In this document: positions 1 through 64,000 of the stretch, in pieces
Position numbering within the stretch: position 1 is the stretch's first letter
Layout of the letters: each line of letters opens with the position of its first letter
Assembly (NCBI GenBank): GCA_016790705.1
Contig: JAEUOT010000068.1
Location: 1 to 64,000, forward strand
DNA: 64,000 bases
Direction of reading: 5' to 3'
Source: Hydrogenophaga sp.
GTDB lineage: Bacteria > Pseudomonadota > Gammaproteobacteria > Burkholderiales > Burkholderiaceae_C
Notes under the pieces: model-generated
Told to the model about the DNA's origin: nothing
Database searches by the model: none
What the model saw: only the letters and a program-made list of their open reading frames with translations
Position numbers and translations under genes: made by a program

Positions 1-14
1 CGACTGAACCCCTT

Positions 15-350
15 GTGACCGACGAGCAGCGCGCGCAGTTGCTGGAGAACGGACATGCTCGCGCCGCTGACGCGCAGGTCGACCTGTGGCCCGTGGTACG
101 TCTTTTCACGCCGGACGCGCACGCGACCTGGCTGCTCGCAGTGCTCGACCCAGCCGATGGCGACACCGCTTGGGGGCTGTGCGACGTGGGTATCGGCATG
201 CCCGAACTGGGCACCATCAAGCTGTCGGACCTGGCAGTCATCGTCGGTCCCGACCAGTTTCCTGTTCGGCGCGACCTGCACTTCCATGCCGTGCGGCCGA
301 TGTCGGAATACCTGCGGCTGGCACAAGCCAACGGCTCGATCACGGATTGA
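15..350 (+). CDS. DUF2958 domain protein of the ICE backbone
   Basis: The 111-residue product reads as a DUF2958 protein, with the core LWPVVRLFTPDAHATWLL, an acidic AVLDPADGDTAWGLCDVG stretch and a C-terminal HFHAVRPMSEYL. This small family of unknown function is common in the left arm of Tn4371-type ICEs. The start is GTG. A TGA at 5-7 probably ends the preceding gene, which lies outside the window, so the two would be closely spaced in one operon. The length is about normal for the family and nothing is missing. The family call rests on recall of its sequence pattern and on the ICE context; no biochemical role is known. Confidence 0.7.
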   Translation: MTDEQRAQLLENGHARAADAQVDLWPVVRLFTPDAHATWLLAVLDPADGDTAWGLCDVGIGMPELGTIKLSDLAVIVGPDQFPVRRDLHFHAVRPMSEYLRLAQANGSITD

Positions 351-643
351 GCCAAGGATCGACGTGTGCGTCAGACCCTATGGGTCCGACTGCTGCTGAT
401 GCCATTCCCGGTCACGATCCAGACCGAAATGGACATGACAAACACGCTGCACCACGCCATGGTCAGTCTTGCCGCGATGGTCTTCCACCACGTGGCCGTC
501 GCTTCGGGCGCGATCTTGGCGAGCCCGGCCACCATCGGACGATGAAGCACCGCACAGCCCCTCATGACCGGATCGCCGACCGATGAACCCGTAGCCCTTG
601 CCGGCCGATGCGACGTTCCCGCACAAGAACAGGGAGTTCGCAT
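351..643. other. Intergenic stretch with a hairpin, no supported gene
   Basis: The 293 bases between the DUF2958 and DUF2285 genes hold only overlapping open frames of arginine-rich, shadow-like composition on both strands. A near-perfect inverted repeat at 370-390 (arms GTCAGACCC and GGGTCCGAC, loop TAT, one mismatch) lies 20 bases after the DUF2958 stop and could be a weak terminator, although no T-run follows. The purine-rich AGGGAG at 631-636 serves the next gene. Confidence 0.4.
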
Positions 644-1465
644 ATGGTCAATCTCAAGGACGGCCAGCAGGTCGCTCGGCCGCCGCCCTGGCACGCCAGC
701 GCGGCCTACCTCTACGTGCTGCACCTGGACGGCCCTGCGCTGGCCTGGGAGTACCTACGGCGCCACCCCGGCTACCGCCAGGCCTGGCGCGCGCAGGCCG
801 CTGACGCCGCGCAGCCCTGGGGCTTGCGCACGCTGGAAAACCCGGCGCTGGATGCGCGCGAAGCGCTGCCCGACTGGCTCAACGCCCGGGCCTGCACCAT
901 TTGCGTGATACCCGACGAGGACCCCACCCCCGAGACTTCCCCCTTCGAGCTCTGGCGCCTACCAGGTCGCAAGCTGTTGCAGCACGATGGCCGAGGCCTC
1001 GTGCTCGCCTCGCGCTGGCCCGGCTCTTGTGTACGCCTGATGCTGTCGCCCGAGTTGCACGATGGCATGCCGCACGCCTTTGCCATGCGCGCCTGCCGAG
1101 AACCCGGTGCACGTTACCGTGACCTGGCGAACGCTTTGGACCAGTTGGCCGCCGCCAGTCGCTGCGAGCCCTCAGCCGCAACCTGTCCACGGCCCAGCCA
1201 AAGTGCCCTGCAGGCGCTGCTGACTCTGCAAGCACTAGACGCAAATCAGACAGGTGCCTCGCTGCGCGAAATCGCCGAAGGGCTGTTCGGCTCGGCCGAG
1301 GTCGCGTCCGACTGGCACGCCGACAGCGCATTGCGTGCCCGCGTGCGGCGCCTGGTGCAGCGTGGCCGCGCTCTGGTGGATGGCGGCTACCGAGAACTGG
1401 CCGGTCTCGATCAGCTCGCCCCTCCGCCCCTGGGACGAAACAGCCCCACCCCAGATCGTCCCTGA
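644..1465 (+). CDS. DUF2285 domain protein (predicted regulator, ICE backbone)
   Basis: The protein has 273 residues from the ATG at 644, chosen because AGGGAG lies 8 bases upstream; an in-frame ATG at 608 would add an unrelated basic leader. The N-terminal part (PPWHASAAYLYVLHLDGPALAWEYLRRHPGYRQAW) matches the short domain that precedes DUF2285 in ICE proteins. The C-terminal third (QALLTLQALDANQTGASLREIAEGLFG, then ALRARVRRLVQRGRALVDGGYREL) is typical DUF2285 and resembles a helix-turn-helix. Such proteins are regular members of the Tn4371-type left arm. A DNA-binding role is inferred from the fold-like pattern; there is no direct evidence of a target. Confidence 0.72.
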   Translation: MVNLKDGQQVARPPPWHASAAYLYVLHLDGPALAWEYLRRHPGYRQAWRAQAADAAQPWGLRTLENPALDAREALPDWLNARACTICVIPDEDPTPETSPFELWRLPGRKLLQHDGRGLVLASRWPGSCVRLMLSPELHDGMPHAFAMRACREPGARYRDLANALDQLAAASRCEPSAATCPRPSQSALQALLTLQALDANQTGASLREIAEGLFGSAEVASDWHADSALRARVRRLVQRGRALVDGGYRELAGLDQLAPPPLGRNSPTPDRP

Positions 1466-1498
1466 GCAGAACGCCCGCGCTTCCTGAGACTGCCTCCA

Positions 1499-1522
1499 CC
1501 CGCCTGCAACCCCGCAGGCGGG
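1499..1522. terminator. GC-rich hairpin between DUF2285 and AlpA-type genes
   Basis: Perfect 9-base arms CCCGCCTGC and GCAGGCGGG surround a six-base loop. There is no clear T-run afterwards, so it may act as an attenuator or RNA-stabilising structure rather than a strong intrinsic terminator. Confidence 0.45.
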
Positions 1523-1549
1523 CCTTCCTGACCGATGGAGGCGCCTCTC

Positions 1550-1858
1550 ATGCGACCCTTTCCCTTGCGGCCTGCCGCCGCACCCGCTCACTCGCCGCAG
1601 GCCTCCGCACAAGCTGCGGCCAAGCCGCAACCGCCGCGCTACCTCACCAACGACGAGGCCGCCGACTACCTGCGCCTGTCGCCGCGCACGCTGGAGAAAC
1701 AGCGTGTCATCGGCGGCGGACCGCGCTTCCGCAAGTTCGGCCGGCGCGTCATGTACGCCGTCACCGACCTCGACACCTGGGCCGACCAGTGCAGCTTCGA
1801 GGCCACGTCCGACCCCGAGTACGCCGAGCACCACTCGGCCGACAGCCGTGCGCGTTGA
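1550..1858 (+). CDS. AlpA/MerR-type helix-turn-helix protein
   Basis: The product has 102 residues from the ATG at 1550, preferred over the ATG at 1535 because GGAGG (1537-1541) then sits as a ribosome binding site. A proline/alanine-rich leader is followed by YLTNDEAADYLRLSPRTLEKQRVIGGGPRFRKFGRRVMYAVTDLDTW, the winged helix-turn-helix of the HTH_17 excisionase/AlpA group (DEAA, LRLSPRTLEK recognition helix, RVMY wing). Proteins like this sit immediately before repA in Tn4371-like ICEs and probably regulate replication, partition or transfer genes. It is distinct from the second AlpA-like gene next to the integrase at 46113. Confidence 0.8.
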   Translation: MRPFPLRPAAAPAHSPQASAQAAAKPQPPRYLTNDEAADYLRLSPRTLEKQRVIGGGPRFRKFGRRVMYAVTDLDTWADQCSFEATSDPEYAEHHSADSRAR

Positions 1859-1893
1859 GGGGCGCTACGCGCCCGCCCCCTTGCCAATTGCCA

Positions 1894-2739
1894 ATGACCT
1901 TGCCTGCGCCACGCCCCCAGCGCCCGGCGGAGCAACTCGACCTGTTCCGTGCGCTGCCGGGCGACATGGCGCCGCGCGACAGCCAGGACCTGATGGCCTA
2001 CCCTTTCTTCTCGCTGGCCAAGTCCCGCCGCATCAAGCCCATCGACTTTCGCAGCGGCAACGTCGCCATCCGGGTGGAGGGCACGCAGGAACACGGCATC
2101 GCCACCATCTGGGACGCCGACATCCTCATCTGGGCCGCCAGCCAGATCGTGGAGGCGCGCGACGCCGGCATCACCACCTCGCGCCTCATGCGCGCCCGGC
2201 CCTACGAAATCCTGCGCTTCATCGGGCGCGGTGTGTCGCTGCGCGACTACCAGCGCCTCAAGGCCGCGCTGGATCGCCTGCAGTCCACCACGGTGGCCAC
2301 GTCCATCCGCGAGACCACCGGTCGGCGCCTGCACCGCTTCTCCTGGATCAACGAATGGAAGGAGCTGGCCGATGCCCGCGGCACGCCGCTGGGCATCGAG
2401 CTGATCTTGCCGGACTGGTTCTATGCGGGCGTGCTGGACGCGGCCCTGGTGCTCACCATCGACCCGGCCTATTTCGACCTCACCGGCGGCATCGAGCGCT
2501 GGCTCTACCGCCTGGTGCGCAAACACGGCGGCCACCAGCCCGGTGGCTGGCAGTTCGACTTCAAGCACCTGCACCGCAAGTCCGGCAGCACCGCCAAGCC
2601 GCACGACTTTGCCTGCGACCTGCGCGCCCTGGTGGCTCGGCAGTCCATGCCCGGCTACCGCCTGGGCATCGTGCGCATGCCTGGCACGGGTGCCGAGGTG
2701 CTGACCTTCCGGCCGGTGTCATCCACGGCACGGGGATAA
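1894..2739 (+). CDS. repA: Replication initiator protein A (RepA)
   Basis: The 281-residue protein starts at the ATG at 1894; in-frame codons further upstream overlap the previous gene and encode basic, unrelated sequence. The body (SQDLMAYPFFSLAKSRR, FRSGNVAIRVEGTQEHGIATIWDADILIWAASQI, then SVLR-like YEILRFIGRG and DYQRLKAALDRLQSTTVATSIRE) is the RepA family of plasmids and Tn4371-like ICEs, a tandem winged-helix initiator. It would bind iterons and recruit the replisome to the circular ICE intermediate. Three iteron-like repeats start 25 bases after its stop, which supports this role. The reading of the gene as a true initiator rather than a degenerate backbone relic is inference. Confidence 0.85.
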   Translation: MTLPAPRPQRPAEQLDLFRALPGDMAPRDSQDLMAYPFFSLAKSRRIKPIDFRSGNVAIRVEGTQEHGIATIWDADILIWAASQIVEARDAGITTSRLMRARPYEILRFIGRGVSLRDYQRLKAALDRLQSTTVATSIRETTGRRLHRFSWINEWKELADARGTPLGIELILPDWFYAGVLDAALVLTIDPAYFDLTGGIERWLYRLVRKHGGHQPGGWQFDFKHLHRKSGSTAKPHDFACDLRALVARQSMPGYRLGIVRMPGTGAEVLTFRPVSSTARG

Positions 2740-2763
2740 GCGGTTCATGGCCTGTGGACGGGC

Positions 2764-2829
2764 TCGTGCCATCGGGCGTGTCCCGCCTCGTGCTATCCGG
2801 CGTGCCTCCATCGTGCCATCAGGCGTGCC
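2764..2829 (+). repeat. Three iteron-like direct repeats after repA
   Basis: Three 19-base copies of TCGTGCYATCNGGCGTGYC lie at 2764-2782, 2788-2806 and 2811-2829, in the same orientation and spaced 24 and 23 bases start to start, close to two helical turns. They differ at only two or three positions each. Their place between repA and parA fits RepA-binding iterons of a replication origin or an autoregulatory operator. The following stretch (about 2870-2910) is less GC-rich than its surroundings and could be the unwinding site or the parA promoter. Confidence 0.65.
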
Positions 2830-2983
2830 GATCAGCCGCCAGCCCAACGGCGGCGCGGGTTGTCGTCTGCCGTAACGTACCTAACCCAATTCATCTAACT
2901 GGTGGTGAGAGCGCGCCGTTTCGGTGGACAAGTACCGACCGGCAGGCTGTCGCCGCCGCGCTTCGAGCGGAAGGGACCACGCC

Positions 2984-3622
2984 GTGATCCTTGCCCTGCT
3001 CAACCAGAAAGGTGGCGTGGGCAAGACCACGCTGGCCACCCACATCGCGGGCGAACTCGCTTTGCGCGGTCATCAGGTGGTGCTGCTCGATGCGGACCCG
3101 CAGGGCTCTGCCCTCGACTGGACCCAACGCCGCAGCCAGCAGGGCCTGCCCCGGCTGTTCAGCGCCGTGGGCCTGGCCCGCGAGACCCTGCACCAGGAAG
3201 CGCCCGAGCTGGCCCGGCGGGTTGATCACGTCGTCATCGACGGCCCGCCGCGCATCGCGGCGCTGGCGCGCTCCGCGTTGCTGGCGGCCGACCGTGTGGT
3301 CATCCCGGTGCAGCCCAGCCCCTACGACCTGTGGGCCAGCGCCGAGATGGTGGCGCTGATCCGCGAAGCCCAGGTGTTTCGCCCGGCGCTGCGCGCGGCG
3401 TTTGTCATCAACCGCCGCGTCAGCACCACCGTCATCGGCCGCGAAGCGCGCCAGGCGCTGGCCGATCAGCCACTGCCTGCGCTGCGCTCTGAAGTGCACC
3501 AGCGCATCGTGTTTGCCGACAGCGTGGCCGCCGGCCGGTTGGCCTGCGAAACCGCACCCGACAGCGCCGCCGCGCGCGAGGTGGCCGCGCTGGTCGATGA
3601 ACTGCTGCGGTGGCCGTCATGA
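2984..3622 (+). CDS. parA: ParA-family partition ATPase
   Basis: The 212-residue protein uses a GTG start at 2984, placed so that the deviant Walker A motif NQKGGVGKTT begins at residue 7, as in ParA/MinD proteins without an N-terminal HTH. Walker A' follows (VVLLDADPQGSALDW, near 33-47), then VVIDGPPRIAALARSALLAADRVVIPVQPSPYDLWA. It is the short type Ib ParA (ParF-like) that works with a small centromere-binding partner, here the overlapping gene at 3619. In Tn4371-type ICEs it stabilises the excised circle. Start and family are clear; the partner assignment is inferred from the ATGA overlap. Confidence 0.9.
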   Translation: MILALLNQKGGVGKTTLATHIAGELALRGHQVVLLDADPQGSALDWTQRRSQQGLPRLFSAVGLARETLHQEAPELARRVDHVVIDGPPRIAALARSALLAADRVVIPVQPSPYDLWASAEMVALIREAQVFRPALRAAFVINRRVSTTVIGREARQALADQPLPALRSEVHQRIVFADSVAAGRLACETAPDSAAAREVAALVDELLRWPS

Positions 3623-3891
3623 CGGTAGAACACCCACTGCGTGGCAAACGCATCGCCATCGGCGCACGCCCGCCCGCCGCCCCTCAGGCCGAGGCCTGGG
3701 TGCGCCAGGGTGATGGCGAGGCGCTGCAGAAAGGCGATCTGTTCACCGCCCGCCTGACGCTGGACGTCACGCCCGCCATGCGCGCACGCATCAAGGTCTC
3801 GGCGTTCACCCAGGGCACCACCGTGGCCGAGCTGCTGCGCGCCTTGCTTGAGCGCGAATTCCCGGAACCCCGTTCGGAGACATCCCCATGA
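3619..3891 (+). CDS. Small partition partner protein (ParG/ParB-like)
   Basis: The 90-residue product starts with the ATG that overlaps the parA stop (ATGA), so translation is probably coupled. The N-terminus is basic and unstructured (HPLRGKRIAIGARPP). The C-terminal half, LTLDVTPAMRARIKVSAFTQGTTVAELLRALLEREF, has the strand-helix-helix pattern of a ribbon-helix-helix DNA-binding dimer. This is the organisation of ParG-like centromere binders that partner ParF-type ATPases. Many annotations call such genes ParB, but no ParB fold is visible. The parS site is not identified; the spacer upstream of parA is a candidate. Confidence 0.7.
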   Translation: MTVEHPLRGKRIAIGARPPAAPQAEAWVRQGDGEALQKGDLFTARLTLDVTPAMRARIKVSAFTQGTTVAELLRALLEREFPEPRSETSP

Positions 3892-4469
3892 ACATGCACA
3901 CCACGCCCGATGGCACGGTTTCGCCCAGCGCAGCGCATTCGCCGCTGCCGCACCCTCTTGCGCTGCAACACAGCCCGGCTGGAACTCCGCCGCTGACACG
4001 TGTCTCGCTGGCCTATGTCCACCAGCGGTTCAACCTCTATCTGCGCTTTGGGCAGCCCGAACGCACCTTGCAACTCGACCACTGGCGTCGCTGCGCAATC
4101 TTCAATCCGTCTGCCATCTTCTGCCGCGTGCGCTGGCAGGCCAACGACCACGGCACAACGCTGTGGCAGTTGATGGTGCTTCAGGCCGGCACCCCACTGG
4201 AAACCTTGCAGCGCCTGCCCGGCGTTCGCCCCGGGGCGCGCCTATTGCTGAACGTTGAAGGCGAACTCAAGGTACGCGCCGTGTTGCAACAGATAGACGT
4301 CATCGAGGCACAAGGCGTCGATGTCTGCACCGTCGCCACCGCGTACTGGGGCACGCTTGGCAACCGTCTTGCGGCCTGGACCTCTGGCCCTTCGGTCGCT
4401 CCACTTCAACTGCCCGCATACAGCGCCGACCGCCATGCCGCCACGCGGGCCGCGAGGGACTTGCCATGA
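3888..4469 (+). CDS. DUF2840 domain protein
   Basis: The 193-residue protein overlaps both neighbours by four bases (ATGA at each end), which marks a tightly coupled parA-partner-DUF2840-traF operon. The conserved core runs from TRVSLAYVHQRFNLYLRFGQP through WQANDHGTTLWQLMVLQAG and GVRPGARLLLNVEGELKVRAVLQQIDVIEAQGVD to VATAYWGTLGNRLAA, matching DUF2840. The function is unknown. The family is found almost only between parA and traF of conjugative elements, which suggests a role in transfer or its control. No signal peptide or transmembrane helix is seen. Confidence 0.8.
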   Translation: MNMHTTPDGTVSPSAAHSPLPHPLALQHSPAGTPPLTRVSLAYVHQRFNLYLRFGQPERTLQLDHWRRCAIFNPSAIFCRVRWQANDHGTTLWQLMVLQAGTPLETLQRLPGVRPGARLLLNVEGELKVRAVLQQIDVIEAQGVDVCTVATAYWGTLGNRLAAWTSGPSVAPLQLPAYSADRHAATRAARDLP

Positions 4470-5029
4470 GCAGCTCGCGAGCTTCCGTCCTTGTCCTCGG
4501 CAGCGCAGCGACCGTCGCATTGGCTGCCCTAGCCTGGGCCTCGTTCGCCAAGCCCTTGCCACGCCTGGTCTACAACCCGTCGGACAGCGTGCCGGTAGGC
4601 TGGTACCGCGTCGATCTGACGGTGCAACAGCCAACGTCGGGCACCACACCTGAGCCAGCACCGCTCCAGATCGGCAGCATCGTGCTTGTGCGCCTACCTG
4701 CCCACACCGCTGCGCTGGCCGCGCAGCGCGGCTACCTGCCGCTGAAGTTGCCGCTGCTCAAACGCGTGGGCGCCGTGGCACCACAGCGCGTGTGCATCAT
4801 TGGTCAGACCTTGCGCATCGACGGCAACTTCGTGACCACCACGTTGCGCGCGGACCGCCTGGGTCGCCCTCTGCACGGCTGGCCGCAGTGCCGCCGCTTG
4901 CGGTCTGGCGAAGTGTTCCTGCTCAGCGCAACAAATCCGGCGTCGTTCGACAGTCGCTATTTCGGGCCGGTGCTCAGCACCGATGTCATCGGCACTGCGC
5001 ACCCGCTGTGGCTGGAGTCCCAGCCATGA
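4466..5029 (+). CDS. traF: TraF-type conjugal transfer peptidase (S26)
   Basis: The 187-residue protein has an N-terminal membrane anchor (residues 8-28, VLVLGSAATVALAALAWASF). The box YNPSDSVPVGWYR carries the probable nucleophile Ser41 in S-x-P-x-G-x-Y. The second catalytic region PLLKRVGAV supplies the general-base lysine, and a C-terminal FLLSATNPASFDSRYFGPV box follows. TraF of IncP plasmids cleaves and circularises the TrbC pilin, and the trbC gene is present at 37320. The start overlaps DUF2840 by ATGA. The length and both catalytic boxes are normal, so the enzyme should be active. Confidence 0.9.
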   Translation: MSSSRASVLVLGSAATVALAALAWASFAKPLPRLVYNPSDSVPVGWYRVDLTVQQPTSGTTPEPAPLQIGSIVLVRLPAHTAALAAQRGYLPLKLPLLKRVGAVAPQRVCIIGQTLRIDGNFVTTTLRADRLGRPLHGWPQCRRLRSGEVFLLSATNPASFDSRYFGPVLSTDVIGTAHPLWLESQP

Positions 5030-5300
5030 CGGCCGCGCGACGGCTGTCGCCGCAGCCGCCGGTGCATCGCCTCACCGTGCCCGCCGGCCCGGTGGACGGC
5101 ACAGGTGCACTGAGAAAGATGCAGGGCAAGATAAAAGGTCGCGGCACCCGGCCGCTTGAATACCCTGTCTGCACGTGGGGTTGGCGCGGCACGCGCCTGG
5201 GAGCGGGAGCGTGCCGCGACAGCGCGCAATGCCGCGGCGGCATTGGCGAAGACGCGTGCTTCGTTCGCCCGGCTGCGCTGCTCTTGGATGGAGACACAGC
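5030..5300 (+). other. Spacer before the relaxase; candidate oriT
   Basis: These 271 bases separate traF from the relaxase gene, the longest gap in an otherwise overlapping operon. An open frame starts with an ATG overlapping the traF stop (5026-5304), but its product shows no recognisable family and may be the remnant of a small gene. An inverted repeat at about 5141-5155 (GCGGC, ACCCG, GCCGC) is followed by TACCCTGT at 5161-5168, which resembles the YATCCTGY nick region used by IncP/VirD2-type relaxases. The match is imperfect and the oriT reading is inference from position and pattern. Confidence 0.35.
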
Positions 5301-7256
5301 ATGAGCAATCCAGACGATGTCCGCTTCAGAGTGCGGCCCGGTGCTCCGAAACAGCGAGGCGCAGCCTTCATCAACAAGGTGCTGCGCGAGACCAACAAGG
5401 CCGGCGCAAAGCTCGGCAAGACGATTGGGAAAGCCAGCCAGCGGCCCGGCTCCAGGTTGGGGCGCGGCCACGTCGCAGCCCGTTTTGCCGGAGCTTCGCT
5501 CATGCCCAATGCCCGGCGCGTGACGATCAAGGCTCGGCTGGTCAATCTGTCCAAGGCTGGGCTGCGTTCGACCGCCGCGCACCTGCGCTACATCGAACGC
5601 GAAGGGGTGGATCGCCAAGGCGGTCCGGGCCACTCCTATGGTACGACCACCGACGCGGCGGATACCGCTGCTTTCGAGGAGCGCGGGCGCGAGGATCGGC
5701 ACCAGTTTCGCTTCATCGTTTCACCGGAAGATGCCGAACAACTCGACGATCTGCGCACCTATACCCGGCACCTGATGGCGCGCATTGAGTCCGACATGGG
5801 CACCCGGCTGGAATGGGTGGCAGTAGATCACTGGAACACCGACAACCCACACACGCACGTCGTCCTGCGCGGCAAGGACGACACTGGCAAAGACCTCATC
5901 ATTTCCCGCGACTACATCGCCGAGGGGATGCGCCGTCGGGCCGCTGAACTGGCAACCGAGTGGCTGGGGCCGCGCACCGAGCTGGAAATCCAGCGTGCTA
6001 TGCAGCGTGAAGTCGACCAGGAGCGATGGACGGGGTTGGACCGCACCTTGCAGCGCGAGGTCAAGGACGGCCTGGTGCTGCCGGACACACTGGCCGCACC
6101 CCGGCTGCTACGCCAGCGACAGATGCTGATCGGCCGCCTGCAGCACTTGCAGCGCATGGGCCTGGCGACCGAAAAGCAGCCCGGCATGTGGGCCATTCAC
6201 GCCGTCGCCGAGTCCACGTTGCGAGCCATGGGCGAGCGTGGCGACATCATCCGCACCATGCAGCGTGCCATGAGCGGCCGGCAGCGCGAGCTGGCCGTGT
6301 TCCAACCCGGCGAGCATGGCCGCGCCATCGTCGGCCGCGTCGTCGGTAAGGGACTGGCCGACGAGCTGCATGACAAGGGCTACCTGATCGTCGACGGGAT
6401 CGACGGCAAGGCGCACTACGTCGCGCTGCCGTCACGCTCGGAGCTGGAGCAATATCCAACCGGCGCCGTGGTGGAGGTGAAAGGCTCGGTCGACGTGCGA
6501 GTCGCCGACCGGAACATCACAGCGCTGGCCGTTGATGGCGTGTACCGCACCGATCACCATCTGGCCGTCGCGCAAGGTCAGGCCACGCCCAACCGTGATC
6601 CGCGTGAGGTGGTGGCGGCGCATGTGCGCCGGCTCGAAGCCCTGCGCCGTGCCGGCATCGTGGAGCGCGAGGCTGAAGGCGTCTGGCGCGTGCCGGGCGA
6701 CCTTGCTGAGCGAGGCCGTCAGTACGACGCGCAACGTCTTGGCGGTGGTGTAGCGGTGGATCTGAAATCACGCCTTACGATTGAGCGGCAGGCCCGAGTG
6801 ATCGGCTCCACCTGGCTTGATCAGCGGTTGATCAGCAGTGGCAGGGGGCTGGGTGACCTGGGCTTTGGTGCCGAGGTCAAGGCTGCGCTGCAGCAACGGG
6901 TTGATTTTCTGGCCGAACAGGGGCTGGCTGAGCAACGCGGGCAACGGGTGATTTTGGCTCCCAATCTGTTGGCGACGTTACGCGGACGCGAGTTGGCAAA
7001 GGCTGCACAGGACATTGCAGCAAAGACCGGCTTGGAGCATCGCCCGGTATCCGACGGTCGGCACGTGGCTGGCATCTATCGCCGCAGCGTCGTGCTGGTC
7101 AGCGGTCGCTTTGCGGTGCTCGATGACAGCATAGGGTTCAGCCTGGTGCCTTGGAAAGGGGCAATCGAGCCTTGGCTAGGACACCATCTCGCAGCGACTG
7201 TGCGCGGCAACCAAGTCTCCTGGGAATTGGGCAGACAGTTGGGGACGGCAGTATAG
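5301..7256 (+). CDS. VirD2-like relaxase with DUF3363 domain
   Basis: The 651-residue protein starts at the ATG at 5301, with GGAG ten bases upstream; the frame is open further upstream but has no support there. The N-terminal relaxase domain holds AHLRYIEREG near residue 94 (Tyr97 is a likely nucleophile), RFIVSPEDAEQL at 137 and the metal-binding triad motif DHWNTDNPHTHVVLRGKD (His177, His184, His186). The remaining 400 residues are the DUF3363 region typical of Tn4371-family relaxases. It would nick oriT and pilot the single strand to TraG. The gene ends with the peptide IEPWLGHHLAATVRGNQVS..., which is repeated in diverged form at 12945. Confidence 0.9.
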   Translation: MSNPDDVRFRVRPGAPKQRGAAFINKVLRETNKAGAKLGKTIGKASQRPGSRLGRGHVAARFAGASLMPNARRVTIKARLVNLSKAGLRSTAAHLRYIEREGVDRQGGPGHSYGTTTDAADTAAFEERGREDRHQFRFIVSPEDAEQLDDLRTYTRHLMARIESDMGTRLEWVAVDHWNTDNPHTHVVLRGKDDTGKDLIISRDYIAEGMRRRAAELATEWLGPRTELEIQRAMQREVDQERWTGLDRTLQREVKDGLVLPDTLAAPRLLRQRQMLIGRLQHLQRMGLATEKQPGMWAIHAVAESTLRAMGERGDIIRTMQRAMSGRQRELAVFQPGEHGRAIVGRVVGKGLADELHDKGYLIVDGIDGKAHYVALPSRSELEQYPTGAVVEVKGSVDVRVADRNITALAVDGVYRTDHHLAVAQGQATPNRDPREVVAAHVRRLEALRRAGIVEREAEGVWRVPGDLAERGRQYDAQRLGGGVAVDLKSRLTIERQARVIGSTWLDQRLISSGRGLGDLGFGAEVKAALQQRVDFLAEQGLAEQRGQRVILAPNLLATLRGRELAKAAQDIAAKTGLEHRPVSDGRHVAGIYRRSVVLVSGRFAVLDDSIGFSLVPWKGAIEPWLGHHLAATVRGNQVSWELGRQLGTAV

Positions 7257-7301
7257 ATAGAGGATGTTCGCTTGGACAAGCCAAACTGCAGGCTGGGTTT
7301 G

Positions 7302-8084
7302 TCAACTCAGACGTGAGCGCACCCAGTTCTGACTACGAAGCATGGCCGGCAGCAATTGCTCAATCATTTCACTGGCGGTCATGCGGTCTGCGCGGCTTGA
7401 AAGGCTCAGCGCACCCACCACAGAGCCCCCGAAGTTATAGAGTGGCACAGCAATAGACCGGACACCTACTTCAATCTCTTCGTTGCTCAACGCATAGCCG
7501 TTATCAGCGCAGGACACCAAGAGCTTACGAAGGCGCACAGGATCCGTGAGAGTGTGCGGCGTCAGCCGACACAGCGGCATGGCATTGAAAAGTGATTCAA
7601 AGTCGGCTCCCGACTTTGAACTCAATAGCACACGTCCAGTCGCTGAGCAGTGCAGCGGCAATCGTGAGCCAACGCCCAGCCCCACCGTCAAACTCTTGCG
7701 TGCGGTAGAGCGAGCCGCAACCATTGCTTCCATTCCATGGAGCACGACCACCGAAGCCGATTCTCGGGTCCGCTCGCTCAAGGCATCCAGCGTGGGCTGC
7801 AACAAGCGAGGCAATCGGGTCGAAGTCGAATACGCATAGGCCAAGCGCAGAACCCCGTGATCAAGCCAGAAGCGTTTGCCATCGGTCCGCGCGTAACCCC
7901 CTTTACACAGTGTCAGCAGACAACGTCGCGCGGCCGCCGGGCTGATACCGACCCGACGAGCGGCCTCAGACGAGGTCAGCCGCGCATGCTCATCGTCGAA
8001 AGCTTCGATCAGGCTCAGCCCCTTGGCGAGGCCAGCGATCAGGTCTTTCTCTTGGGTCGGCGGAGGGCAAGAAGTTACATCCAT
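7302..8084 (-). CDS. tphR: IclR-type regulator of terephthalate genes
   Basis: The 260-residue protein has an N-terminal winged helix (GLSLIEAFDDEHARLTSSEAARRVGISPAAARRCLLTL) and the C-terminal IclR effector domain (SASVVVLHGMEAMVAARS, LPLHCSATGRVLLSS, GYALSNEEIEVGVRSIAVPLYNF). It is divergent from tphC-A2A3BA1, exactly as tphR in Comamonas sp. E6, where it activates the operon with terephthalate as effector. The start at 8084 is preferred over the ATG at 8144, because the latter would put the palindrome at 8131-8143 inside the gene. No strong ribosome binding site is seen for either. Confidence 0.85.
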   Translation of the reverse strand: MDVTSCPPPTQEKDLIAGLAKGLSLIEAFDDEHARLTSSEAARRVGISPAAARRCLLTLCKGGYARTDGKRFWLDHGVLRLAYAYSTSTRLPRLLQPTLDALSERTRESASVVVLHGMEAMVAARSTARKSLTVGLGVGSRLPLHCSATGRVLLSSKSGADFESLFNAMPLCRLTPHTLTDPVRLRKLLVSCADNGYALSNEEIEVGVRSIAVPLYNFGGSVVGALSLSSRADRMTASEMIEQLLPAMLRSQNWVRSRLS

Positions 8085-8119
8085 GGGACTGGCATCACAT
8101 TGACAAGCGTCAAAGATAT

Positions 8120-8147
8120 TTGGCCGTTTATGCGCTATGCGCAATAT
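8120..8147 (+). promoter_or_regulatory. Putative TphR operator and tphC promoter
   Basis: In the tphR-tphC intergenic region a perfect palindrome TGCGCTATGCGCA lies at 8131-8143, with 5-base arms around TAT. It sits between a weak -35-like TTGGCC (8120-8125) and a -10-like CAATAT (8142-8147) with a 16-base spacer. The same arm-TAT-arm layout occurs at the iphR-iphA divergent promoter with a different half-site. Binding by TphR is inferred from position and symmetry. Confidence 0.5.
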
Positions 8148-8242
8148 TGACTATATCAACCTCGGGCGACAAACGCACACTACGCCCCGTTTTGACGACA
8201 TGTCTGGCCTGGCCGGACTTCCACCACCCGAGGAGAAAACTT

Positions 8243-9208
8243 TTGAAAAAACTCACGATCTGGATCTGCTCGCTAGCCGCCTCTCTCACCTGGACCTGCG
8301 CGCAAGCCAACGAATTCCCCAGCAAGTTGCTACGTCTAGTTGTTCCGTTCCCGGCAGGTGGCACGGCCGATGTTCTGCCGCGCATCCTGAGTGAAAAGCT
8401 GCGCGCCCGCTTCCCGGCTGGCGTGATCGTGGAGAACAAGCCCGGTGCAGGCGGCAACATCGGTGCCGAGTTGGTTGCCCGCTCTGAGCCTGATGGGCAC
8501 ACATTGCTGGTGTCCCCACCAGGTCCCATCGCCATCAATCGCAGCCTGTATGCAAAGCTGACCTACGATGCGAGCCAGTGGGTTCCGGTCACGGTGCTGG
8601 CGGCTGTACCTAACGTCTTGGCGGTCAGCAACCAGCTACCGGTCAAGAATGTGGCCGAGCTCATCGCCCACCTCAAGGCCCATCCCGGCACTGTTTCCTA
8701 TGCATCGCAGGGCAATGGCTCAACCTCGCACTTGACAGCCAACTTGTTCCAGTCCCTGACCGGAACACAGATGGTCCACGTTCCCTACAAAGGCACGGCA
8801 CCCGCACTGACCGATCTCGCTGGAGGCCAGGTGGATGTCTTCTTTGACAACCTCGGCTCCGCAAGCTCGCTGTACAAGGCCGGCAGGATTCGGATCCTGG
8901 CGGTCGCAGACAGCAAGCGCGCGTCCATCGTCAAAGAAGTGCCAACCTTTGCGGAAGTCGGCTTCAGCGGCATGCAAGCCGTGACCTGGTTCGCCGTCGT
9001 CGCACCACCCGGCACGCCGGCTGCCGTCGTCACGAAACTCAACAACGCACTGGTCGACATTCTCAAGCAGCCCGAAGTGCAACAGCGCTTTGCCGAGCAA
9101 GGCGCCGAAGCCGTGGGCAACACCTCAGAACAGATGGGCCAATTCGTTCGCGGAGAAGCCGCACGCTGGGCCAAGGTTATCAAGGATGCCAACGTCACGG
9201 TTGACTGA
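8243..9208 (+). CDS. tphC: Periplasmic terephthalate receptor (Bug/TctC family)
   Basis: The protein has 321 residues from the TTG at 8243; AGGAG sits seven bases upstream, and the start opens directly into a signal peptide ([21 protein letters not shown]). The mature part is a complete Bug solute-binding protein: [49 protein letters not shown], and [26 protein letters not shown]. In Comamonas sp. E6, TphC binds terephthalate and works with the TpiA-TpiB membrane pair, whose homologues lie at 18339-20357. Gene order (tphC before tphA2) is the same as in E6. Confidence 0.88.
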
Positions 9209-9246
9209 CCGGCGACACATCTACCCGCAAACTCAAGGAAGCAACC

Positions 9247-10485
9247 ATGAATCAGACTCACCCCATCACGTGGGTGCGGGGGCTACACACCCGCGTACCG
9301 TATGCCGTCTACCAGCGCCAAGACATCCTCGAACAGGAACAGAAACGTGTCTACGAAGGTCCTGCCTGGAACTACCTCTGCCTGGAAGCTGAGATTCCCG
9401 AGCCAGGCAGCTATCGCACGACATTTGTCGGCCAAACACCCGTTGTTGTGGCACGCGACACGGACGGCGACATATACGCCTTCGAGAACCGCTGCTCCCA
9501 CCGCGGTGCGTTGATCTGCCTGGAAAAATCCGGTACGGCCAAGGACTTCCAGTGCGTCTATCACGCTTGGACCTACAACCTGCAGGGCACACTCAAGGGT
9601 GTGGCCTTCGAAGCGGGTCTCGACGGTGCCGGCGGCATGCCGCCCTCCTTCTGCAAGGACAAGCACTCCCCGCGCAAACTGCGTATCGCTGTTTTCTGCG
9701 GCCTCGTGTTCGGCAGCTTCAGCGACGAGGTGGACAGCATTGAGGACTACCTAGGCCCAGAAATCTGCGCGCGCATTGAACGTGTGCTGAACAAGCCGGT
9801 GGAGGTTATCGGTCGCTTCACGCAGGCGCTGCCGAACAACTGGAAGCTCTACTTTGAGAACGTCAAGGACAGCTACCACGCCAGCCTGCTGCATCTTTTC
9901 TTCACCACCTTCCGCCTTAACCGCCTGTCGCAACGTGGCGCGGTGATCGTGAGCGAATCGGGTGGCCATCATGTGAGCTATTCGATGGTGGACGCGCCGC
10001 AGGCCGAAGCCGGCAAGCAATACCAGGAACAGGGTCTGCGCTCCGACCAAGAGGGTTACAAGCTCGCCGACCCGACCTTGCTGGCCGGTTTCAAGGAATT
10101 CGAGGATGGCATCACGCTTCAGATCCTCTCGGTTTTCCCAGGCCTTGTGCTGCAGCAGATCCAGAACTGCCTTGCCATCCGCCAGGTGCTCCCGCGCGGG
10201 GTGGAAGAAACCGACCTGAACTGGACCTACCTCGGTTATGCCGACGACACGCCCGCTCAGCGTGAAGTGCGCCTCAAGCAGGCCAATCTGATCGGGCCAG
10301 CCGGTTTTGTCTCAATGGAAGACGGTGCCGTCGGTGGCTTTGTTCAACGCGGCATAGCGACCGCTGGCGACGACGAAGCAGTTATCGAGATGGGCGGTGA
10401 CAGCACCTCTTCGAGCCCGTCGCGGGTGACCGAGGCCTCGGTGCGCGGCTTTTGGAAGCTGTATCGCCGCCTCATGGATATCTAG
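9247..10485 (+). CDS. tphA2: Terephthalate 1,2-dioxygenase large subunit
   Basis: The 412-residue Rieske oxygenase alpha subunit closely matches the TphA2 pattern ([79 protein letters not shown]). Rieske ligands are Cys83, His85, Cys103 and His106; the mononuclear iron site is Asp208, His211 and His216 within the N-x-x-D-x-x-H-x4-H box. With TphA3 and the TphA1 reductase it converts terephthalate to its 1,2-cis-dihydrodiol using O2 and NADPH. All catalytic residues are intact and the length equals the E6 enzyme to within a residue. Confidence 0.93.
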
Positions 10486-10496
10486 GAGCATCTGAC

Positions 10497-10973
10497 ATGA
10501 ACAACACTCTTTCACTGCGCGAGCGGATCGCGGCATTTCAGGCGGCCTACATCCGCTGCATCGACACCAACCAACTGGAAAGCTGGCCAGAGTTCTTTCT
10601 GCCTCAATGCCAATACACCGTGACTACGGCCGACAACCAGCGCGACGGCTTGGCCGCCGGCCTGATCTGGGCCAACAACCGCGCCATGTTGCAGGACAGA
10701 ATTTCAGCATTGCGCAACGCCAACGTCTACGAACGGCACAACTATCGCCACCTCGTCGGCCTACCCTTCATCACTGGCGAGCAGCCTGCAACAGCCAGTT
10801 GCGAAACGCCCTTCATGGTGGCCCGCATCATGCACGATGGGCACACCGACCTCTACTTCACCGGCGTCTATCACGACGAGTTCGACGCTTCGGGCGATGC
10901 CCTGCTCCTGCGCAGCCGTGTTGTGGTGTGCGACAGCAGCCGCGTCGATACCCTGCTGGCCGTCCCGCTGTGA
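10497..10973 (+). CDS. tphA3: Terephthalate 1,2-dioxygenase small subunit
   Basis: The 158-residue protein has the beta-subunit fold pattern of ring-hydroxylating dioxygenases (IAAFQAAYIRCIDTNQLESWPEFFLPQCQYTV, YERHNYRHLVGLP, LLLRSRVVVCDSSRVDTLLAVPL). It has no cofactor ligands and supports the hexameric oxygenase. The ATG at 10497 has AGGAG nine bases upstream; an earlier in-frame ATG lies inside tphA2. The stop overlaps the GTG of tphB, so the two are translationally coupled. The position between tphA2 and tphB is the E6 order. Confidence 0.92.
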   Translation: MNNTLSLRERIAAFQAAYIRCIDTNQLESWPEFFLPQCQYTVTTADNQRDGLAAGLIWANNRAMLQDRISALRNANVYERHNYRHLVGLPFITGEQPATASCETPFMVARIMHDGHTDLYFTGVYHDEFDASGDALLLRSRVVVCDSSRVDTLLAVPL

Positions 10974-11926
10974 TCTCACAGGCTGTTCGAATTGCATTGC
11001 CGTTGGGTGACCCCAATGGCATCGGACCAGAAATTGCGCTCAAGACAGCCGCAGCCTATGCGGGACGCCCCGACGTTTGTCTGACGCTGTTCGGGCCACA
11101 GGTTGTACTTCAGCAGACGGCGCAGTGCCTTGGGCTGACTGACCTGTTGGCCGCCACGCCAGTGGTATTCACAGCGGCCATGCCGACCGGGACCTTCCAG
11201 CCTGGACGGGTGGCCGCAGAGGCTGGATCGGCCATGATCTCGGCTGCCAGCTCTGCCATCACCGCCACCCGGCGTGGCGATTTCGATGCGGTGGTGGCCG
11301 GCCCGCACCACGAAACCGCCGTGCATCTGGCAGGCATCCCTTTTTCGGGCTACCCCTCGCTGGTGGCACGTGTCTGCGGCCAGCCCGAGGACAGCGTATT
11401 TTTGTTACTGGTGGGCGGCGGCCTGCATATCGTGCATGCGACGCTGCACGAGAGCGTGCAGCACGCTCTCGACCGCCTGACGTCTGAACTGGTGGTGCAG
11501 GCTGCTCTGGCCGGCGTGCGCGCCATGCAGCGACTGGGCATGAACGCGCCGACCATCGGTCTGTTCGGCATCAATCCGCATGCAGGTGAAAACGGCCTGT
11601 TCGGAGATGCGGACGAGCGCATCACCAAGCCTGCCGCCGAACGCCTGCGCGCCGTCGGCCTACAGGTAGACGGCCCTATTGGGGCAGACATTCTGCTGGC
11701 GGAGCGCCGCCACGCCTTGTATGTCGCCATGCTGCATGACCAGGGCCATATCCCGATCAAGCTGTTGAGTCCCAAACAGGCCAGCGCATTGTCAATCGGT
11801 GCCGACGTGATTCTGTCCAGCGTGGGTCACGGCAGCGCTATGGATATCGCTGGCCGGGCCATTGCCGATGCCAGGGCCATGATCAATACCGTCGCTCGGC
11901 TTGCTGCCGTGCCGGTCCCAACCTGA
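10970..11926 (+). CDS. tphB: Terephthalate cis-dihydrodiol dehydrogenase (PdxA family)
   Basis: The 318-residue protein starts with GTG overlapping the tphA3 stop (GTGA). It belongs to the PdxA-like metal-dependent dehydrogenases: LPLGDPNGIGPEIALK at the N-terminus, AGPHHETAVHLAGIPFSGYPSL, FGINPHAGENGLFG, and YVAMLHDQGHIPIKLL, with the histidines that bind the divalent metal in PdxA. TphB oxidises and decarboxylates 1,2-dihydroxy-3,5-cyclohexadiene-1,4-dicarboxylate to protocatechuate with NAD(P)+. Its homology to the pyridoxine enzyme is known for this family, and the catabolic context excludes a vitamin B6 role. Confidence 0.92.
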   Translation: MISQAVRIALPLGDPNGIGPEIALKTAAAYAGRPDVCLTLFGPQVVLQQTAQCLGLTDLLAATPVVFTAAMPTGTFQPGRVAAEAGSAMISAASSAITATRRGDFDAVVAGPHHETAVHLAGIPFSGYPSLVARVCGQPEDSVFLLLVGGGLHIVHATLHESVQHALDRLTSELVVQAALAGVRAMQRLGMNAPTIGLFGINPHAGENGLFGDADERITKPAAERLRAVGLQVDGPIGADILLAERRHALYVAMLHDQGHIPIKLLSPKQASALSIGADVILSSVGHGSAMDIAGRAIADARAMINTVARLAAVPVPT

Positions 11927-11934
11927 ACCATTCA

Positions 11935-12942
11935 ATGACGAATCAGATCAAGATCGAAGGCAGCGAAGTCGCCTTCTCCTGCGAGCACGGCGAGACTGTT
12001 CTCGATGCCGCCACACGCAACGGTATTGAACTGCCTTATTCGTGTCGCAAGGGCGTATGCGGCAATTGCCGCGGTTTGGTGCTCGAAGGCCAACTGGTGC
12101 CAAGCACCGCCGGCGGAAGCGCCGAGGCCGGCATTCACGCGCCCAACGAGCATCTGTTCTGCCATGCACAGGCTGCCAGCGACTTGCTGATCCGGCCTCG
12201 TAGTTGGCAGCGCATCGACCCGGACGCGCGCAAGACCCTGCAAGCCAAGGTGTTCCGCGTGACGCAGGCGGCCAGCGACGTGACCGTGCTGCAACTGCGC
12301 TTTGCCGCCGGCATGCGTGCGAAGTTCCTGGCCGGTCAGTACCTGCAGGTAGTCCTGCCCGATGGCCAGCGCCGCTCTTACTCCATGGCCAATGCGCCGC
12401 ATGAGAGCGATGGCGTGCAGTTGCATATCCGTCATGTGCCCGGTGGCCACTTCAGCATGGACGTCTTGCCAGGCCTCAAACCTGGCGACTTCTTGCAACT
12501 CGAATTGCCACATGGCGATTTCTGGCTGCGCGAGGACAGCGAGCGCCCCTTGGTCATGGTGGCGGGCGGTACCGGATTTGCCCCGCTCAAATCGATCATC
12601 GACCACATGGTGCGCCGCAAGATCGGCCGCCCACTGACGCTGTACTGGGGGTCGCGCCTGCCCGAAGGCCTCTATGCGCAGGAGGTTATCGCCCGGTGGC
12701 AGCAGGGCCAGTTACCCTATCTGCGCTACGTGCCTGTCATCAGCGATGACGGCGATGACATATCGTGGCGAGGCCGTAGCGGCCTCGTTCACGAAGCCGT
12801 ACTCGCGGATCAGGCCGATCTGAGCGGTCATGACGTCTACGCCTGCGGTGCGCCGGCCATGGTGGCAGCACTACGGCGCGCCTGTATCGAGCAGCGAGGC
12901 TTGCCGGAAGAAAGATTTTTCAGTGACGCCTTCGTCAGCTAG
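11935..12942 (+). CDS. tphA1: Terephthalate dioxygenase reductase
   Basis: The 335-residue electron-transfer subunit has an N-terminal plant-type 2Fe-2S domain (LPYSCRKGVCGNCRGLVLEG, with a fourth cysteine in LFCHAQA), an FAD domain (RRSYSMANAPHE) and an NAD(P)H domain (MVAGGTGFAPLKSIIDHM, DVYACGAPAMVAALR). It passes electrons from NAD(P)H to TphA2A3. The domain order is ferredoxin first, as in TphA1 of E6 and opposite to IphD and OphA1 in this element, which carry the ferredoxin at the C-terminus. Three bases after its stop the relaxase-like scar begins. Confidence 0.9.
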   Translation: MTNQIKIEGSEVAFSCEHGETVLDAATRNGIELPYSCRKGVCGNCRGLVLEGQLVPSTAGGSAEAGIHAPNEHLFCHAQAASDLLIRPRSWQRIDPDARKTLQAKVFRVTQAASDVTVLQLRFAAGMRAKFLAGQYLQVVLPDGQRRSYSMANAPHESDGVQLHIRHVPGGHFSMDVLPGLKPGDFLQLELPHGDFWLREDSERPLVMVAGGTGFAPLKSIIDHMVRRKIGRPLTLYWGSRLPEGLYAQEVIARWQQGQLPYLRYVPVISDDGDDISWRGRSGLVHEAVLADQADLSGHDVYACGAPAMVAALRRACIEQRGLPEERFFSDAFVS

Positions 12943-12944
12943 GC

Positions 12945-13088
12945 ACTCCATGGAACTCGGTAGTCGAGCCTTGGCTAGGGAAGAAGCTCGCAGCATCGGC
13001 GCGCGGCAGTCAGGTCTCCCCGGAAATGGACCGTCAGTTGGGGACAGCGGTGTTGATCAAGGTTGATTGGCGGTTACGGCCCCATTGA
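12945..13088 (+). pseudogene. Diverged 3' end of a relaxase gene (scar)
   Basis: Read in one frame, this stretch encodes TPWNSVVEPWLGKKLAAS, then ARGSQVSPEMDRQLGTAV, which lines up with the last residues of the intact relaxase (VPWKGAIEPWLGHHLAAT, then VRGNQVSWELGRQLGTAV, ending at 7256). The nucleotide match is clear but not identical (for example TCGAGCCTTGGCTAGG and CAGTTGGGGAC are shared), and the reading frame runs on to a stop at 13086. It therefore comes from a related but different relaxase allele. It marks a junction between the tph and iph modules. Confidence 0.8.
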
Positions 13089-13155
13089 GCATCGTGCTTT
13101 CGCATCGAAACACAGGGTGTTATCCACCACCCGAACCGGCACCACTATGGCAAAT

Positions 13156-13935
13156 TCAATTGGTCACCGCACCAGCTTTTGCCGAGAGTTCGCGTGAAGC
13201 ATCAAGCAACAACGCCACGATCTGCCGCACGCGCACGTCATCCAAGCGCGCGCTCGGGCCATAGACTGCAAGGGACCCAATCACCTTGCCTGCGGCGGTA
13301 CTAAACGGCACTGCCATGGCCACTGCGCCCTTGATAAGCTCGTCTCGACTGATGGCGTAGCCAGCCTCTCGGATACGAACCAGTCCTTCAAGGTATGCCG
13401 GCTGCTGATCGGGCGGCACTTTACCGTCGAGGTAGCTGGCCGCGTCCTTTACAAAGGCTAGGATCGCTCGCCCGCTCGCACCCAGGATCACGCTCTCACT
13501 GTGTCCCACTCCCCGCTTGAAGCTTAGCGGCTGCGGACTGGGAATTTCCGCCACGCAGACCCGCTCCCGGCCATGGTGAACCAGCAGCGCAACGGTCTCG
13601 CCAGTCTGCTCCCACAGGCGGCGCATCATGGGCTGCGACAACTCTGCCAAATCTAAGCCTGAGGTCCAGACGTGGGCTAGGTGTGCCACCGAGGGTCCGA
13701 GTTGGAAGCGCTGCGGCTCGCCCGCAGCCACTATAAAGCCACGCAACTCCAGGGTCTTCAGCAGACGATAAAGGGTGGGTCGGCTCAAGTCGACACGCCG
13801 CAAAAGTTCGCTTGCGCTCAGTTGCCGGTCGCCCGCCCGAAAGGCCAGCAGGATGTCAAGCGCGCGATCTACCGAGCGAACCCCCTCCCCCGATTTCTCT
13901 GCTGGAGCCCAACTGGCGGTGCTTTCGTTACTCAT
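13156..13935 (-). CDS. iphR: IclR-type regulator of isophthalate genes
   Basis: The 259-residue protein starts at the ATG at 13935 (an in-frame ATG at 14028 would run through the promoter). The N-terminal winged helix is VRSVDRALDILLAFRAGDRQLSASELLRRVDLSRPTLYRLLKTL; the effector domain follows (SGLDLAELSQPMMRRLWEQTGETVALLVHHG, ILGASGRAILAF, GYAISRDELIKGAVAMAVPF). It faces iphA across a region with a perfect palindrome. In Comamonas sp. E6 iphR represses the iph genes and is the last gene of the cluster; here it is the first and divergent. The assignment rests mainly on that neighbourhood. Confidence 0.78.
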   Translation of the reverse strand: MSNESTASWAPAEKSGEGVRSVDRALDILLAFRAGDRQLSASELLRRVDLSRPTLYRLLKTLELRGFIVAAGEPQRFQLGPSVAHLAHVWTSGLDLAELSQPMMRRLWEQTGETVALLVHHGRERVCVAEIPSPQPLSFKRGVGHSESVILGASGRAILAFVKDAASYLDGKVPPDQQPAYLEGLVRIREAGYAISRDELIKGAVAMAVPFSTAAGKVIGSLAVYGPSARLDDVRVRQIVALLLDASRELSAKAGAVTN

Positions 13936-13993
13936 GATCGTCCCGACTACTTTGTGCTGGTAGGTGGTGATTGTACGAAATACGTCCATCAGG

Positions 13994-14042
13994 CGGACAT
14001 ATTGTCCGTTTTCTTTGACATGAATCAAATGATCCAGATAAT
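13994..14042 (+). promoter_or_regulatory. iphA promoter with IclR-type operator
   Basis: A perfect palindrome CGGACATATTGTCCG (13994-14008) lies just upstream of a strong sigma70-type promoter: TTGACA at 14015-14020, a 16-base spacer and GATAAT at 14037-14042. A Shine-Dalgarno AGGAGA follows at 14071, before the iphA start at 14085. Related half-sites GTCCAT (about 13984) and ATGGACAT (14041-14048) flank it symmetrically. The near-consensus promoter fits control by repression, as described for IphR. Confidence 0.65.
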
Positions 14043-14084
14043 GGACATGCGTCTCATCTGACGTACACCATTAGGAGACCCCAA

Positions 14085-15359
14085 ATGAACAAGGAAATGT
14101 CTGAAACGCTTACCCGCGTCGGTCCCGGCACGCGCATGGGCAACCTGCTGCGCCGCTACTGGGTGCCAGCGCTGATGTCGAACGAGATCGCCGAGTCGGA
14201 TGGCCCGCAGGTACGCGTGCAACTGCTGGGCGAAAAGCTGCTCGCGTTCCGCAACTCCGACGGCAAGGCCTGCTTGATCAGCGAGTTCTGCTCCCACCGC
14301 GGTGTGTCGCTGTACTTCGGCCGCAACGAGGAAAACGGCATTCGCTGCGCCTATCACGGCGTCAAGTTCGATGGCATGGGCCAGTGCGTGGACGTGCCGT
14401 CATCGCCCCAGGCTTGCGCCCGGATGCACATCAAGGGCTACCCCTGCATTGAGCGCGGCGGCATCGTTTGGACCTACATGGGTCCGGCCGACCAACAGCC
14501 TGCAGCGCCTGAACTTGAGTGGTGCACGTTGCCACCCGAGCATGTGTTTGTGTCCAAACGGCTGCAGTATTCGAACTATCTCCAAGCTATGGAAGGCGGC
14601 ATCGACACCGCGCACGTGTCATATGTACACAGCTTCGAGGTGGACGGCGACCCCATGCACCAGGGCGTCAAGGCGCTGGACTACATCAAGGCCGATGGCA
14701 ATGTGAGCTTCGAGATCGAAAAGCAGCCCTTCGGACTGAGCCTGTTCGGCCGTCGGCTGGGCGAGCCCGACTCCTACTACTGGCGCATCACGCAGTGGTT
14801 GTTCCCCTGGTTCACACTGATCGCGCCATTTGGCAACCACGCGCTGGGAGGCCACGTTTGGGTGCCGATCGACGACCACAACTGCTGGGCCTGGAGCATC
14901 AACTGGCAGCCTGATCGACCGCTCACGGCCGAGGAGCGCACCGCGATGGAGGCCGGCAAAGGCATCCACGTCGAATACGAGGCACCGGGCAGCTTTATCC
15001 CGAAATTCAGCCGCGACAACGACTACGGCATGGATCGCCAGGCCCAAAAGGACAAACGTTCCTATAGCGGCATCTTTGGCTTCGCGGCCCAGGACTACTC
15101 GTTACAGGAAAGCATGGGCCCTATCCAGGACCATGAAGCGGAAATGCTGTTGCCAACCGATAAGGCCATCGTGATGGCGCGGCGCATGCTGCACGAAGCC
15201 GCATTGGGCCTAGAGCAAGGCGACACACCGCCGGCGCTGAACGCCAGCGAGCAACACGTGCGTCCTGCCGGGGTGCTCCTGCCCCGAGACCAGGACCCCG
15301 TCGAATGGGCACGCCAGAACCTAGCCGATGCCACTAGCAAGCCGGTCTTCAGCCTTTGA
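14085..15359 (+). CDS. iphA: Isophthalate dioxygenase, oxygenase component
   Basis: The 424-residue protein is a phthalate-dioxygenase-type (homomultimeric, no beta subunit) Rieske oxygenase. Rieske ligands are Cys69, His71, Cys88 and His91 (FCSHRGVSLYFGRNEENGIRCAYHGVKFD). The iron site lies in the box EGGIDTAHVSYVH, with Asp174, His177 and His182. It is followed by iphC, iphB and iphD in the same order as in Comamonas sp. E6, where the enzyme converts isophthalate to the cis-dihydrodiol. It differs clearly from the ortho-phthalate oxygenase at 30312, so the substrate assignment rests on operon content; a role with another phthalate-like substrate cannot be excluded. Confidence 0.78.
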   Translation: MNKEMSETLTRVGPGTRMGNLLRRYWVPALMSNEIAESDGPQVRVQLLGEKLLAFRNSDGKACLISEFCSHRGVSLYFGRNEENGIRCAYHGVKFDGMGQCVDVPSSPQACARMHIKGYPCIERGGIVWTYMGPADQQPAAPELEWCTLPPEHVFVSKRLQYSNYLQAMEGGIDTAHVSYVHSFEVDGDPMHQGVKALDYIKADGNVSFEIEKQPFGLSLFGRRLGEPDSYYWRITQWLFPWFTLIAPFGNHALGGHVWVPIDDHNCWAWSINWQPDRPLTAEERTAMEAGKGIHVEYEAPGSFIPKFSRDNDYGMDRQAQKDKRSYSGIFGFAAQDYSLQESMGPIQDHEAEMLLPTDKAIVMARRMLHEAALGLEQGDTPPALNASEQHVRPAGVLLPRDQDPVEWARQNLADATSKPVFSL

Positions 15360-15399
15360 AGACATCTATTGCCATCCCTACGACAACAAGGAGACAACC

Positions 15400-16380
15400 A
15401 TGACATTCATCCGCAGGATTCTCGCCGCAACACTGATCGCCACTGCGACGACCTCTTCCGCCTGGGCTCAGGGCACGCCAAACTGGCGTCCCAGCAAGCC
15501 TGTGCGCATCGTCGTACCCATAGTCGGTAGCACCAACGACGTGTTGGCCCGTCTGATCGCCCCGGAGTTGCAGAAGGCTTTCGGTCAACCCTTCGTGGTG
15601 GAGAACAAACCCGGCGCGGGCGGCAACATCGGTGCTCTAGAAGTCTCGCGCGCTGCGCCAGATGGCCATACGCTGCTTGTGGGCTACAACGGACCACTGG
15701 CGATCAACGTGACGCTGTTTGACAAGATGCCTTACGACCCGACCAAGGACTTGGCACCAATCACGCTGGCAGTCAAATCGCCTCAGTACCTTGTGGCAAA
15801 TCCTGCGGCAGGCTTCACCAACGTGAAAGACTTCATCGCCAAGGTCAAGGCTGAACCTGCCCGGTTTTCCTACGGCTCCGTGGCCATGGGCAGTGCTTCG
15901 CACCTGACCATGGAGATGATGAAGTCTGCGGCCGGCTTCCACATGACGCACATTCCCTATCGCGGCGCTGGTCCTGCTGTCACCGATCTGATCGCAGGCA
16001 ACGTGCAGGCGGGCTTTTTCGTACCCGGCAACGTGCAGGGGTTCGTGAAGGAAGGCCGTCTCAAGCTGCTGGCCTCCACTGGCCAAAAGCGATTCCCGAG
16101 CACGCCGGATGTTCCAACGCTCGCCGAGTCGGGACTCAAGGACTTCGAGGCCACTTCATGGATCGGCTTCCTCGCGCCGCCGGCCACGCCACCGGGAATC
16201 ATCAACCGTTACAACGAAGAGATAGTTCGCATCCTGAAGTCACCCGAAACACAGAAGCGGTTGCATGAGATGGAGTTCGAGATCGTCGCCAGCAGCCCCA
16301 AGGAGTTCAGTGACTGGATTGGCACTGAGATTGGGCGCTGGGGCAAAATCATCAAGAGCACGGGCGCCAAAGCGGAGTGA
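15400..16380 (+). CDS. iphC: Periplasmic isophthalate receptor (Bug/TctC family)
   Basis: The 326-residue protein starts at 15400, preceded by AAGGAG, and opens with a signal peptide (RRILAATLIATATTSSAWAQ). The Bug fold is complete: [89 protein letters not shown]. It lies inside the iph operon between oxygenase and dehydrogenase, as in E6, where IphC is needed for isophthalate uptake. It has no membrane partner in its own operon. The nearest TctA/TctB pair is directly downstream at 18339-20357. Confidence 0.83.
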   Translation: MTFIRRILAATLIATATTSSAWAQGTPNWRPSKPVRIVVPIVGSTNDVLARLIAPELQKAFGQPFVVENKPGAGGNIGALEVSRAAPDGHTLLVGYNGPLAINVTLFDKMPYDPTKDLAPITLAVKSPQYLVANPAAGFTNVKDFIAKVKAEPARFSYGSVAMGSASHLTMEMMKSAAGFHMTHIPYRGAGPAVTDLIAGNVQAGFFVPGNVQGFVKEGRLKLLASTGQKRFPSTPDVPTLAESGLKDFEATSWIGFLAPPATPPGIINRYNEEIVRILKSPETQKRLHEMEFEIVASSPKEFSDWIGTEIGRWGKIIKSTGAKAE

Positions 16381-16386
16381 GCTGAG

Positions 16387-17166
16387 ATGAGCACTTCCCG
16401 ACTGGCGGGGCGCACCGCACTGATCACCGGCGCTGGCGCTGGCATCGGTGCGGCCGCCGCCGCGATTTTCAGCCGCGAAGGTGCGGCTGTACTGATGGTG
16501 GATGCGAACACGCAAGCGCTGGAGAGCACGCGCGCATTGATCGAAAAAACGCAGCCCGACGCACGACTAGCGTGCGTGGCGGCCGACGTGGCAGATGAGG
16601 CCGCCGCCCTCGCGGCGGTAGCTCAGTGCATCGCGCTCTGGGGCGGGCTGGACATCCTGGTCAACAACGCCGCTATGCGCAATTACAGCGCAGCCGCCGA
16701 TGCCACTCCCGCCGAATGGCAGGCCATGGTCAATGTCAACTTGGTGGGTATGTCCAACTACTGCCGCGCTGCGTTGCCAGCGCTACGGCACTCCGGCATC
16801 GGCAGCATCGTCAACGTCTCCTCGTGCTATGCAGTCACTGGCCGCAAGGGCATGGCGCTGTACGACGCGACCAAGGCAGCGCAGTTGGCCTATACGCGCA
16901 CGCTGGCCTTCGAAGAGGCACCGTGCGGAGTCCGCGCCAATGCCATCTGCCCCGGTTCGACGTTGACTGACTTCCACCTTGGCCGAGCGAGCAGTGCCGG
17001 CAAGAGTGCCGATCAGCTCAGGACCGAGCGCAAAGACACCTCACTGGTCGGCCGCTGGGCCGACCCCGCCGAGATCGCTTGGCCCATACTCTGGCTCGCG
17101 TCCGGCGAGGCCTCGTTCATCACCGGCACCACGCTGATGGTGGATGGCGGCCTGCACATCATGTAA
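16387..17166 (+). CDS. iphB: Isophthalate cis-dihydrodiol dehydrogenase (SDR)
   Basis: The 259-residue short-chain dehydrogenase has the cofactor motif TGAGAGIG near residue 14, the D in CVAADVAD, NNAA near residue 94, the catalytic Ser in IVNVSSCYAVTG, and the YDATK pair near residue 159. It ends with the usual SDR C-terminus (FITGTTLMVDGGLHIM). In the isophthalate pathway this enzyme oxidises 1,2-dihydroxy-3,5-cyclohexadiene-1,5-dicarboxylate to protocatechuate. It uses an unrelated fold from TphB (PdxA type) and OphB (Gfo/Idh/MocA type), so the three branches recruited three different dehydrogenase families. Confidence 0.8.
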   Translation: MSTSRLAGRTALITGAGAGIGAAAAAIFSREGAAVLMVDANTQALESTRALIEKTQPDARLACVAADVADEAAALAAVAQCIALWGGLDILVNNAAMRNYSAAADATPAEWQAMVNVNLVGMSNYCRAALPALRHSGIGSIVNVSSCYAVTGRKGMALYDATKAAQLAYTRTLAFEEAPCGVRANAICPGSTLTDFHLGRASSAGKSADQLRTERKDTSLVGRWADPAEIAWPILWLASGEASFITGTTLMVDGGLHIM

Positions 17167-17169
17167 GTC

Positions 17170-18144
17170 ATGGCTACAACTACTCTGCAGGCGCTCGTCT
17201 TCCAGATGCGCCACGAAGCCTCGGGCATTATCAGTGTCGAACTACGACCCACCACGCCAGCATCTGCATTTCCCGTTGCCGCCGCCGGCGCGCACGTGGA
17301 CCTGCACCTAGGCAACGGTCTGGTTCGCAGCTATTCCTTAATCAACCCGGGGGACACACATCGCTACGTTGTGGCGGTGCTCAACGACAGACGCAGCCGG
17401 GGCGGGTCACGCTTCGTGCACGAACAGCTTCGCGTTGGGCAGGTGATCACCCTCGGCGGGCCGCGCAACCACTTCCGACTGGACGAGGACGCGCGACACA
17501 GCGTGCTACTGGCCGGTGGCATTGGCATTACACCGATCTACGCCATGCTGCAACGCCTCGCGGCGCTAGGGCGCGAGGCGCACCTCGTCTATTGCGCGCG
17601 AAGCCGTTCCGAGGCGGCCTTTCTGGCCGAAATCGAGGCAATTGCCAGTGCAAGTGACACCCGGCTTTCGCTGCGATGCCATTTCGACGGCGAGCAAGGC
17701 GGACCGCCAGACCTTGAACGCTTGCTCGCCGGCCATCCACCGGACGCACACTTTTATTGCTGCGGCCCCGGGCCCATGCTCGATGCCTACGAACGCGCTT
17801 GCGAGCGTTTGGGACAGCACAACGTCCACCTAGAGCGCTTTGCTGCTACCACGACGGCCCCCCCAGCGACACCTGCAAGTGGCTACACGGTAGAACTGCG
17901 CAGGAGTGGCCGCACGGTCCAGGTGCCACCCGGCATACCTCTGCTCGACGCGCTCATCGAGGCCGGACTCAACCCCGACCACAGTTGCCGCGAAGGCGTG
18001 TGCGGAGCGTGCGAAACCAGGGTTATCTCTGGTGATGTCGATCACCGCGACCAACTGTTGTCCAAACAGGAACGCGCGGCCAACAAGTCCATGATGATCT
18101 GTGTCTCATCTTGCCGCTCGGGCTGCCTGGTACTTGACGCCTGA
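17170..18144 (+). CDS. iphD: Isophthalate dioxygenase reductase component
   Basis: The 324-residue protein is a phthalate-dioxygenase-reductase-type flavoprotein: FMN/FAD domain (GLVRSYSLINPGDTHRYVVAV), NAD(P)H domain (VLLAGGIGITPIYAMLQRL, HFYCCGPGPMLDAYE) and a C-terminal 2Fe-2S domain (DHSCREGVCGACETRVISGDVDHRD and MMICVSSCRSGCLVLDA). It starts just after the iphB stop and closes the operon. It would transfer electrons from NADH to IphA. All four iron-sulphur cysteines are present. About 190 bases without a gene follow before tpiB. Confidence 0.85.
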   Translation: MATTTLQALVFQMRHEASGIISVELRPTTPASAFPVAAAGAHVDLHLGNGLVRSYSLINPGDTHRYVVAVLNDRRSRGGSRFVHEQLRVGQVITLGGPRNHFRLDEDARHSVLLAGGIGITPIYAMLQRLAALGREAHLVYCARSRSEAAFLAEIEAIASASDTRLSLRCHFDGEQGGPPDLERLLAGHPPDAHFYCCGPGPMLDAYERACERLGQHNVHLERFAATTTAPPATPASGYTVELRRSGRTVQVPPGIPLLDALIEAGLNPDHSCREGVCGACETRVISGDVDHRDQLLSKQERAANKSMMICVSSCRSGCLVLDA

Positions 18145-18279
18145 AGTCCAGCACCTCGTTCACAGCAATTTCTCAGTCTTCAGCTGGTGACGCAAGGTCG
18201 CTCGCGTGAGGCTCAACCACGCCTTTCCATCTGGTGACTTTGCAAGCCACTCCACGGAGGTCTTTACTGGAAATTCAAC

Positions 18280-18308
18280 TCGACAAGTCACTCCCAAAAC
18301 AATATTAT
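18280..18308 (+). promoter_or_regulatory. Putative promoter of tpiBA
   Basis: TCGACA (18280-18285) and TATTAT (18303-18308) are separated by 17 bases, in the A/T-rich segment before tpiB. A TATAAT at 18321 is too close to the GTG start at 18339 to be its -10 box. The presence of a promoter here would let the membrane subunits be made independently of the iph operon, which suits a shared transporter. Confidence 0.4.
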
Positions 18309-18338
18309 TAGCAATCTAACTATAATTGGAGACGTACT

Positions 18339-18827
18339 GTGGCGTTCGCCAGCCAAAAAGATTTTGTGTCCGGACTCATGTTCATGGCCGTGGGCGGCTC
18401 GTTCGCCTGGGGCGCCGTGGACTATGAAATCGGCGATGCCGCCCGCATGGGTCCTGGCTACTTTCCCTTCATGCTGGGCCTTATTCTGGTCTTGCTCGGG
18501 GTTCTGGTCACCTTCAACGCCTTCAAGTCCGGCCCGCCCGGGGGTGACAAGATCGGCGCGCTCGCGTGGCGTCCGCTGGTGTTCATCCTCGGAGCCAACC
18601 TGCTGTTCGGTGCACTGCTGGTGGGTATTCCCGCCTTCGGCCTGCCGGCCTTCGGCCTGATCGTGGCGATCTTCGGCCTGGTCATCATGGCCGGCTACGC
18701 CCGCGAAGGCGCGAAGTTCAAGGAGTCGCTGATCCTGGCCGCCATCCTGGCCGCGGGCAGCTACCTCGCTTTCGTGAAACTGCTGAACCTGCAGTTTCCG
18801 GTCCTGCCCTGGTTCCTCGCGAACTGA
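18339..18827 (+). CDS. tpiB: Tripartite tricarboxylate transporter small membrane subunit (TctB)
   Basis: The 162-residue protein begins with GTG at 18339 (GGAGA at 18328-18332, six bases away). It has the TctB pattern: an N-terminal segment KDFVSGLMFMAVGGSFAWGAVDYEIGDAARMGPGYFPFMLGLILVLLG, then three more hydrophobic helices. It forms the membrane channel with TctA downstream. In Comamonas sp. E6 the pair TpiB-TpiA takes up terephthalate with TphC and also supports uptake of the other phthalate isomers. The gene symbol follows this precedent; general citrate-like TctB genes look similar, so the name rests on context. Confidence 0.8.
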   Translation: MAFASQKDFVSGLMFMAVGGSFAWGAVDYEIGDAARMGPGYFPFMLGLILVLLGVLVTFNAFKSGPPGGDKIGALAWRPLVFILGANLLFGALLVGIPAFGLPAFGLIVAIFGLVIMAGYAREGAKFKESLILAAILAAGSYLAFVKLLNLQFPVLPWFLAN

Positions 18828-18845
18828 ACACGAGGAGACAAGCAC

Positions 18846-20357
18846 ATGGATCTGATCAACAACCTCGCGCTCGGCTTCGGCGTTGCCTTCACCCTGCAGA
18901 ACCTCGTCTACGCCTTCATCGGCTGCCTGCTGGGCACGCTGATCGGGGTGCTGCCCGGCATCGGCCCGCTGGCCACCATCGCCATGCTGCTGCCGGCCAC
19001 CTACGGCCTGCCGCCCGTGGCTGCGCTCATCATGCTGGCCGGCATCTACTACGGGGCCCAGTACGGCGGCTCCACCACCGCGATCCTCGTCAACCTGCCG
19101 GGAGAATCGTCCTCGGTCGTGACGGTGATCGACGGATACCAGATGGCCCGCAAGGGCAGGGCAGGCCCCGCCCTGGCTGCGGCCGGCCTGGGTTCGTTCT
19201 TCGCGGGTTGCGTCGGCACGCTGATCCTCGCGGGCTTCGCGGCGCCGCTGACCGAACTGGCGCTCGAGTTCGGCCCCGCCGAGTACTTCTCGCTGATGAT
19301 CGTGGGCCTGATCGGCGCCGTGGTGCTGGCTTCCGGCTCGCTGCTCAAGGCCCTGGCCATGATCGTGCTCGGTCTCTTGCTGGGACTGGTGGGCACCGAC
19401 GTGAACTCCGGCGTCGCGCGCTACAGCTTCGACATCCCCGAACTGACCGACGGCATCAGCTTCCTGGCCATTGCCATGGGCGTGTTCGGCTACGGTGAAA
19501 TCATCCAGAACCTGTCACACCCGGACGAAAAGCGCGAAGTGTTCACCGGCAAGGTCAACGGCATCATGCCTACCGCTGAAGACTTCAAGAACATGATTCC
19601 CGCCGTGCTGCGCGGTACCGCGCTGGGCTCGGCGCTGGGCATCCTGCCGGGTGGCGGAGCGCTGCTGTCGGCCTTCACGGCCTACACCATCGAGAAAAAG
19701 ACCAAGCTCAAGCCGGGCGAAGTGCCCTTCGGCCAGGGCAACATCCGCGGTGTGGCGGCCCCCGAGTCGGCCAACAACGCCGGTTCGCAAACTTCGTTCA
19801 TCCCGCTGCTGACGCTGGGCATTCCGCCCAACGCCGTGATGGCGCTGATGGTCGGTGCCATGACCATCCACAACATCCAGCCGGGTCCGCAGGTCATGAC
19901 CAGTAACCCCGAACTGTTCTGGGGCCTGATCGCCTCGATGTGGATCGGTAACCTGATGCTGGTGGTGCTGAATCTGCCCCTGATCGGTATCTGGATCAAG
20001 CTGCTGACAGTGCCCTACAAGTGGCTGTTCCCGGCCATCGTGCTGTTCTGTGCCATCGGTGTGTACTCGACCAACAACAACAGTTTCGACATCTGGATGG
20101 TGGCGCTGTTCGGCCTGATCGGCTATGGCTTCATCAAGCTCGGCTGCGAGCCCGCACCGCTGCTGCTGGGCCTGATCCTGGGCCCGATGATGGAAGAGTA
20201 CCTGCGCCGCGCGCTGTTGATCTCCCGCGGCGACTGGTCGGTGTTCGTCACGCGCCCGCTCTCCGCCAGCCTGCTGGTCGTCGCTGCGATCTTGTTGGCG
20301 GTGGTGCTGATGCCCTCGGTCAAGAAAAAGCGCGAAGAGGCTTTTGTTGAGGACTGA
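18846..20357 (+). CDS. tpiA: Tripartite tricarboxylate transporter large membrane subunit (TctA)
   Basis: The 503-residue, highly hydrophobic protein has the TctA signatures: GVLPGIGPLATIAMLLPATYGLPP, YYGAQYGGSTTAILVNLPGESSSVVTVIDGYQMARKGRAGPAL, and ILPGGGALLSAFTAYTIEKKTK followed by a PESANNAGSQTSFIPLLTLGIPPN loop. About a dozen transmembrane helices are visible. It lies 18 bases after tpiB with its own GAGGAGAC site. No third subunit gene is adjacent; the receptors are tphC, iphC and possibly the Bug gene at 25405, all within the same ICE cargo. Confidence 0.88.
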   Translation: MDLINNLALGFGVAFTLQNLVYAFIGCLLGTLIGVLPGIGPLATIAMLLPATYGLPPVAALIMLAGIYYGAQYGGSTTAILVNLPGESSSVVTVIDGYQMARKGRAGPALAAAGLGSFFAGCVGTLILAGFAAPLTELALEFGPAEYFSLMIVGLIGAVVLASGSLLKALAMIVLGLLLGLVGTDVNSGVARYSFDIPELTDGISFLAIAMGVFGYGEIIQNLSHPDEKREVFTGKVNGIMPTAEDFKNMIPAVLRGTALGSALGILPGGGALLSAFTAYTIEKKTKLKPGEVPFGQGNIRGVAAPESANNAGSQTSFIPLLTLGIPPNAVMALMVGAMTIHNIQPGPQVMTSNPELFWGLIASMWIGNLMLVVLNLPLIGIWIKLLTVPYKWLFPAIVLFCAIGVYSTNNNSFDIWMVALFGLIGYGFIKLGCEPAPLLLGLILGPMMEEYLRRALLISRGDWSVFVTRPLSASLLVVAAILLAVVLMPSVKKKREEAFVED

Positions 20358-20419
20358 AAGTGCCGTAGTACTAGAGGCAATATTTGCGTTTCCCGCAATG
20401 ACTACATGAGGCTATCAAT

Positions 20420-20971
20420 ATGACCGAAATCATAAAATCGAACAACGATTCGCCCCTTGACAATTTTTCCAACTGTCATGAAGGAATTATTTCACATCTT
20501 AATGAATTTGGACAAATCACTGACCTTATTAAAGCCGCAACAAGTGCTCGCAAGATTGCCGACGATACCGTCACATTTTTCAGAGTCGCTGTATTTGATC
20601 ATCACGCAGAAGAAGAAAGAGATCTATTTCCTGCAGTCCTTGCCAATGCAAAGCCTGGCGAGGAGCAGTCCGTCGTGCAGATGATGATCGACGGACTTAT
20701 AGCAGAGCACCGCGAGATCGAATCCCAGTGGAGTCGTATAGAACCGAAGCTTGTGAAACTTGCCAAAGGGCACCTCATCGAAATCGATGACACGGCTGTT
20801 CAACGGCTCGTGATTCAATACACGGCACATGCTAGACTGGAAGAGCGCGAATTCTTACCTCTAGCAGAAAAGATCCTTGGTCGGAAAGATCCCGAATTGG
20901 CGACGCTTGGACTCGCTCTACACACACGCCACGTCATTCGTGCAGCTCGTCGCGGCTTACGGGGCTCCTGA
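20420..20971 (+). CDS. Hemerythrin HHE-domain protein
   Basis: The 183-residue protein has the cation-binding helices of the HHE family: CHEGIISHLNEFG near residue 19, VAVFDHHAEEERDLFPAVL near 57, IAEHREIESQW near 94, and YTAHARLEEREFLPLAEKIL near 134. These provide the His/Glu ligands of a di-iron site that binds O2 or senses it. Base use is visibly more A/T-rich at the 5' end than in tpiA, which suggests a different origin. It follows tpiA in the same direction with a 62-base gap. A role in delivering oxygen to, or protecting, the dioxygenases is conceivable but speculative. Confidence 0.75.
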   Translation: MTEIIKSNNDSPLDNFSNCHEGIISHLNEFGQITDLIKAATSARKIADDTVTFFRVAVFDHHAEEERDLFPAVLANAKPGEEQSVVQMMIDGLIAEHREIESQWSRIEPKLVKLAKGHLIEIDDTAVQRLVIQYTAHARLEEREFLPLAEKILGRKDPELATLGLALHTRHVIRAARRGLRGS

Positions 20972-21024
20972 ATGCAGAATGACGAGACCCAAAAACCACG
21001 AGGATGGAAAATGCAACAAGCATG

Positions 21025-21122
21025 TGAAGTCCCCTTGAAAACCTGAACCACCCGGAGGTAGAGAATTCCCTCAGTCCCCCAACCTCTACTTCTGATTGAC
21101 TCGGGAATTCAAGGGGACTTCA
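21025..21122. repeat. Nested inverted repeat, MITE-like
   Basis: Perfect 15-base arms TGAAGTCCCCTTGAA (21025-21039) and TTCAAGGGGACTTCA (21108-21122) enclose a second, imperfect inverted repeat whose arms contain GAATTCCC (about 21063) and GGGAATTC (about 21103). The 98-base unit sits between the hemerythrin gene and the IS5 element. It has the look of a miniature inverted-repeat element or a large hairpin; no target duplication is obvious. Confidence 0.6.
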
Positions 21123-21585
21123 AGCTCCACTCTAGTTGTCCGTGGCTATTGCCGTAAGCTCTGCTGCGCCGGTTTCATTACCTTTTCGTATAACTATTTT
21201 CGAAGCCGCCGAGCTCGAACAAACCAGTAGTTCGGATAATTCAGCGAAGCGATTTCGATGCCTATTGCAGCCTGTTTCGCCCATTCCGGGCGCATGTACC
21301 CCACGGCTTATGCATGATGCGCGTCCCACCAGCCGCCTATGCTGCCCATGCGCATCGGGTTGTAGGTTGCAAAGCACAGCAATGCCTGGTCCGTGAGCTT
21401 GGCCTGACCAATGACTTTGGTCTTTGCTTCAGCTTTATTTGCGCCTGTGCATGGTGGCGGGCGTGTCGCCGAACTGGCAAAACGCGTTGGGTACTTTGCT
21501 CACTCGCGCACTCGCCGGCTCAGTCCAGCGCCCTGTCGGCGCTCGGTTCTGAATAAGTCAGGGGCGACCATGTAAGGTTCCCTAG
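21123..21585. other. Non-coding stretch before the IS element
   Basis: No complete gene can be supported. The minus strand, read in pieces, gives short protein-like strings such as AKLTDQALLCFATYNPMRMGSIGGWWDAHHA interrupted by stops, which suggests the decayed remains of a gene that I do not recognise. The region is bounded on the right by the CTAG at the IS5 insertion point. Confidence 0.35.
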
Positions 21586-22757
21586 GGAAGGTCTGCACAA
21601 CACCTGCCGCAGCGTGAGTTGATGCACGTGATTTCGGATGGCCGCGATTTCAGGCTTGCAAGGTCGGTTTGAAGGCCGATTTCTCCCCGATTCGCCGCCC
21701 TCTGGCTGCTTGCAGACGCACTCATTCCCGCATCTCCTGCAGCAACGTGCGCCGCACCATCCACAGGTTGGACAGCGCAAACAGCGTGTGCAACTGAGCC
21801 GTGTTCTTGGCCAGCCCGCGGTAGCGCACCTTCACATGCCCGAACTGGTGCTTGATCACCCTAAACGAGTGTTCGACCTTGGCCCGGATGCGCGCCTTGA
21901 CCTGTTCGAGCTGGTCCAGGATGGCGCCCCTGGGCGTGCTCTTGTCCAGCACCTTGCGCTTGCCAGGCCGCATCGCCACGTGCCAGTTGACCCCAATGTC
22001 TTGCGTCTCTTGTCGTTTGCTCACACCCTGGTAACCCGCGTCGGCGAACACATCGGTTTCTGCCCCGTGCACCAGCGCATGCGCCTGCGTCACGTCGTTG
22101 ACGTTGGCCGCCGTGCCCACCACCGTGTGCACCAGGCCCGAGTCGGCATCCACACCGATGTGTGCCTTCATCCCGAAGTGCCACTGATTGCCCTTCTTGG
22201 TCTGGTGCATCTCGGGGTCACGTTCTCCGCTGCTGTTCTTGGTCGAACTCGGCGCAGCGATCAGCGTGGCATCGACCACGGTGCCGCTCTTGAGGAGCAA
22301 GCCCTTGGCAGCCAGCGTGGCGTTGACAGTGGCCAGGATCTGCAAGCTCAGGTTGTGAGCTTCGAGCAGATGGCGGAACCGAAGAATCGTGCTCTCGTCG
22401 GGCAGGTTGTCTTCACCGGCGTCCAGCCCCGCAAACTCGCGGAACAGCGCCATGTCGTACAGCGCTTCCTCCATCGCCGGGTCCGAAAGGTTGAACCACT
22501 GCTGCAGGAAGTGGATGCGCAGCATGGTCTAGACGGCAAACGGCGGGCGTCGGCCCTTGGCGCCGGGAGCAGGTGCGTGTGGTGCGATTAAAGAGACCAA
22601 CTCGGCCCAGGGCACCACCAGGTTCATCTCGTCCAGGAATTCGCGCTTGCGCGTCCTCTTGGTCTTGCGCTCGAATCCGCTCTCGCCCAGGCCCATTTGC
22701 TTCATGCCGACACTGTCTCACATCAGGCCAGAACGGCCGAGGTTGTGCAGACCTTCC
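21586..22757 (-). mobile_element. IS5-family insertion sequence
   Basis: The 1172-base element is bounded by perfect 16-base terminal inverted repeats GGAAGGTCTGCACAAC (21586-21601) and its complement (22742-22757). The flanking tetranucleotides are CTAG on the left and CTAA on the right, both fitting the YTAR target preference of the IS5 group but not identical to each other. Either the target duplication has mutated or the flanks have been exchanged by recombination. The single transposase frame on the minus strand is broken, so the copy is probably not self-mobile. It separates the iph-tpi module from the oph module. Confidence 0.85.
21722..22705 (-). pseudogene. IS5-family transposase with in-frame amber stop
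   Basis: Reading from the ATG at 22705, the frame runs MKQMGLGESGFERKTKRTRK... to ...GRRPPFAV and then meets TAG at 22531-22529 (codon 59), before continuing in the same frame with TMLRIHFLQQWFNLSDPAMEEALYD. The rest carries the DDE catalytic regions (GTVVDATLIAAPSS, VFADAGYQG, KVEHSFRVIKHQFG). Glutamate is expected at this position in relatives (GAG to TAG), so one substitution explains the break. Initiation at ATG 22525 would give a 267-residue protein without the N-terminal DNA-binding part. Confidence 0.85.
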
Positions 22758-22817
22758 CTAACTCACCCGACCATTTCAGAAAAAGGCAGCCTACGGGTAA
22801 AGAGATCGAAGATGAAA

Positions 22818-23126
22818 TCAAGACCTATGATCACTTGCCTGCAAACCCACTTGCAGCGCAAAATTCCGCTCAACCTCTGTGACGCCATCGACCAACCTAT
22901 GAACCTGAGAGAAAAGCCTGCTTCCATGATTGGTCAGAAAAACCCCCCTCGCGCTACGCGTCATAAGCTCAGCCCCGATTCGAAGCTCCAATCTCTTAAG
23001 ACGTCTGCTCAAAGCCGGTTGTGCAATCTCAAGGTACTCGGCCGCCTTGGAAAGGCTGCCAAGTTTTGCTGCCACAACAAAAACCCGAAGATCATCGAAC
23101 ACCAAAACAGTTTTCATTCCAGCCAT
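22818..23126 (-). pseudogene. Truncated LysR-type regulator (N-terminal half only)
   Basis: The product is a clear LysR helix-turn-helix (LRVFVVAAKLGSLSKAAEYLEIAQPALSRRLKRLELRIGAELMTRSARGVFLTNHG) plus the start of the linker helix, and then stops after about 102 residues, where family members continue for 200 more. The IS5 element begins 60 bases further on. It reads in the same direction as the oph minus-strand genes. The most likely history is a lysR regulator of the phthalate cluster destroyed by the IS insertion or an associated deletion. The start is 23126 or the ATG at 23117. Confidence 0.75.
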
Positions 23127-23266
23127 ATCGATGGAAGCTCTTACGAAGAAGACGCGACTACAATTAAATTAATTACCAAATGGTCTTTTTCAGCACTCAA
23201 AATCCGTCAATCACGAAAAGCCGCCAAACATGCCAATAGAAAGTCAAAAATGGAACCACAATAAAA

Positions 23267-24115
23267 TCACTCGACAGGCCTCTCTTGAAATCTCATTGAA
23301 AAATCAACGGCCTTAACATCCTTAATCAATGCTCCAACAGAAATCCGGTCCACGCCTGTTTCAGCATAATCACGCAAATTTTCATACGTGACCCCTCCTG
23401 AAACTTCAAGGCTGCAACGACCTCCGGCCACCTTCACCGCCGCCCTGATATCAGGCAGGGACATGTTGTCCAACAACACCATCGTCACTCCTGCGGCCAG
23501 AGCCTCCTCCAATTGACGGATGGTCTCCACCTCGACCTGGATGAATGCGACAGGGGACTTTGTTTCCTGTGCGGCCTTGAAGGCAGCGGTCAGGCTTCCT
23601 GCTGCTGCAATATGGTTTTCCTTGATCAAGATCGCATCAAAGAGGCCCATCCTGTGGTTTTTTCCTCCACCACAGCGCACGGCGTACTTTTCCGCGGCAC
23701 GCAGACCAGGAATGGTTTTCCTCGTATCCAGAACGCACGCTGCAGTTCCCTCGACCGCCTTGACATAGGCCGCTGTCTTCGTCGCCACAGCGCTGAGTGT
23801 TTGCATCCAGTTGAGGCATGTGCGCTCAGCCGTCAGCAACTCGCGCGCCTTACCTTCGATTTCGACAATTTTCTGGCCAGGCTCACAGCGATCACCGTCG
23901 CTCAGGAACCACGTCGCCCGTGAATCTGGCGCAATCTGTCTCAAGACCTCGGTAACCCAAGGGCGCCCGCAGATCACAGCGGACTCTCGGCAAATGATGG
24001 TGGCTTGGGCGTGGCGATCTGCGGGCACCAAAGCGGCCGTCAGGTCACCCGTACCCACGTCTTCTCTCAGTGCGCGCTCGACATCTTCGCGAACTTGTTC
24101 TTCAAAGGTATTCAT
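23267..24115 (-). CDS. ophE: Quinolinate phosphoribosyltransferase (NadC paralogue, OphE)
   Basis: The 282-residue protein is a complete NadC: REDVGTGDLTAALVPAD, ICRESAVICGRPWVTEV, RTCLNWMQTLSAVATKT, LDTRKTIPGLRAAEKYAVRCGGGKNHRMGLFDAILIKENH, VEVETIRQLEEAL and LDNMS. It makes nicotinate mononucleotide from quinolinate in NAD synthesis. In Burkholderia cepacia DBO1 the phthalate cluster carries a second such gene, ophE. It is induced by phthalate because phthalate, a structural analogue of quinolinate, inhibits the enzyme. The location here, in the phthalate cluster of a mobile element, fits ophE rather than the housekeeping nadC. Confidence 0.85.
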   Translation of the reverse strand: MNTFEEQVREDVERALREDVGTGDLTAALVPADRHAQATIICRESAVICGRPWVTEVLRQIAPDSRATWFLSDGDRCEPGQKIVEIEGKARELLTAERTCLNWMQTLSAVATKTAAYVKAVEGTAACVLDTRKTIPGLRAAEKYAVRCGGGKNHRMGLFDAILIKENHIAAAGSLTAAFKAAQETKSPVAFIQVEVETIRQLEEALAAGVTMVLLDNMSLPDIRAAVKVAGGRCSLEVSGGVTYENLRDYAETGVDRISVGALIKDVKAVDFSMRFQERPVE

Positions 24116-24136
24116 CAGAAAATAAATCCAGTTAAC

Positions 24137-24592
24137 TCAAACAGAATCGATGGGAAGCTCGGTGCTTTTGATGTTGCGCCGCAAGATGACGGGTTTTCCA
24201 CCCAAGGTTCGCTTGCACATCCAATGCGCCAAGGCGGAGTCCAGGTAATCTGCGTGCCCTGGAAACCATGCAGCAAGCTCATTCCCCAATTGCCGACAAA
24301 CGGCCACATTGCCGATGACCAACTGCTGCTTGACCTCATGAATGGACTTCAGGACGGCTGCATGTTCGTTAATATGGCACTCACTGGCAGGAAAATCGCT
24401 TTCAAGCATCCAGCGATCTTCCTGTTCAAAGTGCGCCTGGCAGTGTTGAAGCAAAACCCCCAACACTCTCTCCAAGTCAGAATCTGCGGCTTGCTGCAAA
24501 GCGGCCACAAATTCAACAAACTCTTGGTGTACTTGGTCCATCGGATTGAATCCGAGAAGATAGCCATCACTCCAACTGATTGATGCATCCAT
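24137..24592 (-). CDS. Bacteriohemerythrin
   Basis: The 151-residue protein (start ATG 24592, MDASISWSDGYLLGF) has the hemerythrin ligands in order: PMDQVHQEFVEFVAAL, LLQHCQAHFEQEDRWM, CHINEHAAVLKSI and WFPGHADYLDSALAHWM. These are typical of the single-domain oxygen-binding di-iron proteins. It lies between ophE and the TauE-like gene on the minus strand, with 21 bases to ophE, so it is probably in that operon. It is not closely similar to the HHE protein at 20420. An oxygen storage or delivery role for the dioxygenases is a guess. Confidence 0.85.
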   Translation of the reverse strand: MDASISWSDGYLLGFNPMDQVHQEFVEFVAALQQAADSDLERVLGVLLQHCQAHFEQEDRWMLESDFPASECHINEHAAVLKSIHEVKQQLVIGNVAVCRQLGNELAAWFPGHADYLDSALAHWMCKRTLGGKPVILRRNIKSTELPIDSV

Positions 24593-24655
24593 TGAGCTCT
24601 CCTGTCGCCTGGTTTCTTCTTCAGCCTTACGTGGTACTGCCGCACACATTGCGGC

Positions 24656-25408
24656 TTATTTCATCAGAAGCAGCAAAGACAGCGCCACCAACAAACTCAG
24701 CAATAGATGCCGAAATACTTTGTCGCTCAGTCGATGACGGATCGTCCTACCGATTTGCAAACCGACAAACATGGGGATCAACGCAAGACAAGACAGTCCG
24801 ACCTCCGAAAAACCGAACCGCCCATACAACAGCATGGCGCCATACATTGGTACTGCACCAATCAGGTAAATGATGCTGATGGAACCAACAAACTCTTCCC
24901 GACGAAGCCTGAGAGCCAGGAGATAAGTGATCAGTATCGGACCTGTGAGGGAGGAAACGCCGGCCATCGCGCCGGCAATCACACCTACCAACGGCCCCAT
25001 CCAGCGCTCCTTCTGACGATCAATGTTGAATGATGTCCCGAGCAGCATCATTCCCACCGCCGCCATCACGACCAGCGCCAACAACATGTTGAAACCCTGC
25101 ACAGAGAGGTTCCTGGTGAAGTGGATCGCAGCAATCGTCGCGACAAACTGACCAACCAGCAACCCACCGAAGCGCTGAAATCCCTCACGCAGTTTCTGTC
25201 CCTCTATGGACTGCCATAGGTTGGAGAGCAGAACTGGCATGACGAGCAGCCCCATCGCTTTGGGCGCTGGCAGAAGAAGCGACAGCAAGGGAACCACGAC
25301 GAGCGGCAAACCCACCCCAAGGGTTCCCTTGACCACGCCCCCGAGCACCACGGCGCCAAAGCAAGCGATCCAAAGTGCCATAGAAGGCATGGCATCTTGA
25401 AACATCAC
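24656..25408 (-). CDS. TauE/SafE-family membrane permease
   Basis: The 250-residue protein has eight or so hydrophobic helices and the family repeat pattern: GAVVLGGVVKGTLGVGLPLVVVPLLSLLLPAPKAMGLLVMPVLLSNLWQS in the first half and GPLVGVIAGAMAGVSSLTGPILITYLLALRL in the second. TauE/SafE proteins export sulphite, sulphoacetate or other small organic anions. The gene overlaps the Bug receptor by four bases and is likely cotranscribed with it. Its job in phthalate metabolism is unknown; movement of phthalate or an intermediate is possible, since no OphD-type permease is present. Confidence 0.8.
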   Translation of the reverse strand: MMFQDAMPSMALWIACFGAVVLGGVVKGTLGVGLPLVVVPLLSLLLPAPKAMGLLVMPVLLSNLWQSIEGQKLREGFQRFGGLLVGQFVATIAAIHFTRNLSVQGFNMLLALVVMAAVGMMLLGTSFNIDRQKERWMGPLVGVIAGAMAGVSSLTGPILITYLLALRLRREEFVGSISIIYLIGAVPMYGAMLLYGRFGFSEVGLSCLALIPMFVGLQIGRTIRHRLSDKVFRHLLLSLLVALSLLLLMK

Positions 25409-26376
25409 TCGGCTTTGAGTTCCGCGTGTTTGCCCGCCTTTGCCATGGCTTGGTTCTCCAGCTCAATGACTTTGCGGTAGGCGTCGCCATTGGCACCGAC
25501 GGACTCGATACCGGCGGTCTGGAACTTCTCGACGACGTCCGGCAATTTCACGATCTGAGCGATTTCATCGGAGATCCTCTTGGAAATCTCTGACGGCGTG
25601 CCGGTGCGGGCAAGCACCCCTACGCTGACCGAAAAGTCAAAGCCTGGGATCGTTTCATTGATCGATGGCACATCGGGCACGGACGCCGAGCGCTTGGCCG
25701 CGTTGCTGGCCAGCAAAACAACTTGACCGCTTTTCACAAAACCCTGCATGGACGGCAACGCGGCAAACAAGACGTCCACCTGTCCACCGACCAATGCCGG
25801 CACAGACTGACTCGAACCGCGGAAGGGGACGTGAACCAGAGACAAACCGAGATCCGCCTTCATAGCTTCCATCGTGAGGTGGTGCGTGCTTCCGATCCCC
25901 GACGACCCATAGGTGAAGGCACCAGGCTCCTTTTTAGCGCGCACGACGAACTCCTGGAAAGTCTTGACGCCGGTCTTGGGGTGCGCCACCAGGAACAAGG
26001 GCGAGCGTGCAATCAGCGATACGGCCTGAAGGTCCTGTCCGACCGCGTACTTGGCGGCCTTGTTGATCTGCGGTGTGATCGAAAGCATGGAGCCATCGGA
26101 AACGATGAAGCTGTAACCATCGGCAGGCAACGCGTTCAGGGTCTGAACCGAGACGATACCGTTGCCCCCCGGCTTGTTCTCGACCACGAAGCCCTGCTTC
26201 ATGCGCTCGGAAAGCTTTTGGGCAATGACACGCGCCACCGTGTCTGGCAGGCCGCCCGGTGCATAAGGCACGATGAACTTGACTGGACGGTTGGGGTAAT
26301 CGCCAGCCTGTGCCAGCACGGCACCAGATGCAAGGAGCGCGCTCATGGCAAGTGCTGCAAGGATTCGTCGTTTCAT
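25405..26376 (-). CDS. Bug/TctC-family receptor of the phthalate cluster
   Basis: The 323-residue protein begins at ATG 26376 (GGAGAC upstream) with a signal peptide KRRILAALAMSALLASGAVLAQA. The mature part is a standard Bug receptor (VKFIVPYAPGGLPDTVARVIAQKL, GFVVENKPGGNGIVSVQTL, VHVPFRGSSQSVPALVGGQVDVLFA). It is the third such receptor in the cargo and is divergent from ophA1. By analogy with TphC and IphC it probably binds ortho-phthalate and uses the TpiAB membrane subunits at 18339-20357; this is inference. It overlaps the TauE-like gene downstream. Confidence 0.8.
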   Translation of the reverse strand: MKRRILAALAMSALLASGAVLAQAGDYPNRPVKFIVPYAPGGLPDTVARVIAQKLSERMKQGFVVENKPGGNGIVSVQTLNALPADGYSFIVSDGSMLSITPQINKAAKYAVGQDLQAVSLIARSPLFLVAHPKTGVKTFQEFVVRAKKEPGAFTYGSSGIGSTHHLTMEAMKADLGLSLVHVPFRGSSQSVPALVGGQVDVLFAALPSMQGFVKSGQVVLLASNAAKRSASVPDVPSINETIPGFDFSVSVGVLARTGTPSEISKRISDEIAQIVKLPDVVEKFQTAGIESVGANGDAYRKVIELENQAMAKAGKHAELKAE

Positions 26377-26422
26377 GGTTTGTCTCCGTAAGTGAGGTTG
26401 ATGAGATGAAGAAAGCAGAACA

Positions 26423-26521
26423 GCATCTGTGCACCCCTTTTTAGGGGAGATGCGCGACTGCTTGTTTTTTCTTAGGAATCTAAGATAATTGATTTTTCCC
26501 ACTTGCTTGATCTTTGTCAAG
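26423..26521. promoter_or_regulatory. Divergent oph control region with MarR-like operator
   Basis: The palindrome CTTAGGAATCTAAG lies at 26471-26484, and a closely related CTTCGATATCTAAG occurs upstream of ophA2 at 31685. Both fit a MarR-type operator, and a marR gene lies in the cluster. On one side CCCCT and AGGGG form a hairpin at 26434-26447, extended by the complementary arms GCATCT and AGATGC, which would fold in the leader of the receptor transcript. On the other side CTTGA and TCAAG (26506-26521) form another small repeat before ophA1. Confidence 0.55.
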
Positions 26522-26563
26522 AGTAGGTACCCATCAACTTCGCTGCGTAGAAACACTTACACC

Positions 26564-27526
26564 ATGACTGCAAACGAGACAATGCACCCCCTCCTCATCA
26601 CTCGAAAGGAGGTCATCGCCAAGGACGTCTTTCTCTTCGAGTTGAAGTCTCCGGACGCGTCACCGCTGCCCAGCTTCACGGCCGGGGCTCACATCGCGGT
26701 CCAGGTGCCCAATGGCTCTATGCGCCACTACTCGCTGTGCAGCGACCCTGGCCGAACAGACCTCTATCAACTCGCGGTCAAACGCGAAGATGACGGCAGG
26801 GGGGGATCCAAGAGCTTGATCGACGGGGCGAACGTCGGCGACACGCTTTTGACCGGCACCCCTAGCAATCTGTTCGAGCTCAGCGAAAAGGCCAAGAGCT
26901 TCATCCTCGTGGCCGGTGGCATCGGCATCACACCCATGCGAGCGATGATTCACACCCTCGAAGCCGAAGGCATAAGGAGCTTCAAGCTCTACTACCTTGC
27001 ACGCACGCCAGAATCGGCCGCCTTCCTGGACGAACTGAGTGCCCCCGAAATGAAGGGGAAGGTCGCCATCCACCACACTTACGGCGACCCGTCGAAAACC
27101 TTCGATCTCTGGTCTGTCTTCGAGAAACCCGTCGCTGGCACGCATGTCTATTGCTGCGGCTCCAAGCGACTGATGGATGAAGTCAAGGATATGACGGGTC
27201 ACTGGGCCAGCAGTGCCGTGCACTTCGAGAGCTTCGGAGCTGATACGAAACCGCACCCCGACGACAAACCCTTCGAAGTCGAATTGGCCAGAACGGGCAT
27301 GAAGGTCGTCGTGCCAGCCAACCGAAGCATCCTGGATACCCTGCGCGAGCATTCCATTCGAGTGCCCAGTTCTTGTGAGAGCGGAACGTGCGGCTCTTGC
27401 AAGGTGCGGCTGCTCAAAGGCGAAGCTGACCATCGGGACCTGGCCCTGCTCCCTGAGGAGCAGGAGGACCACATCATGGTGTGCGTCTCCAGAGCGAAGT
27501 CGAACACCTTGGTGCTTGACCTGTGA
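26564..27526 (+). CDS. ophA1: Phthalate 4,5-dioxygenase reductase
   Basis: The 320-residue protein starts at the ATG at 26564, chosen because the longer frame runs into the operator region. The domains follow phthalate dioxygenase reductase: FMN domain (GSMRHYSLCSDPGRTDLYQLAVKREDDGRGGSKSL), NADH domain (FILVAGGIGITPMRAMIHTL, HVYCCGSKRLMDEV) and C-terminal plant-type ferredoxin (VPSSCESGTCGSCKVRLLKGEADHRD, IMVCVSRAKSNTLVLDL). It supplies electrons to OphA2. The GTG of ophB overlaps its stop codon, indicating translational coupling. Confidence 0.88.
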   Translation: MTANETMHPLLITRKEVIAKDVFLFELKSPDASPLPSFTAGAHIAVQVPNGSMRHYSLCSDPGRTDLYQLAVKREDDGRGGSKSLIDGANVGDTLLTGTPSNLFELSEKAKSFILVAGGIGITPMRAMIHTLEAEGIRSFKLYYLARTPESAAFLDELSAPEMKGKVAIHHTYGDPSKTFDLWSVFEKPVAGTHVYCCGSKRLMDEVKDMTGHWASSAVHFESFGADTKPHPDDKPFEVELARTGMKVVVPANRSILDTLREHSIRVPSSCESGTCGSCKVRLLKGEADHRDLALLPEEQEDHIMVCVSRAKSNTLVLDL

Positions 27527-28740
27527 GCCCCTCAGTGAATCCCCACAAGCAGCCCATCAGGCTCGGTGTCCTGGGTCTTGGCCGTGCCTTCACCCTGATG
27601 ATCCCGACGCTCAGCAAGGATCCGCGCGTCGCGCTGGCCGCCTGCTTCGATCCGAATGCTCGCGCCACCGCAGCCTTTGCCAAAGCGTTCGGCGGGGTGG
27701 CGCACACATCGGCCGAAGCGCTTTGCGCCGATCCGAACGTTGAATGGATCTATGTCGCCACACCGCATCAGTTGCATGAGGAGCATGTGCGACTCGCGGC
27801 GAGCCAAGGCAAGCACGTGCTGGTCGAGAAGCCCATGGCTTTGTCGCTTGCAGCATGCGCCCGCATGCAGGCGGCTTGCGAACAGGCGGGCACGCAAATG
27901 ATTGTTGGCCACAGCCACAGCTTCAACGCGCCCGTATCGCATGCCAAGGCACTCATCGAGTCAGGTCAATGGGGCCGTGTCTGCATGATTCACGCCATGA
28001 ACTTCACGGATTTTCTCTACCGTCCCAGGCGTCCGGAAGAATTGGATACAGCGAAGGGCGGTGGCGTCGTCTTCAGTCAGGCCGCGCACCAAGTCGATAT
28101 TGTCCGGCTGCTGGCGGGCGGTGACGTCAGTTCCGTTTATGCAAGAACCGGATCATGGGACCCGACACGGCCCACCGAAGGTGCGTACACCGCGATACTG
28201 AACTTCCGCTCAGGCGCGTTTGCCAACGTGACCTACAACGGCTATGGCTTCTTTGACAGTGACCCGTGGATGGCGGGCATCGGGGAAATGGGCTGGCCCA
28301 AAGACGTCAACACCCATCGGCTAACTCGGGAAAAGCACCTGGCAACGAAGGACGAGGCGGCCGAGGCCCGCCGGAAGGCCAGTCGGAACTTTGGTGGCCA
28401 GGACTATGCGCCGGACGTTCGGCCATCGCCCGCCGCCTTTCAACACTTCGGCCCGGTCATCGTCAGCTGCGAGCATGCCGATCTGCGTTTGACTCCTTAC
28501 GGCGTGGAGATTCACGACACCCATGGCGTGTGCCTGGAGGCCCCGCAGCGCGGACCGGTGCCTCGCTTTGAGGTTGTGGACGAGTTGTGGTCGGTGGCCC
28601 GAGATGGGAGCCCTCCAGTCCACTCAGGGGCGTGGTCCGCAGCAACGATGGAGGTCTGTCTGGCGATTCTCGAATCGGGCAAGAAAGGAGAAGCTATCAT
28701 TCTGGAACATCAAGTCCCAGTCCCGCCGCTTCGGCTTTGA
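27523..28740 (+). CDS. ophB: Phthalate 4,5-cis-dihydrodiol dehydrogenase
   Basis: The 405-residue protein is a Gfo/Idh/MocA oxidoreductase: nucleotide-binding GVLGLGRAFTLMIPTL, the EKPMALSLAACARM motif, and GGGVVFSQAAHQVDIVRLLAGG with the catalytic His. This is the family of the phthalate dihydrodiol dehydrogenases Pht4/OphB. It oxidises cis-4,5-dihydro-4,5-dihydroxyphthalate to 4,5-dihydroxyphthalate with NAD+. The start is GTG, overlapping the ophA1 stop. Between the reductase and the MarR gene it is part of the plus-strand half of the cluster, while oxygenase and decarboxylase are on the other strand. Confidence 0.87.
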   Translation: MSPSVNPHKQPIRLGVLGLGRAFTLMIPTLSKDPRVALAACFDPNARATAAFAKAFGGVAHTSAEALCADPNVEWIYVATPHQLHEEHVRLAASQGKHVLVEKPMALSLAACARMQAACEQAGTQMIVGHSHSFNAPVSHAKALIESGQWGRVCMIHAMNFTDFLYRPRRPEELDTAKGGGVVFSQAAHQVDIVRLLAGGDVSSVYARTGSWDPTRPTEGAYTAILNFRSGAFANVTYNGYGFFDSDPWMAGIGEMGWPKDVNTHRLTREKHLATKDEAAEARRKASRNFGGQDYAPDVRPSPAAFQHFGPVIVSCEHADLRLTPYGVEIHDTHGVCLEAPQRGPVPRFEVVDELWSVARDGSPPVHSGAWSAATMEVCLAILESGKKGEAIILEHQVPVPPLRL

Positions 28741-28748
28741 CGCCTCCA

Positions 28749-29261
28749 ATGAGCGAAAAATCCATAGACACCCGAAACCTGCTTAGCCACTGGCGAGAAT
28801 CCGTCCCCAATGATCGCCTTGCCCATTTGGTGCGAGACGTCGCACGTGCGCAGATGCGAGCGCTCCAGCATCGATTGACCCCGTTTGGCGTCTCATTCGG
28901 TCACTGGTCGTTTCTGAGGATTCTGTGGAGCCGTGACGGACTGACCCAAAAGGAACTGAGTGATCTGGCTGGCGTGATGGAACCCACGACGTTCACTGCG
29001 GTCAAGGCCATGGAGAAGATGGGCTTCATCGAGCGCAGGCATTTGCCTGGCAACAAGAAGAACATGCATGTGTACCTGACGGAGTCGGGCCGCTCATTGG
29101 AAAGGGTACTTGTTCCTTTGGCCGAGGAAGTCAACCACATCAGCGCGAAGGGACTACCGGATCGCACGATTTCAGTTGTTAGAAATGCACTCGTCCAGAT
29201 GATCGAGAATCTTGCCCAAGAAGAAGCCCGCGTCGATGCGAGCATCAACGCGGGCTGTTAG
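28749..29261 (+). CDS. MarR-family regulator of the phthalate cluster
   Basis: The 170-residue protein starts at the ATG at 28749, eight bases after ophB. The winged helix is LTPFGVSFGHWSFLRILWSRDGLTQKELSDLAGVMEPTTFTAVKAMEKMGFIERRHLPGNKKNMHVYLTESG, framed by the dimerisation helices. MarR proteins repress from palindromes and release on binding aromatic ligands. It is the only intact regulator in the oph cluster (the LysR gene is truncated), and two related palindromes occur at the two oph promoters. The effector, phthalate or a downstream acid, is not known. Confidence 0.83.
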   Translation: MSEKSIDTRNLLSHWRESVPNDRLAHLVRDVARAQMRALQHRLTPFGVSFGHWSFLRILWSRDGLTQKELSDLAGVMEPTTFTAVKAMEKMGFIERRHLPGNKKNMHVYLTESGRSLERVLVPLAEEVNHISAKGLPDRTISVVRNALVQMIENLAQEEARVDASINAGC

Positions 29262-29281
29262 CAGGCGCCTTCCAAACCGAT

Positions 29282-29302
29282 CTCCGGCAGGGTTTGCCGG
29301 AG
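29282..29302. terminator. Hairpin between convergent marR and ophC
   Basis: Perfect 8-base arms CTCCGGCA and TGCCGGAG with a five-base loop lie between two converging genes, 20 bases after the marR stop and 10 bases after the ophC stop. There is no long T-run on either side, so its efficiency is uncertain, but its position suits a bidirectional terminator. Confidence 0.6.
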
Positions 29303-29312
29303 GAAAGCAGCC

Positions 29313-30305
29313 TCAAATACTGTAGCTTTCGTAGGTCGACGGGTCGAAGAGCTCGTCTAACCCCACCCTCCGGCATGACAGCCCCTGCGCATGATGGTGA
29401 TGCAGGAACGCCTCGAGAGTCTTTCGATTCGGCCCTACGCCATAGGACCAGAAGTCCTGTCCCAGCGTTTCACGCGCTGCCTTGAGCTGTTCCTCCACAA
29501 ACGGCAGGGTCACCTTGGTGGCCGAGGTGTCCGCCAGCAGTTCCAGGGCTTTCGCCTTGGATTCGCTGAATGCCTTGAACACAGCGCCCGGCAGCCAGCG
29601 GTTCTGTTCTGCCAACTCCTTGCGGATGCCCACCACGTGCATGATCGGAAAGATGCCCGTTCGCTTGTAGTAGTCTTTGGCCACCGCCGTCGGGTCGTCG
29701 AAAAGCCAGGCCACATCCGGGTTGGTCAGCGCGGCACCACTGGGTGGCCTTGGCGCAATGAATGCGTCAATTTCGCCCGTGTTCAGCATGTCCGAGATGG
29801 TCCGCATCTCCGGGGCCGCTTCAACTTTCACACCTGCAGGCAACTCCAGCTTGATCTTCTCCGGGCGCCCGGGCGTGTCAATCCCGCCCCTGACCCAGGT
29901 CACATCCTCCGGTCGTATCCCGTAGTCATCCTGCAGGATCGAGCGCGCCCACACGATCGCCGTCAGCTGGTACTCCGGCACCCCGATTCGGCAACCCTTG
30001 AGGTCCTCCGGCTTGCGGATGCGGTCCTTCCGCACGTAGATGGACGTGTGGCGAAAGGCACGTGACAGGAACACCGGAACCCCGATGTAAGGGCTCTCGC
30101 CCTTGGCGTGCTTCACCAGATAGCTGGAGAAAGACAGCTCGGTGATATCGAAGTCTCGGCTCCGCATGGCCCGAAAGAACATCTCCTCCGGGTTCAGCAG
30201 CATGTACACCGGGTCGCATCCATCAATTTGAACACGCCCGTCGTACAAGGCCCGATTGCGGTCGTAGTCACCCATGGCGACTGATAGTCGTAGCTTGGTC
30301 ATCAA
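29313..30305 (-). CDS. ophC: 4,5-dihydroxyphthalate decarboxylase
   Basis: The 330-residue protein matches the Pht5/OphC family: LRLSVAMGDYDRNRALYDGRVQIDGCDPVYMLLNPEEMFFRAMRSRDFDITELSFSSYL near the N-terminus, then GVPEYQLTAIVWARSIL and DAFIAPRPPSGA. The fold is that of periplasmic-type binding proteins but without a signal peptide, so it is cytoplasmic. It removes one carboxyl group from 4,5-dihydroxyphthalate to give protocatechuate. The start at 30305 (MMTKLRL; 30302 is equally possible) lies six bases after ophA2, so the two are one operon. Confidence 0.88.
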   Translation of the reverse strand: MMTKLRLSVAMGDYDRNRALYDGRVQIDGCDPVYMLLNPEEMFFRAMRSRDFDITELSFSSYLVKHAKGESPYIGVPVFLSRAFRHTSIYVRKDRIRKPEDLKGCRIGVPEYQLTAIVWARSILQDDYGIRPEDVTWVRGGIDTPGRPEKIKLELPAGVKVEAAPEMRTISDMLNTGEIDAFIAPRPPSGAALTNPDVAWLFDDPTAVAKDYYKRTGIFPIMHVVGIRKELAEQNRWLPGAVFKAFSESKAKALELLADTSATKVTLPFVEEQLKAARETLGQDFWSYGVGPNRKTLEAFLHHHHAQGLSCRRVGLDELFDPSTYESYSI

Positions 30306-30311
30306 GTCAGC

Positions 30312-31631
30312 TCAGGCAGTGACAACATAAGAACGGTCCATCTCTGGATTATCCTGACCCTCAAGCCAGACATAGCTCGTCTCGTAAGCGCGCCAGTCCA
30401 CGGTCTTTGGAATGACTCCCTGGAACGAGCACACTTCATTCGGAATGCGGTTCTCACCACCACCGATGACTTCGCCACTCTTCTGGAACGCCCGAACCGC
30501 CTCGACCATCTGCTTGCGGAACTCGACGATGGCCATGTCGCTGGCTCCAAGGCGGTCGTGACTTCTGTCGGCGATCTTGCCCATGGTGATCCACATGGCC
30601 ATGTCCTGATTCGGAATGCCGGAAATGCCGGTGAAGTTGCCACTCTTCATCGCTTGGCGGTCCTGCCAGTACCTGTTCTCGTAGTTGCGCAGCGGACGGT
30701 ACTGCTCATCCAGATCGACGCCGACCGTCTGGCCCAGGAATTTGCGCCAAGTGGCCGTCTCAGGGGTCTGCGAAGGATGGCCCCAGCCGATGAAGTAGAA
30801 GCAGGTGTTGGTATCGTCCACTGGCACATTCACGTTCGCCACGTTGTACAGGTTGTTCGGTGGAATCAGCACCGTCCAAGGCGCAACGAACACCGTCGTG
30901 CGCACGTAGTCGTGCGTCTGGGCATTGAAGATGGGGCGCCGCACTGCGGCATACCGGAAGCCGAACTTCGCGCGCTGCACCTGCATCCGCGGCGCCTTGT
31001 CGGTGGACGGACGCAGCCAGTTCTTGTCGGTGGCTTTCGCACCATCGACACGTGCAGGAACCATGTCCGAACTGTGCAGGCTCGAGCTGTGCGCCGAATC
31101 GATCGCACCTTCCAGAATCTGTGCCCAGTTCACGGGGATGATCACCTTGGCGACGCTCACCCGTGTTTCCGCAGTGGGCGCCCAGCGGGGTGGCTCAAAC
31201 TCCGGCATGGTTTCGGCCGCACCCATGTAGGCCCAGACAAAGCCGCCCCATTCCTTGGTGGGGTATGCCTTGTGTTTGACTTTTTCCAGCATGCCACTGG
31301 CTTCCGGCTCGGAGGACATCTCGGTGACATTGCCCGCCACGTCCATCTTCCAGCCGTGATATAGGCAGCGCAAGCCACCCTCCTCGTTCCGGCCGAACAC
31401 CAAGGATGCCCTGCGATGGGGACAGTACTCGTCCATCACGCCGACTTGCCCGTCGGTGTTTCGGAACACCACGAGGTCTTCGCCGAGGATCCGTGCTTTG
31501 ACAGGGGTTCCGTCAGGCTCCGACACCTCTTCGATCAGACAGATCGGAACCCAGTGTCGACGCATCAGATGCCCCATCGGGGCACCGTTTTCAACGCGGC
31601 ACAGCAGATCGTTTTCTTCATGCGTAATCAT
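30312..31631 (-). CDS. ophA2: Phthalate 4,5-dioxygenase, oxygenase component
   Basis: The 439-residue protein starts at the ATG at 31631, with GAGAG upstream. Rieske ligands are Cys70, His72, Cys89 and His92 (EYCPHRRASLVFGRNEEGGLRCLYHGWKMD). The iron site is in LEGAIDSAHSSSLH, with Asp178, His181 and His186. The length and the C-terminal half (FTGISGIPNQDMAMWITMGKIADRSHDRLGASDMAIVEFRKQM) are those of Pht3/OphA2. It converts ortho-phthalate to cis-4,5-dihydro-4,5-dihydroxyphthalate. A MarR-like palindrome lies 54 bases before the start. Confidence 0.9.
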   Translation of the reverse strand: MITHEENDLLCRVENGAPMGHLMRRHWVPICLIEEVSEPDGTPVKARILGEDLVVFRNTDGQVGVMDEYCPHRRASLVFGRNEEGGLRCLYHGWKMDVAGNVTEMSSEPEASGMLEKVKHKAYPTKEWGGFVWAYMGAAETMPEFEPPRWAPTAETRVSVAKVIIPVNWAQILEGAIDSAHSSSLHSSDMVPARVDGAKATDKNWLRPSTDKAPRMQVQRAKFGFRYAAVRRPIFNAQTHDYVRTTVFVAPWTVLIPPNNLYNVANVNVPVDDTNTCFYFIGWGHPSQTPETATWRKFLGQTVGVDLDEQYRPLRNYENRYWQDRQAMKSGNFTGISGIPNQDMAMWITMGKIADRSHDRLGASDMAIVEFRKQMVEAVRAFQKSGEVIGGGENRIPNEVCSFQGVIPKTVDWRAYETSYVWLEGQDNPEMDRSYVVTA

Positions 31632-31684
31632 GGAACTCTCCTGTAAGGATGGGTAAGTGCAAGAAGGCACTGCGCCGCAGTATA

Positions 31685-31698
31685 CTTCGATATCTAAG
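31685..31698. promoter_or_regulatory. MarR-like operator upstream of ophA2
   Basis: CTTCGATATCTAAG agrees at 11 of 14 positions with CTTAGGAATCTAAG in the ophA1 control region, and both are (near-)palindromes. The A/T-rich surroundings (TAAGTATTTTTTTAAG) could hold the ophA2 promoter on the minus strand. The shared site is the only visible link between the two divergent halves of the cluster and would let the single MarR gene control both. Confidence 0.55.
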
Positions 31699-31783
31699 TA
31701 TTTTTTTAAGGGTTATCCCTTGCCACCTCCTCTGCACTGTCTCTTCGTCTCGCCAACCACCTAGGGTGAAGGCCCTCTACAGC

Positions 31784-32029
31784 ATGAGAAAGCTTCCATA
31801 CAAATTTAGTTCTCTCGCATTTGCGTTCTACATGGCAACCATCATCGCCTTCATGATGTGTCTGCTCCTAACGGCCATCAACACCGGAATCGACGCTCGG
31901 TTCATTCAACGGGTACTGGGTACCTATGTGATAGCAATGCCAGTGGCCTTCGCATGCGTCATCTTGGTACGCCCGCTTGTCCTCTATCTCGTATCAAAGA
32001 CCGTGGCCACGAAAACAGGTGACATCTGA
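31784..32029 (+). CDS. Small DUF2798 membrane protein
   Basis: The 81-residue protein starts at the ATG at 31784. It has two transmembrane helices (SSLAFAFYMATIIAFMMCLLLTAI and TYVIAMPVAFACVILVRPLVLYLV) and the pattern LPYKFSSLAFAFYMATIIAFMMC...NTGIDARFIQRVLGTYVIAMPVA, which matches the DUF2798 family of short inner-membrane proteins. The function is unknown. It lies between the oph cluster and traR and could belong to either; no nearby gene in the same orientation is close enough for an operon. About 255 bases without a supported gene follow. Confidence 0.7.
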   Translation: MRKLPYKFSSLAFAFYMATIIAFMMCLLLTAINTGIDARFIQRVLGTYVIAMPVAFACVILVRPLVLYLVSKTVATKTGDI

Positions 32030-32284
32030 TAGGACTCGGACATCATCTGAACACAGCCAAATTCAGACGCAGTCACCATCAGAAGGTACAGCCGGCAACT
32101 GCGATGACTGCGCGTTCAGTGCTGTTGTAGTGCGCTCAGCTTGGCCAAAGGACTCCAAGACCGCGGTCTTCCGCGAGGCTACTGCGTACTCAAACCTGAG
32201 GTGTTTGGTGTAGTGCTTTGGTTGGCCACATCACTGTCGGTGCAACTGAAATTTGAGAAAAAATGAAAACAATCAGGGAAAACC

Positions 32285-33217
32285 ATGGAATTGAGGCACC
32301 TTCGGTGCTTTTTGGCGGTCGCTCAGGAACTGCACTTCGCTAGAGCCGCTGAGAAGCTTCACATTGAGCAGTCGCCACTTTCGAGGGCGATAAAGGAACT
32401 GGAAGGAGAGCTGGGGGTCCGCCTCTTCGACCGCAACACGCGCAGCACGCGTCTAACCCGTGCGGGTCAGGTCTTCATGGATCACGTGCCACGCGTGTTC
32501 GCCGCTCTGACCAAGGCGCGTGACAGTGTTCGGGCCGTGTCGGCCGGGTTTCAGGGGCAGTTGCGGATCGCATTGTCCGAAGGTATCTCGCAGGCCCGGC
32601 TCACGGCATTGCTATCGTGTTGCCGTGTGGAAGAACCAGATACGGAAATCCGGCTTTACGAGGTTCCACTGTCACAGCAGATCAGAGGCCTCGAAGCCGA
32701 TTTGTACGACGCTGGGTTCTCCCACTCATCGGAAGTTGGTGAAACGCTGCTAGCCGTATCAGCGTGGAACGACCCGATGGTCGTTGCCGTGCCATCGCGC
32801 CACCCGTTGTTGGCCCACAAAAAGCTGCCACTGGATGAAGTGCTGCGCTATCCCTTGGTGCTTTCCGACCCCGAGATGTGCGAGGGATGCAGCCGCCAGG
32901 TGGCGCGCGTACTGCGCTCAACGGATCGCGAACCTATCGTGGCCGAACAGGTGGCCAGCCAAGATCTGATGGTGACATTGGTTGCAGCGGGCTACGGTCT
33001 GGGCTTCTCAACAGAGGCACACGTTTCGACCTGCGGCCATCCCGAGATCGTCACAAGGCCGCTGGCTGGCCTCACGCCGGTGCTGACCACCTACCTGATC
33101 CGCCGCATCGGTGACCCGTCGGAAACCTTGCAACGATTCATGAAAAGAGCCCTTGTCGCTGCGCCAAATCGAGCAACTGACGAAACGTTGGACACATCAC
33201 CAGGGAGTAGCACATGA
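32285..33217 (+). CDS. traR: LysR-type regulator TraR of the transfer region
   Basis: The 310-residue protein is a full-length LysR regulator: helix-turn-helix MELRHLRCFLAVAQELHFARAAEKLHIEQSPLSRAIKELEGELGVRLFDRNTRSTRLTRAGQVF and a complete effector domain (LRIALSEGISQARLTALLSCCR, PSRHPLLAHKKLPLDEVLRYPLVLSD, VTLVAAGYGLGFS). A LysR gene at this place, before traG and in the same direction, is a constant feature of Tn4371-type ICEs. It is thought to control transfer genes. The N-terminal motif begins at the first ATG and the eexN-like gene overlaps its stop (ATGA). Confidence 0.85.
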   Translation: MELRHLRCFLAVAQELHFARAAEKLHIEQSPLSRAIKELEGELGVRLFDRNTRSTRLTRAGQVFMDHVPRVFAALTKARDSVRAVSAGFQGQLRIALSEGISQARLTALLSCCRVEEPDTEIRLYEVPLSQQIRGLEADLYDAGFSHSSEVGETLLAVSAWNDPMVVAVPSRHPLLAHKKLPLDEVLRYPLVLSDPEMCEGCSRQVARVLRSTDREPIVAEQVASQDLMVTLVAAGYGLGFSTEAHVSTCGHPEIVTRPLAGLTPVLTTYLIRRIGDPSETLQRFMKRALVAAPNRATDETLDTSPGSST

Positions 33218-33483
33218 GAAAGCTTCAAAACTTGGCTGCGGCGTTGGCGGTCACCTCCGCAGCCTTGCTGCTGTCGTCCTGCGGCAAACCACAGTCAGCT
33301 GAAACTGTGGAATCGCTGATGGCCGATCCTGGACGGTTGAAACACTTGCGAGAGCAGTGCAAGACCGACCGCGCCAAGCTGGGCGACGAACTTTGTGACC
33401 GCATGGCCGAGGCCACAAAGCGGCGATTTTTCGGGGACGGCAAGGTACCGTACAACCCACCCAAAGAATCACCCAAATTCTGA
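33214..33483 (+). CDS. EexN-like entry-exclusion lipoprotein
   Basis: The 89-residue protein has a lipoprotein signal peptide with lipobox LLLSSC (Cys24). The mature part follows the EexN pattern: an acidic-hydrophobic helix SAETVESLMADPGRLKHLREQCKTDRAKLGDELCDRMAEATKRRFFG with a conserved pair of cysteines. EexN proteins sit in the recipient envelope and block redundant transfer by a related system. The start overlaps the traR stop (ATGA). The short length and low complexity limit certainty, but position next to the mating-pair genes is typical. Confidence 0.7.
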   Translation: MRKLQNLAAALAVTSAALLLSSCGKPQSAETVESLMADPGRLKHLREQCKTDRAKLGDELCDRMAEATKRRFFGDGKVPYNPPKESPKF

Positions 33484-33728
33484 ACGTGCGCTCGTCGCCA
33501 CACTAGGTGACGCCTATTTTCTACATGGGCGCTGTACTACTTACAGCGCTGCAAGGTGCCATGACACGCGCTAGCACGCTATCACTTGCATTCTTGCAGG
33601 CCGAGCTGCGAGCCTGCCGATTTCGGACTTTGACCCACCGATAGCCAGCCTTGATCCTCATGCGTGCGACACACCTTCGTGCCGCACGCACGGCCCCCGC
33701 GTGACGGGCCACTGGATCGGAGGTCAAG

Positions 33729-35753
33729 GTGCAGGCTCAGGGCGCAAGCCACCAGGGGATTCTCTACGGGCAGATCGCGGTGGTGCTCGGCGTCGTCGTG
33801 GTTGGCGTGTGGGGCGCGACCCAGTGGACAGCCGCTGCGCTGGGTCACCAGGCACGCCTTGGGGCGCCATGGTTCGAAGCCCTCGGCTCGCCGGTGTACC
33901 ACCCCTGGCGCCTGTTCGAGTGGTGGTTCGTCTTCGATGCCTACGCACCGGATGTCTTCGACGTGGGTGGTGCGATTGCGGGTGGCAGTGGCATCGCCTC
34001 GGTGGGCGTGGCGGTGGGAATGTCAGTATGGCGTTCTCGGCAGTCGCGGCTGGTCACCACCTACGGCACTGCGCGCTGGGCCACAGCTGATGACGTTCGC
34101 CAATCTGGATTGAGCCGCTCTTCCGGAGTATTCCTCGGCAAGCATGGCGAGCAGTACCTGCGCCACAACGGCCCCGAGCACGTGCTGGCGTTTGCCCCCA
34201 CCCGCTCGGGCAAGGGCGTGGGCCTGGTGGTGCCCACGCTGCTGTCCTGGCCCGGCTCGGCCGTCATCCACGACATCAAGGGCGAGAACTGGCAGCTGAC
34301 GGCCGGCTGGCGCGCGCGCTTCTCACATTGCTTGCTGTTCAACCCCACCGACGCGCGTTCGGCCGCCTACAACCCGTTGCTGGAGGTACGACGCGGTGTG
34401 CACGAGGTGCGCGACGTGCAGAACATCGCCGACATTCTGGTGGACCCTGAAGGCGCACTGGAGCGGCGCAACCACTGGGAGAAGACCTCGCACGCGCTGC
34501 TGGTCGGCGCCATCCTGCACGTGCTCTATGCCGGCGAGGACAAGACGCTGCGCGGCGTGGCCAACTTCCTGTCCGATCCGGCCTGCCCTTTCGAGGTGAC
34601 GCTGCACCGGATGATGAGTACGCCTCATCTGGCCAGCGAGCAAGGCGCCGGTCCGCATCCCGTCGTCGCCTCAGCCGCCCGCGAGGTCCTCAATAAGAGC
34701 GAGAACGAACGCTCGGGCGTGCTGTCCACGGCCATGAGCTTTCTGGGCCTGTACCGCGACCCGACGGTGGCCGAGGTGACCTCGCGCTGCGACTGGCGGA
34801 TCGCCGACCTGATCTCGACCGAACACCCGGTGTCGCTGTACCTGGTGGTGCCGCCATCGGACATCAGCCGCACCAAGCCGCTGATCCGGCTGATCCTGAA
34901 TCAGGTGGGGCGGCGCCTGACCGAGTCGCTGGATGGCTCGGACGGCATCGCGCGGCGGCACAAGCTGCTGCTGATGCTCGACGAGTTCCCGGCGCTGGGT
35001 CGGCTGGACTTCTTCGAGACGGCACTGGCCTTCATGGCGGGCTATGGCATCCGCAGCTTCCTGATTGCGCAGAGCCTGAATCAGATCGACAAAGCCTACG
35101 GCCAGAACCATTCGATTCTGGACAACTGCCATGTGCGAGTGACCTTCGCCACCAACGACGAGCGCACGGCCAAGCGCATTTCCGAAACGCTGGGCACGGC
35201 CACCGAGCTGCGCGCACAGCGCAACTACGCCGGCCACCGGCTGGCGCCGTGGCTGGGGCACCTGATGGTCTCGCGGCAAGAGACGGCGCGCCCGCTGCTG
35301 ACGCCTGGCGAGGTGATGCAGCTGCCGCCCGACGAAGCGGTGGTGATGGTCTCCAGCGTGCCACCGGTCAAGGCCCGCAAGCTGCGCTACTACGCCGACG
35401 CGAACTTCAAGCGCCGCGTATTGCCACCGCCCGTCCTGATTGCCGGCCCCTACCCCGATGCGCCACCGGTGCGGGCGGACGACTGGGGCGAGCTGGCTGT
35501 GTCGGCGGTCACTACTTCTTCCAACCCAACCTTCATGCCCGGCATGGATGCCGATGAAGGCGGTCCCCGCCTGCAGCCAGAGCTGACGGAGATTGCAACG
35601 CCAAGCCCCGCGCTCGACGCACTGACCAATGACCTGGCGCTGCTCGATGACGACGACGACGCACCCCTGCCCCTTCCCGGCCAGCTCGATCCGGCCATGC
35701 AGCGCGCGGCGCGCCTGGCCGTACTCGACCCCGACGACGGAATCACGCTATGA
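33729..35753 (+). CDS. traG: Coupling protein TraG (VirD4 family)
   Basis: The 674-residue protein starts with GTG at 33729, five bases after GGAGG. Two N-terminal membrane helices (IAVVLGVVVVGVWGATQW; IAGGSGIASVGVAVGMSVW) precede the ATPase: Walker A FAPTRSGKGVGLVV near residue 156 and Walker B LLLMLDEFPALG near 413. It hands the relaxase-DNA complex to the secretion channel as a hexameric ATPase of the inner membrane. The C-terminus ends in an acidic tail (LLDDDDDAPLPLPG). It begins the run of overlapping transfer genes to trbI. Confidence 0.92.
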   Translation: MQAQGASHQGILYGQIAVVLGVVVVGVWGATQWTAAALGHQARLGAPWFEALGSPVYHPWRLFEWWFVFDAYAPDVFDVGGAIAGGSGIASVGVAVGMSVWRSRQSRLVTTYGTARWATADDVRQSGLSRSSGVFLGKHGEQYLRHNGPEHVLAFAPTRSGKGVGLVVPTLLSWPGSAVIHDIKGENWQLTAGWRARFSHCLLFNPTDARSAAYNPLLEVRRGVHEVRDVQNIADILVDPEGALERRNHWEKTSHALLVGAILHVLYAGEDKTLRGVANFLSDPACPFEVTLHRMMSTPHLASEQGAGPHPVVASAAREVLNKSENERSGVLSTAMSFLGLYRDPTVAEVTSRCDWRIADLISTEHPVSLYLVVPPSDISRTKPLIRLILNQVGRRLTESLDGSDGIARRHKLLLMLDEFPALGRLDFFETALAFMAGYGIRSFLIAQSLNQIDKAYGQNHSILDNCHVRVTFATNDERTAKRISETLGTATELRAQRNYAGHRLAPWLGHLMVSRQETARPLLTPGEVMQLPPDEAVVMVSSVPPVKARKLRYYADANFKRRVLPPPVLIAGPYPDAPPVRADDWGELAVSAVTTSSNPTFMPGMDADEGGPRLQPELTEIATPSPALDALTNDLALLDDDDDAPLPLPGQLDPAMQRAARLAVLDPDDGITL

Positions 35754-36250
35754 GCCGGTACCGCCTGAACCTGTTCATTCCGCCTGAGCATGCGCGACGC
35801 CTCGAAGAGGTGGCGGCCAAGAAGGGCGTTTCCAAGTCATCCATCGTCGCGGCAGCGCTGGCCTCGTGGCTGTCGCCGGATTCAGGCGACCAGCGCGAGG
35901 CGGCCATCGCCAAACGGCTGGACCGGCTCTCGCGCCAGTTCGATCGGCTGGAGCGCGACCAGAACATCGAGATCGAGACCCTGGCGCTGTTCATCCGTTA
36001 CTACCTCACCGTGAGCACGCCTGTGCCCGAAGGACACCAGGAGGCAGCCCGTGCGCAGGGCAAAGCCCGCTTTGAGCAGTTCGTCGAGCAATTGGGCCGC
36101 CACCTGCTGCGCGGCCGCAGCCTGGTGCGCAATGTGATCGAGGAGCTTCAACCACAGGAACAGGGCCTGAACCGGCAGCTGGATGAAGCGGCAGGCATGG
36201 CGGTGGACCCGGTGGATTCGGGGCACCCCGACGAAGGGCCGACGGAATGA
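35750..36250 (+). CDS. CopG-type ribbon-helix-helix protein
   Basis: The 166-residue protein overlaps traG and trbB by ATGA at both ends. The N-terminus YRLNLFIPPEHARRLEEVAAKKGVSKSSIVAAALASWL is a ribbon-helix-helix DNA-binding domain. A coiled-coil-like stretch (IAKRLDRLSRQFDRLERDQNIEIETLALFIRYYL) and a charged tail follow. A gene of this kind stands between traG and trbB in Tn4371-type ICEs. It may autoregulate the transfer operon or aid relaxosome assembly, but no target has been established. Confidence 0.8.
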   Translation: MSRYRLNLFIPPEHARRLEEVAAKKGVSKSSIVAAALASWLSPDSGDQREAAIAKRLDRLSRQFDRLERDQNIEIETLALFIRYYLTVSTPVPEGHQEAARAQGKARFEQFVEQLGRHLLRGRSLVRNVIEELQPQEQGLNRQLDEAAGMAVDPVDSGHPDEGPTE

Positions 36251-37323
36251 CGGCCGCACCACCCAGCCCAGAAAGGACCACGCTCGACCGCCGTGTCCGC
36301 ATGCTGCGCACGGCCATGGGGCCGATGATCGCAGCTGCTCTGGAAGACCCGGACGTGGTGGAGGTGCTGCTCAACCCCGATGGATCGCTGTGGCTGGACC
36401 GGCTCTCCACCGGACGTGCACCGACGGGCGTGACCTTGTCGGCGGCCGATGGGGAACGCATCATCCGACTGGTCGCGGCCCATGTGGGCGCCGAGGTACA
36501 CCGGGGCCAGCCTCTGCTGACAGCCGAGTTGCCCGAAACGGGCGAACGCTTCGAGGGTGTTCTGCCCCCGGCTGCGCCGGGCCCGGCGTTCGCGCTGCGC
36601 AAGCGCGCCGTGGGCGTGATCCCGCTCGACCGCTACGTGGCCGACGGGATGATGACGGCGGAGCAGGCCGGCTTCCTGCGCCAGGCCGTGCACGAGCGTC
36701 AAAACATCCTGATCGCTGGCGGCACCAGCACCGGCAAGACCACGCTGGCCAACGCGCTGCTGGCCGAAATCGCCACCACAGGCGACCGGGTGCTGGTGCT
36801 CGAAGACACCATCGAACTTCAATGCGCGGCGCGCGACCACGTGCCGCTGCGCACACGCGCAGGCGCCGTGTCCATGGCCGAGCTGGTGCGCGCCACGATG
36901 CGGCTACGCCCCGACCGCGTGGTGGTGGGTGAGGTGCGTGGCGGAGAAGCGCTGGACCTGGTCAAGGTCTGGGGCACCGGCCACCCCGGCGGCATCGCCA
37001 CCATCCATGCCGGGTCGGCACTCGGTGCGCTGCTACGGCTGGAGCAGCTGATCCTGGAGGTGGCGGTGAACCCGCCGCGTGCGCTGATCGCCGAAGCGGT
37101 CAACGTGGTGATCTACATCGCCGGTCGCGGCCGCAAGCGCCACATCGACACGATTGCCCGCGTCACTGGACACGACAGCACGGGCTACCACCTGGTGGCG
37201 ATGAGCGGGACGCTGGATACACCCTTTCCGGAGCTGCCAGCGCCACCACCACTTGCGCCCTCTTCCACCCCGCCTCCCGTGGTGGATTCCCCTTCCTCAA
37301 CCCTGCCTGGAGAACTTCCATGA
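36247..37323 (+). CDS. trbB: Conjugal transfer ATPase TrbB (VirB11 family)
   Basis: The 358-residue protein is a complete VirB11-type hexameric ATPase: N-terminal domain with DPDVVEVLLNPDGSLWLDRL, Walker A IAGGTSTGKTTLANALLA near residue 157, an Asp box VLVLEDTIELQC, Walker B-like RPDRVVVGEVRGGEALDLVKVWGTGHPGG and the His box ATIHAGSALGALLRLEQL. It powers pilus assembly and substrate transfer at the cytoplasmic face. The C-terminal tail is rich in proline and serine, which is a common variable feature. Overlaps with the neighbours indicate coupling. Confidence 0.93.
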   Translation: MTAAPPSPERTTLDRRVRMLRTAMGPMIAAALEDPDVVEVLLNPDGSLWLDRLSTGRAPTGVTLSAADGERIIRLVAAHVGAEVHRGQPLLTAELPETGERFEGVLPPAAPGPAFALRKRAVGVIPLDRYVADGMMTAEQAGFLRQAVHERQNILIAGGTSTGKTTLANALLAEIATTGDRVLVLEDTIELQCAARDHVPLRTRAGAVSMAELVRATMRLRPDRVVVGEVRGGEALDLVKVWGTGHPGGIATIHAGSALGALLRLEQLILEVAVNPPRALIAEAVNVVIYIAGRGRKRHIDTIARVTGHDSTGYHLVAMSGTLDTPFPELPAPPPLAPSSTPPPVVDSPSSTLPGELP

Positions 37324-37736
37324 ACCCTTCGCTTTCCCTGCGCGCTTTTGCCTGTCTGCTGACCCAATCCATCTCTCGACGGATCTCCTCCGCCGGCGTG
37401 GCCGGCCTGCAGCGCATCCACCGGTTGGTCCAGCCCGCCCGTCACGGACTGTTTACCGCCGCTGTGATGTTGAGCGTGGCGGGCACTGCCAAGGCGGCCG
37501 GTTCCAGCATGCCCTGGGAAGGACCTCTGCAATCCATTCTGGACTCGATCCAGGGCCCGGTGGCCCGCATCGTGGCGGTGATCATCATCATCGCCACCGG
37601 CCTGGCGCTGGCCTTCGGCGATACCTCGGGGGGCTTCCGCAAGCTGATTCAGATCGTCTTCGGTCTGTCGATTGCCTTCGCGGCCTCGACCTTCTTCCTG
37701 AGCTTCTTCAGCTTCTCGGGCGGGGCCTTGGTATGA
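37320..37736 (+). CDS. trbC: Prepilin TrbC (VirB2 family)
   Basis: The 138-residue protein has a long basic leader, a signal-peptide-like helix (HGLFTAAVMLSVAGTAKAAGSS) and two hydrophobic helices (VARIVAVIIIIATGLALAFGD and LIQIVFGLSIAFAASTFFLSFFSFSGGALV). These match the mature VirB2/TrbC pilin. After signal removal the TraF peptidase (gene at 4466) is expected to cyclise the pilin, as in the IncP system. Signal cleavage is most likely after AKA. Overlaps trbB by four bases. Confidence 0.88.
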   Translation: MNPSLSLRAFACLLTQSISRRISSAGVAGLQRIHRLVQPARHGLFTAAVMLSVAGTAKAAGSSMPWEGPLQSILDSIQGPVARIVAVIIIIATGLALAFGDTSGGFRKLIQIVFGLSIAFAASTFFLSFFSFSGGALV

Positions 37737-38014
37737 GCGGCGCTGCCGAGCACGCCAGCCTCGCCAGCGGCTTCGAGATCCCGCTGCACCGCTCGCTGAC
37801 CGAGCCCATCCTGATGGGCGGCGCACCGCGCACCGTGGCCATTGCCAACGGCACGCTGGCCGCCGCCGTGGGCCTGGGCCTGCAGTTGTGGATTCCGGGC
37901 ATCTTGTTGTGGATCGTGGGCCACTCGCTGGCGGTCTGGGGTGCGCGGCTCGACCCCCAGTTCATGGCAGTGTTTGCCCGGCACATCAAGCACAAGCCGC
38001 TGCTGGACGCGTGA
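37733..38014 (+). CDS. trbD: TrbD (VirB3 family) membrane protein
   Basis: The 93-residue protein has the VirB3 pattern: a short cytoplasmic head FEIPLHRSLTEPILMGGAPRTVAIANGTLAAAV followed by two close membrane helices (ANGTLAAAVGLGLQLW and IPGILLWIVGHSLAVWGARLDPQFMAVFARHI). It works with the TrbE ATPase at the inner membrane. The start ATG at 37733 overlaps the trbC stop. Confidence 0.9.
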   Translation: MSGAAEHASLASGFEIPLHRSLTEPILMGGAPRTVAIANGTLAAAVGLGLQLWIPGILLWIVGHSLAVWGARLDPQFMAVFARHIKHKPLLDA

Positions 38015-38024
38015 GGTAGGCACC

Positions 38025-40472
38025 ATGCTCAACCTCAGCGAGTACCGACAACGCCCTGCCCTACTGGCCGATTGGCTCCCATGGGCTGGACTGGTGGCAT
38101 CCGGTGTGGTGCTGAACAAGGACGGCTCGTTCCAGCGCACCGCGCGCTTTCGGGGGCCGGACCTGGACAGCGCCACGCAGGGCGAACTGGTGGCCACCAC
38201 CGCGCGCCTGAACAACGCGCTTCGACGCCTGGGTTCGGGCTGGGCGCTGTACGTGGACGCCGAGCGCCGGTCGGCCGCCGACTATCCGCGTTCCGAGTTC
38301 CCGGAAGCCCTGTCGTGGCTGGTGGACGAAGAACGGCGCGCTGCCTTCGAGGAATCGGCCAGCCACTTCGAGAGCCGCTACCACTTCACGCTGCAGTACC
38401 TGCCGCCGGAAGAAGCGCGCGCACGGGCCGCCAACCTGCTCTACGAAAACCGGGCCAGCACCGGTGTGGACTGGCGCGAGCGCCTGGGTGCCTTCATCGC
38501 CGAGACCGACCGGGTGTTCGACCTGCTCGATGGCGTGATGCCCGAAATCGCCTGGCTGCACGACGCCGACACGCTGAGCTACCTGCACGCCACCGTGTCG
38601 CCCCACGCCTACCCGGTGGCCGTTCCCGAGGTGCCCTTCCATCTCGATGCGCTGCTGGCCGATGCCCCGCTGCTGGGCGGCCTGGCGCCGATGCTGGGGG
38701 ATGCGCACCTGCGCGTGACCACGGTGCGGGGGTTTCCCACGTCCACCTGGCCCGGTGTGCTGGACGAGCTGAACCGGCTTGGCTTTGCCTACCGCTGGTC
38801 CACGCGCTTTCTGTGCATGGACAAGGCCGAGGCCGAAAAAGAGCTGACGCGCTTGCGCCGCCAATGGTTCGCCAAGCGCAAGAACGTGATCGCCCTGCTG
38901 CGCGAGACGCTGTTCCAGCAGGAGTCGCCCCTGGTGGACACCGACGCGGGCAACAAGGCCGCCGACGCCGATGCTGCCCTGCAGGAACTGGGCAGCGACC
39001 AGGTAGCCTTCGGCTACGTGACCGCCACGCTGACGGTGCTCGATGGAGACGCAACCGCCGCCGATGAAAAGCTGCGCATGGCCGAGCGCGTGATCCAGGG
39101 CCGCGGCTTCGTCACCATTCCCGAGACGCTGAACGCCGTGGAAGCCTGGCTGTCGTCGATCCCCGGTAACGCCTACGCCAACGTGCGCCAGCCCATCGTC
39201 TCCACGCTGAACCTGGCGCACCTGATGCCGGTTTCGGCCGTGTGGGCCGGGCCAGAGCGCAACCGGCACCTGGACGGCCCGCCGCTGGTTGTGACCCGCA
39301 CCGAGGGCTCAACGCCCTTCCGGCTGGTGACCCACGTGGGCGACGTCGGCCACACGCTGGTGGTGGGGCCGACGGGCATGGGCAAGTCGGTGCTGCTGGC
39401 CTTGCTGGCGCTTCAGTTCCGGCGCTACCCCGGCTCGCGCATCTTCGCGTTCGACATGGGCCGTTCGATGCGCGCCACGGTGCTGGGCCTGGGCGGCGAG
39501 CACTACGACCTGGGCCACGACGGCGACATCGCCTTCCAGCCGCTGGCGGGTATCGACCAGGAGGGCTACCGCAGTTGGGCCGCCGAGTGGGTCGAAGGCC
39601 GGCTGGTGCACGAAGGCGTGGCCATGGGACCGGACGAGAAGGCGGCGATCTGGTCCGCGCTGGGCAGCCTGGCCGGCGCGCCGCGCGAGCAGCGAACGCT
39701 CACCGGTCTGTCGGTGCTGCTGCAGTCCAACGCACTGCGCCAGGCGCTCGCGCCCTACGTGCTGGGCGGCGCCCACGGCAAGCTGCTGGACGCCGACCAC
39801 GACAGGCTAGGTACGGCCGACGTGCAGTGTTTCGAGATGGAAGAGCTGATGGGCAGTCGCGCGGCTGTGATGGCCGTGCTCGGCTACCTGTTCGCACGCT
39901 TCGATGCGCGATTCGACGGTGCACCCACCCTGCTGATGCTGGACGAATCCTGGCTGTTCCTGGACGACCCGGTGTTCGCGGCGCGCATCCGCCAGTGGCT
40001 CAAGACGCTGCGCAAGAAGAACGTGTCGGTGCTGTTCGCCACGCAGAGCCTGGCCGACATCCAGGGGTCGAGCATCGCGCCGGCCATCGTCGAAAGCTGC
40101 GCGAGCCGCATCTTCCTGCCCAACCCGCAGGCCACCGAGCCGCAGGTGCGTTCGATCTACGAGGCCTTCGGCCTGAACCGGCGGCAGATCGAGATCGTGG
40201 CCACTGCAGTGCCCAAGCGCGACTACTACTACCAGTCCCGGCTGGGCAATCGCCTGTTCGACCTGGACCTGCGCGCCGTGGCCCTCGCCTTCGCCGGAGC
40301 CTCCTCGCCGCAGGACCAGCGGCTGATCGAGGAGGTACTGGCCACCTGCCCTCCCGAGGGCTTCGCCCCGGCCTGGCTGCGCCGCCATGGCCTGGACTGG
40401 GCCGCCGATCTCTTCCAGCAACACACCCATCACCACCCCGGGCATGCCCGAATTTCAGGAGAAACGCCATGA
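38025..40472 (+). CDS. trbE: Conjugal transfer ATPase TrbE (VirB4 family)
   Basis: The 815-residue protein starts at the ATG at 38025 (MLNLSEYRQRPALLADWLPWAGLVASGVVLNKDGSFQRT); the frame is open further upstream, over trbD, without meaning. The C-terminal half is the VirB4 ATPase: Walker A VVGPTGMGKSVLLALLALQF near residue 450 and Walker B LLMLDESWLFLDDP near 635, followed by VLFATQSLADIQGS. It energises pilus assembly and is the largest subunit of the inner-membrane complex. Full length compared with TrbE of RP4. Confidence 0.93.
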   Translation: MLNLSEYRQRPALLADWLPWAGLVASGVVLNKDGSFQRTARFRGPDLDSATQGELVATTARLNNALRRLGSGWALYVDAERRSAADYPRSEFPEALSWLVDEERRAAFEESASHFESRYHFTLQYLPPEEARARAANLLYENRASTGVDWRERLGAFIAETDRVFDLLDGVMPEIAWLHDADTLSYLHATVSPHAYPVAVPEVPFHLDALLADAPLLGGLAPMLGDAHLRVTTVRGFPTSTWPGVLDELNRLGFAYRWSTRFLCMDKAEAEKELTRLRRQWFAKRKNVIALLRETLFQQESPLVDTDAGNKAADADAALQELGSDQVAFGYVTATLTVLDGDATAADEKLRMAERVIQGRGFVTIPETLNAVEAWLSSIPGNAYANVRQPIVSTLNLAHLMPVSAVWAGPERNRHLDGPPLVVTRTEGSTPFRLVTHVGDVGHTLVVGPTGMGKSVLLALLALQFRRYPGSRIFAFDMGRSMRATVLGLGGEHYDLGHDGDIAFQPLAGIDQEGYRSWAAEWVEGRLVHEGVAMGPDEKAAIWSALGSLAGAPREQRTLTGLSVLLQSNALRQALAPYVLGGAHGKLLDADHDRLGTADVQCFEMEELMGSRAAVMAVLGYLFARFDARFDGAPTLLMLDESWLFLDDPVFAARIRQWLKTLRKKNVSVLFATQSLADIQGSSIAPAIVESCASRIFLPNPQATEPQVRSIYEAFGLNRRQIEIVATAVPKRDYYYQSRLGNRLFDLDLRAVALAFAGASSPQDQRLIEEVLATCPPEGFAPAWLRRHGLDWAADLFQQHTHHHPGHARISGETP

Positions 40473-41242
40473 GCCTTAGTACACCGCTTCGCTCTTTCAA
40501 ACCCCGCCTCGTCGCGCTGGCCACCGCTGCCGCGCTGACCTTGGGCGCCACGCAACCCGCGCACGCGCTGTTCGGCGTCGGCGACATCGTTCTGGACCCC
40601 GTCAACCTGGTGCAGAACACCATGACGGCGGCGCGCACGCTGGAGCAGATCAACAATCAGATCCGCCAGTTGCAGAACGAGGCGCAGATGCTGATCAACC
40701 AGGCACGCAACCTGGCCAGCCTGCCGTTCAACGTGGTCAACCGCCTGCGTTCGACACTGGACACGACCCGGCAACTGATCGCTCAAGCCCAGGGTCTGGC
40801 CTACCAGGTGTCGCACCTCAACACCGAGTTCGCCCGGCTCTACCCCGAGCAGTACGCCGCCACCGTGAGCGGCAATCAGATGTTCCAGGACGCACACCAG
40901 CGGTGGAAGAACACGCTCAATGGCCTGCAAACCGCGATGCAGATGCAGGCACAGGTGTCGCAGAACCTGAGCCAAGACGAAGGCGTGCTGGCCGACCTGG
41001 TGAGCCAGAGCCAGTCGGCCACCGGCGCGCTGCAGGCCATGCAGGCAACCAACCAGCTGCTGGCCCTGCAGGCCAAGCAATCCATCCAGTCGCAGCAGCT
41101 GATGCTGACACAGGACCGCGCCGCCTCGCTGGAGCTGGCCCGGCAGGCCGCGGCCATCGAGCGCGGCCGCGAGGTGACGCGCCGGTTCATCGGCAGCGGC
41201 ACGGGCTATACACCGCAGGGCGTGAGCTTCTACGGCCACTGA
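40469..41242 (+). CDS. trbJ: TrbJ (VirB5 family) pilus-associated protein
   Basis: The 257-residue protein overlaps trbE (ATG at 40469). It has a signal peptide (VALATAAALTLGATQPAHA) and then long glutamine/alanine-rich helices (LEQINNQIRQLQNEAQMLINQARNLASLPFNVVNRLRSTL; QMQAQVSQNLSQDEGVLADLVSQSQSATGALQAMQATNQLLALQAKQS) of VirB5-type minor pilins. It ends with the conserved RRFIGSGTGYTPQGVSFYG. The likely place is the pilus tip in the periplasm or outside. Confidence 0.9.
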   Translation: MSLSTPLRSFKPRLVALATAAALTLGATQPAHALFGVGDIVLDPVNLVQNTMTAARTLEQINNQIRQLQNEAQMLINQARNLASLPFNVVNRLRSTLDTTRQLIAQAQGLAYQVSHLNTEFARLYPEQYAATVSGNQMFQDAHQRWKNTLNGLQTAMQMQAQVSQNLSQDEGVLADLVSQSQSATGALQAMQATNQLLALQAKQSIQSQQLMLTQDRAASLELARQAAAIERGREVTRRFIGSGTGYTPQGVSFYGH

Positions 41243-41260
41243 AGCACCGGAGACTCTGCC

Positions 41261-42631
41261 ATGGACGACGTCGCCGTCATCGACCGCTTCCTGAACACCT
41301 TCTCCACCTACATCGACTCGGGCTTCGGGTTGCTGAACGGCGAGGTCGCCTTCCTCACCGCCACGCTGGTGGCCATCGACATGACCTTGGCCGGCCTGTT
41401 CTGGGCCATGGGCCACGCCACCGGCCAGGGCGAGGACGTGCTGGCTCGGCTGCTGCGCAAGGTGCTCTATGTCGGCGCCTTCGCCTACATCATCGGCAAC
41501 TTCAACAGCCTGTCGGGCATCCTGTTCCGCTCGTTCGCCGGGCTGGGCCTGCAGGCCAGCGGGTCGGGCATGAGCCTGGCCACCTTCCTGCAGCCCGGTC
41601 ACCTGGCCAAGGCGGGCATCGATGCGGCGGCGCCCATCTTGCAGCAGATCAGCAACCTCTCGGGCTTCCCCGAGGTGTTCATCAACATCGCACCCATCGT
41701 GGTGCTGTTCCTGGCTTGGCTCACGGTCATCGTGAGCTTCTTCGTGCTGGCCGTGCAGCTCTTCGTGACGCTGATCGAGTTCAAGCTCACGACCCTGGCC
41801 GGCTTCGTGCTGGTGCCCTTTGCCTTGTGGAACAAGACCACCTTCCTGGCCGAGAAGGTGCTGGGCAACGTGGTGTCCTCGGGCATCAAGGTGCTGGTGC
41901 TCGCGGTGATCGTGGGCATCGGCACGGGTCTGTTCTCGCAGTTCCAGACCGTACCGGCCGAGCCCTCCATCGACCACGCGCTGGTGGTGATGCTGGCCTC
42001 ACTCTCGCTGCTCGGGCTGGGCATCTTCGGGCCTGGCATCGCGACCGGCCTGGTGTCCGGCGCGCCGCAACTGGGTGCGGGTGCGGCGGCCGGCACCGCG
42101 CTGGGTGCCACGGGCCTGGCGGTTGCCGGAGGCGCTGCCGTGGCCGGTACTGGTGCGGCTGTGGCCGCCGGTGCCCGCATGGCGCCGGGCGCGGCGCGGG
42201 CCGCGATGGGCGGTGGCGCATCGGCGGCCCGATCAGCCAGCAGCCTTGCGGCAGGTGCGAGGTCGGCCTACGAGGCCGGCGCCGCCGCGTCCTCGGGCGG
42301 GCCGTTGCGCGCCGCTGGCGCGGGCGTGGCCAATGTGGCTCGCACGGGTGCCAGCGCAGTGGGTCAGAAGCTGGCCGACGGCGCCAAGGCCGTGAAAGAC
42401 AAAGTGTCGGGTTTTGTGGCGGAGGCCGCTGCGCCTTCTGCGGCCTCGGGCGCCGAATCGGCCATGTCGAGCTCAACCACATCGGCACCCGCCAACGAGC
42501 CTGCCTGGGCGCAGCGCATGCGCCGGCGCCAGCAGATCGGCCATACCGCCACGACGGCCGCACACACCCTGCGCGCTGGCGATGGCGGTGGCTCGGGCAG
42601 TGGTCCCAGCCTTCGTGATTCGGATTCTTGA
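41261..42631 (+). CDS. trbL: TrbL (VirB6 family) polytopic membrane protein
   Basis: The 456-residue protein has six or more membrane helices in its first 270 residues (GEVAFLTATLVAIDMTLAGLFWAMG; VVLFLAWLTVIVSFFVLAVQLFVTLIEFKLTTLAGFVLVPFALW; VLVLAVIVGIGTGLFSQF; LGLGIFGPGIATGLVSGAPQLGAGAAAGTALG). An alanine/glycine-rich cytoplasmic tail follows, as usual for TrbL. It forms part of the translocation channel. The tail is low in complexity and variable between relatives. Confidence 0.9.
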   Translation: MDDVAVIDRFLNTFSTYIDSGFGLLNGEVAFLTATLVAIDMTLAGLFWAMGHATGQGEDVLARLLRKVLYVGAFAYIIGNFNSLSGILFRSFAGLGLQASGSGMSLATFLQPGHLAKAGIDAAAPILQQISNLSGFPEVFINIAPIVVLFLAWLTVIVSFFVLAVQLFVTLIEFKLTTLAGFVLVPFALWNKTTFLAEKVLGNVVSSGIKVLVLAVIVGIGTGLFSQFQTVPAEPSIDHALVVMLASLSLLGLGIFGPGIATGLVSGAPQLGAGAAAGTALGATGLAVAGGAAVAGTGAAVAAGARMAPGAARAAMGGGASAARSASSLAAGARSAYEAGAAASSGGPLRAAGAGVANVARTGASAVGQKLADGAKAVKDKVSGFVAEAAAPSAASGAESAMSSSTTSAPANEPAWAQRMRRRQQIGHTATTAAHTLRAGDGGGSGSGPSLRDSDS

Positions 42632-42643
42632 GGAAAACCCAGC

Positions 42644-43348
42644 ATGCGATTCAAACGACCGCAGGTGCGCTACGCCGACACGCCGCAGCCTGCCACCCCC
42701 TACCAATCGGCCGCACAGGCCTGGGACGAACGCATCGGCTCGGCCCGCGTACAGGCGCGGAACTGGCGCTTCATGGCCTTTGGTTGCCTGTCGCTGGCGC
42801 TGCTGATGGCCGGCGGTCTGGTCTGGCGCTCGGCGCAGTCCATCGTGACACCCTATGTGGTGGAAGTGGACCAGGCCGGCCAGGTGCGAACCGTGGGCGA
42901 AGCCGCCTCACCCTACCGCCCCGGCGATGCGCAGATCGCGCACCACCTCGCCCGCTTCATGACGCTGGTGCGTTCGTTGTCCATTGACCCGATCGTGGTG
43001 CGGCAGAACTGGCTGGACGCCTACGACTACACGACCGACCGCGGGGCCGCCGTGCTCAACGAGTACGCCCGCACCAATGATCCGTTCGTGCGGGTGGGCA
43101 AGGAGTCGGTGACGGTGCAGATCACCAGCGTGGTCCGTGCCAGCGACGCCTCGTTCAACGTGCGCTGGACCGAACAGCGCTACGTGAACGGCGCGCCGGC
43201 CGGCACCGAGCGGTGGACCGCCGTGGTCTCCACCGTGCTGCAGACGCCACGCACCGAGCAGCGCCTGCGCAAGAACCCCCTGGGCATCTACGTCAACGGC
43301 TTGTCCTGGAGCCGCGAGCTGGATGCGAACGAAGGAACCAAGCCATGA
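42644..43348 (+). CDS. trbF: TrbF (VirB8 family) core protein
   Basis: The 234-residue protein has one N-terminal membrane helix (FMAFGCLSLALLMAGGLVW) and the periplasmic VirB8 domain: YVVEVDQAGQVRTVGEA, LARFMTLVRSLSIDPIVVRQNWLDAYDYTTDRGAAVLNEYAR, and VRWTEQRYVNGAPAGTERWTAVVSTVLQTPRTEQRLRKNPLGIYVNGLSWSREL. It nucleates assembly of the secretion complex. trbG starts in its stop codon region (ATGA). Confidence 0.92.
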   Translation: MRFKRPQVRYADTPQPATPYQSAAQAWDERIGSARVQARNWRFMAFGCLSLALLMAGGLVWRSAQSIVTPYVVEVDQAGQVRTVGEAASPYRPGDAQIAHHLARFMTLVRSLSIDPIVVRQNWLDAYDYTTDRGAAVLNEYARTNDPFVRVGKESVTVQITSVVRASDASFNVRWTEQRYVNGAPAGTERWTAVVSTVLQTPRTEQRLRKNPLGIYVNGLSWSRELDANEGTKP

Positions 43349-44358
43349 AAAACCGTTGCCCTCTTCCACTTCACGCGGTTGTTTTGTTTGCCCTCGCGGC
43401 CGCCCTGGCTGGATGCGCCTCGCAGGGCGTGCCGCCGCCAGTGATCCCGCTCGACGAACCAGTGATGGCCCAGCCACTGCCCGAGCCACCCCAGCCCGTG
43501 GAGGTAGTCGCGGTGCCGCAGGTGTTGCCCATGCCCGCCCAGATGAAGCCGCTGCCGAAGGCGCAGGACAAGCCGCCAACACCCGAGCCCACCGACGAGC
43601 GACTTCGCGTGTCGCGCGCCAACACAGAAGCCCGGGTGGCGCCCACGCGCGAAGGCTACGTCAACGCCATCCAAGTCTGGCCCTACACCGACGGTGCGCT
43701 GTACCAAGTCTATGCCGCGCCGGGTCACGTGACGGTGATCTCGCTGCAGGCGGGCGAAGAGCTGGTGACTGTGGCTGCGGGCGACACGGTGCGCTGGGTC
43801 GTGGGCGACACGTCCAGTGGCTCGGGCGACGCGCTGCGCGTGAACGTGCTGGTCAAGCCGGTGCGCACGGGTCTGAAGACCAACCTGGTCATCACCACCA
43901 ACCGGCGCACCTACCTGATCGAACTGACCTCTACCGAAAAAGCCTGGATGGCATCGGTGTCCTGGGACTACCCCAAGGACCGCATGCTGGCTTTGCAGCG
44001 GCAGGCCCAGGCCGCTCAGACAGCTGCACCAGTGGACGCAGGGCTGTCCCTTGAGCGCATCCGCTTTCGCTATGCGATCAGCGGCAGCACGCCGCCCTGG
44101 AAGCCGCTGCGGGTCTTCGACGATGGCGAGAAGGTCTACATCCAGTTTCCGGCCGGCATCGCGCAGGGCGAGTTGCCACCGCTGTTCGTCATCGGTGCAC
44201 AGGGCGACGGGCAGTTGGTGAACTACCGCTTCCGCTCGCCTTACTACATCGTCGATCGACTGTTCGGCGCAGCCGAGTTGCGGCTGGGCGCCGACAAGGG
44301 TGACGTGGTGCGCATCGAGCGCACGGACGGTGTGTCGCCCACCGCTCGGAGGGACTGA
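43345..44358 (+). CDS. trbG: TrbG (VirB9 family) outer-membrane complex protein
   Basis: The 337-residue protein starts at 43345 and has a lipoprotein signal peptide with lipobox ALAGC (Cys23), a proline-rich linker, and the VirB9 domain (YVNAIQVWPYTDGALYQVYAAPGHVTVISLQAGEELVTVAAGDTVRWVVGD; TNRRTYLIELTSTEKAWMASVSWDYP; LFVIGAQGDGQLVNYRFRSPYYIVDRLFGAAELRLG). It forms the outer ring of the secretion channel together with TrbI. Being a lipoprotein it may also take over the role of the missing small TrbH/VirB7 lipoprotein. Confidence 0.92.
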   Translation: MKNRCPLPLHAVVLFALAAALAGCASQGVPPPVIPLDEPVMAQPLPEPPQPVEVVAVPQVLPMPAQMKPLPKAQDKPPTPEPTDERLRVSRANTEARVAPTREGYVNAIQVWPYTDGALYQVYAAPGHVTVISLQAGEELVTVAAGDTVRWVVGDTSSGSGDALRVNVLVKPVRTGLKTNLVITTNRRTYLIELTSTEKAWMASVSWDYPKDRMLALQRQAQAAQTAAPVDAGLSLERIRFRYAISGSTPPWKPLRVFDDGEKVYIQFPAGIAQGELPPLFVIGAQGDGQLVNYRFRSPYYIVDRLFGAAELRLGADKGDVVRIERTDGVSPTARRD

Positions 44359-44360
44359 GA

Positions 44361-45680
44361 ATGCCTGCGAACGACTCCATCCCTTCGGGTGCCAGTGGCC
44401 AACCCGTTGCGGCCAAGGTATCACCCGAGTCGGTTGCCTTGCGGGCGCAGCCGCAACCGGTGACCCGCCTGAATCGCCGCAGCCTCGCGCTACTGGCGGG
44501 TTTGTTGGCTTTAGGGGTGCTGGGTGCAACCGTGTGGTCCCTTCAGCCCAAGGGGCGCCGCGAGGTGAACGATCCCGCTGAACTGTTCAACGTGGATCGG
44601 GTGTCGCGCTCCGAAGGTCTGGGGAAGTTGCCGGCTGACTACTCGAAACTACCTCAACCGCTCCCTCCCGCCTTCCCCGAACTCGGGCCACCCTTGCCGG
44701 GCGACCTTGGACCGGCCATCGTCAAGTCGCAACAGCCGGTGGTGCCGAGCTATTCGCCACCGGGACACGACCCGGCCGCGTCGGAGCTCGATGCCCGGCG
44801 CAAGGAAGCCGAGCAGGCCGCTGCGGCGTCGGTGTTCTTTCGCAGTGGCGGGCAGCGCGCTGCCGCTGCTTCACAAACTGCTGCAGCGCCCGGCGCCACC
44901 AGCACGACATCGAGCAACCTGGCTGGCTTCGACCCGATGGCGGCTGGCCTGACGTCCACACCAGCGCAAGCTGGCAGTGCCGACGTCACGACGACACAAA
45001 ACCGACAAGACCAGAAAGAGGCTTTCCAGAAATCCGGTTCCACGGAAACCCGCAATTCCGGATCGCTGCAACTGCCCGCCTCACCGTACCAGGTGATGGC
45101 AGGCACCGTGATCGCCGGGGCTTTGGTCACAGGCATCCAGTCCGACCTGCCTGGCGATGTGATCGCCACCGTCACCGAGCCGGTCTATGACACCGCCAGC
45201 GGCAAGCACCTGCTGATCCCCCAGGGTTCGCGCATCCTCGGTCGCTACAACAGCCAGGTGAGCTACGGCCAGAGCCGCGTGCAGGTGGTGTGGAACCGGG
45301 TCATCCTGCCAGACACATCGTCGCTGACGCTGGACAACCTGGTGGGATCGGACCCTGCTGGCAGAGCCGGCCTCGAAGACGGCGTGGACTGGCACTGGGA
45401 TCGCGTCTTTGCCGGTGCAACATTGACGTCGCTGCTGGGAATCGGGGCCGAACTGGCCGCGCCCGAAAATCGGCAAGACGGCAACCGCATCGTGATCGCC
45501 GGCCGCGACAGCCTGCAAGACAGCGTGAACCAGATCGGTCAGGAGGTGACCCGCCGCAACCTGAACACCCAGCCGACGCTGACCGCGCGGCCGGGCCTGC
45601 CCATGCGCGTCATCGTCAACCGCGACCTGGTCCTGCGGCCCTACCAGCCGCTGTTTTTCGTCCGAGGGGTGCAGCGATGA
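44361..45680 (+). CDS. trbI: TrbI (VirB10 family) channel protein
   Basis: The 439-residue protein has one membrane helix (LNRRSLALLAGLLALGVLGATVWSL), a long proline/alanine-rich periplasmic linker (about residues 85-230), and the VirB10 barrel domain (YQVMAGTVIAGALVTGIQSDLPGDVIATVTEPVYDTASGKHLLIPQGSRILGRYNSQVSYGQSRVQVVWNRVILPD). It spans both membranes and links TrbB/TrbE energy to gate opening. Last gene of the mating-pair run; DUF2274 overlaps its end. Confidence 0.93.
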   Translation: MPANDSIPSGASGQPVAAKVSPESVALRAQPQPVTRLNRRSLALLAGLLALGVLGATVWSLQPKGRREVNDPAELFNVDRVSRSEGLGKLPADYSKLPQPLPPAFPELGPPLPGDLGPAIVKSQQPVVPSYSPPGHDPAASELDARRKEAEQAAAASVFFRSGGQRAAAASQTAAAPGATSTTSSNLAGFDPMAAGLTSTPAQAGSADVTTTQNRQDQKEAFQKSGSTETRNSGSLQLPASPYQVMAGTVIAGALVTGIQSDLPGDVIATVTEPVYDTASGKHLLIPQGSRILGRYNSQVSYGQSRVQVVWNRVILPDTSSLTLDNLVGSDPAGRAGLEDGVDWHWDRVFAGATLTSLLGIGAELAAPENRQDGNRIVIAGRDSLQDSVNQIGQEVTRRNLNTQPTLTARPGLPMRVIVNRDLVLRPYQPLFFVRGVQR

Positions 45681-45946
45681 GCACAAACCGTCAACTTCGC
45701 TTGGGGCCACTGCCCAAGACCGAAAGCGTCAAGCTGACCTTCTCCTGCTCGGCCGCCTTGAAAGCTGAACTGGATCGCTACGCCGCGCTGCATGCGGAGA
45801 CTTATGGCGAGGCTACCGATTCCCTGGCGCTGATCCCGCACATGCTTGAAGCCTTCATGGCGCGGGATCGAGGTTTCAGGAAGGGCTCGGCTGAACACCG
45901 TCGCCATGCGGTTCGACCAGCCCCGCCAGCGGCGACCTCTACCTAG
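45677..45946 (+). CDS. DUF2274 protein
   Basis: The 89-residue protein begins within the trbI stop (ATGA). The sequence LRLGPLPKTESVKLTFSCSAALKAELDRYAALHAETYGEATDSLALIPHMLEAFMARDRGFRKG matches DUF2274, whose strand plus two helices look like a ribbon-helix-helix DNA-binding fold. It is regularly the last gene of the trb operon in Tn4371-type ICEs. Its role is unknown; self-regulation of the transfer operon is a reasonable guess. Confidence 0.8.
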   Translation: MSTNRQLRLGPLPKTESVKLTFSCSAALKAELDRYAALHAETYGEATDSLALIPHMLEAFMARDRGFRKGSAEHRRHAVRPAPPAATST

Positions 45947-46112
45947 GTGTGGCCGACCAACTCCTCCCTTGGAGGATTGATGGACTGTGCAACGCCCACC
46001 CGCCTATGGCACCTTGCTGCTACGCCCTGCCACGCCGTGGCGAGTTTTCTTCGACGACTTCTCTTTTGAAAATGACATCAGGCGCTCGATGACCGCGCGC
46101 AGGAGCCACGCC

Positions 46113-46361
46113 ATGAAAAACGAAAAGTCGGAACCCTCGTGCAGACCCATCACGAGCTACCCGCCAGGTGCACTGGTGCGCAGTTCGGACATCTGCCGCG
46201 ATCCCAGACGCGGCTATGCCGGCATCCTGCCGATCGACCGAAGCACTTGGCACCGGTGGGTGAAGTCGGGCAAAGCGCCGGCAGGCCGCTCACTCGCCGG
46301 AACCTCCACGCGGGTCTGGGAGATCGAGGCGGTCCGCAGCCTGGGAACATCTACGTCGTAA
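46113..46361 (+). CDS. AlpA-family regulator or excisionase
   Basis: The 82-residue protein starts at the ATG at 46113 with AGGAG eight bases upstream (in-frame ATGs at 46089 and earlier are weaker). The sequence ALVRSSDICRDPRRGYAGILPIDRSTWHRWVKSGKAPAGRSLAGTSTRVWEIEAVRSL is an AlpA-type helix-turn-helix. Small AlpA proteins beside P4-type integrases act as excisionases or integrase activators. It converges on the integrase gene, the two 3' ends overlapping by 11 bases. Confidence 0.8.
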   Translation: MKNEKSEPSCRPITSYPPGALVRSSDICRDPRRGYAGILPIDRSTWHRWVKSGKAPAGRSLAGTSTRVWEIEAVRSLGTSTS

Positions 46362-47559
46362 TTTTGTCGATCCGGTCCGCCAGCCACTGCAAGGCTCTGC
46401 GACGCTCATCAGCGTATTCAGCGTGGGTGTAGGCGGCCACGACGGAACTGCGCTCCTGGTGGGCAAGCAGCCTTTCCACCACATCACGGGAAAACCCGTT
46501 TTCCCGCAACAAAGTAGCTGCCGTCCCCCGTGTTCCGTGCGGTGAGAACTCAGGCACCCCAAAATCCAAACGCTTGATGAAATGGTTGAGCGTGGCGTCC
46601 GAGATTGGCTTGCCCTGCCCTCCTAGGAATCGCATCGGGAACACATACTCGCCATGCCCTGACATCTTCTTCAACTCCTGCAGCAGGTTGACTGTCTGCT
46701 CCGACAAGTAGACCCGGTGCGGGCTACGCATCTTCATGCGCGACGCGGGAATGTCCCATATGCGTGCCCCCAGGTCGAACTCGCCCCACTTCGCCAGCCG
46801 CAATTCGGACTTGCGCACCATGGTCAGCATGAGCAACTTGACCGCATAGACGGTCACGGCACTGGCCGTATGCTGCATGCCGACCTTCTTCCAAAAAGCG
46901 GCCAGTTCCTTCTCCGACAAGTGCCGATGGTGGGTTTTGGGCGGCACCTTGATGACGCCCCGAATCGCCACGGCCGGGTTGCTGTCTACCAGCAGCTTTC
47001 GGATCGCGTGGTTAAAGATCTGCTGAATCAGTGCCCGGCAGCGATCAGCTGTTGTCGGCACATGCTTGAGCGCCTCCACGATGGTCAGCACGTGGGCCGG
47101 CTTCACCTCTGCCAAAGCCTTTTCCCCGATCGTGGGATTGATGTGAGCATCCAGCAGACGGATCGTCTGGCTTCGGTAGCTCTCGGACCGATAGAACAGG
47201 GTATCGGCGATCCACTGCTTGGCGAACGAGGCAAACGTGATGCGTGCACGGTCCTCCGCTTCCCGCTGAGCCGTTGTCTCCCGCGTGTACCGGATCGGGT
47301 CTACCCCCTTGGCCACCAACGCACGCAACTCTGCATGCTTGTCGCGCGCATCGGCAATGCCGATCTCGGGATATGAGCCGATCGTCAACTTGGGCCGGCT
47401 ACCGCCGAGCCGGTAGCTGTAACGCCAAACCTTCGATCCCGTGGCCAGTACCTCGACATACAGGCCCCCACCATCCGTCAGGACGTAGGGTTTGGCCTTG
47501 GGTTTGGCCGCGTTGATGACCGTCGCACGAAGGGCGTAGTTGACACTGCGATCTGCCAT
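46351..47559 (-). CDS. int: P4-type tyrosine integrase
   Basis: The 402-residue protein starts at the ATG at 47559 (MADRSVNYALRATVINAAKP); upstream in-frame ATGs lie within the repeat region. The N-terminal DUF4102 arm-binding domain (KPYVLTDGGGLYVEVLATGSKVWRYSYRLGGSRPKLTIGSYPEIGIADAR) is followed by the core-binding domain and the catalytic domain, with Arg249 (TMVRKSELR), His341 and Arg344 (SPHGTRGTAATLL), His367 (LLAHQE) and Tyr377 (AAYTHAEY). All five residues are intact. It would catalyse integration and excision of the ICE. The gene stops 11 bases inside the alpA 3' end. Confidence 0.9.
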   Translation of the reverse strand: MADRSVNYALRATVINAAKPKAKPYVLTDGGGLYVEVLATGSKVWRYSYRLGGSRPKLTIGSYPEIGIADARDKHAELRALVAKGVDPIRYTRETTAQREAEDRARITFASFAKQWIADTLFYRSESYRSQTIRLLDAHINPTIGEKALAEVKPAHVLTIVEALKHVPTTADRCRALIQQIFNHAIRKLLVDSNPAVAIRGVIKVPPKTHHRHLSEKELAAFWKKVGMQHTASAVTVYAVKLLMLTMVRKSELRLAKWGEFDLGARIWDIPASRMKMRSPHRVYLSEQTVNLLQELKKMSGHGEYVFPMRFLGGQGKPISDATLNHFIKRLDFGVPEFSPHGTRGTAATLLRENGFSRDVVERLLAHQERSSVVAAYTHAEYADERRRALQWLADRIDKITT

Positions 47560-47562
47560 GGG

Positions 47563-47638
47563 TGGCTCCATGAAACCGGCGATAGGTCGCTGGTATGGCT
47601 CCATATTCTGCACCATGGAGCAATTCATGGAGCCATGG
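47563..47638. repeat. Short repeats before int, possible arm-type att sites
   Basis: Within 76 bases just upstream of int the 9-mer TGGCTCCAT occurs at 47563-47571 and 47596-47604, and in reverse orientation as ATGGAGCCA at 47627-47635, with a near copy ATGGAGCAA at 47614-47622. The cluster lies at the ICE end, between int and the icd terminator. It could be the arm-type binding sites of the integrase or an operator for its regulator. The core att site itself cannot be fixed, because the other end is outside the window. Confidence 0.5.
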
Positions 47639-47677
47639 CGCCGCAATGCAGGCCGACCTCGCGCAACGATGGGCAAC

Positions 47678-47714
47678 AAAAAAGCCCCGCTCCCAGAGAG
47701 ACCGAGGCCTTTTT
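47678..47714 (-). terminator. Terminator of icd near the ICE boundary
   Basis: Read on the minus strand after icd: AAAAAGGCCTC, a short loop region, GAGCGGGGCTTTTTT. The stem is imperfect but ends in six T residues; the plus strand also ends in five, so it may work both ways. A second small hairpin (CCCGG, CCGGG; 47719-47733) lies between it and the icd stop. The chromosome-ICE junction should lie somewhere from here to the int start. Confidence 0.6.
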
Positions 47715-47743
47715 GCAACCCGGAACACCCGGGGGAAACTAGT

Positions 47744-48997
47744 TTACATGTTATCGATCATCACCTGACCAAAGCCGGAACACGACACCTGGGTCGCACC
47801 GTCCATCAGGCGCGCAAAATCGTAGGTCACGCGTTTGGACAGGATCGCCTTTTCCATGGCCCGGATGATCAGGTCGGCCGCCTCCTTCCATCCAATGTGG
47901 CGCAGCATCATCTCGGCGGAGAGGATTTCCGAACCGGGGTTCACGTAGTCCTTGCCGGCGTACTTGGGCGCCGTGCCATGGGTCGCCTCGAAACAGGCCA
48001 CGGAATCCGACATGTTGGCACCCGGCGCGATGCCGATGCCGCCGACCTGGGCCGCCAGGGCGTCGGAGATGTAGTCGCCGTTGAGGTTGAGCGTGGCGAT
48101 GACCGAGTACTCGGCCGGCCGCAGCAGGATCTGCTGCAGGAAGGCATCGGCGATGCTGTCCTTGATCACGATGTTGCGTCCGGTTCTGGGGTTCTTGAAC
48201 TGGCACCACGGGCCCCCGTCGATATCGACGGCGCCGAACTCCTCCTTGGCCAGCGCGTAGCCCCAGTCGCGGAAGCCCCCTTCGGTGAACTTCATGATGT
48301 TGCCCTTGTGCACGAGCGTCACACTGGGCTTGTCGTTGTCGATGGCGTACTGGATCGCCTTGCGCACCAGCCGCTGCGTTCCCTCGATCGACACCGGTTT
48401 GATGCCGATGCCCGAGGTCTGCGGAAAGCGGATCTTGGTCACGCCCATTTCATCCTGCAGGAACTTGATCAGTTTTGCGGCCTGGTCGCTCTGGGCGGCG
48501 TATTCGATGCCGGCATAGATGTCCTCGGAGTTCTCGCGGAAGATCACCATATTGGTCTTCTCGGGCTCTTTCAGCGGCGACGGCACGCCCTTGAAGTACT
48601 GAACGGGTCGCAGGCAGACGTAAAGGTCCAGCTCCTGGCGCAAGGCGACGTTGAGCGAACGGATACCGCCGCCCACCGGGGTCGTCAGCGGCCCCTTGAT
48701 CGACACAACGAACTCTTTCAGCGCAGCCAGGGTTTCTTCCGGGAGCCAGACGTCAGGGCCGTAGACCCGGGTCGACTTCTCACCCGCGTAGACCTCCATC
48801 CAGTGAATCTTGCGCTTGCCCGCATAGGCCTTCTCGACCGCCGCGTCGACCACCTTGAGCATGACCGGCGTGATGTCGACGCCGGTCCCATCGCCCTCGA
48901 TGTAGGGCACGATGGGTTCATCCGGCACATTCAGCGACATATCGGCGTTGACGGTGATCTTCTGACCCTGCTCGGGCAGCTTGATGTGCTGGTACAT
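47744..48997 (-). CDS. icd: NADP-dependent isocitrate dehydrogenase (dimeric)
   Basis: The 417-residue protein is the canonical Icd of the TCA cycle: [43 protein letters not shown] (with substrate-binding Ser and Arg residues), [58 protein letters not shown] and [21 protein letters not shown]. It converts isocitrate to 2-oxoglutarate with NADP+. The 3' end appears normal ([12 protein letters not shown]), so the neighbouring ICE leaves the gene intact. A second, unrelated isocitrate dehydrogenase is encoded at 49672. Confidence 0.95.
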
Positions 48998-49134
48998 GAA
49001 ACGGAACTCCAGAGAATTGAAGCGGGATTCTGCCGCAGCGAGGCTGCGCCTCTTGTCGCGCGGGCGCGCAAATTCTAGTCCCGCGACGCACCGCGCCGTT
49101 CATCGCGCACAATCCGTCCCCAGACCACTAGACA

Positions 49135-49584
49135 ATGAACACCATGCGACGAACTGCACTCCTGCTCGGCATCCTCTTCGCCTTCTTCACACCGGCGTGG
49201 GCCGACGAGCCGCAGCGCGACCTGCCCCGGGTCACGCTGTCTGCGGGCATGCACCTGATACAGGCCCAGGTGGCCGCCTCCTTCGAACAGCGAGCCACCG
49301 GACTGATGTTCCGGACCGACATGCCTGCCAACGAGGGCATGCTGTTTGTCTTCGAAGAACCCGCCGGGCAGTGCTTCTGGATGAAGAACACCCTGCTGCC
49401 GCTGACGGCTGCCTTCATCGCCGACGACGGCACGATCGTGAACCTTGCCGACATGAAGCCCCAGACCCTGGACTCGCACTGTTCGGCCAAGCCCGTGCGG
49501 TATGTGCTGGAAATGAACCAGGGCTGGTTCGCCAAGCGTGGGCTCAAGGCGGGTGCCAAGCTGGGCGGCGCGCTATTTCGTTGA
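49135..49584 (+). CDS. DUF192 family exported protein
   Basis: The 149-residue protein has a signal peptide (MRRTALLLGILFAFFTPAWA) and the DUF192 core: LIQAQVAASFEQRATGLMFRTDMPANEGMLFVFEEPAGQCFWMKNTLLPLTAAFIADDGTIVNLADMKPQT, ending in VLEMNQGWFAKRGLKAGAKL. The function of DUF192 is not known; members are periplasmic or secreted and conserved in Comamonadaceae next to icd. The start is ATG 49135; ATG 49144 would shorten the signal peptide by three residues. It lies between two isocitrate dehydrogenase genes on the opposite strand. Confidence 0.85.
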   Translation: MNTMRRTALLLGILFAFFTPAWADEPQRDLPRVTLSAGMHLIQAQVAASFEQRATGLMFRTDMPANEGMLFVFEEPAGQCFWMKNTLLPLTAAFIADDGTIVNLADMKPQTLDSHCSAKPVRYVLEMNQGWFAKRGLKAGAKLGGALFR

Positions 49585-49609
49585 CCAGCGACCACCGGTT
49601 CCAGATACA

Positions 49610-49637
49610 AAAAAGCCCGCCGACTGGCGGGCTTTTT
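49610..49637. terminator. Bidirectional terminator, DUF192 / monomeric icd
   Basis: A perfect hairpin AAAAAGCCCGCC, loop GACT, GGCGGGCTTTTT lies between two converging genes. A-rich and T-rich flanks on both sides make it a typical two-way rho-independent terminator. Confidence 0.9.
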
Positions 49638-49671
49638 CATTCCCGGAGGCTCACACCTCGGGTCAACGCGA

Positions 49672-51906
<2,235 letters not shown>

Positions 51907-52112
51907 GGTTTTGGCTCCTGATGTCGTTGTTCGGTTGCCGCCGCTGCGAGCTCAGACCGGCGCAAGCCAACGATGCTCAGGGATTTTGCTTTCAGTCCTC
52001 TGACCTGATCTTCAAAATTTGAACTCTTATCTCATATAACGAAATTCATCGCCGTATTTTTGATGTTTTTTTGCTGGAAGGCCCGAGGCACAGCGCGGGA
52101 GCACAAAAAGAC

Positions 52113-52145
52113 AAAGGCCCGAAGGCGTGACGCCTGCGGGCCTTT
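52113..52145 (-). terminator. sodB terminator
   Basis: Arms AAAGGCCCG and CGGGCCTTT, extended by AGGCG/CGCCT inside, form a strong hairpin 24 bases after the sodB stop. On the minus strand it is followed by GTCTTTTTGTG, a good T-rich tail. Confidence 0.9.
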
Positions 52146-52168
52146 GGACGGCAAAGGAAGCGCGGAAA

Positions 52169-52750
52169 TCAGGCGAAATTGGCCTGGGCGAACTCCCAGT
52201 TCACCAGTTTGTCCAGGAAGGTCTCGACAAACTTGGGACGCAGGTTGCGGTAGTCGATGTAGTAGGCGTGCTCCCACACGTCCACGGTCAGCAGCGCCTT
52301 GTCGGCGGTCGTCAGCGGGGTGCCGGCGGCCCCCATGTTGACGATGTCCACGCTGCCGTCGGCCTTCTTCACCAGCCAGGTCCAGCCGGAGCCAAAGTTG
52401 CCCACCGCCGACTTGACGAAGGCTTCCTTGAAGGCGGCGTAGCTGCCCCACTTGGCGTTGATTGCGGCTGCCAGCGCGCCGGTCGGCTCACCGCCTCCGT
52501 TGGGCTTCATGCAGTTCCAGAAGAAGGTGTGGTTCCAGATCTGGGCAGCGTTGTTGTAGATGCCGCCGCTGGATTTCTTGACGATGGATTCGAGGTCCAT
52601 GGCCTCGAACTCGGTGCCCTTCTGCAGGTTGTTGAGGTTCACCACATAGGCGTTGTGGTGCTTGCCGTGGTGGAACTCCAGGGTTTCCTTGGAGTAATGC
52701 GGTGCCAGAGCGTCGATGGCGTACGGCAGTGCGGGCAGGGTGTGTTCCAT
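52169..52750 (-). CDS. sodB: Iron superoxide dismutase
   Basis: The 193-residue protein starts at the ATG at 52750 ([42 protein letters not shown]); upstream frame is open but not coding. Metal ligands are His27 (FHHGKHH), His in NHTFFWNCM, and Asp and His in [11 protein letters not shown]. The pattern [28 protein letters not shown] is the Fe/Mn type, and the Ala/Gly choices around FGSGWTWLV fit the Fe-SodB branch. It detoxifies superoxide in the cytoplasm. Single gene with its own terminator. Confidence 0.93.
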
Positions 52751-52891
52751 GTGGGGTCCTCGTGCTGGATTGTTGGAAGGAAACCGGAACCGGGCAACGC
52801 CATGACAACGAGCCGGCGGGAAAGTCCGGCGCATTGTAGGCAAGACAGCCAATCGGCGCTGAGCGCTACGGAAAAAGCCGCAGGCGGACGC

Positions 52892-54223
52892 TCAGGGGTC
52901 CGCCGTCAGGCCCAGCGATCCATCGGCCAGAAGCGCTCGCACCGCCTGCCCCGGTCGTACCTGGGCCGCCTGTGTGATGGTTGCGCCCTCACCGTCGGTG
53001 AGGATGGCATAGCCTCGCTGCAGCACCAGCTTCGGGTCCAGCAGCGACAACGCCGAAGCACAGCGCTCGACGCGTTGCGACTGGTTTGAAAAAGCCCTCG
53101 CCAAGGCCGCGGGCAGCACCGCCGCCAACCGCTCCACCGCGAGCGCTTCACGCTGTCGGCGCAGTTGCAGCGCAGCCGAGAGCCGATGCTGAATGTTGTT
53201 CAGTCGGCGATGGCTCTCGTGAACCCGCCCTGAGGGCCGGCCCAGGCGTTGTGCAAGCTGGTCCAGCCGCTGGTTGCGCTGGTCCAGGCTTCGCCATGCG
53301 TTTCCAAGAAGGTCGGCCTCCAGTTGCGCCAGTGCATCCAGCCGTGACTGGCGGGTCGGCGCGCACAGTTCCGCCGCAGCGGTGGGCGTCGGCGCACGCA
53401 GGTCGGCCGCGAAGTCAGAGAGCGTGAAGTCGGTCTCGTGGCCCACGCCACAGATGACGGGCATCGGCGCGCGCACCACGGCGCGCACCACCGACTCGTC
53501 ATTGAACGCCCACAGGTCCTCCAGAGAGCCCCCTCCCCGCACCAGCAGCAGCACCTCGCCCTCACCGCTCTCCTGATGGCGCCGGGATGCGCGCTCCAGC
53601 GCGGCACAGATCTCTTGTGGCGCCTGCGCACCCTGAACCGAGGCCGGGTGGATCAGCACCGGAATGTGCGGAACCCGGCGCTGCAATGCGGTCACCACAT
53701 CGCGCAATGCGGCCGCCCCCAGCGACGTCACCACGGCGATGCTGCGGGGCTGCGCCGGCAACGCACGTTTGCGCCCTTCGTCGAACAGCCCCTCGGCCTC
53801 CAACTTGGCCTTCAGCCGTACAAATTGCTCGAACAGCGCCCCTTGTCCCGCCGGCCTGAGCGACTCCACGATGAGCTGAAGGTCGCCCCGGGGGCCGTAC
53901 ACGTCCAATTTTCCGAGGGCTTGGACCAGTTGGCCGTCCCGTGGCGCAAAGGACAACTGGTCTGCCGCCCGACGGAACATGGCACAACGCAACTGGCCGC
54001 TGTCGTCCTTGAGCGAAAAGTAGCAGTGCCCGCTGGCCGCGCGCGAGAAACCCGAAATCTCGCCGCGCACCGCCACCGGATTGAATCGGACCGACAAGGT
54101 GTCGGCAATCGCTTGCATCAGCGGACCAACCGCCCAGACACGCCGCGTCCCAGGCGCCTCCGGCGCGAAAAACGGCTCAGACACGGGCACCTCCGGGCGA
54201 AACCTTTCCACAAGCCGCGTCAC
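52892..54223 (-). CDS. xseA: Exodeoxyribonuclease VII large subunit
   Basis: The 443-residue protein has the N-terminal OB-fold domain (RVWAVGPLMQAIADTLSVRFNPVAVRGEISGFSRAASGHCYFSLKDDSGQLRCAMF), the catalytic region (SIAVVTSLGAAALRDVVTALQRRVPHIPVLIHPASVQGAQAP, LLVRGGGSLEDLWAFNDESVVRAV, PVICGVGHETDFTLSDFAADLRAPTPTAAAELC) and a coiled-coil tail. XseA with XseB (not in the window) degrades single-stranded DNA. The ATG at 54223 gives a short extra N-terminus; a later start is possible. Confidence 0.92.
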   Translation of the reverse strand: MTRLVERFRPEVPVSEPFFAPEAPGTRRVWAVGPLMQAIADTLSVRFNPVAVRGEISGFSRAASGHCYFSLKDDSGQLRCAMFRRAADQLSFAPRDGQLVQALGKLDVYGPRGDLQLIVESLRPAGQGALFEQFVRLKAKLEAEGLFDEGRKRALPAQPRSIAVVTSLGAAALRDVVTALQRRVPHIPVLIHPASVQGAQAPQEICAALERASRRHQESGEGEVLLLVRGGGSLEDLWAFNDESVVRAVVRAPMPVICGVGHETDFTLSDFAADLRAPTPTAAAELCAPTRQSRLDALAQLEADLLGNAWRSLDQRNQRLDQLAQRLGRPSGRVHESHRRLNNIQHRLSAALQLRRQREALAVERLAAVLPAALARAFSNQSQRVERCASALSLLDPKLVLQRGYAILTDGEGATITQAAQVRPGQAVRALLADGSLGLTADP

Positions 54224-54507
54224 GCCTGGGTTTCCGGGGTTCCCTGCCTGATGGCGCGAGGCGATCGAGACAGAGGCTTGATTTCAAAGCGTTTTGGACT
54301 GCCTGTTTTGTCATCGAAGTACCTGAACGCAGCGCCAGCGCGGGACGCAAGCAAGGCAGGATCGTGTTCTGCACAAAGTTATCCACAGAATCTGTGCATG
54401 AAGCCCTGCCATGGGCGGCAGAGGCCGGGCGGCGTTGGCTGGGAGCGGTGATGCGGGACACCCTCGGGGCCTGAGACATAATCAAAAGATTGCACCGGAG
54501 CCCTGAT

Positions 54508-55149
54508 TTGTTTCCCATCATACAAGCCGCTGGCTGGCCGATCTGGCCCCTCATCATCTGTTCGGTCATTGCGCTGGCACTCGTCCTCGAACGCTTTGTG
54601 AACCTCAAATCCGGGAAGGTTCTGCCTCCCCAGTTGCTGGACGAGGCCATCATGGTGTCCCGGGCAGGCGTCCCCAGCCCCGACGTGGTGACCCAGCTGG
54701 AACAGAACTCGGTGTTCGGCGAAGTGCTCGCCAGCGGATTCAAGACCCTGCACGACAACCCGCGAGCCACCGAAGAGGAATTGCGCGCGGTGCTCGAAGG
54801 GTCCGGTCGAATGGCGGGAGCCCGGCTGCAACGCTATCTGGGCGCCCTGGCCACGATCGCCTCTGCCGCCCCTTTGCTGGGTCTGTTGGGCACGGTGATC
54901 GGCATGATCGACATCTTCGGCTCGCAGGGCAGTGACGGCGGCATGGGCACGGTGCCCGGCGGCGGCAATCCCGCCCAGCTCGCACATGGCATCTCTGTCG
55001 CGCTCTACAACACCGCATTCGGCCTGATGGTCGCCATCCCCTCGCTGATCTTCTGGCGCTACTTCCGGGCGCGTGTGGATGACTACCTGCTGGCGATGGA
55101 AATTGCCTCCGAGCGCTTCGTGCGCCACCTGTCCGGCCTGCGCCGCTGA
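54508..55149 (+). CDS. exbB: ExbB/TolQ-type proton channel subunit
   Basis: The 213-residue protein uses a TTG start at 54508, chosen because GGAG lies seven bases upstream and the sequence then begins FPIIQAAGWPIWPLIICSVIALALVLERF, the normal ExbB start. Three membrane helices follow, with the conserved LGLLGTVIGMIDIFGSQG and ISVALYNTAFGLMVAIPSLIFWRYFRARVD. With ExbD it converts the proton gradient into force for TonB or Tol systems. It is the first gene of exbB-exbD-lpxK-(trm112)-kdsB, a standard Comamonadaceae cluster. Confidence 0.93.
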   Translation: MFPIIQAAGWPIWPLIICSVIALALVLERFVNLKSGKVLPPQLLDEAIMVSRAGVPSPDVVTQLEQNSVFGEVLASGFKTLHDNPRATEEELRAVLEGSGRMAGARLQRYLGALATIASAAPLLGLLGTVIGMIDIFGSQGSDGGMGTVPGGGNPAQLAHGISVALYNTAFGLMVAIPSLIFWRYFRARVDDYLLAMEIASERFVRHLSGLRR

Positions 55150-55178
55150 CCGACCGATCGGACCCGCCCGGAGGCCTC

Positions 55179-55616
55179 ATGAATTTCCGACCCGGAAGCC
55201 GCGATGAGCCGGAGATCAACCTGATCCCCTTCATCGACATTCTGCTGGTGGTGCTCATCTTCCTGATGCTGACCACCACCTACAGCAAATTCACCCAGTT
55301 GCAGGTCAATCTGCCCGTGGCCGATGCCCAGGCCCAGCGCAACACCCCCAAGGAAATCGTGGTCGCGGTCAGCAGCGATGGCCGCTACGCCATCAACCAG
55401 TTGCTGCTCGAAGGCGCCACGGTCGAGACCCTGACCCGGGCGCTGCAGCAGTCTGCCCAGGACACGCGAGAGGTGGTGATCATCATCAGCGCGGACGCAG
55501 CCGCGACGCACCAGTCGGTGATCAACGTAATGGACGCGGCCCGTCGTGCCGGCCTGGTGCAGATCACCTTCGCCACCCAGCAGTCCGGCCCGTCGCCCGG
55601 GCGCGGCAAGTCCTGA
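55179..55616 (+). CDS. exbD: ExbD/TolR-type membrane protein
   Basis: The 145-residue protein has the family head EPEINLIPFIDILLVVLIFLMLTTTYSKFTQLQVNLPVADAQ, with the key Asp of the proton channel (FIDILLVV) inside the single membrane helix. The periplasmic domain follows (KEIVVAVSSDGRYAINQLLLEGATVETLTRAL, VVIIISADAAATHQSVINVMDAARRAGL). It lies 29 bases after exbB and works with it. Confidence 0.93.
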   Translation: MNFRPGSRDEPEINLIPFIDILLVVLIFLMLTTTYSKFTQLQVNLPVADAQAQRNTPKEIVVAVSSDGRYAINQLLLEGATVETLTRALQQSAQDTREVVIIISADAAATHQSVINVMDAARRAGLVQITFATQQSGPSPGRGKS

Positions 55617-55633
55617 CCCAGGGCGCCGTGTCC

Positions 55634-56740
55634 ATGGGCCGATCCTCCGCCGAAGCAGCGTGGCAGGCGGTGTGGACGCGCCGCGGCTGGCAGGCGCGAC
55701 TGCTCTGGCCCCTGTCGACGCTGTACGGGCTGCTCGCCCAGAGACGGCGCCAGCGATTCGCCGCGGATGCGAGCCGCGTCCAGCGCATGCCCGTACCAGT
55801 GATCGTTGTCGGCAACGTGGTGGTGGGTGGCGCGGGCAAAACGCCCACCGTCCTGGCCCTGCTGGCGCATCTGCAATCGGCCGGATGGCATCCGGGCGTG
55901 GTCTCACGAGGTCACGGCCGGCACGGCAGCGGGGTGCTTGAACTCCAGGCGGACACACCAGCCAGCGAGGGCGGAGATGAACCGACCCTTATCCGGCGCC
56001 GCAGCGGTGTTCCGGTCTTTGTCGGTGCACAGCGCGTGGATGCGGCCAGGGCATTGCTCGCCGCCCATCCGCAGGTCGACTTGCTGATCTGTGATGACGG
56101 GCTGCAGCACTATGCGCTTGGGCGCGATCTGGGCATTGCCGTGTTCGACGATCGTGGAACCGGCAATGGCTGGCTACTGCCCGCCGGCCTGCTGCGCGAG
56201 CCCTGGCCGCCAGCGCCGGGCAGCGCCTTCGTCCCACAAGTCGTGTTGCAACAGTCCCGGCACGCCACGCCATCGTGCCTGCCGGCGCTGCCGGATGGCG
56301 TGGTCGGGTTCCATGCCACACGGCGTCTGAGCGACCACGCACTGGGACCACAAGGCCAGCGACTGCCACTGGAGGCCTTGGCAGGCACGGAGCTGATGGC
56401 GGTGGCCGGTATTGCGCGTCCTGACGCGTTTTTCGGCATGCTGTGCGAACGCGGATTGCCGCCACAAGAGGCCATCGGCTTGCCGGACCATGCCGCCCCG
56501 GAGACTTTCGACGCAGTGCTTCCGCGCGCGTCGACCGCCACCGTGCTGTGCACCGAGAAGGACGCCGTCAAGCTTTGGCCGCTGCTGCTCCAACGTCCGC
56601 AGGCACAGCGGCCTTCGGTCTGGGCTGTCCCGCTTGAGCTGCATATCGACCCGGCTTTCTTTGCGGCGGTCGACCGCTACCTCCTCCCCCATGTCCCGGG
56701 TGGCCGACTATCATCGGCCGATGGACAACAAACTGCTTGA
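55634..56740 (+). CDS. lpxK: Tetraacyldisaccharide 4'-kinase LpxK
   Basis: The 368-residue protein has the LpxK features: N-terminal membrane-associated helix ([18 protein letters not shown]), the P-loop region [38 protein letters not shown], and the [37 protein letters not shown] motif. It phosphorylates the lipid A precursor at the 4' position. ATG at 55634 is preferred; a GTG two codons earlier is possible. Its end overlaps the following Trm112 gene by 20 bases. Confidence 0.93.
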
Positions 56741-56921
56741 ACTGCTGGTCTGCCCGGTCACCAAAGGGCCTCTTAGCTTCGATCGCGAGCGTCAGGAACT
56801 GATCTCGCGCAGTGCCCGTCTGGCCTACCCGGTGCGCGACGGCATCCCCATCCTGCTCGAACACGAGGCGCGCCCGCTCAACGACGACGAACTGGCCCGG
56901 ACCGGCGCCCCGGCATCGTGA
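56721..56921 (+). CDS. Trm112-family small protein
   Basis: The 66-residue protein [52 protein letters not shown] is the YcaR/Trm112 type. Only one of the usual zinc-binding cysteines (LLVCPVTKG) remains, as in many proteobacterial homologues. It typically sits between lpxK and kdsB. The exact role is not known; Trm112 proteins activate methyltransferases in other organisms. It overlaps lpxK and kdsB. Confidence 0.85.
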
Positions 56922-57685
56922 GCCAGGACTTTGTGGTGCTGATCCCGGCCCGCCTGGGATCCAGCCGCCTGCCAGACAAACCGCTGGCAGACATTGCCGG
57001 GCTGCCGATGGTGGTCCGTGTGGCACGCCAGGCAGCGCTCAGCGGCGCGCGCCAGGTCGTGGTGGCCGCCGACGATGCCCGCATTCTGGATGCCTGCGTC
57101 CGCCATGGCGTCGCCGCCGTGCTCACGCGCAGCGACCACCCGTCGGGCAGCGACCGGCTGGCGGAAGCCTGCGACCTGCTGGGTATGTCGGATGACACCG
57201 TCGTGGTCAACGTTCAAGGCGACGAACCGCTGATCGACCCCGCGCTGGTGCGGGCGGTGGCCGAGGAGCTACAGCGGCGCAACGACTGTGTGATGAGCAC
57301 CGCAGCCCATACGATCGCGAGCCTCGATGACTTTCTGAATCCCAATGTGGTGAAGGTGGTCACCGACCGTTCTGGTACTGCCCTCTACTTCAGCCGGGCG
57401 CCGATTGCGTGGTGGCGTGATGGCATGGCGCATGGCCGGCCGGCGGCACTGCCCTCTCCCGCGCCGCTGCGCCACATCGGCGTCTATGGCTACCGTGCCG
57501 GCTTTCTCCGCCGTTTCCCCGCTCTGGAGCCCGCGCCGCTGGAACGTACCGAGTCGCTGGAGCAACTGCGCACGCTCTGGCACGGCGAGCGAATCGCGGT
57601 GCATCTCAGCGACCATGCCCCCGGTCCAGGCGTCGACACGGCCGAGGATCTCGAACGTGTGCGCCGCATGTTGCGGGATGCCTGA
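56918..57685 (+). CDS. kdsB: 3-deoxy-manno-octulosonate cytidylyltransferase
   Basis: The 255-residue protein starts with GTG at 56918, overlapping the previous stop. It has the nucleotidyltransferase pattern [79 protein letters not shown] and [13 protein letters not shown]. It activates Kdo as CMP-Kdo for lipopolysaccharide core synthesis, in keeping with lpxK upstream. Confidence 0.95.
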
Positions 57686-57794
57686 AGCGGGTCGCCCGCT
57701 GTAAGGCTGCGTCGGGCTGACGCATGCTATCCTCGTCCGGATGCCCTGTTTTTCAGGGCGCCGTGCCGCCCGCCGAGGCTGGCTGACAGACTGA

Positions 57795-58472
<678 letters not shown>

Positions 58473-58489
58473 GCCTCCAGCGTCTCCAG

Positions 58490-58515
58490 ACAAACCCGGC
58501 ATCTGCCGGGTTTGT
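58490..58515 (+). terminator. adk terminator
   Basis: Perfect 12-base arms ACAAACCCGGCA and TGCCGGGTTTGT with a two-base gap, followed by CGTTTCT. It lies 18 bases after the adk stop and marks the end of the conserved host cluster. Confidence 0.85.
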
Positions 58516-58686
58516 CGTTTCTGCCGGGTGTTATGCCTCTGATGGCCAAAACCCTTAAAAATCAACGAGTTAGACCCTGTTTGGCGGGTGTCTCAAGAAA
58601 ATTAGAAGAGCTGAGTTGGCCGGGAGCGGTACACCTGCAAATCGGCACCGATTCGCCAACATGTGCCGGCCGAGCTCCAATGAAAA

Positions 58687-58705
58687 GGGCTACCCGCGGT
58701 AGCCC
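58687..58705. terminator. Hairpin downstream of the small membrane protein
   Basis: Perfect 8-base arms GGGCTACC and GGTAGCCC around CGC, 21 bases beyond the stop of the minus-strand gene at 58726. On the minus strand TTTTCA follows, which gives a short T-run, so it is a likely terminator. Confidence 0.65.
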
Positions 58706-58725
58706 TCAATTGCGCGGCTAAGCCG

Positions 58726-59169
58726 TCAAGACGTCGCACTCCCCTGCGGTGCACGCTCCACGTAGACAACCTGTTTGTCCCGGCCGACCAAGAGCCCGAT
58801 GATGAGGAAGACGACGCCAAGGAAGAACCCCACAAATCCCAAGAGGCCTGAAACCAAGCCGCCACCGATTGCAGCGCCGGCTGCCTCAGCGCCTCCTGTG
58901 GTGTGGTTCGCCATGAAGGCGCCCGTGAAAATCAACCCTGACAGGGGCATGAGGAACGAGAAGACCGATGAGGTTAGAAGCAGCCGGCGCCAGGCTTTGC
59001 CCGCCGAAGGAGCCATGACCGCAATGGCGATACCAACTGCCCAGACGATGAAGAAAGCCCCGACTCCCTTTCCAGCACCAGTACCTCCCGCCGCAAAGGT
59101 GATGGAGACGAGCAGCGAGCCCAGAATGGCCAAAATGAGGCCTCCGACAATACCGGCAAGAATTTTCAT
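58726..59169 (-). CDS. Small hydrophobic membrane protein, unknown
   Basis: The 147-residue protein starts at the ATG at 59169, with GAGAGA 5-10 bases upstream. Four membrane helices are visible (LAGIVGGLILAILGSLLVSITFA; GAFFIVWAVGIAIAVMAP; LLLTSSVFSFLMPLSGLIFTGAFMA; LVSGLLGFVGFFLGVVFLIIGLLVG), with glycine-rich linkers and a short polar C-terminus (RDKQVVYVERAPQG). I do not recognise the family. It is flanked by a 13-base direct repeat (58557 and 59233), and is the first gene of what seems a non-conserved segment after adk. Confidence 0.7.
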   Translation of the reverse strand: MKILAGIVGGLILAILGSLLVSITFAAGGTGAGKGVGAFFIVWAVGIAIAVMAPSAGKAWRRLLLTSSVFSFLMPLSGLIFTGAFMANHTTGGAEAAGAAIGGGLVSGLLGFVGFFLGVVFLIIGLLVGRDKQVVYVERAPQGSATS

Positions 59170-59255
59170 GTAAGTCTCTCCCTTGAGAACAATTGGTTAC
59201 GTAGGCACCGGCACTGTATAGCGAGGCCATCGAAAAATCAACGAGGTAGCAGAAG

Positions 59256-60671
59256 TTACGGAAAGGGGCAAAGCTCCGGAAACAAGAACTCAGCCAGTGC
59301 CTGGCTAGTGCGCTTCGGTTCGAACTGCAGGCGGTCGGCACGATAGTCGGCCTTCGCGCGCACGAGCTTTGCTGCCCATTTCATTTCGTCACCCTCGTGC
59401 GCCATCTCGTACTCCCGCCCATACCGCTTCACGGCGTGCATAAACCACACGAACCGGTCGCGGTCTTTCATGGCGAGGTGGTGCGCAACCTCCACCAGTA
59501 GATTCTTGCGCTGTCCCCAAGGCCGGCCGTGCTTGGCCGAGTACAGCGCGGTGAGTAGCACCTGGTCGACGTCCCGGAAAGAGAATGGAGCCTGCAAACC
59601 GAGCTTGCGAAGACGGGGAGCGAACTTTGTCCAGGTTTCTTGCGGAGGGGCGTCCTCGTCTCGTTTTCGGTCCCACCAGGCGTCAATCTCATCCTGCAGT
59701 GCCTGGACCTCGCTACTTCGCGCGGCCGACAGTTGCTCCTTGGCACCCTCGTAGTCGAAAAAGTAGGCCCGTTGAGTCGCCTGGTCGAGCGTGAGCTGGT
59801 CAAAGGCGACTCGCTGCCTTCGTAGGGCCCCGTGGCTACCGTCCGCGGTGGGCGCCTGCCAGACGCATTCAAGCATCAGGCGCTTCTGCTCCAGGGACTC
59901 CTTGACGGTGCCCGGGTTGACGATGAAGGCGTTCTGGTTGTTGTTGTAGAAGACATCGTCCTCGGTCAGCCGCCGGTGTTCGTTGTCGAAGGATGCGAAC
60001 ACCCAGAAGATGAGCCCACCCTCCTGCAAGTAGAACTCCCGCCGCTTGACGATGACGTCCAGGTAGGTGGTGGTCAGTTGAATCTCGAAGGCGACACGCA
60101 CCCCCTCATACACTGCGCTCACGTCCGGTTTGCGCCACTCGCCAGTCAGGCGTCCAGCCCACCGGGCTTCCTTGTTGACCAGAGAGAACCGGGGGTCCGC
60201 CTTCAGGCAGGCCTCCAGCCAGTCCTTCATCTGCAGGTGGGCCTGGCTCTCCTTGACCCCGTTGTACTTGCGGGCGTCAATTTCGTCCTGGCTCAGGGCA
60301 CTCCGGGTGACGGCGGGACAGCTCCCATCCTCGTGAGAGTGCTTGAAAAAGAACTTCTGCCCATCCTTGCGCGCGCAGATGAACACAGGCGTCAGGCAAG
60401 TGGAGCAGCGATATAGCGGCTGGTCTTTGAAGTGAGCGGCCTTGGCCTGCGACCGAAGCTGCACTAGCGCAGCGTAATCCGAGCCGATGACGTCCTGGGC
60501 GCGCAGATATGACCCTGAGTGGGTGTCCAGAACCTCGGCAATTTCGGGCTTGTCCACGCACAGCGGTTCTCCGGCGGGCGGGAGTTCGCGTTGGCGCTTT
60601 CCTGGCGCATTTGCCGTTCGTTGGGGGCCTGACTCGAACCCCTCGCACCTCCCGAGTTTTTCGGTGTTCAT
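59256..60671 (-). CDS. DUF6035/CoiA-like putative nuclease
   Basis: The 471-residue protein has a zinc-finger-like stretch (LYRCSTCLTPVFICARKDGQKFFFKHSHEDGSCPA: Cys89, Cys92, His113, Cys118) followed by a PD-(D/E)xK-type core. The core consists of Glu141/His145 in KESQAHLQMKDWL, Asp183 in RKPDVSAVYEGVRVAFEIQL, and Glu196-x-Gln198. This layout is that of DUF6035 and of the competence protein CoiA. The C-terminal half is alpha-helical and charged. Proteins of this type occur in genomic islands and are suspected defence nucleases. It is divergent from the possible ADP-ribosyltransferase-like gene at 60780. Confidence 0.65.
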   Translation of the reverse strand: MNTEKLGRCEGFESGPQRTANAPGKRQRELPPAGEPLCVDKPEIAEVLDTHSGSYLRAQDVIGSDYAALVQLRSQAKAAHFKDQPLYRCSTCLTPVFICARKDGQKFFFKHSHEDGSCPAVTRSALSQDEIDARKYNGVKESQAHLQMKDWLEACLKADPRFSLVNKEARWAGRLTGEWRKPDVSAVYEGVRVAFEIQLTTTYLDVIVKRREFYLQEGGLIFWVFASFDNEHRRLTEDDVFYNNNQNAFIVNPGTVKESLEQKRLMLECVWQAPTADGSHGALRRQRVAFDQLTLDQATQRAYFFDYEGAKEQLSAARSSEVQALQDEIDAWWDRKRDEDAPPQETWTKFAPRLRKLGLQAPFSFRDVDQVLLTALYSAKHGRPWGQRKNLLVEVAHHLAMKDRDRFVWFMHAVKRYGREYEMAHEGDEMKWAAKLVRAKADYRADRLQFEPKRTSQALAEFLFPELCPFP

Positions 60672-60779
60672 AAACTATTTTTGCACGGGCATCACCCTTT
60701 GCCTAAGCCAAAGGGCACGGGCGGCCTAGCAGGGTTGTCTTCGTCGCTAGACTACCCAGGACAACAACAAGGAATCACC

Positions 60780-61343
60780 GTGAAAATAGTATTTAGGGGA
60801 GTCCACTCAACTTGTGTCAGTTTGGCCGAGTCCATCGTGAAGACGGAAATACGAGCCACCACAGTGGGACGCGCAGGAGCTGGGGTCTACCTTTGGGCAT
60901 ACGTCAACGACGCGTCAGAGGCCGAACACTTGGCAATCGACTGGTATGAAGACCAGTCTAGCGCCAAGGTGTTCGAGCGGCATCCAAAGCAAGGGCGGGT
61001 CCTCCTGTACTACGAGCTCGAGCTGGAACCACAGGAGGTGGTGAACATCAACACAACATACCACCATGAGCTCATTCGCAAGAAGGTTGCTCGTGGGCGT
61101 AGTAGGTCAGACATCTCTAGGGCCTACGACGACCACATCAGTGGTATCTCGGAGCATCGACTTGAAAAGTTCGGAGTTCCTCTTAAGTTGGTTGAGGCTT
61201 CGCTACCCGTGCCGAACGCGACCCGGGAACGGTCCTCCGGAGTACCCTTGACAGTGGGCGCAGATGCCTATATCGTGTTAGCAACTGGTATTTCGTCACT
61301 CAAGCTTGTTGACGTGAAGGGAATGCCGTGGAAGGGGAAATGA
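60780..61343 (+). CDS. Unknown protein, possible ADP-ribosyltransferase-like fold
   Basis: The 187-residue protein starts with GTG at 60780 (KIVFRGVHSTCVSLAESI). The opening FRGVHS, then ATTVGRAGAGVYLWAYVNDASEAEHLAIDWYEDQ, resembles the HGT...G.GVYL..A...A..YA pattern of PARP/DUF3990-type folds, where the first His/Arg and the Tyr bind NAD. The similarity is by eye and weak. No signal peptide or membrane helix is seen. The stop overlaps the start of a 61-residue gene (ATGA), which suggests a functional pair such as toxin and antitoxin. Confidence 0.5.
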   Translation: MKIVFRGVHSTCVSLAESIVKTEIRATTVGRAGAGVYLWAYVNDASEAEHLAIDWYEDQSSAKVFERHPKQGRVLLYYELELEPQEVVNINTTYHHELIRKKVARGRSRSDISRAYDDHISGISEHRLEKFGVPLKLVEASLPVPNATRERSSGVPLTVGADAYIVLATGISSLKLVDVKGMPWKGK

Positions 61344-61525
61344 CAATGGATAACGACGCTTTTGACTTAGAAGAGCGGGCCTTCTTGGAGGCTCGCGACC
61401 AAGTGAGCGATGAGGAACTCATCGCTCGGATGAATGCTGCCCCCAACATGGGCGGTGCGACCTTGGTCGAGCTGAGCAATTTCGTGTACAGGCGAGTTCC
61501 CTCGGACGTTACTTTGGCCGCCTAA
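61340..61525 (+). CDS. Small acidic protein coupled to the preceding gene
   Basis: The 61-residue product (MTMDNDAFDLEERAFLEARDQVSDEELIARMNAAPNMGGATLVELSNFVY...) starts in the ATGA overlap with the gene upstream. It is acidic and helical, without a recognised family. The coupling and size fit an antitoxin or immunity partner, but that is inferred from arrangement only. A good terminator follows 21 bases after the stop. Confidence 0.5.
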   Translation: MTMDNDAFDLEERAFLEARDQVSDEELIARMNAAPNMGGATLVELSNFVYRRVPSDVTLAA

Positions 61526-61546
61526 GCCCGCTCCCTGACTTCATTC

Positions 61547-61570
61547 AAAGAGCCGCATCAGCGGCTCTTT
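61547..61570 (+). terminator. Terminator after the small acidic gene
   Basis: Perfect 10-base arms AAAGAGCCGC and GCGGCTCTTT around ATCA, followed by TTCTTTT. It closes the two-gene unit at 60780-61525 and separates it from the LexA-like gene. Confidence 0.9.
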
Positions 61571-61606
61571 TTCTTTTGGGGTGTTGAAAAAGGGCTTTGC
61601 AAGTCG

Positions 61607-61667
61607 TTGACAGCGTTCTATGCCCCGGCAACAATGGTGAACATTCATTCACCTTCATGAACAATCA
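61607..61667 (+). promoter_or_regulatory. Promoter and operator repeats of the LexA-like gene
   Basis: TTGACA (61607-61612) is followed after 17 bases by AACAAT (61630-61635). Two direct copies of TGAACAWTCA lie at 61638-61647 and 61658-61667, spaced 20 bases (two helical turns), and end at the GTG start. They differ from the classical LexA box and are a plausible site of autorepression. Confidence 0.55.
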
Positions 61668-62246
61668 GTGAACCCCGACAAGTATCTCGCCGCCCTGCGC
61701 ATCCACTGGAAGGAGCACAAGTCCTTCCCGTCGATGGCCAAGCTGGCCGACGTGCTGGGCCTGGCCTCTTCCGGGGGCGTGTTCAAGGTGCTCGGCCGTC
61801 TGGTGGACGCGGGCTACCTGGAGCGCGTGGACGGTCGCATCGCGCCGACGAAGCTGTTTTTCTCCCTGCCGGTGCTGGGCTCCGCGCGCGCCGGGCTGCC
61901 GCAACCGGAGAGCCAAGACGCCGGGCACGAGCTGGTGAACGTCGAGGACTTCCTGGTCCGCAACCCCGAGCGCACGCTGTTCTGCCGCGCCCGCGGCGAC
62001 TCGATGAAGAACGCCGGCATCCTGGACCGGGACATGCTGGTGGTCGAGCGCAACACGCCGACCAAGCCCGGCGACATCGTGGTGGCCGTCCTGGACCAGG
62101 AACTGACCGTGAAGTACCTCTTCCCGGACCCTGCCGGCGGCTGGGTGCTCAAGCCCGCCAACCCCGACTACCCCGAACTCAGGGCGAAGGGGTCTCTGGA
62201 GGTTCTGGGCGTGGTGACTGGGGTGTTTCGCCGGTTCGAGCGGTGA
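61668..62246 (+). CDS. LexA-like S24 repressor
   Basis: The 192-residue protein begins with GTG at 61668. The N-terminal winged helix (YLAALRIHWKEHKSFPSMAKLADVLGLASSGGVFKVLGRLVDAGYLERVDGRIAPT) is LexA-type. The C-terminal S24 domain holds the nucleophile in CRARGDSMKNAGILDRDMLVVE and the lysine in ELTVKYLFPDPAGGW. It would self-cleave after RecA activation, and lacks only clear proof of the Ala-Gly cleavage site (ARAGLP near residue 74 is a candidate). Such repressors control mobile elements in addition to, or in place of, the SOS regulon. Confidence 0.8.
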   Translation: MNPDKYLAALRIHWKEHKSFPSMAKLADVLGLASSGGVFKVLGRLVDAGYLERVDGRIAPTKLFFSLPVLGSARAGLPQPESQDAGHELVNVEDFLVRNPERTLFCRARGDSMKNAGILDRDMLVVERNTPTKPGDIVVAVLDQELTVKYLFPDPAGGWVLKPANPDYPELRAKGSLEVLGVVTGVFRRFER

Positions 62247-62505
62247 GCCCCTGCATGCGAGGTACCTCCAGATGTTCCACCCCCATGGCCGCCAGCAGCT
62301 CCAGCGCGAAGGCGAAGCTGAACGCCCCCTGATTGACCCGGTTGATGAGCACCTGGACGTCGACATGCGTGCCGTTGGCCTCCAGCAGCCGGGCAAGGTT
62401 CTTGTAGGACACCTGGCGCTGTGTCCGGGCATCCTTGACGATGGCCTTGGCCGCGTGCGCGTAAAAGTCCTGCGCCCGCTTGCCACGGGGTACACGGTTT
62501 TCCAT
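62179..62505 (-). CDS. DUF6471 domain protein
   Basis: The 108-residue protein (start ATG 62505) has the pattern AKAIVKDARTQRQVSYKNLARLLEANGTHVDVQVLINRVNQGAFSFAFALELLAAMGVEHLEVP, which resembles DUF6471, a small helix-turn-helix-like family of mobile regions. The proline-rich C-terminus overlaps the 3' end of the LexA-like gene by 68 bases on the opposite strand. That overlap is unusually long; the true stop may be functional all the same. No function is known. Confidence 0.6.
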   Translation of the reverse strand: MENRVPRGKRAQDFYAHAAKAIVKDARTQRQVSYKNLARLLEANGTHVDVQVLINRVNQGAFSFAFALELLAAMGVEHLEVPRMQGLTARTGETPQSPRPEPPETPSP

Positions 62506-62550
62506 TTACACGCATGGTACCTCCGCGTTTTACATCGGCATCTGATAAAT

Positions 62551-62579
62551 GGTTTTCAATTTATATCTAAAACCGCGGT
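62551..62579. promoter_or_regulatory. Symmetrical A/T-rich control element
   Basis: In the divergent region between the DUF6471 gene and the gene at 62637, GGTTTT (62551-62556) and AAAACC (62569-62574) face each other across an A/T-rich centre, and ACCGCGGT (62572-62579) is itself a palindrome. The contrast with the GC-rich surroundings suggests a promoter/operator; the binding protein is unknown, the LexA-like or DUF6471 product being candidates. Confidence 0.35.
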
Positions 62580-62636
62580 TGGCGACCCACTAGACGGGGA
62601 ATCAGGCCCTTGCCTCATTCCCCAGGGAGTCACCCC

Positions 62637-62930
62637 ATGAAAGTCAAAGTCAGGACACTTCGCCATGACGGCATCGACGTCAAAAGCACGGACCTTCAAG
62701 CCGCGCCGCCGCACGTGGGCTTGCTGCGTGTCGAAGAGGCCCGCGACCCTCAGTTGAGCCGCCAGGTTGTGCGCGCCAGGCTGCTGACCCCTGGAACAGA
62801 CAAAGACATCCTGCGCGAGCTGTTGGATGCCCGACTGCTGTGGGCCGATGCCGGCCAAATGCGCCTGACGGGCTTCGAGCAGCACGGCGCCGTGAGCTAC
62901 GCCCAGACCTGGTCCGTGGAGCTGGGCTGA
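62637..62930 (+). CDS. Unknown small protein upstream of IS1595-type transposase
   Basis: The 97-residue protein starts at the ATG at 62637 with AGGGAG upstream (KVKVRTLRHDGIDVKSTDLQAAPPHVGLLRVEEARDPQLSRQVVRARLLTPGTDKDILRELLDARLLWADAGQMRLTGFEQHGAVSYAQTWSVEL). It has mixed strand/helix content, no membrane segments and no family I recognise. It is translationally coupled to the next gene (TGATG). Confidence 0.6.
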   Translation: MKVKVRTLRHDGIDVKSTDLQAAPPHVGLLRVEEARDPQLSRQVVRARLLTPGTDKDILRELLDARLLWADAGQMRLTGFEQHGAVSYAQTWSVELG

Positions 62931-63631
62931 TGCTTCGCGTCTCGATTCACCACTCAGCCCTTGCTGACCGGAGCACCGGCAACCTGTGTGCGCTGTTGGA
63001 AGTGGTCTATGCCAAGCAGTCCATCATGGCCGACTACGTCGTTGGTCTGGGCCTGAGCGGTGAAGGCCAGCGCGAGCCTGCCGCGGTTCTGAACTACCCT
63101 CGCTGGGCGGGCAGTCTGTGGGACCTGGTGGTCCGCGCCCTGGGCGCCAGCCTGTACGGCAACCGACCCATTCCACCGGCTGACAAGCCTGACCGCCGCT
63201 GCGCCTACTCCACCAAGCTGTGCGCAGTCATCGAAGGCAGTGACGCCCAGCGCTCTGGGCTCCTGCTGGGCAGCGCCTCTGTGATGCAAGACGGGAAAGA
63301 GCGCGGCCGGTATGTCGTCGAGCTGCAGGAGGACATCCTGGGCACGCACCGCGGAAGGCTGGTGTTTGGCACCAAGCGCCTGAACCCCGCAGAACTGCTT
63401 CTTCGGGCGGCCTGCCAAGCCTTGTACGGGGCCGAGCAGCCCGGCGCTCGACCGGCGCTCATCGTGCCGTCGGTCCTCAAGGTCGAGGGGGTGGACCACT
63501 TCGACATCGAAGGCCTTCGCGAGCCCGCGCGCACAGGCTTCAAGCGATACCTGGCCCGCCAGTATCCGACCGCTCAAGAACTCGTTCTGGGGCGGGCCGA
63601 GGACTACGCAGAGTTCCTTGCCAAGGGCTGA
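62930..63631 (+). CDS. Unknown protein in the transposase operon
   Basis: The 233-residue protein starts at the ATG overlapping the previous stop (TGATG). It reads MLRVSIHHSALADRSTGNLCALLEVVYAKQSIMADYVVGLGL, then a middle part with YPRWAGSLWDLVVRALGASLYGNRPIPP, and ends KRYLARQYPTAQELVLGRAEDYAEFLAKG. No known domain is recognised. The transposase start follows three bases after its stop, so the three genes probably form one transcript. Its role in the element, accessory transposition factor or passenger, is open. Confidence 0.6.
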   Translation: MLRVSIHHSALADRSTGNLCALLEVVYAKQSIMADYVVGLGLSGEGQREPAAVLNYPRWAGSLWDLVVRALGASLYGNRPIPPADKPDRRCAYSTKLCAVIEGSDAQRSGLLLGSASVMQDGKERGRYVVELQEDILGTHRGRLVFGTKRLNPAELLLRAACQALYGAEQPGARPALIVPSVLKVEGVDHFDIEGLREPARTGFKRYLARQYPTAQELVLGRAEDYAEFLAKG

Positions 63632-63634
63632 ACC

Positions 63635-64000
63635 ATGGCGACCGCTGCCCGCTACAGCCCCAAGCTGTTCCCGCTGCGCCAGCGCACCGGCACAGCAGCC
63701 CATCACCTGTCCAAGCGGGCGGTGGACTTCGGCCAGGAGGACCTGACCGCGCTGAGCGAGAAAGAGGCTGTGCTCCTGCTGGCCAAGCTGCGCTGGGGGT
63801 CGGACGAGGAGATGCCCTGCCCGCACTGCGGGACGATGGACAGCCACTACTGGACGGCCAAGGAGCTGCGCTGGAAGTGCAAGGGCTGCGGAAAGCGTTT
63901 TTCAGCCACGTCCGGCTCGGTCCTGGCCGACCACAAGCTGCCGGTGGCCAAGATTCTCAAGATGGTCTACTCCTGGGCGACAAGTTCATCCGGGACGCCC
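63635..64000 (+). CDS. IS1595-family transposase, N-terminal part
   Basis: The frame runs from the ATG at 63635 off the end of the window (122 codons seen). The N-terminus has the zinc ribbon (EEMPCPHCGTMDSHYW and RWKCKGCGKRFSATSGSVLADHKLP) followed by KILKMVYSWAT, the typical start of IS1595 (ISXO2-like) transposases. The DDE catalytic domain would lie outside the window. It is coupled to the two unknown genes upstream. Confidence 0.82.
   Translation, partial: MATAARYSPKLFPLRQRTGTAAHHLSKRAVDFGQEDLTALSEKEAVLLLAKLRWGSDEEMPCPHCGTMDSHYWTAKELRWKCKGCGKRFSATSGSVLADHKLPVAKILKMVYSWATSSSGTP

What the first reader, a model, noticed from the sequence alone, without database searches (positions are those of the whole stretch)
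7302..31631. One conjugative element carries pathways for all three phthalate isomers
Complete sets for terephthalate (tphC-A2-A3-B-A1), isophthalate (iphA-C-B-D) and ortho-phthalate (ophA1, ophB, ophC, ophA2) lie together between the relaxase and traR of a Tn4371-type ICE. Catalytic residues are intact in every enzyme examined. Each pathway is known separately from Comamonas and Burkholderia; their combination on one self-transmissible element, with regulators and uptake genes, would be a ready-made trait for spreading breakdown of plasticiser and polyester monomers.
Basis: partly seen in the sequence, partly recalled or inferred. Interest (0 to 1): 0.85.

Follow-up and report, generated by a model that had tools for sequence, protein, structure and literature searches.

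The report
Mobile element degrading three phthalate isomers
A DNA element inserted beside a core metabolic gene in a Hydrogenophaga-like bacterium carries intact gene sets for the first steps of breaking down all three phthalate isomers (building blocks of plastics and plasticisers), each known before but apparently not together on one such element.

Summary
Window 7302-31670 encodes complete, stop-free upper pathways (acid to protocatechuate) for terephthalate, isophthalate and ortho-phthalate, with three TctC-type binding proteins and one TctB-TctA permease. The main enzymes match characterised relatives in the PDB, and published isomer-specificity residues are kept in IphA (10 of 10) and OphA2. 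The cargo lies inside a tra/trb backbone. I located both element ends, outside the cargo: attR in the 3' end of icd (window about 47746-47761) and attL on another contig of the same genome (C26:20037). The ICE is about 84 kb here; a contiguous 94-kb version sits at the same site in a second MAG (Hydrogenophaga MAG_7). Corrections: 18 of 19 backbone proteins tested match a Tn4371-family ICE in order, but the integrase is unrelated (27%), lies at the opposite end and targets icd, so the published integrase criterion for that family fails. Neither protocatechuate ring-cleavage family tested lies on the element; the host has a 4,5-dioxygenase elsewhere. tph looks like a later arrival. Two-isomer combinations are known. 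All three on one bounded ICE were seen in two genomes, and no match turned up in the paper and plasmid searches made. Transfer and growth are untested.

The parts
15..350 (+). DUF2958 backbone protein (start of contig C10; the left arm of the ICE continues on contig C26)
   Evidence: Pfam 142.9 bits; 66% to pPNAP01
608..1465 (+). RovC/DUF2285-type regulator, backbone
   Evidence: Pfam; 55% to pPNAP01
1789..2739 (+). replication initiator RepA
   Evidence: Pfam RPA 294 bits; 78%
2924..3622 (+). ParA
   Evidence: Pfam; 88%
3888..5029 (+). DUF2840 protein and S26 peptidase (TraF-like)
   Evidence: Pfam; 60% and 62%
5175..7256 (+). relaxase (RlxS-like)
   Evidence: NF041267 652 bits, below its 850 cut-off; 68% to the pPNAP01 relaxase
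7302..8144 (-). IclR-type regulator of tph (PcaR/PcaU/PobR-like)
   Evidence: TIGR02431 270 bits, just under cut-off
8120..9208 (+). tphC, TctC-type terephthalate-binding protein
   Evidence: Pfam TctC; PDB 8hka
9247..10485 (+). tphA2, terephthalate dioxygenase alpha subunit
   Evidence: PDB 7vju E 6e-204
10452..10973 (+). tphA3, dioxygenase beta subunit (start uncertain)
   Evidence: AndAd-like 137 bits
10970..11926 (+). tphB, PdxA-like dihydrodiol dehydrogenase
   Evidence: PDB 8zj3 and 4aty
11935..12942 (+). tphA1, reductase; its stop codon lies just outside the shared tph unit 7299-12939
12948..13065 (+). 74% copy of the end of the relaxase gene and its downstream DNA (7149-7266); scar of recombination right of tph
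13156..14028 (-). IclR-type regulator beside iph
14085..15359 (+). iphA, isophthalate dioxygenase
   Evidence: PDB 9ina E 1e-275; 10 of 10 specificity residues
15328..16380 (+). iphC, TctC-type binding protein
   Evidence: Pfam TctC
16387..17166 (+). iphB, SDR dihydrodiol dehydrogenase
17170..18144 (+). iphD, reductase
18339..20357 (+). TctB (18339-18827) and TctA (18846-20357), the only TctA/TctB permease pair found in the window
   Evidence: Pfam TctB 65 bits, TctA 521 bits
21583..22760 (.). IS5-like element with 19-bp perfect terminal inverted repeats, at the place of an 11-kb block kept in G040 and G043
23267..24115 (-). nadC (quinolinate phosphoribosyltransferase) of the oph cluster
   Evidence: TIGR00078 310 bits over cut-off 198
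25405..26556 (-). third TctC-type binding protein, beside ophA1
   Evidence: Pfam 207 bits
26489..27526 (+). ophA1, phthalate dioxygenase reductase
   Evidence: PDB 2pia E 7e-119
27523..28740 (+). ophB, phthalate dihydrodiol dehydrogenase
   Evidence: PDB 7wzd E 3e-127
28587..29261 (+). MarR-like regulator (ORF; true start downstream)
   Evidence: MarR/SlyA chains in PDB, best E 2e-12, over residues 69-215
29313..30305 (-). ophC, 4,5-dihydroxyphthalate decarboxylase
   Evidence: PDB 9jp7 E 4e-169
30312..31631 (-). ophA2, phthalate 4,5-dioxygenase
   Evidence: PDB 7fjl E 3e-247
32285..33217 (+). LysR regulator of the backbone (traR position)
   Evidence: 64% to pPNAP01; kept in G004
33729..45680 (+). 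traG, copG, trbB, C, E, J, L, F, G, I (trbD not tested)
46351..47562 (-). tyrosine integrase, unrelated to int of Tn4371, at the trb end; small unassigned ORF 45987-46361 beside it (AlpA-like only by eye)
   Evidence: Pfam Phage_integrase 81 bits; 27% to the pPNAP01 integrase
47746..47761 (.). attR, inside the last codons of icd (47744-48997, -)

Best explanation
The window holds the right 48 kb of an ICE of about 84 kb. A tyrosine integrase at the trb end inserts it at the 3' end of icd (isocitrate dehydrogenase) and the element resupplies the last codons. The transfer part is a Tn4371/IncP-like relaxase plus TraG and Trb secretion system. The cargo turns each phthalate isomer into protocatechuate by its own route: TphA1A2A3 then TphB; IphAD then IphB; OphA1A2, OphB, OphC. 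Three periplasmic TctC-type proteins capture the acids and (inferred) share the single TctB-TctA pair. IclR and MarR regulators would switch each block (inferred). The oph-linked NadC probably offsets interference of phthalate, a quinolinate analogue, with NAD synthesis (inferred). Protocatechuate is then opened by the host's chromosomal 4,5-dioxygenase, so a recipient gains the trait only if it already has a protocatechuate pathway. Shown by sequence: genes, intact motifs, ends, second copy. Inferred: expression, activity, excision, transfer.
For: Enzymes. Ends: attR/attL match; the left end starts at the same base in G000:C26:20037, G040:C38:231592 and G004:C324:21051; the DNA left of attL on C26 is what follows icd directly in 10 of 14 relatives examined, so C26 and C10 are two halves of one insertion. 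Second copy: G040 carries window 1-21591 at 96% and 21582-49010 at 94% on one 344-kb contig, with 23 of 23 proteins compared full-length or nearly so, 95-100% identical and stop-free. Third insertion at icd with the same integrase (96%), no phthalate match in the parts compared: G004. Host ring cleavage: LigA 239.5 bits (cut-off 108.6) and LigB on C8.
Against: No transfer, excision or growth data. The G000 element is split over two contigs with an unseen gap (about 0.8 kb judging from G040), and G000 and G040 are metagenome-assembled. The first att match taken alone (16 bases, one mismatch) could arise by chance, by my own arithmetic about 0.25 expected in that scan; the case rests on the left ends and flanks. 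oriT and trbD were not sought. The relaxase scores below the RlxS cut-off. The host MAG is 84.75% complete.
Confidence: 0.82

Rival explanations
1. An immobile, decaying genomic island: the same genes, but no longer able to excise or transfer.
For: Low transfer is reported for a related element (5.8e-10 per donor, PMC9960961, section 18 read). The attL and attR copies differ by a few bases. An IS element and the loss of an 11-kb block show ongoing rearrangement.
Against: Integrase, relaxase and TraG are intact in both G000 and G040; the same integrase occurs at icd in three genomes with different cargo states; backbone DNA is 94-96% identical in G040, while the host chromosome beside it is 77%, which fits recent transfer.
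Confidence: 0.15
2. A patchwork assembly artefact of a metagenome bin: the three pathways come from different molecules.
For: The window genome is a draft in 71 contigs; several relatives break at IS elements.
Against: The same order runs without break on one 344-kb contig of an independent record, G040, and iph with oph on one contig of NFH-34, an isolate-style record (G042).
Confidence: 0.03
3. The enzymes act on other aromatic acids (hydroxylated or pyridine dicarboxylates) rather than on all three phthalates.
For: Rieske oxygenases can be promiscuous; the KF1 phthalate dioxygenase also accepts terephthalate weakly (PMC13040137, section 12 read).
Against: Near full-length matches to the characterised isomer-specific enzymes, with specificity residues kept: IphA 10 of 10; OphA2 R207, R244 and S182 equivalents. 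For TphA2 an Arg aligns with Arg 309 of chain 7vju; the E6 numbering was not checked.
Confidence: 0.05

Closest known systems
Tn4371 family ICEs (ICETn4371_6065 on pPNAP01 used as yardstick)
   Same: 18 of 19 backbone proteins tested, same order, 55-88% identity; cargo also between relaxase and LysR/traG
   Different: pPNAP01's integrase lies at the other end of its element and is 27% identical to the window's; here the site is icd; cargo is three phthalate pathways, not biphenyl genes
tph/iph/tpiBA system of Comamonas (E6, KF-1)
   Same: same enzymes; A-C-B-D order of the iph genes as first named for Comamonas (recalled for E6; seen in C. endophytica); iph next to tph in KF-1 (PMC3746432, passages)
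   Different: in E6 tpiBA lies elsewhere (PMC13040137, section 14 read); here a TctB-TctA pair, a third binding protein and the oph genes sit with them on an ICE
oph/pht clusters with nadC (Burkholderia DBO1, Sphingobium SHJ, Acidovorax pACP3.2)
   Same: oph genes with nadC and a MarR regulator (PMC6051330, passages)
   Different: joined to tph and iph on a bounded ICE
Rhodococcus RHA1 pRHL1/pRHL2 pad-pat-tpa islands
   Same: phthalate plus terephthalate genes on mobile replicons (PMC13343209, passages)
   Different: Gram-positive 3,4-dioxygenase route (PMC13040137, section 12), linear plasmids; no isophthalate set named
Tn4371-like elements with an unrelated integrase (R. solanacearum MolK2, second element of Diaphorobacter TPSY)
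   Same: backbone with a different integrase region (PMC2789088, passages)
   Different: not compared here by sequence

Membership tests
Tn4371 family of ICEs | similar maintenance and transfer genes in conserved order | tested here: met
   18 of 19 proteins matched in order on pPNAP01
Tn4371 family of ICEs | integrase closely related to intTn4371, over 70% protein homology (PMC2789088) | tested here: not met
   27% identity to the pPNAP01 site-specific integrase; that integrase found no match above this in G040, C26 or the window
Tn4371 family of ICEs | 8-bp att TTTTTCAT (or GATTTTAAG in relatives) | tested here: not met
   neither motif at window 45000-49000; attR is the icd 3' end
Integrative and conjugative element | integrase plus defined attL/attR flanking the element | tested here: met
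Integrative and conjugative element | relaxase, coupling protein and mating-pair formation genes | tested here: met
   (trbD, oriT not sought)
Integrative and conjugative element | excision and conjugal transfer | not testable with these tools
   needs attP PCR and mating
Terephthalate pathway (tph) | two-subunit dioxygenase, reductase, dihydrodiol dehydrogenase | tested here: met
Isophthalate pathway (iph) | single-subunit dioxygenase with published specificity residues, reductase, dehydrogenase | tested here: met
Ortho-phthalate 4,5-dioxygenase pathway (oph) | oxygenase, reductase, dihydrodiol dehydrogenase, decarboxylase | tested here: met
Complete catabolism on the element alone | protocatechuate ring-cleavage genes on the ICE | tested here: not met
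   LigA matches only on C8; no PcaH in the genome; 2,3-cleavage not tested

The most novel reading that the evidence does not exclude
A self-contained phthalate uptake-and-breakdown unit that travels: one TctB-TctA permease on the ICE serves three binding proteins, one per isomer (including ortho-phthalate, for which no TTT uptake is listed in the 2026 review section I read), and the unit has been moved between integration modules and extended by acquiring a 5.6-kb tph unit, on an ICE whose left arm also carries anti-plasmid/anti-phage systems (Wadjet, Gabija, AbiE) that may favour its upkeep.
Probability: 0.4. Interest if true: 0.65.

Novelty: new variant of a known kind. Interest (0 to 1): 0.52.

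Why it matters
Laboratories have built a conjugative plasmid to spread terephthalate breakdown alone (PMC11725763, abstract seen). This element appears to be a natural construct doing more: all three isomers, with uptake, in one inheritable step. It gives a defined, testable case of how man-made chemicals select for stacking of pathways on one mobile element, with relatives that keep intermediate states (iph+oph without tph in G042 and G043), and a permease-sharing hypothesis that gene removals can test.

Tried and rejected
Searching the G040 stretch 255-267 kb for attL found nothing; the end lay further left. Genes downstream of icd in relatives did not match the G040 left side, but matched C26 of the window genome; the G040 left flank itself gave only a 21-bp match, so its chromosomal neighbour differs. 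G015, tried as an empty site, showed no icd beside the flank. A tRNA-Leu target in G042 was suspected by eye beside a GATTTTAAG 549 bp past the trb end, but ARAGORN found no tRNA there; left open. Rhodococcus N1 plasmid, with tph and a distant iphA-like gene, was rejected as a three-isomer plasmid: no oph genes in the 45 kb shown and a different dehydrogenase. Caballeronia insecticola's 1.28-Mb replicon has ophA2 at 73.5%, tphA2 at 65.6% and an iphA-like gene at only 51.8%, hundreds of kb apart: a scattered partial precedent. The NadC idea (protection from phthalate) is not new: PMC6051330 (passages) cites Chang and Zylstra 1999 for it; the 1999 paper is not held. A NadC tree of 10 rows was mostly unresolved; 5 of 6 oph-linked copies grouped at 87/87. 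tph as a transposon was considered: no terminal inverted repeats were found. The tph unit ends at windows 7299 and 12939 were read from the G041 match.

Paper searches for absence of earlier reports: (open-licence PMC only); most subscription journals are not covered.
Full report
1. Genes. Window 7302-31670 holds three complete upper pathways. Terephthalate: IclR regulator, tphC, tphA2, A3, B, A1. Isophthalate: IclR regulator, iphA, C, B, D. Ortho-phthalate: ophA1, ophB, a MarR-like regulator, ophC, ophA2, plus nadC and a third TctC protein. Family scans are; PDB matches. No stop interrupts any of the 22 proteins translated, and motifs tested are intact. The three oxygenases are distinct. IphA aligns over its full length with chain 9ina; the 2025 paper on isophthalate dioxygenase of C. 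testosteroni KF1 (PMC12445078, passages and section 6 read) names residues that set isomer choice, and 10 of 10 checked are the same here. In OphA2 the equivalents of R207 and R244 and S182 are kept. In TphA2 an Arg aligns with Arg 309 of chain 7vju.

2. Uptake. The window has one TctB-TctA pair (18339-20357) and three TctC-type binding proteins, one per block. In Comamonas E6 the membrane pair lies away from the tph and iph genes (PMC13040137, section 14 read). Among 80 iphA loci with up to 10 kb on each side, TctA at 60% or more occurs in 4: L012, L013, L016, which carry ICE genes, and L029. That the pair serves all three acids is inference.

3. Backbone. 18 of 19 proteins tested match, in the same order and at 55-88% identity, the Tn4371-family element on plasmid pPNAP01, which PMC2789088 lists as ICETn4371_6065 (passages). 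The one without a match is the small ORF 45987-46361.

4. Ends. The integrase (46351-47562, minus strand) lies beyond trbI, next to the 3' end of icd (47744-48997). It is 27% identical to the pPNAP01 integrase. A scan of the G040 contig for a repeat of the icd 3' end gave one 16-base match with one mismatch, at 231594. The window genome has, on contig C26, DNA that starts matching the G040 element at exactly that point (C26:20037, 99.4% over 21.4 kb) and runs to the contig end at 55163; G004 shows the same left end at C324:21051. The DNA just left of this point on C26 is what directly follows icd in 10 of 14 relatives whose icd loci were fetched (no match in L153, L155, L159, L164). C26 and the window contig are therefore the two flanks of one insertion: 35.1 kb + a gap of about 0.8 kb (judged from G040) + 47.8 kb, about 84 kb. 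In G040 the element is contiguous from 231594 to 325979, 94.4 kb.

5. Relatives. G040 (record title: MAG Hydrogenophaga sp. MAG_7) has the whole unit: 23 of 23 proteins compared are stop-free, 95-100% identical. It and G043 share an 11.1-kb block (97% alike) at the place where the window has only an IS5-like element with 19-bp inverted repeats. The block in G040 includes homogentisate 1,2-dioxygenase and fumarylacetoacetase, both over cut-off. G042 (NFH-34), G043 and G041 (H. pseudoflava CZa25-1) have iph, oph and trb genes of the same lineage without tph at that place; G042 and G043 have no TphA2 relative at E 1e-130. The integrase of the window has no match in the stretches fetched from G041, G042, G043 (the G043 contig ends before that point), so iph-oph cargo probably rides on more than one integration module.

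6. How tph came. The tph unit (7299-12939) occurs in G041 at 97.6% on contig C17, near ICE left-arm genes but elsewhere in the layout; both C17 and C4 of G041 end in IS3-like sequence by eye, so they may adjoin, which is not proven. In the window, tph is followed by a 118-bp, 74% copy of the end of the relaxase region (12948-13065 against 7149-7266). This looks like recombination with another element of the same backbone. Direction (gain rather than repeated loss) is inference.

7. How rare. Of 113 iphA relatives found, 80 loci were kept; within 10 kb of iphA, tphA2 (60% or more) lies in 3 of 80 and oph genes in 3 of 80, never both; the range and contig ends limit this. All three together: G040 only, plus the window genome; G041 is possible. 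In 72,556 plasmid records no record has all three at 60% or more: iphA reaches that in one record, absent from the other two lists at that level (lists show 60 of 82, 45 of 45 and 60 of 75 records, and all rows of 60% or more are shown). Paper searches gave no report of such an ICE; the library holds open-licence papers only.

8. Host completion. LigA matches lie only on contig C8 of the window genome; LigA and LigB there score over cut-off, and no PcaH was found (genome 84.75% complete). The element thus supplies the upper pathways only.

9. Verdict. The element is a Tn4371-like conjugative backbone with a different integration module, so it works like, but by the published integrase rule is not a member of, the Tn4371 family. 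The parts are known; the combination and the bounded, repeated element are new as far as searched. Function and transfer remain to be tested.

Noticed in passing
G000:C26:22156-30596 (L197:2156-10596), left arm of the same ICE: Four genes matching JetA, JetB, JetC, JetD of a type II Wadjet system (679, 471, 1481, 438 bits).
   Followed up: partly
G000:C26:43674-46070 (L198:3674-6070): GajA of Gabija (906 bits), in a 4.9-kb stretch of C26 that did not align with G040; the neighbouring ORF was not scanned.
   Followed up: partly
G000:C26:20283-21239 (L197:283-1239): AbiEii-type toxin gene near attL (Pfam 150 bits).
   Followed up: no
G040:C38:288798-299810 and G043:C52:22306-33319: Shared 11-kb extra cargo: homogentisate dioxygenase, fumarylacetoacetase, Rieske oxygenase, ferredoxin reductase, citrate-synthase-like protein with HTH, TctC; absent from the window.
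   Followed up: partly
window 23267-24115: The genome holds four nadC-like genes, three over the NadC cut-off; the oph-linked one is 61% and 53% identical to two others.
   Followed up: partly
window 20420-20971 and 24137-24649: Two hemerythrin-domain proteins within the cargo; one also lies beside oph genes on Acidovorax pACP3.2. Role unknown.
   Followed up: no
G041:C17:8817-11837 (L206): Caspase-domain plus helicase protein just left of the tph unit in H. pseudoflava CZa25-1.
   Followed up: no
window 31649-32029: DUF2798 protein overlapping the start of the longer ophA2 ORF.
   Followed up: no
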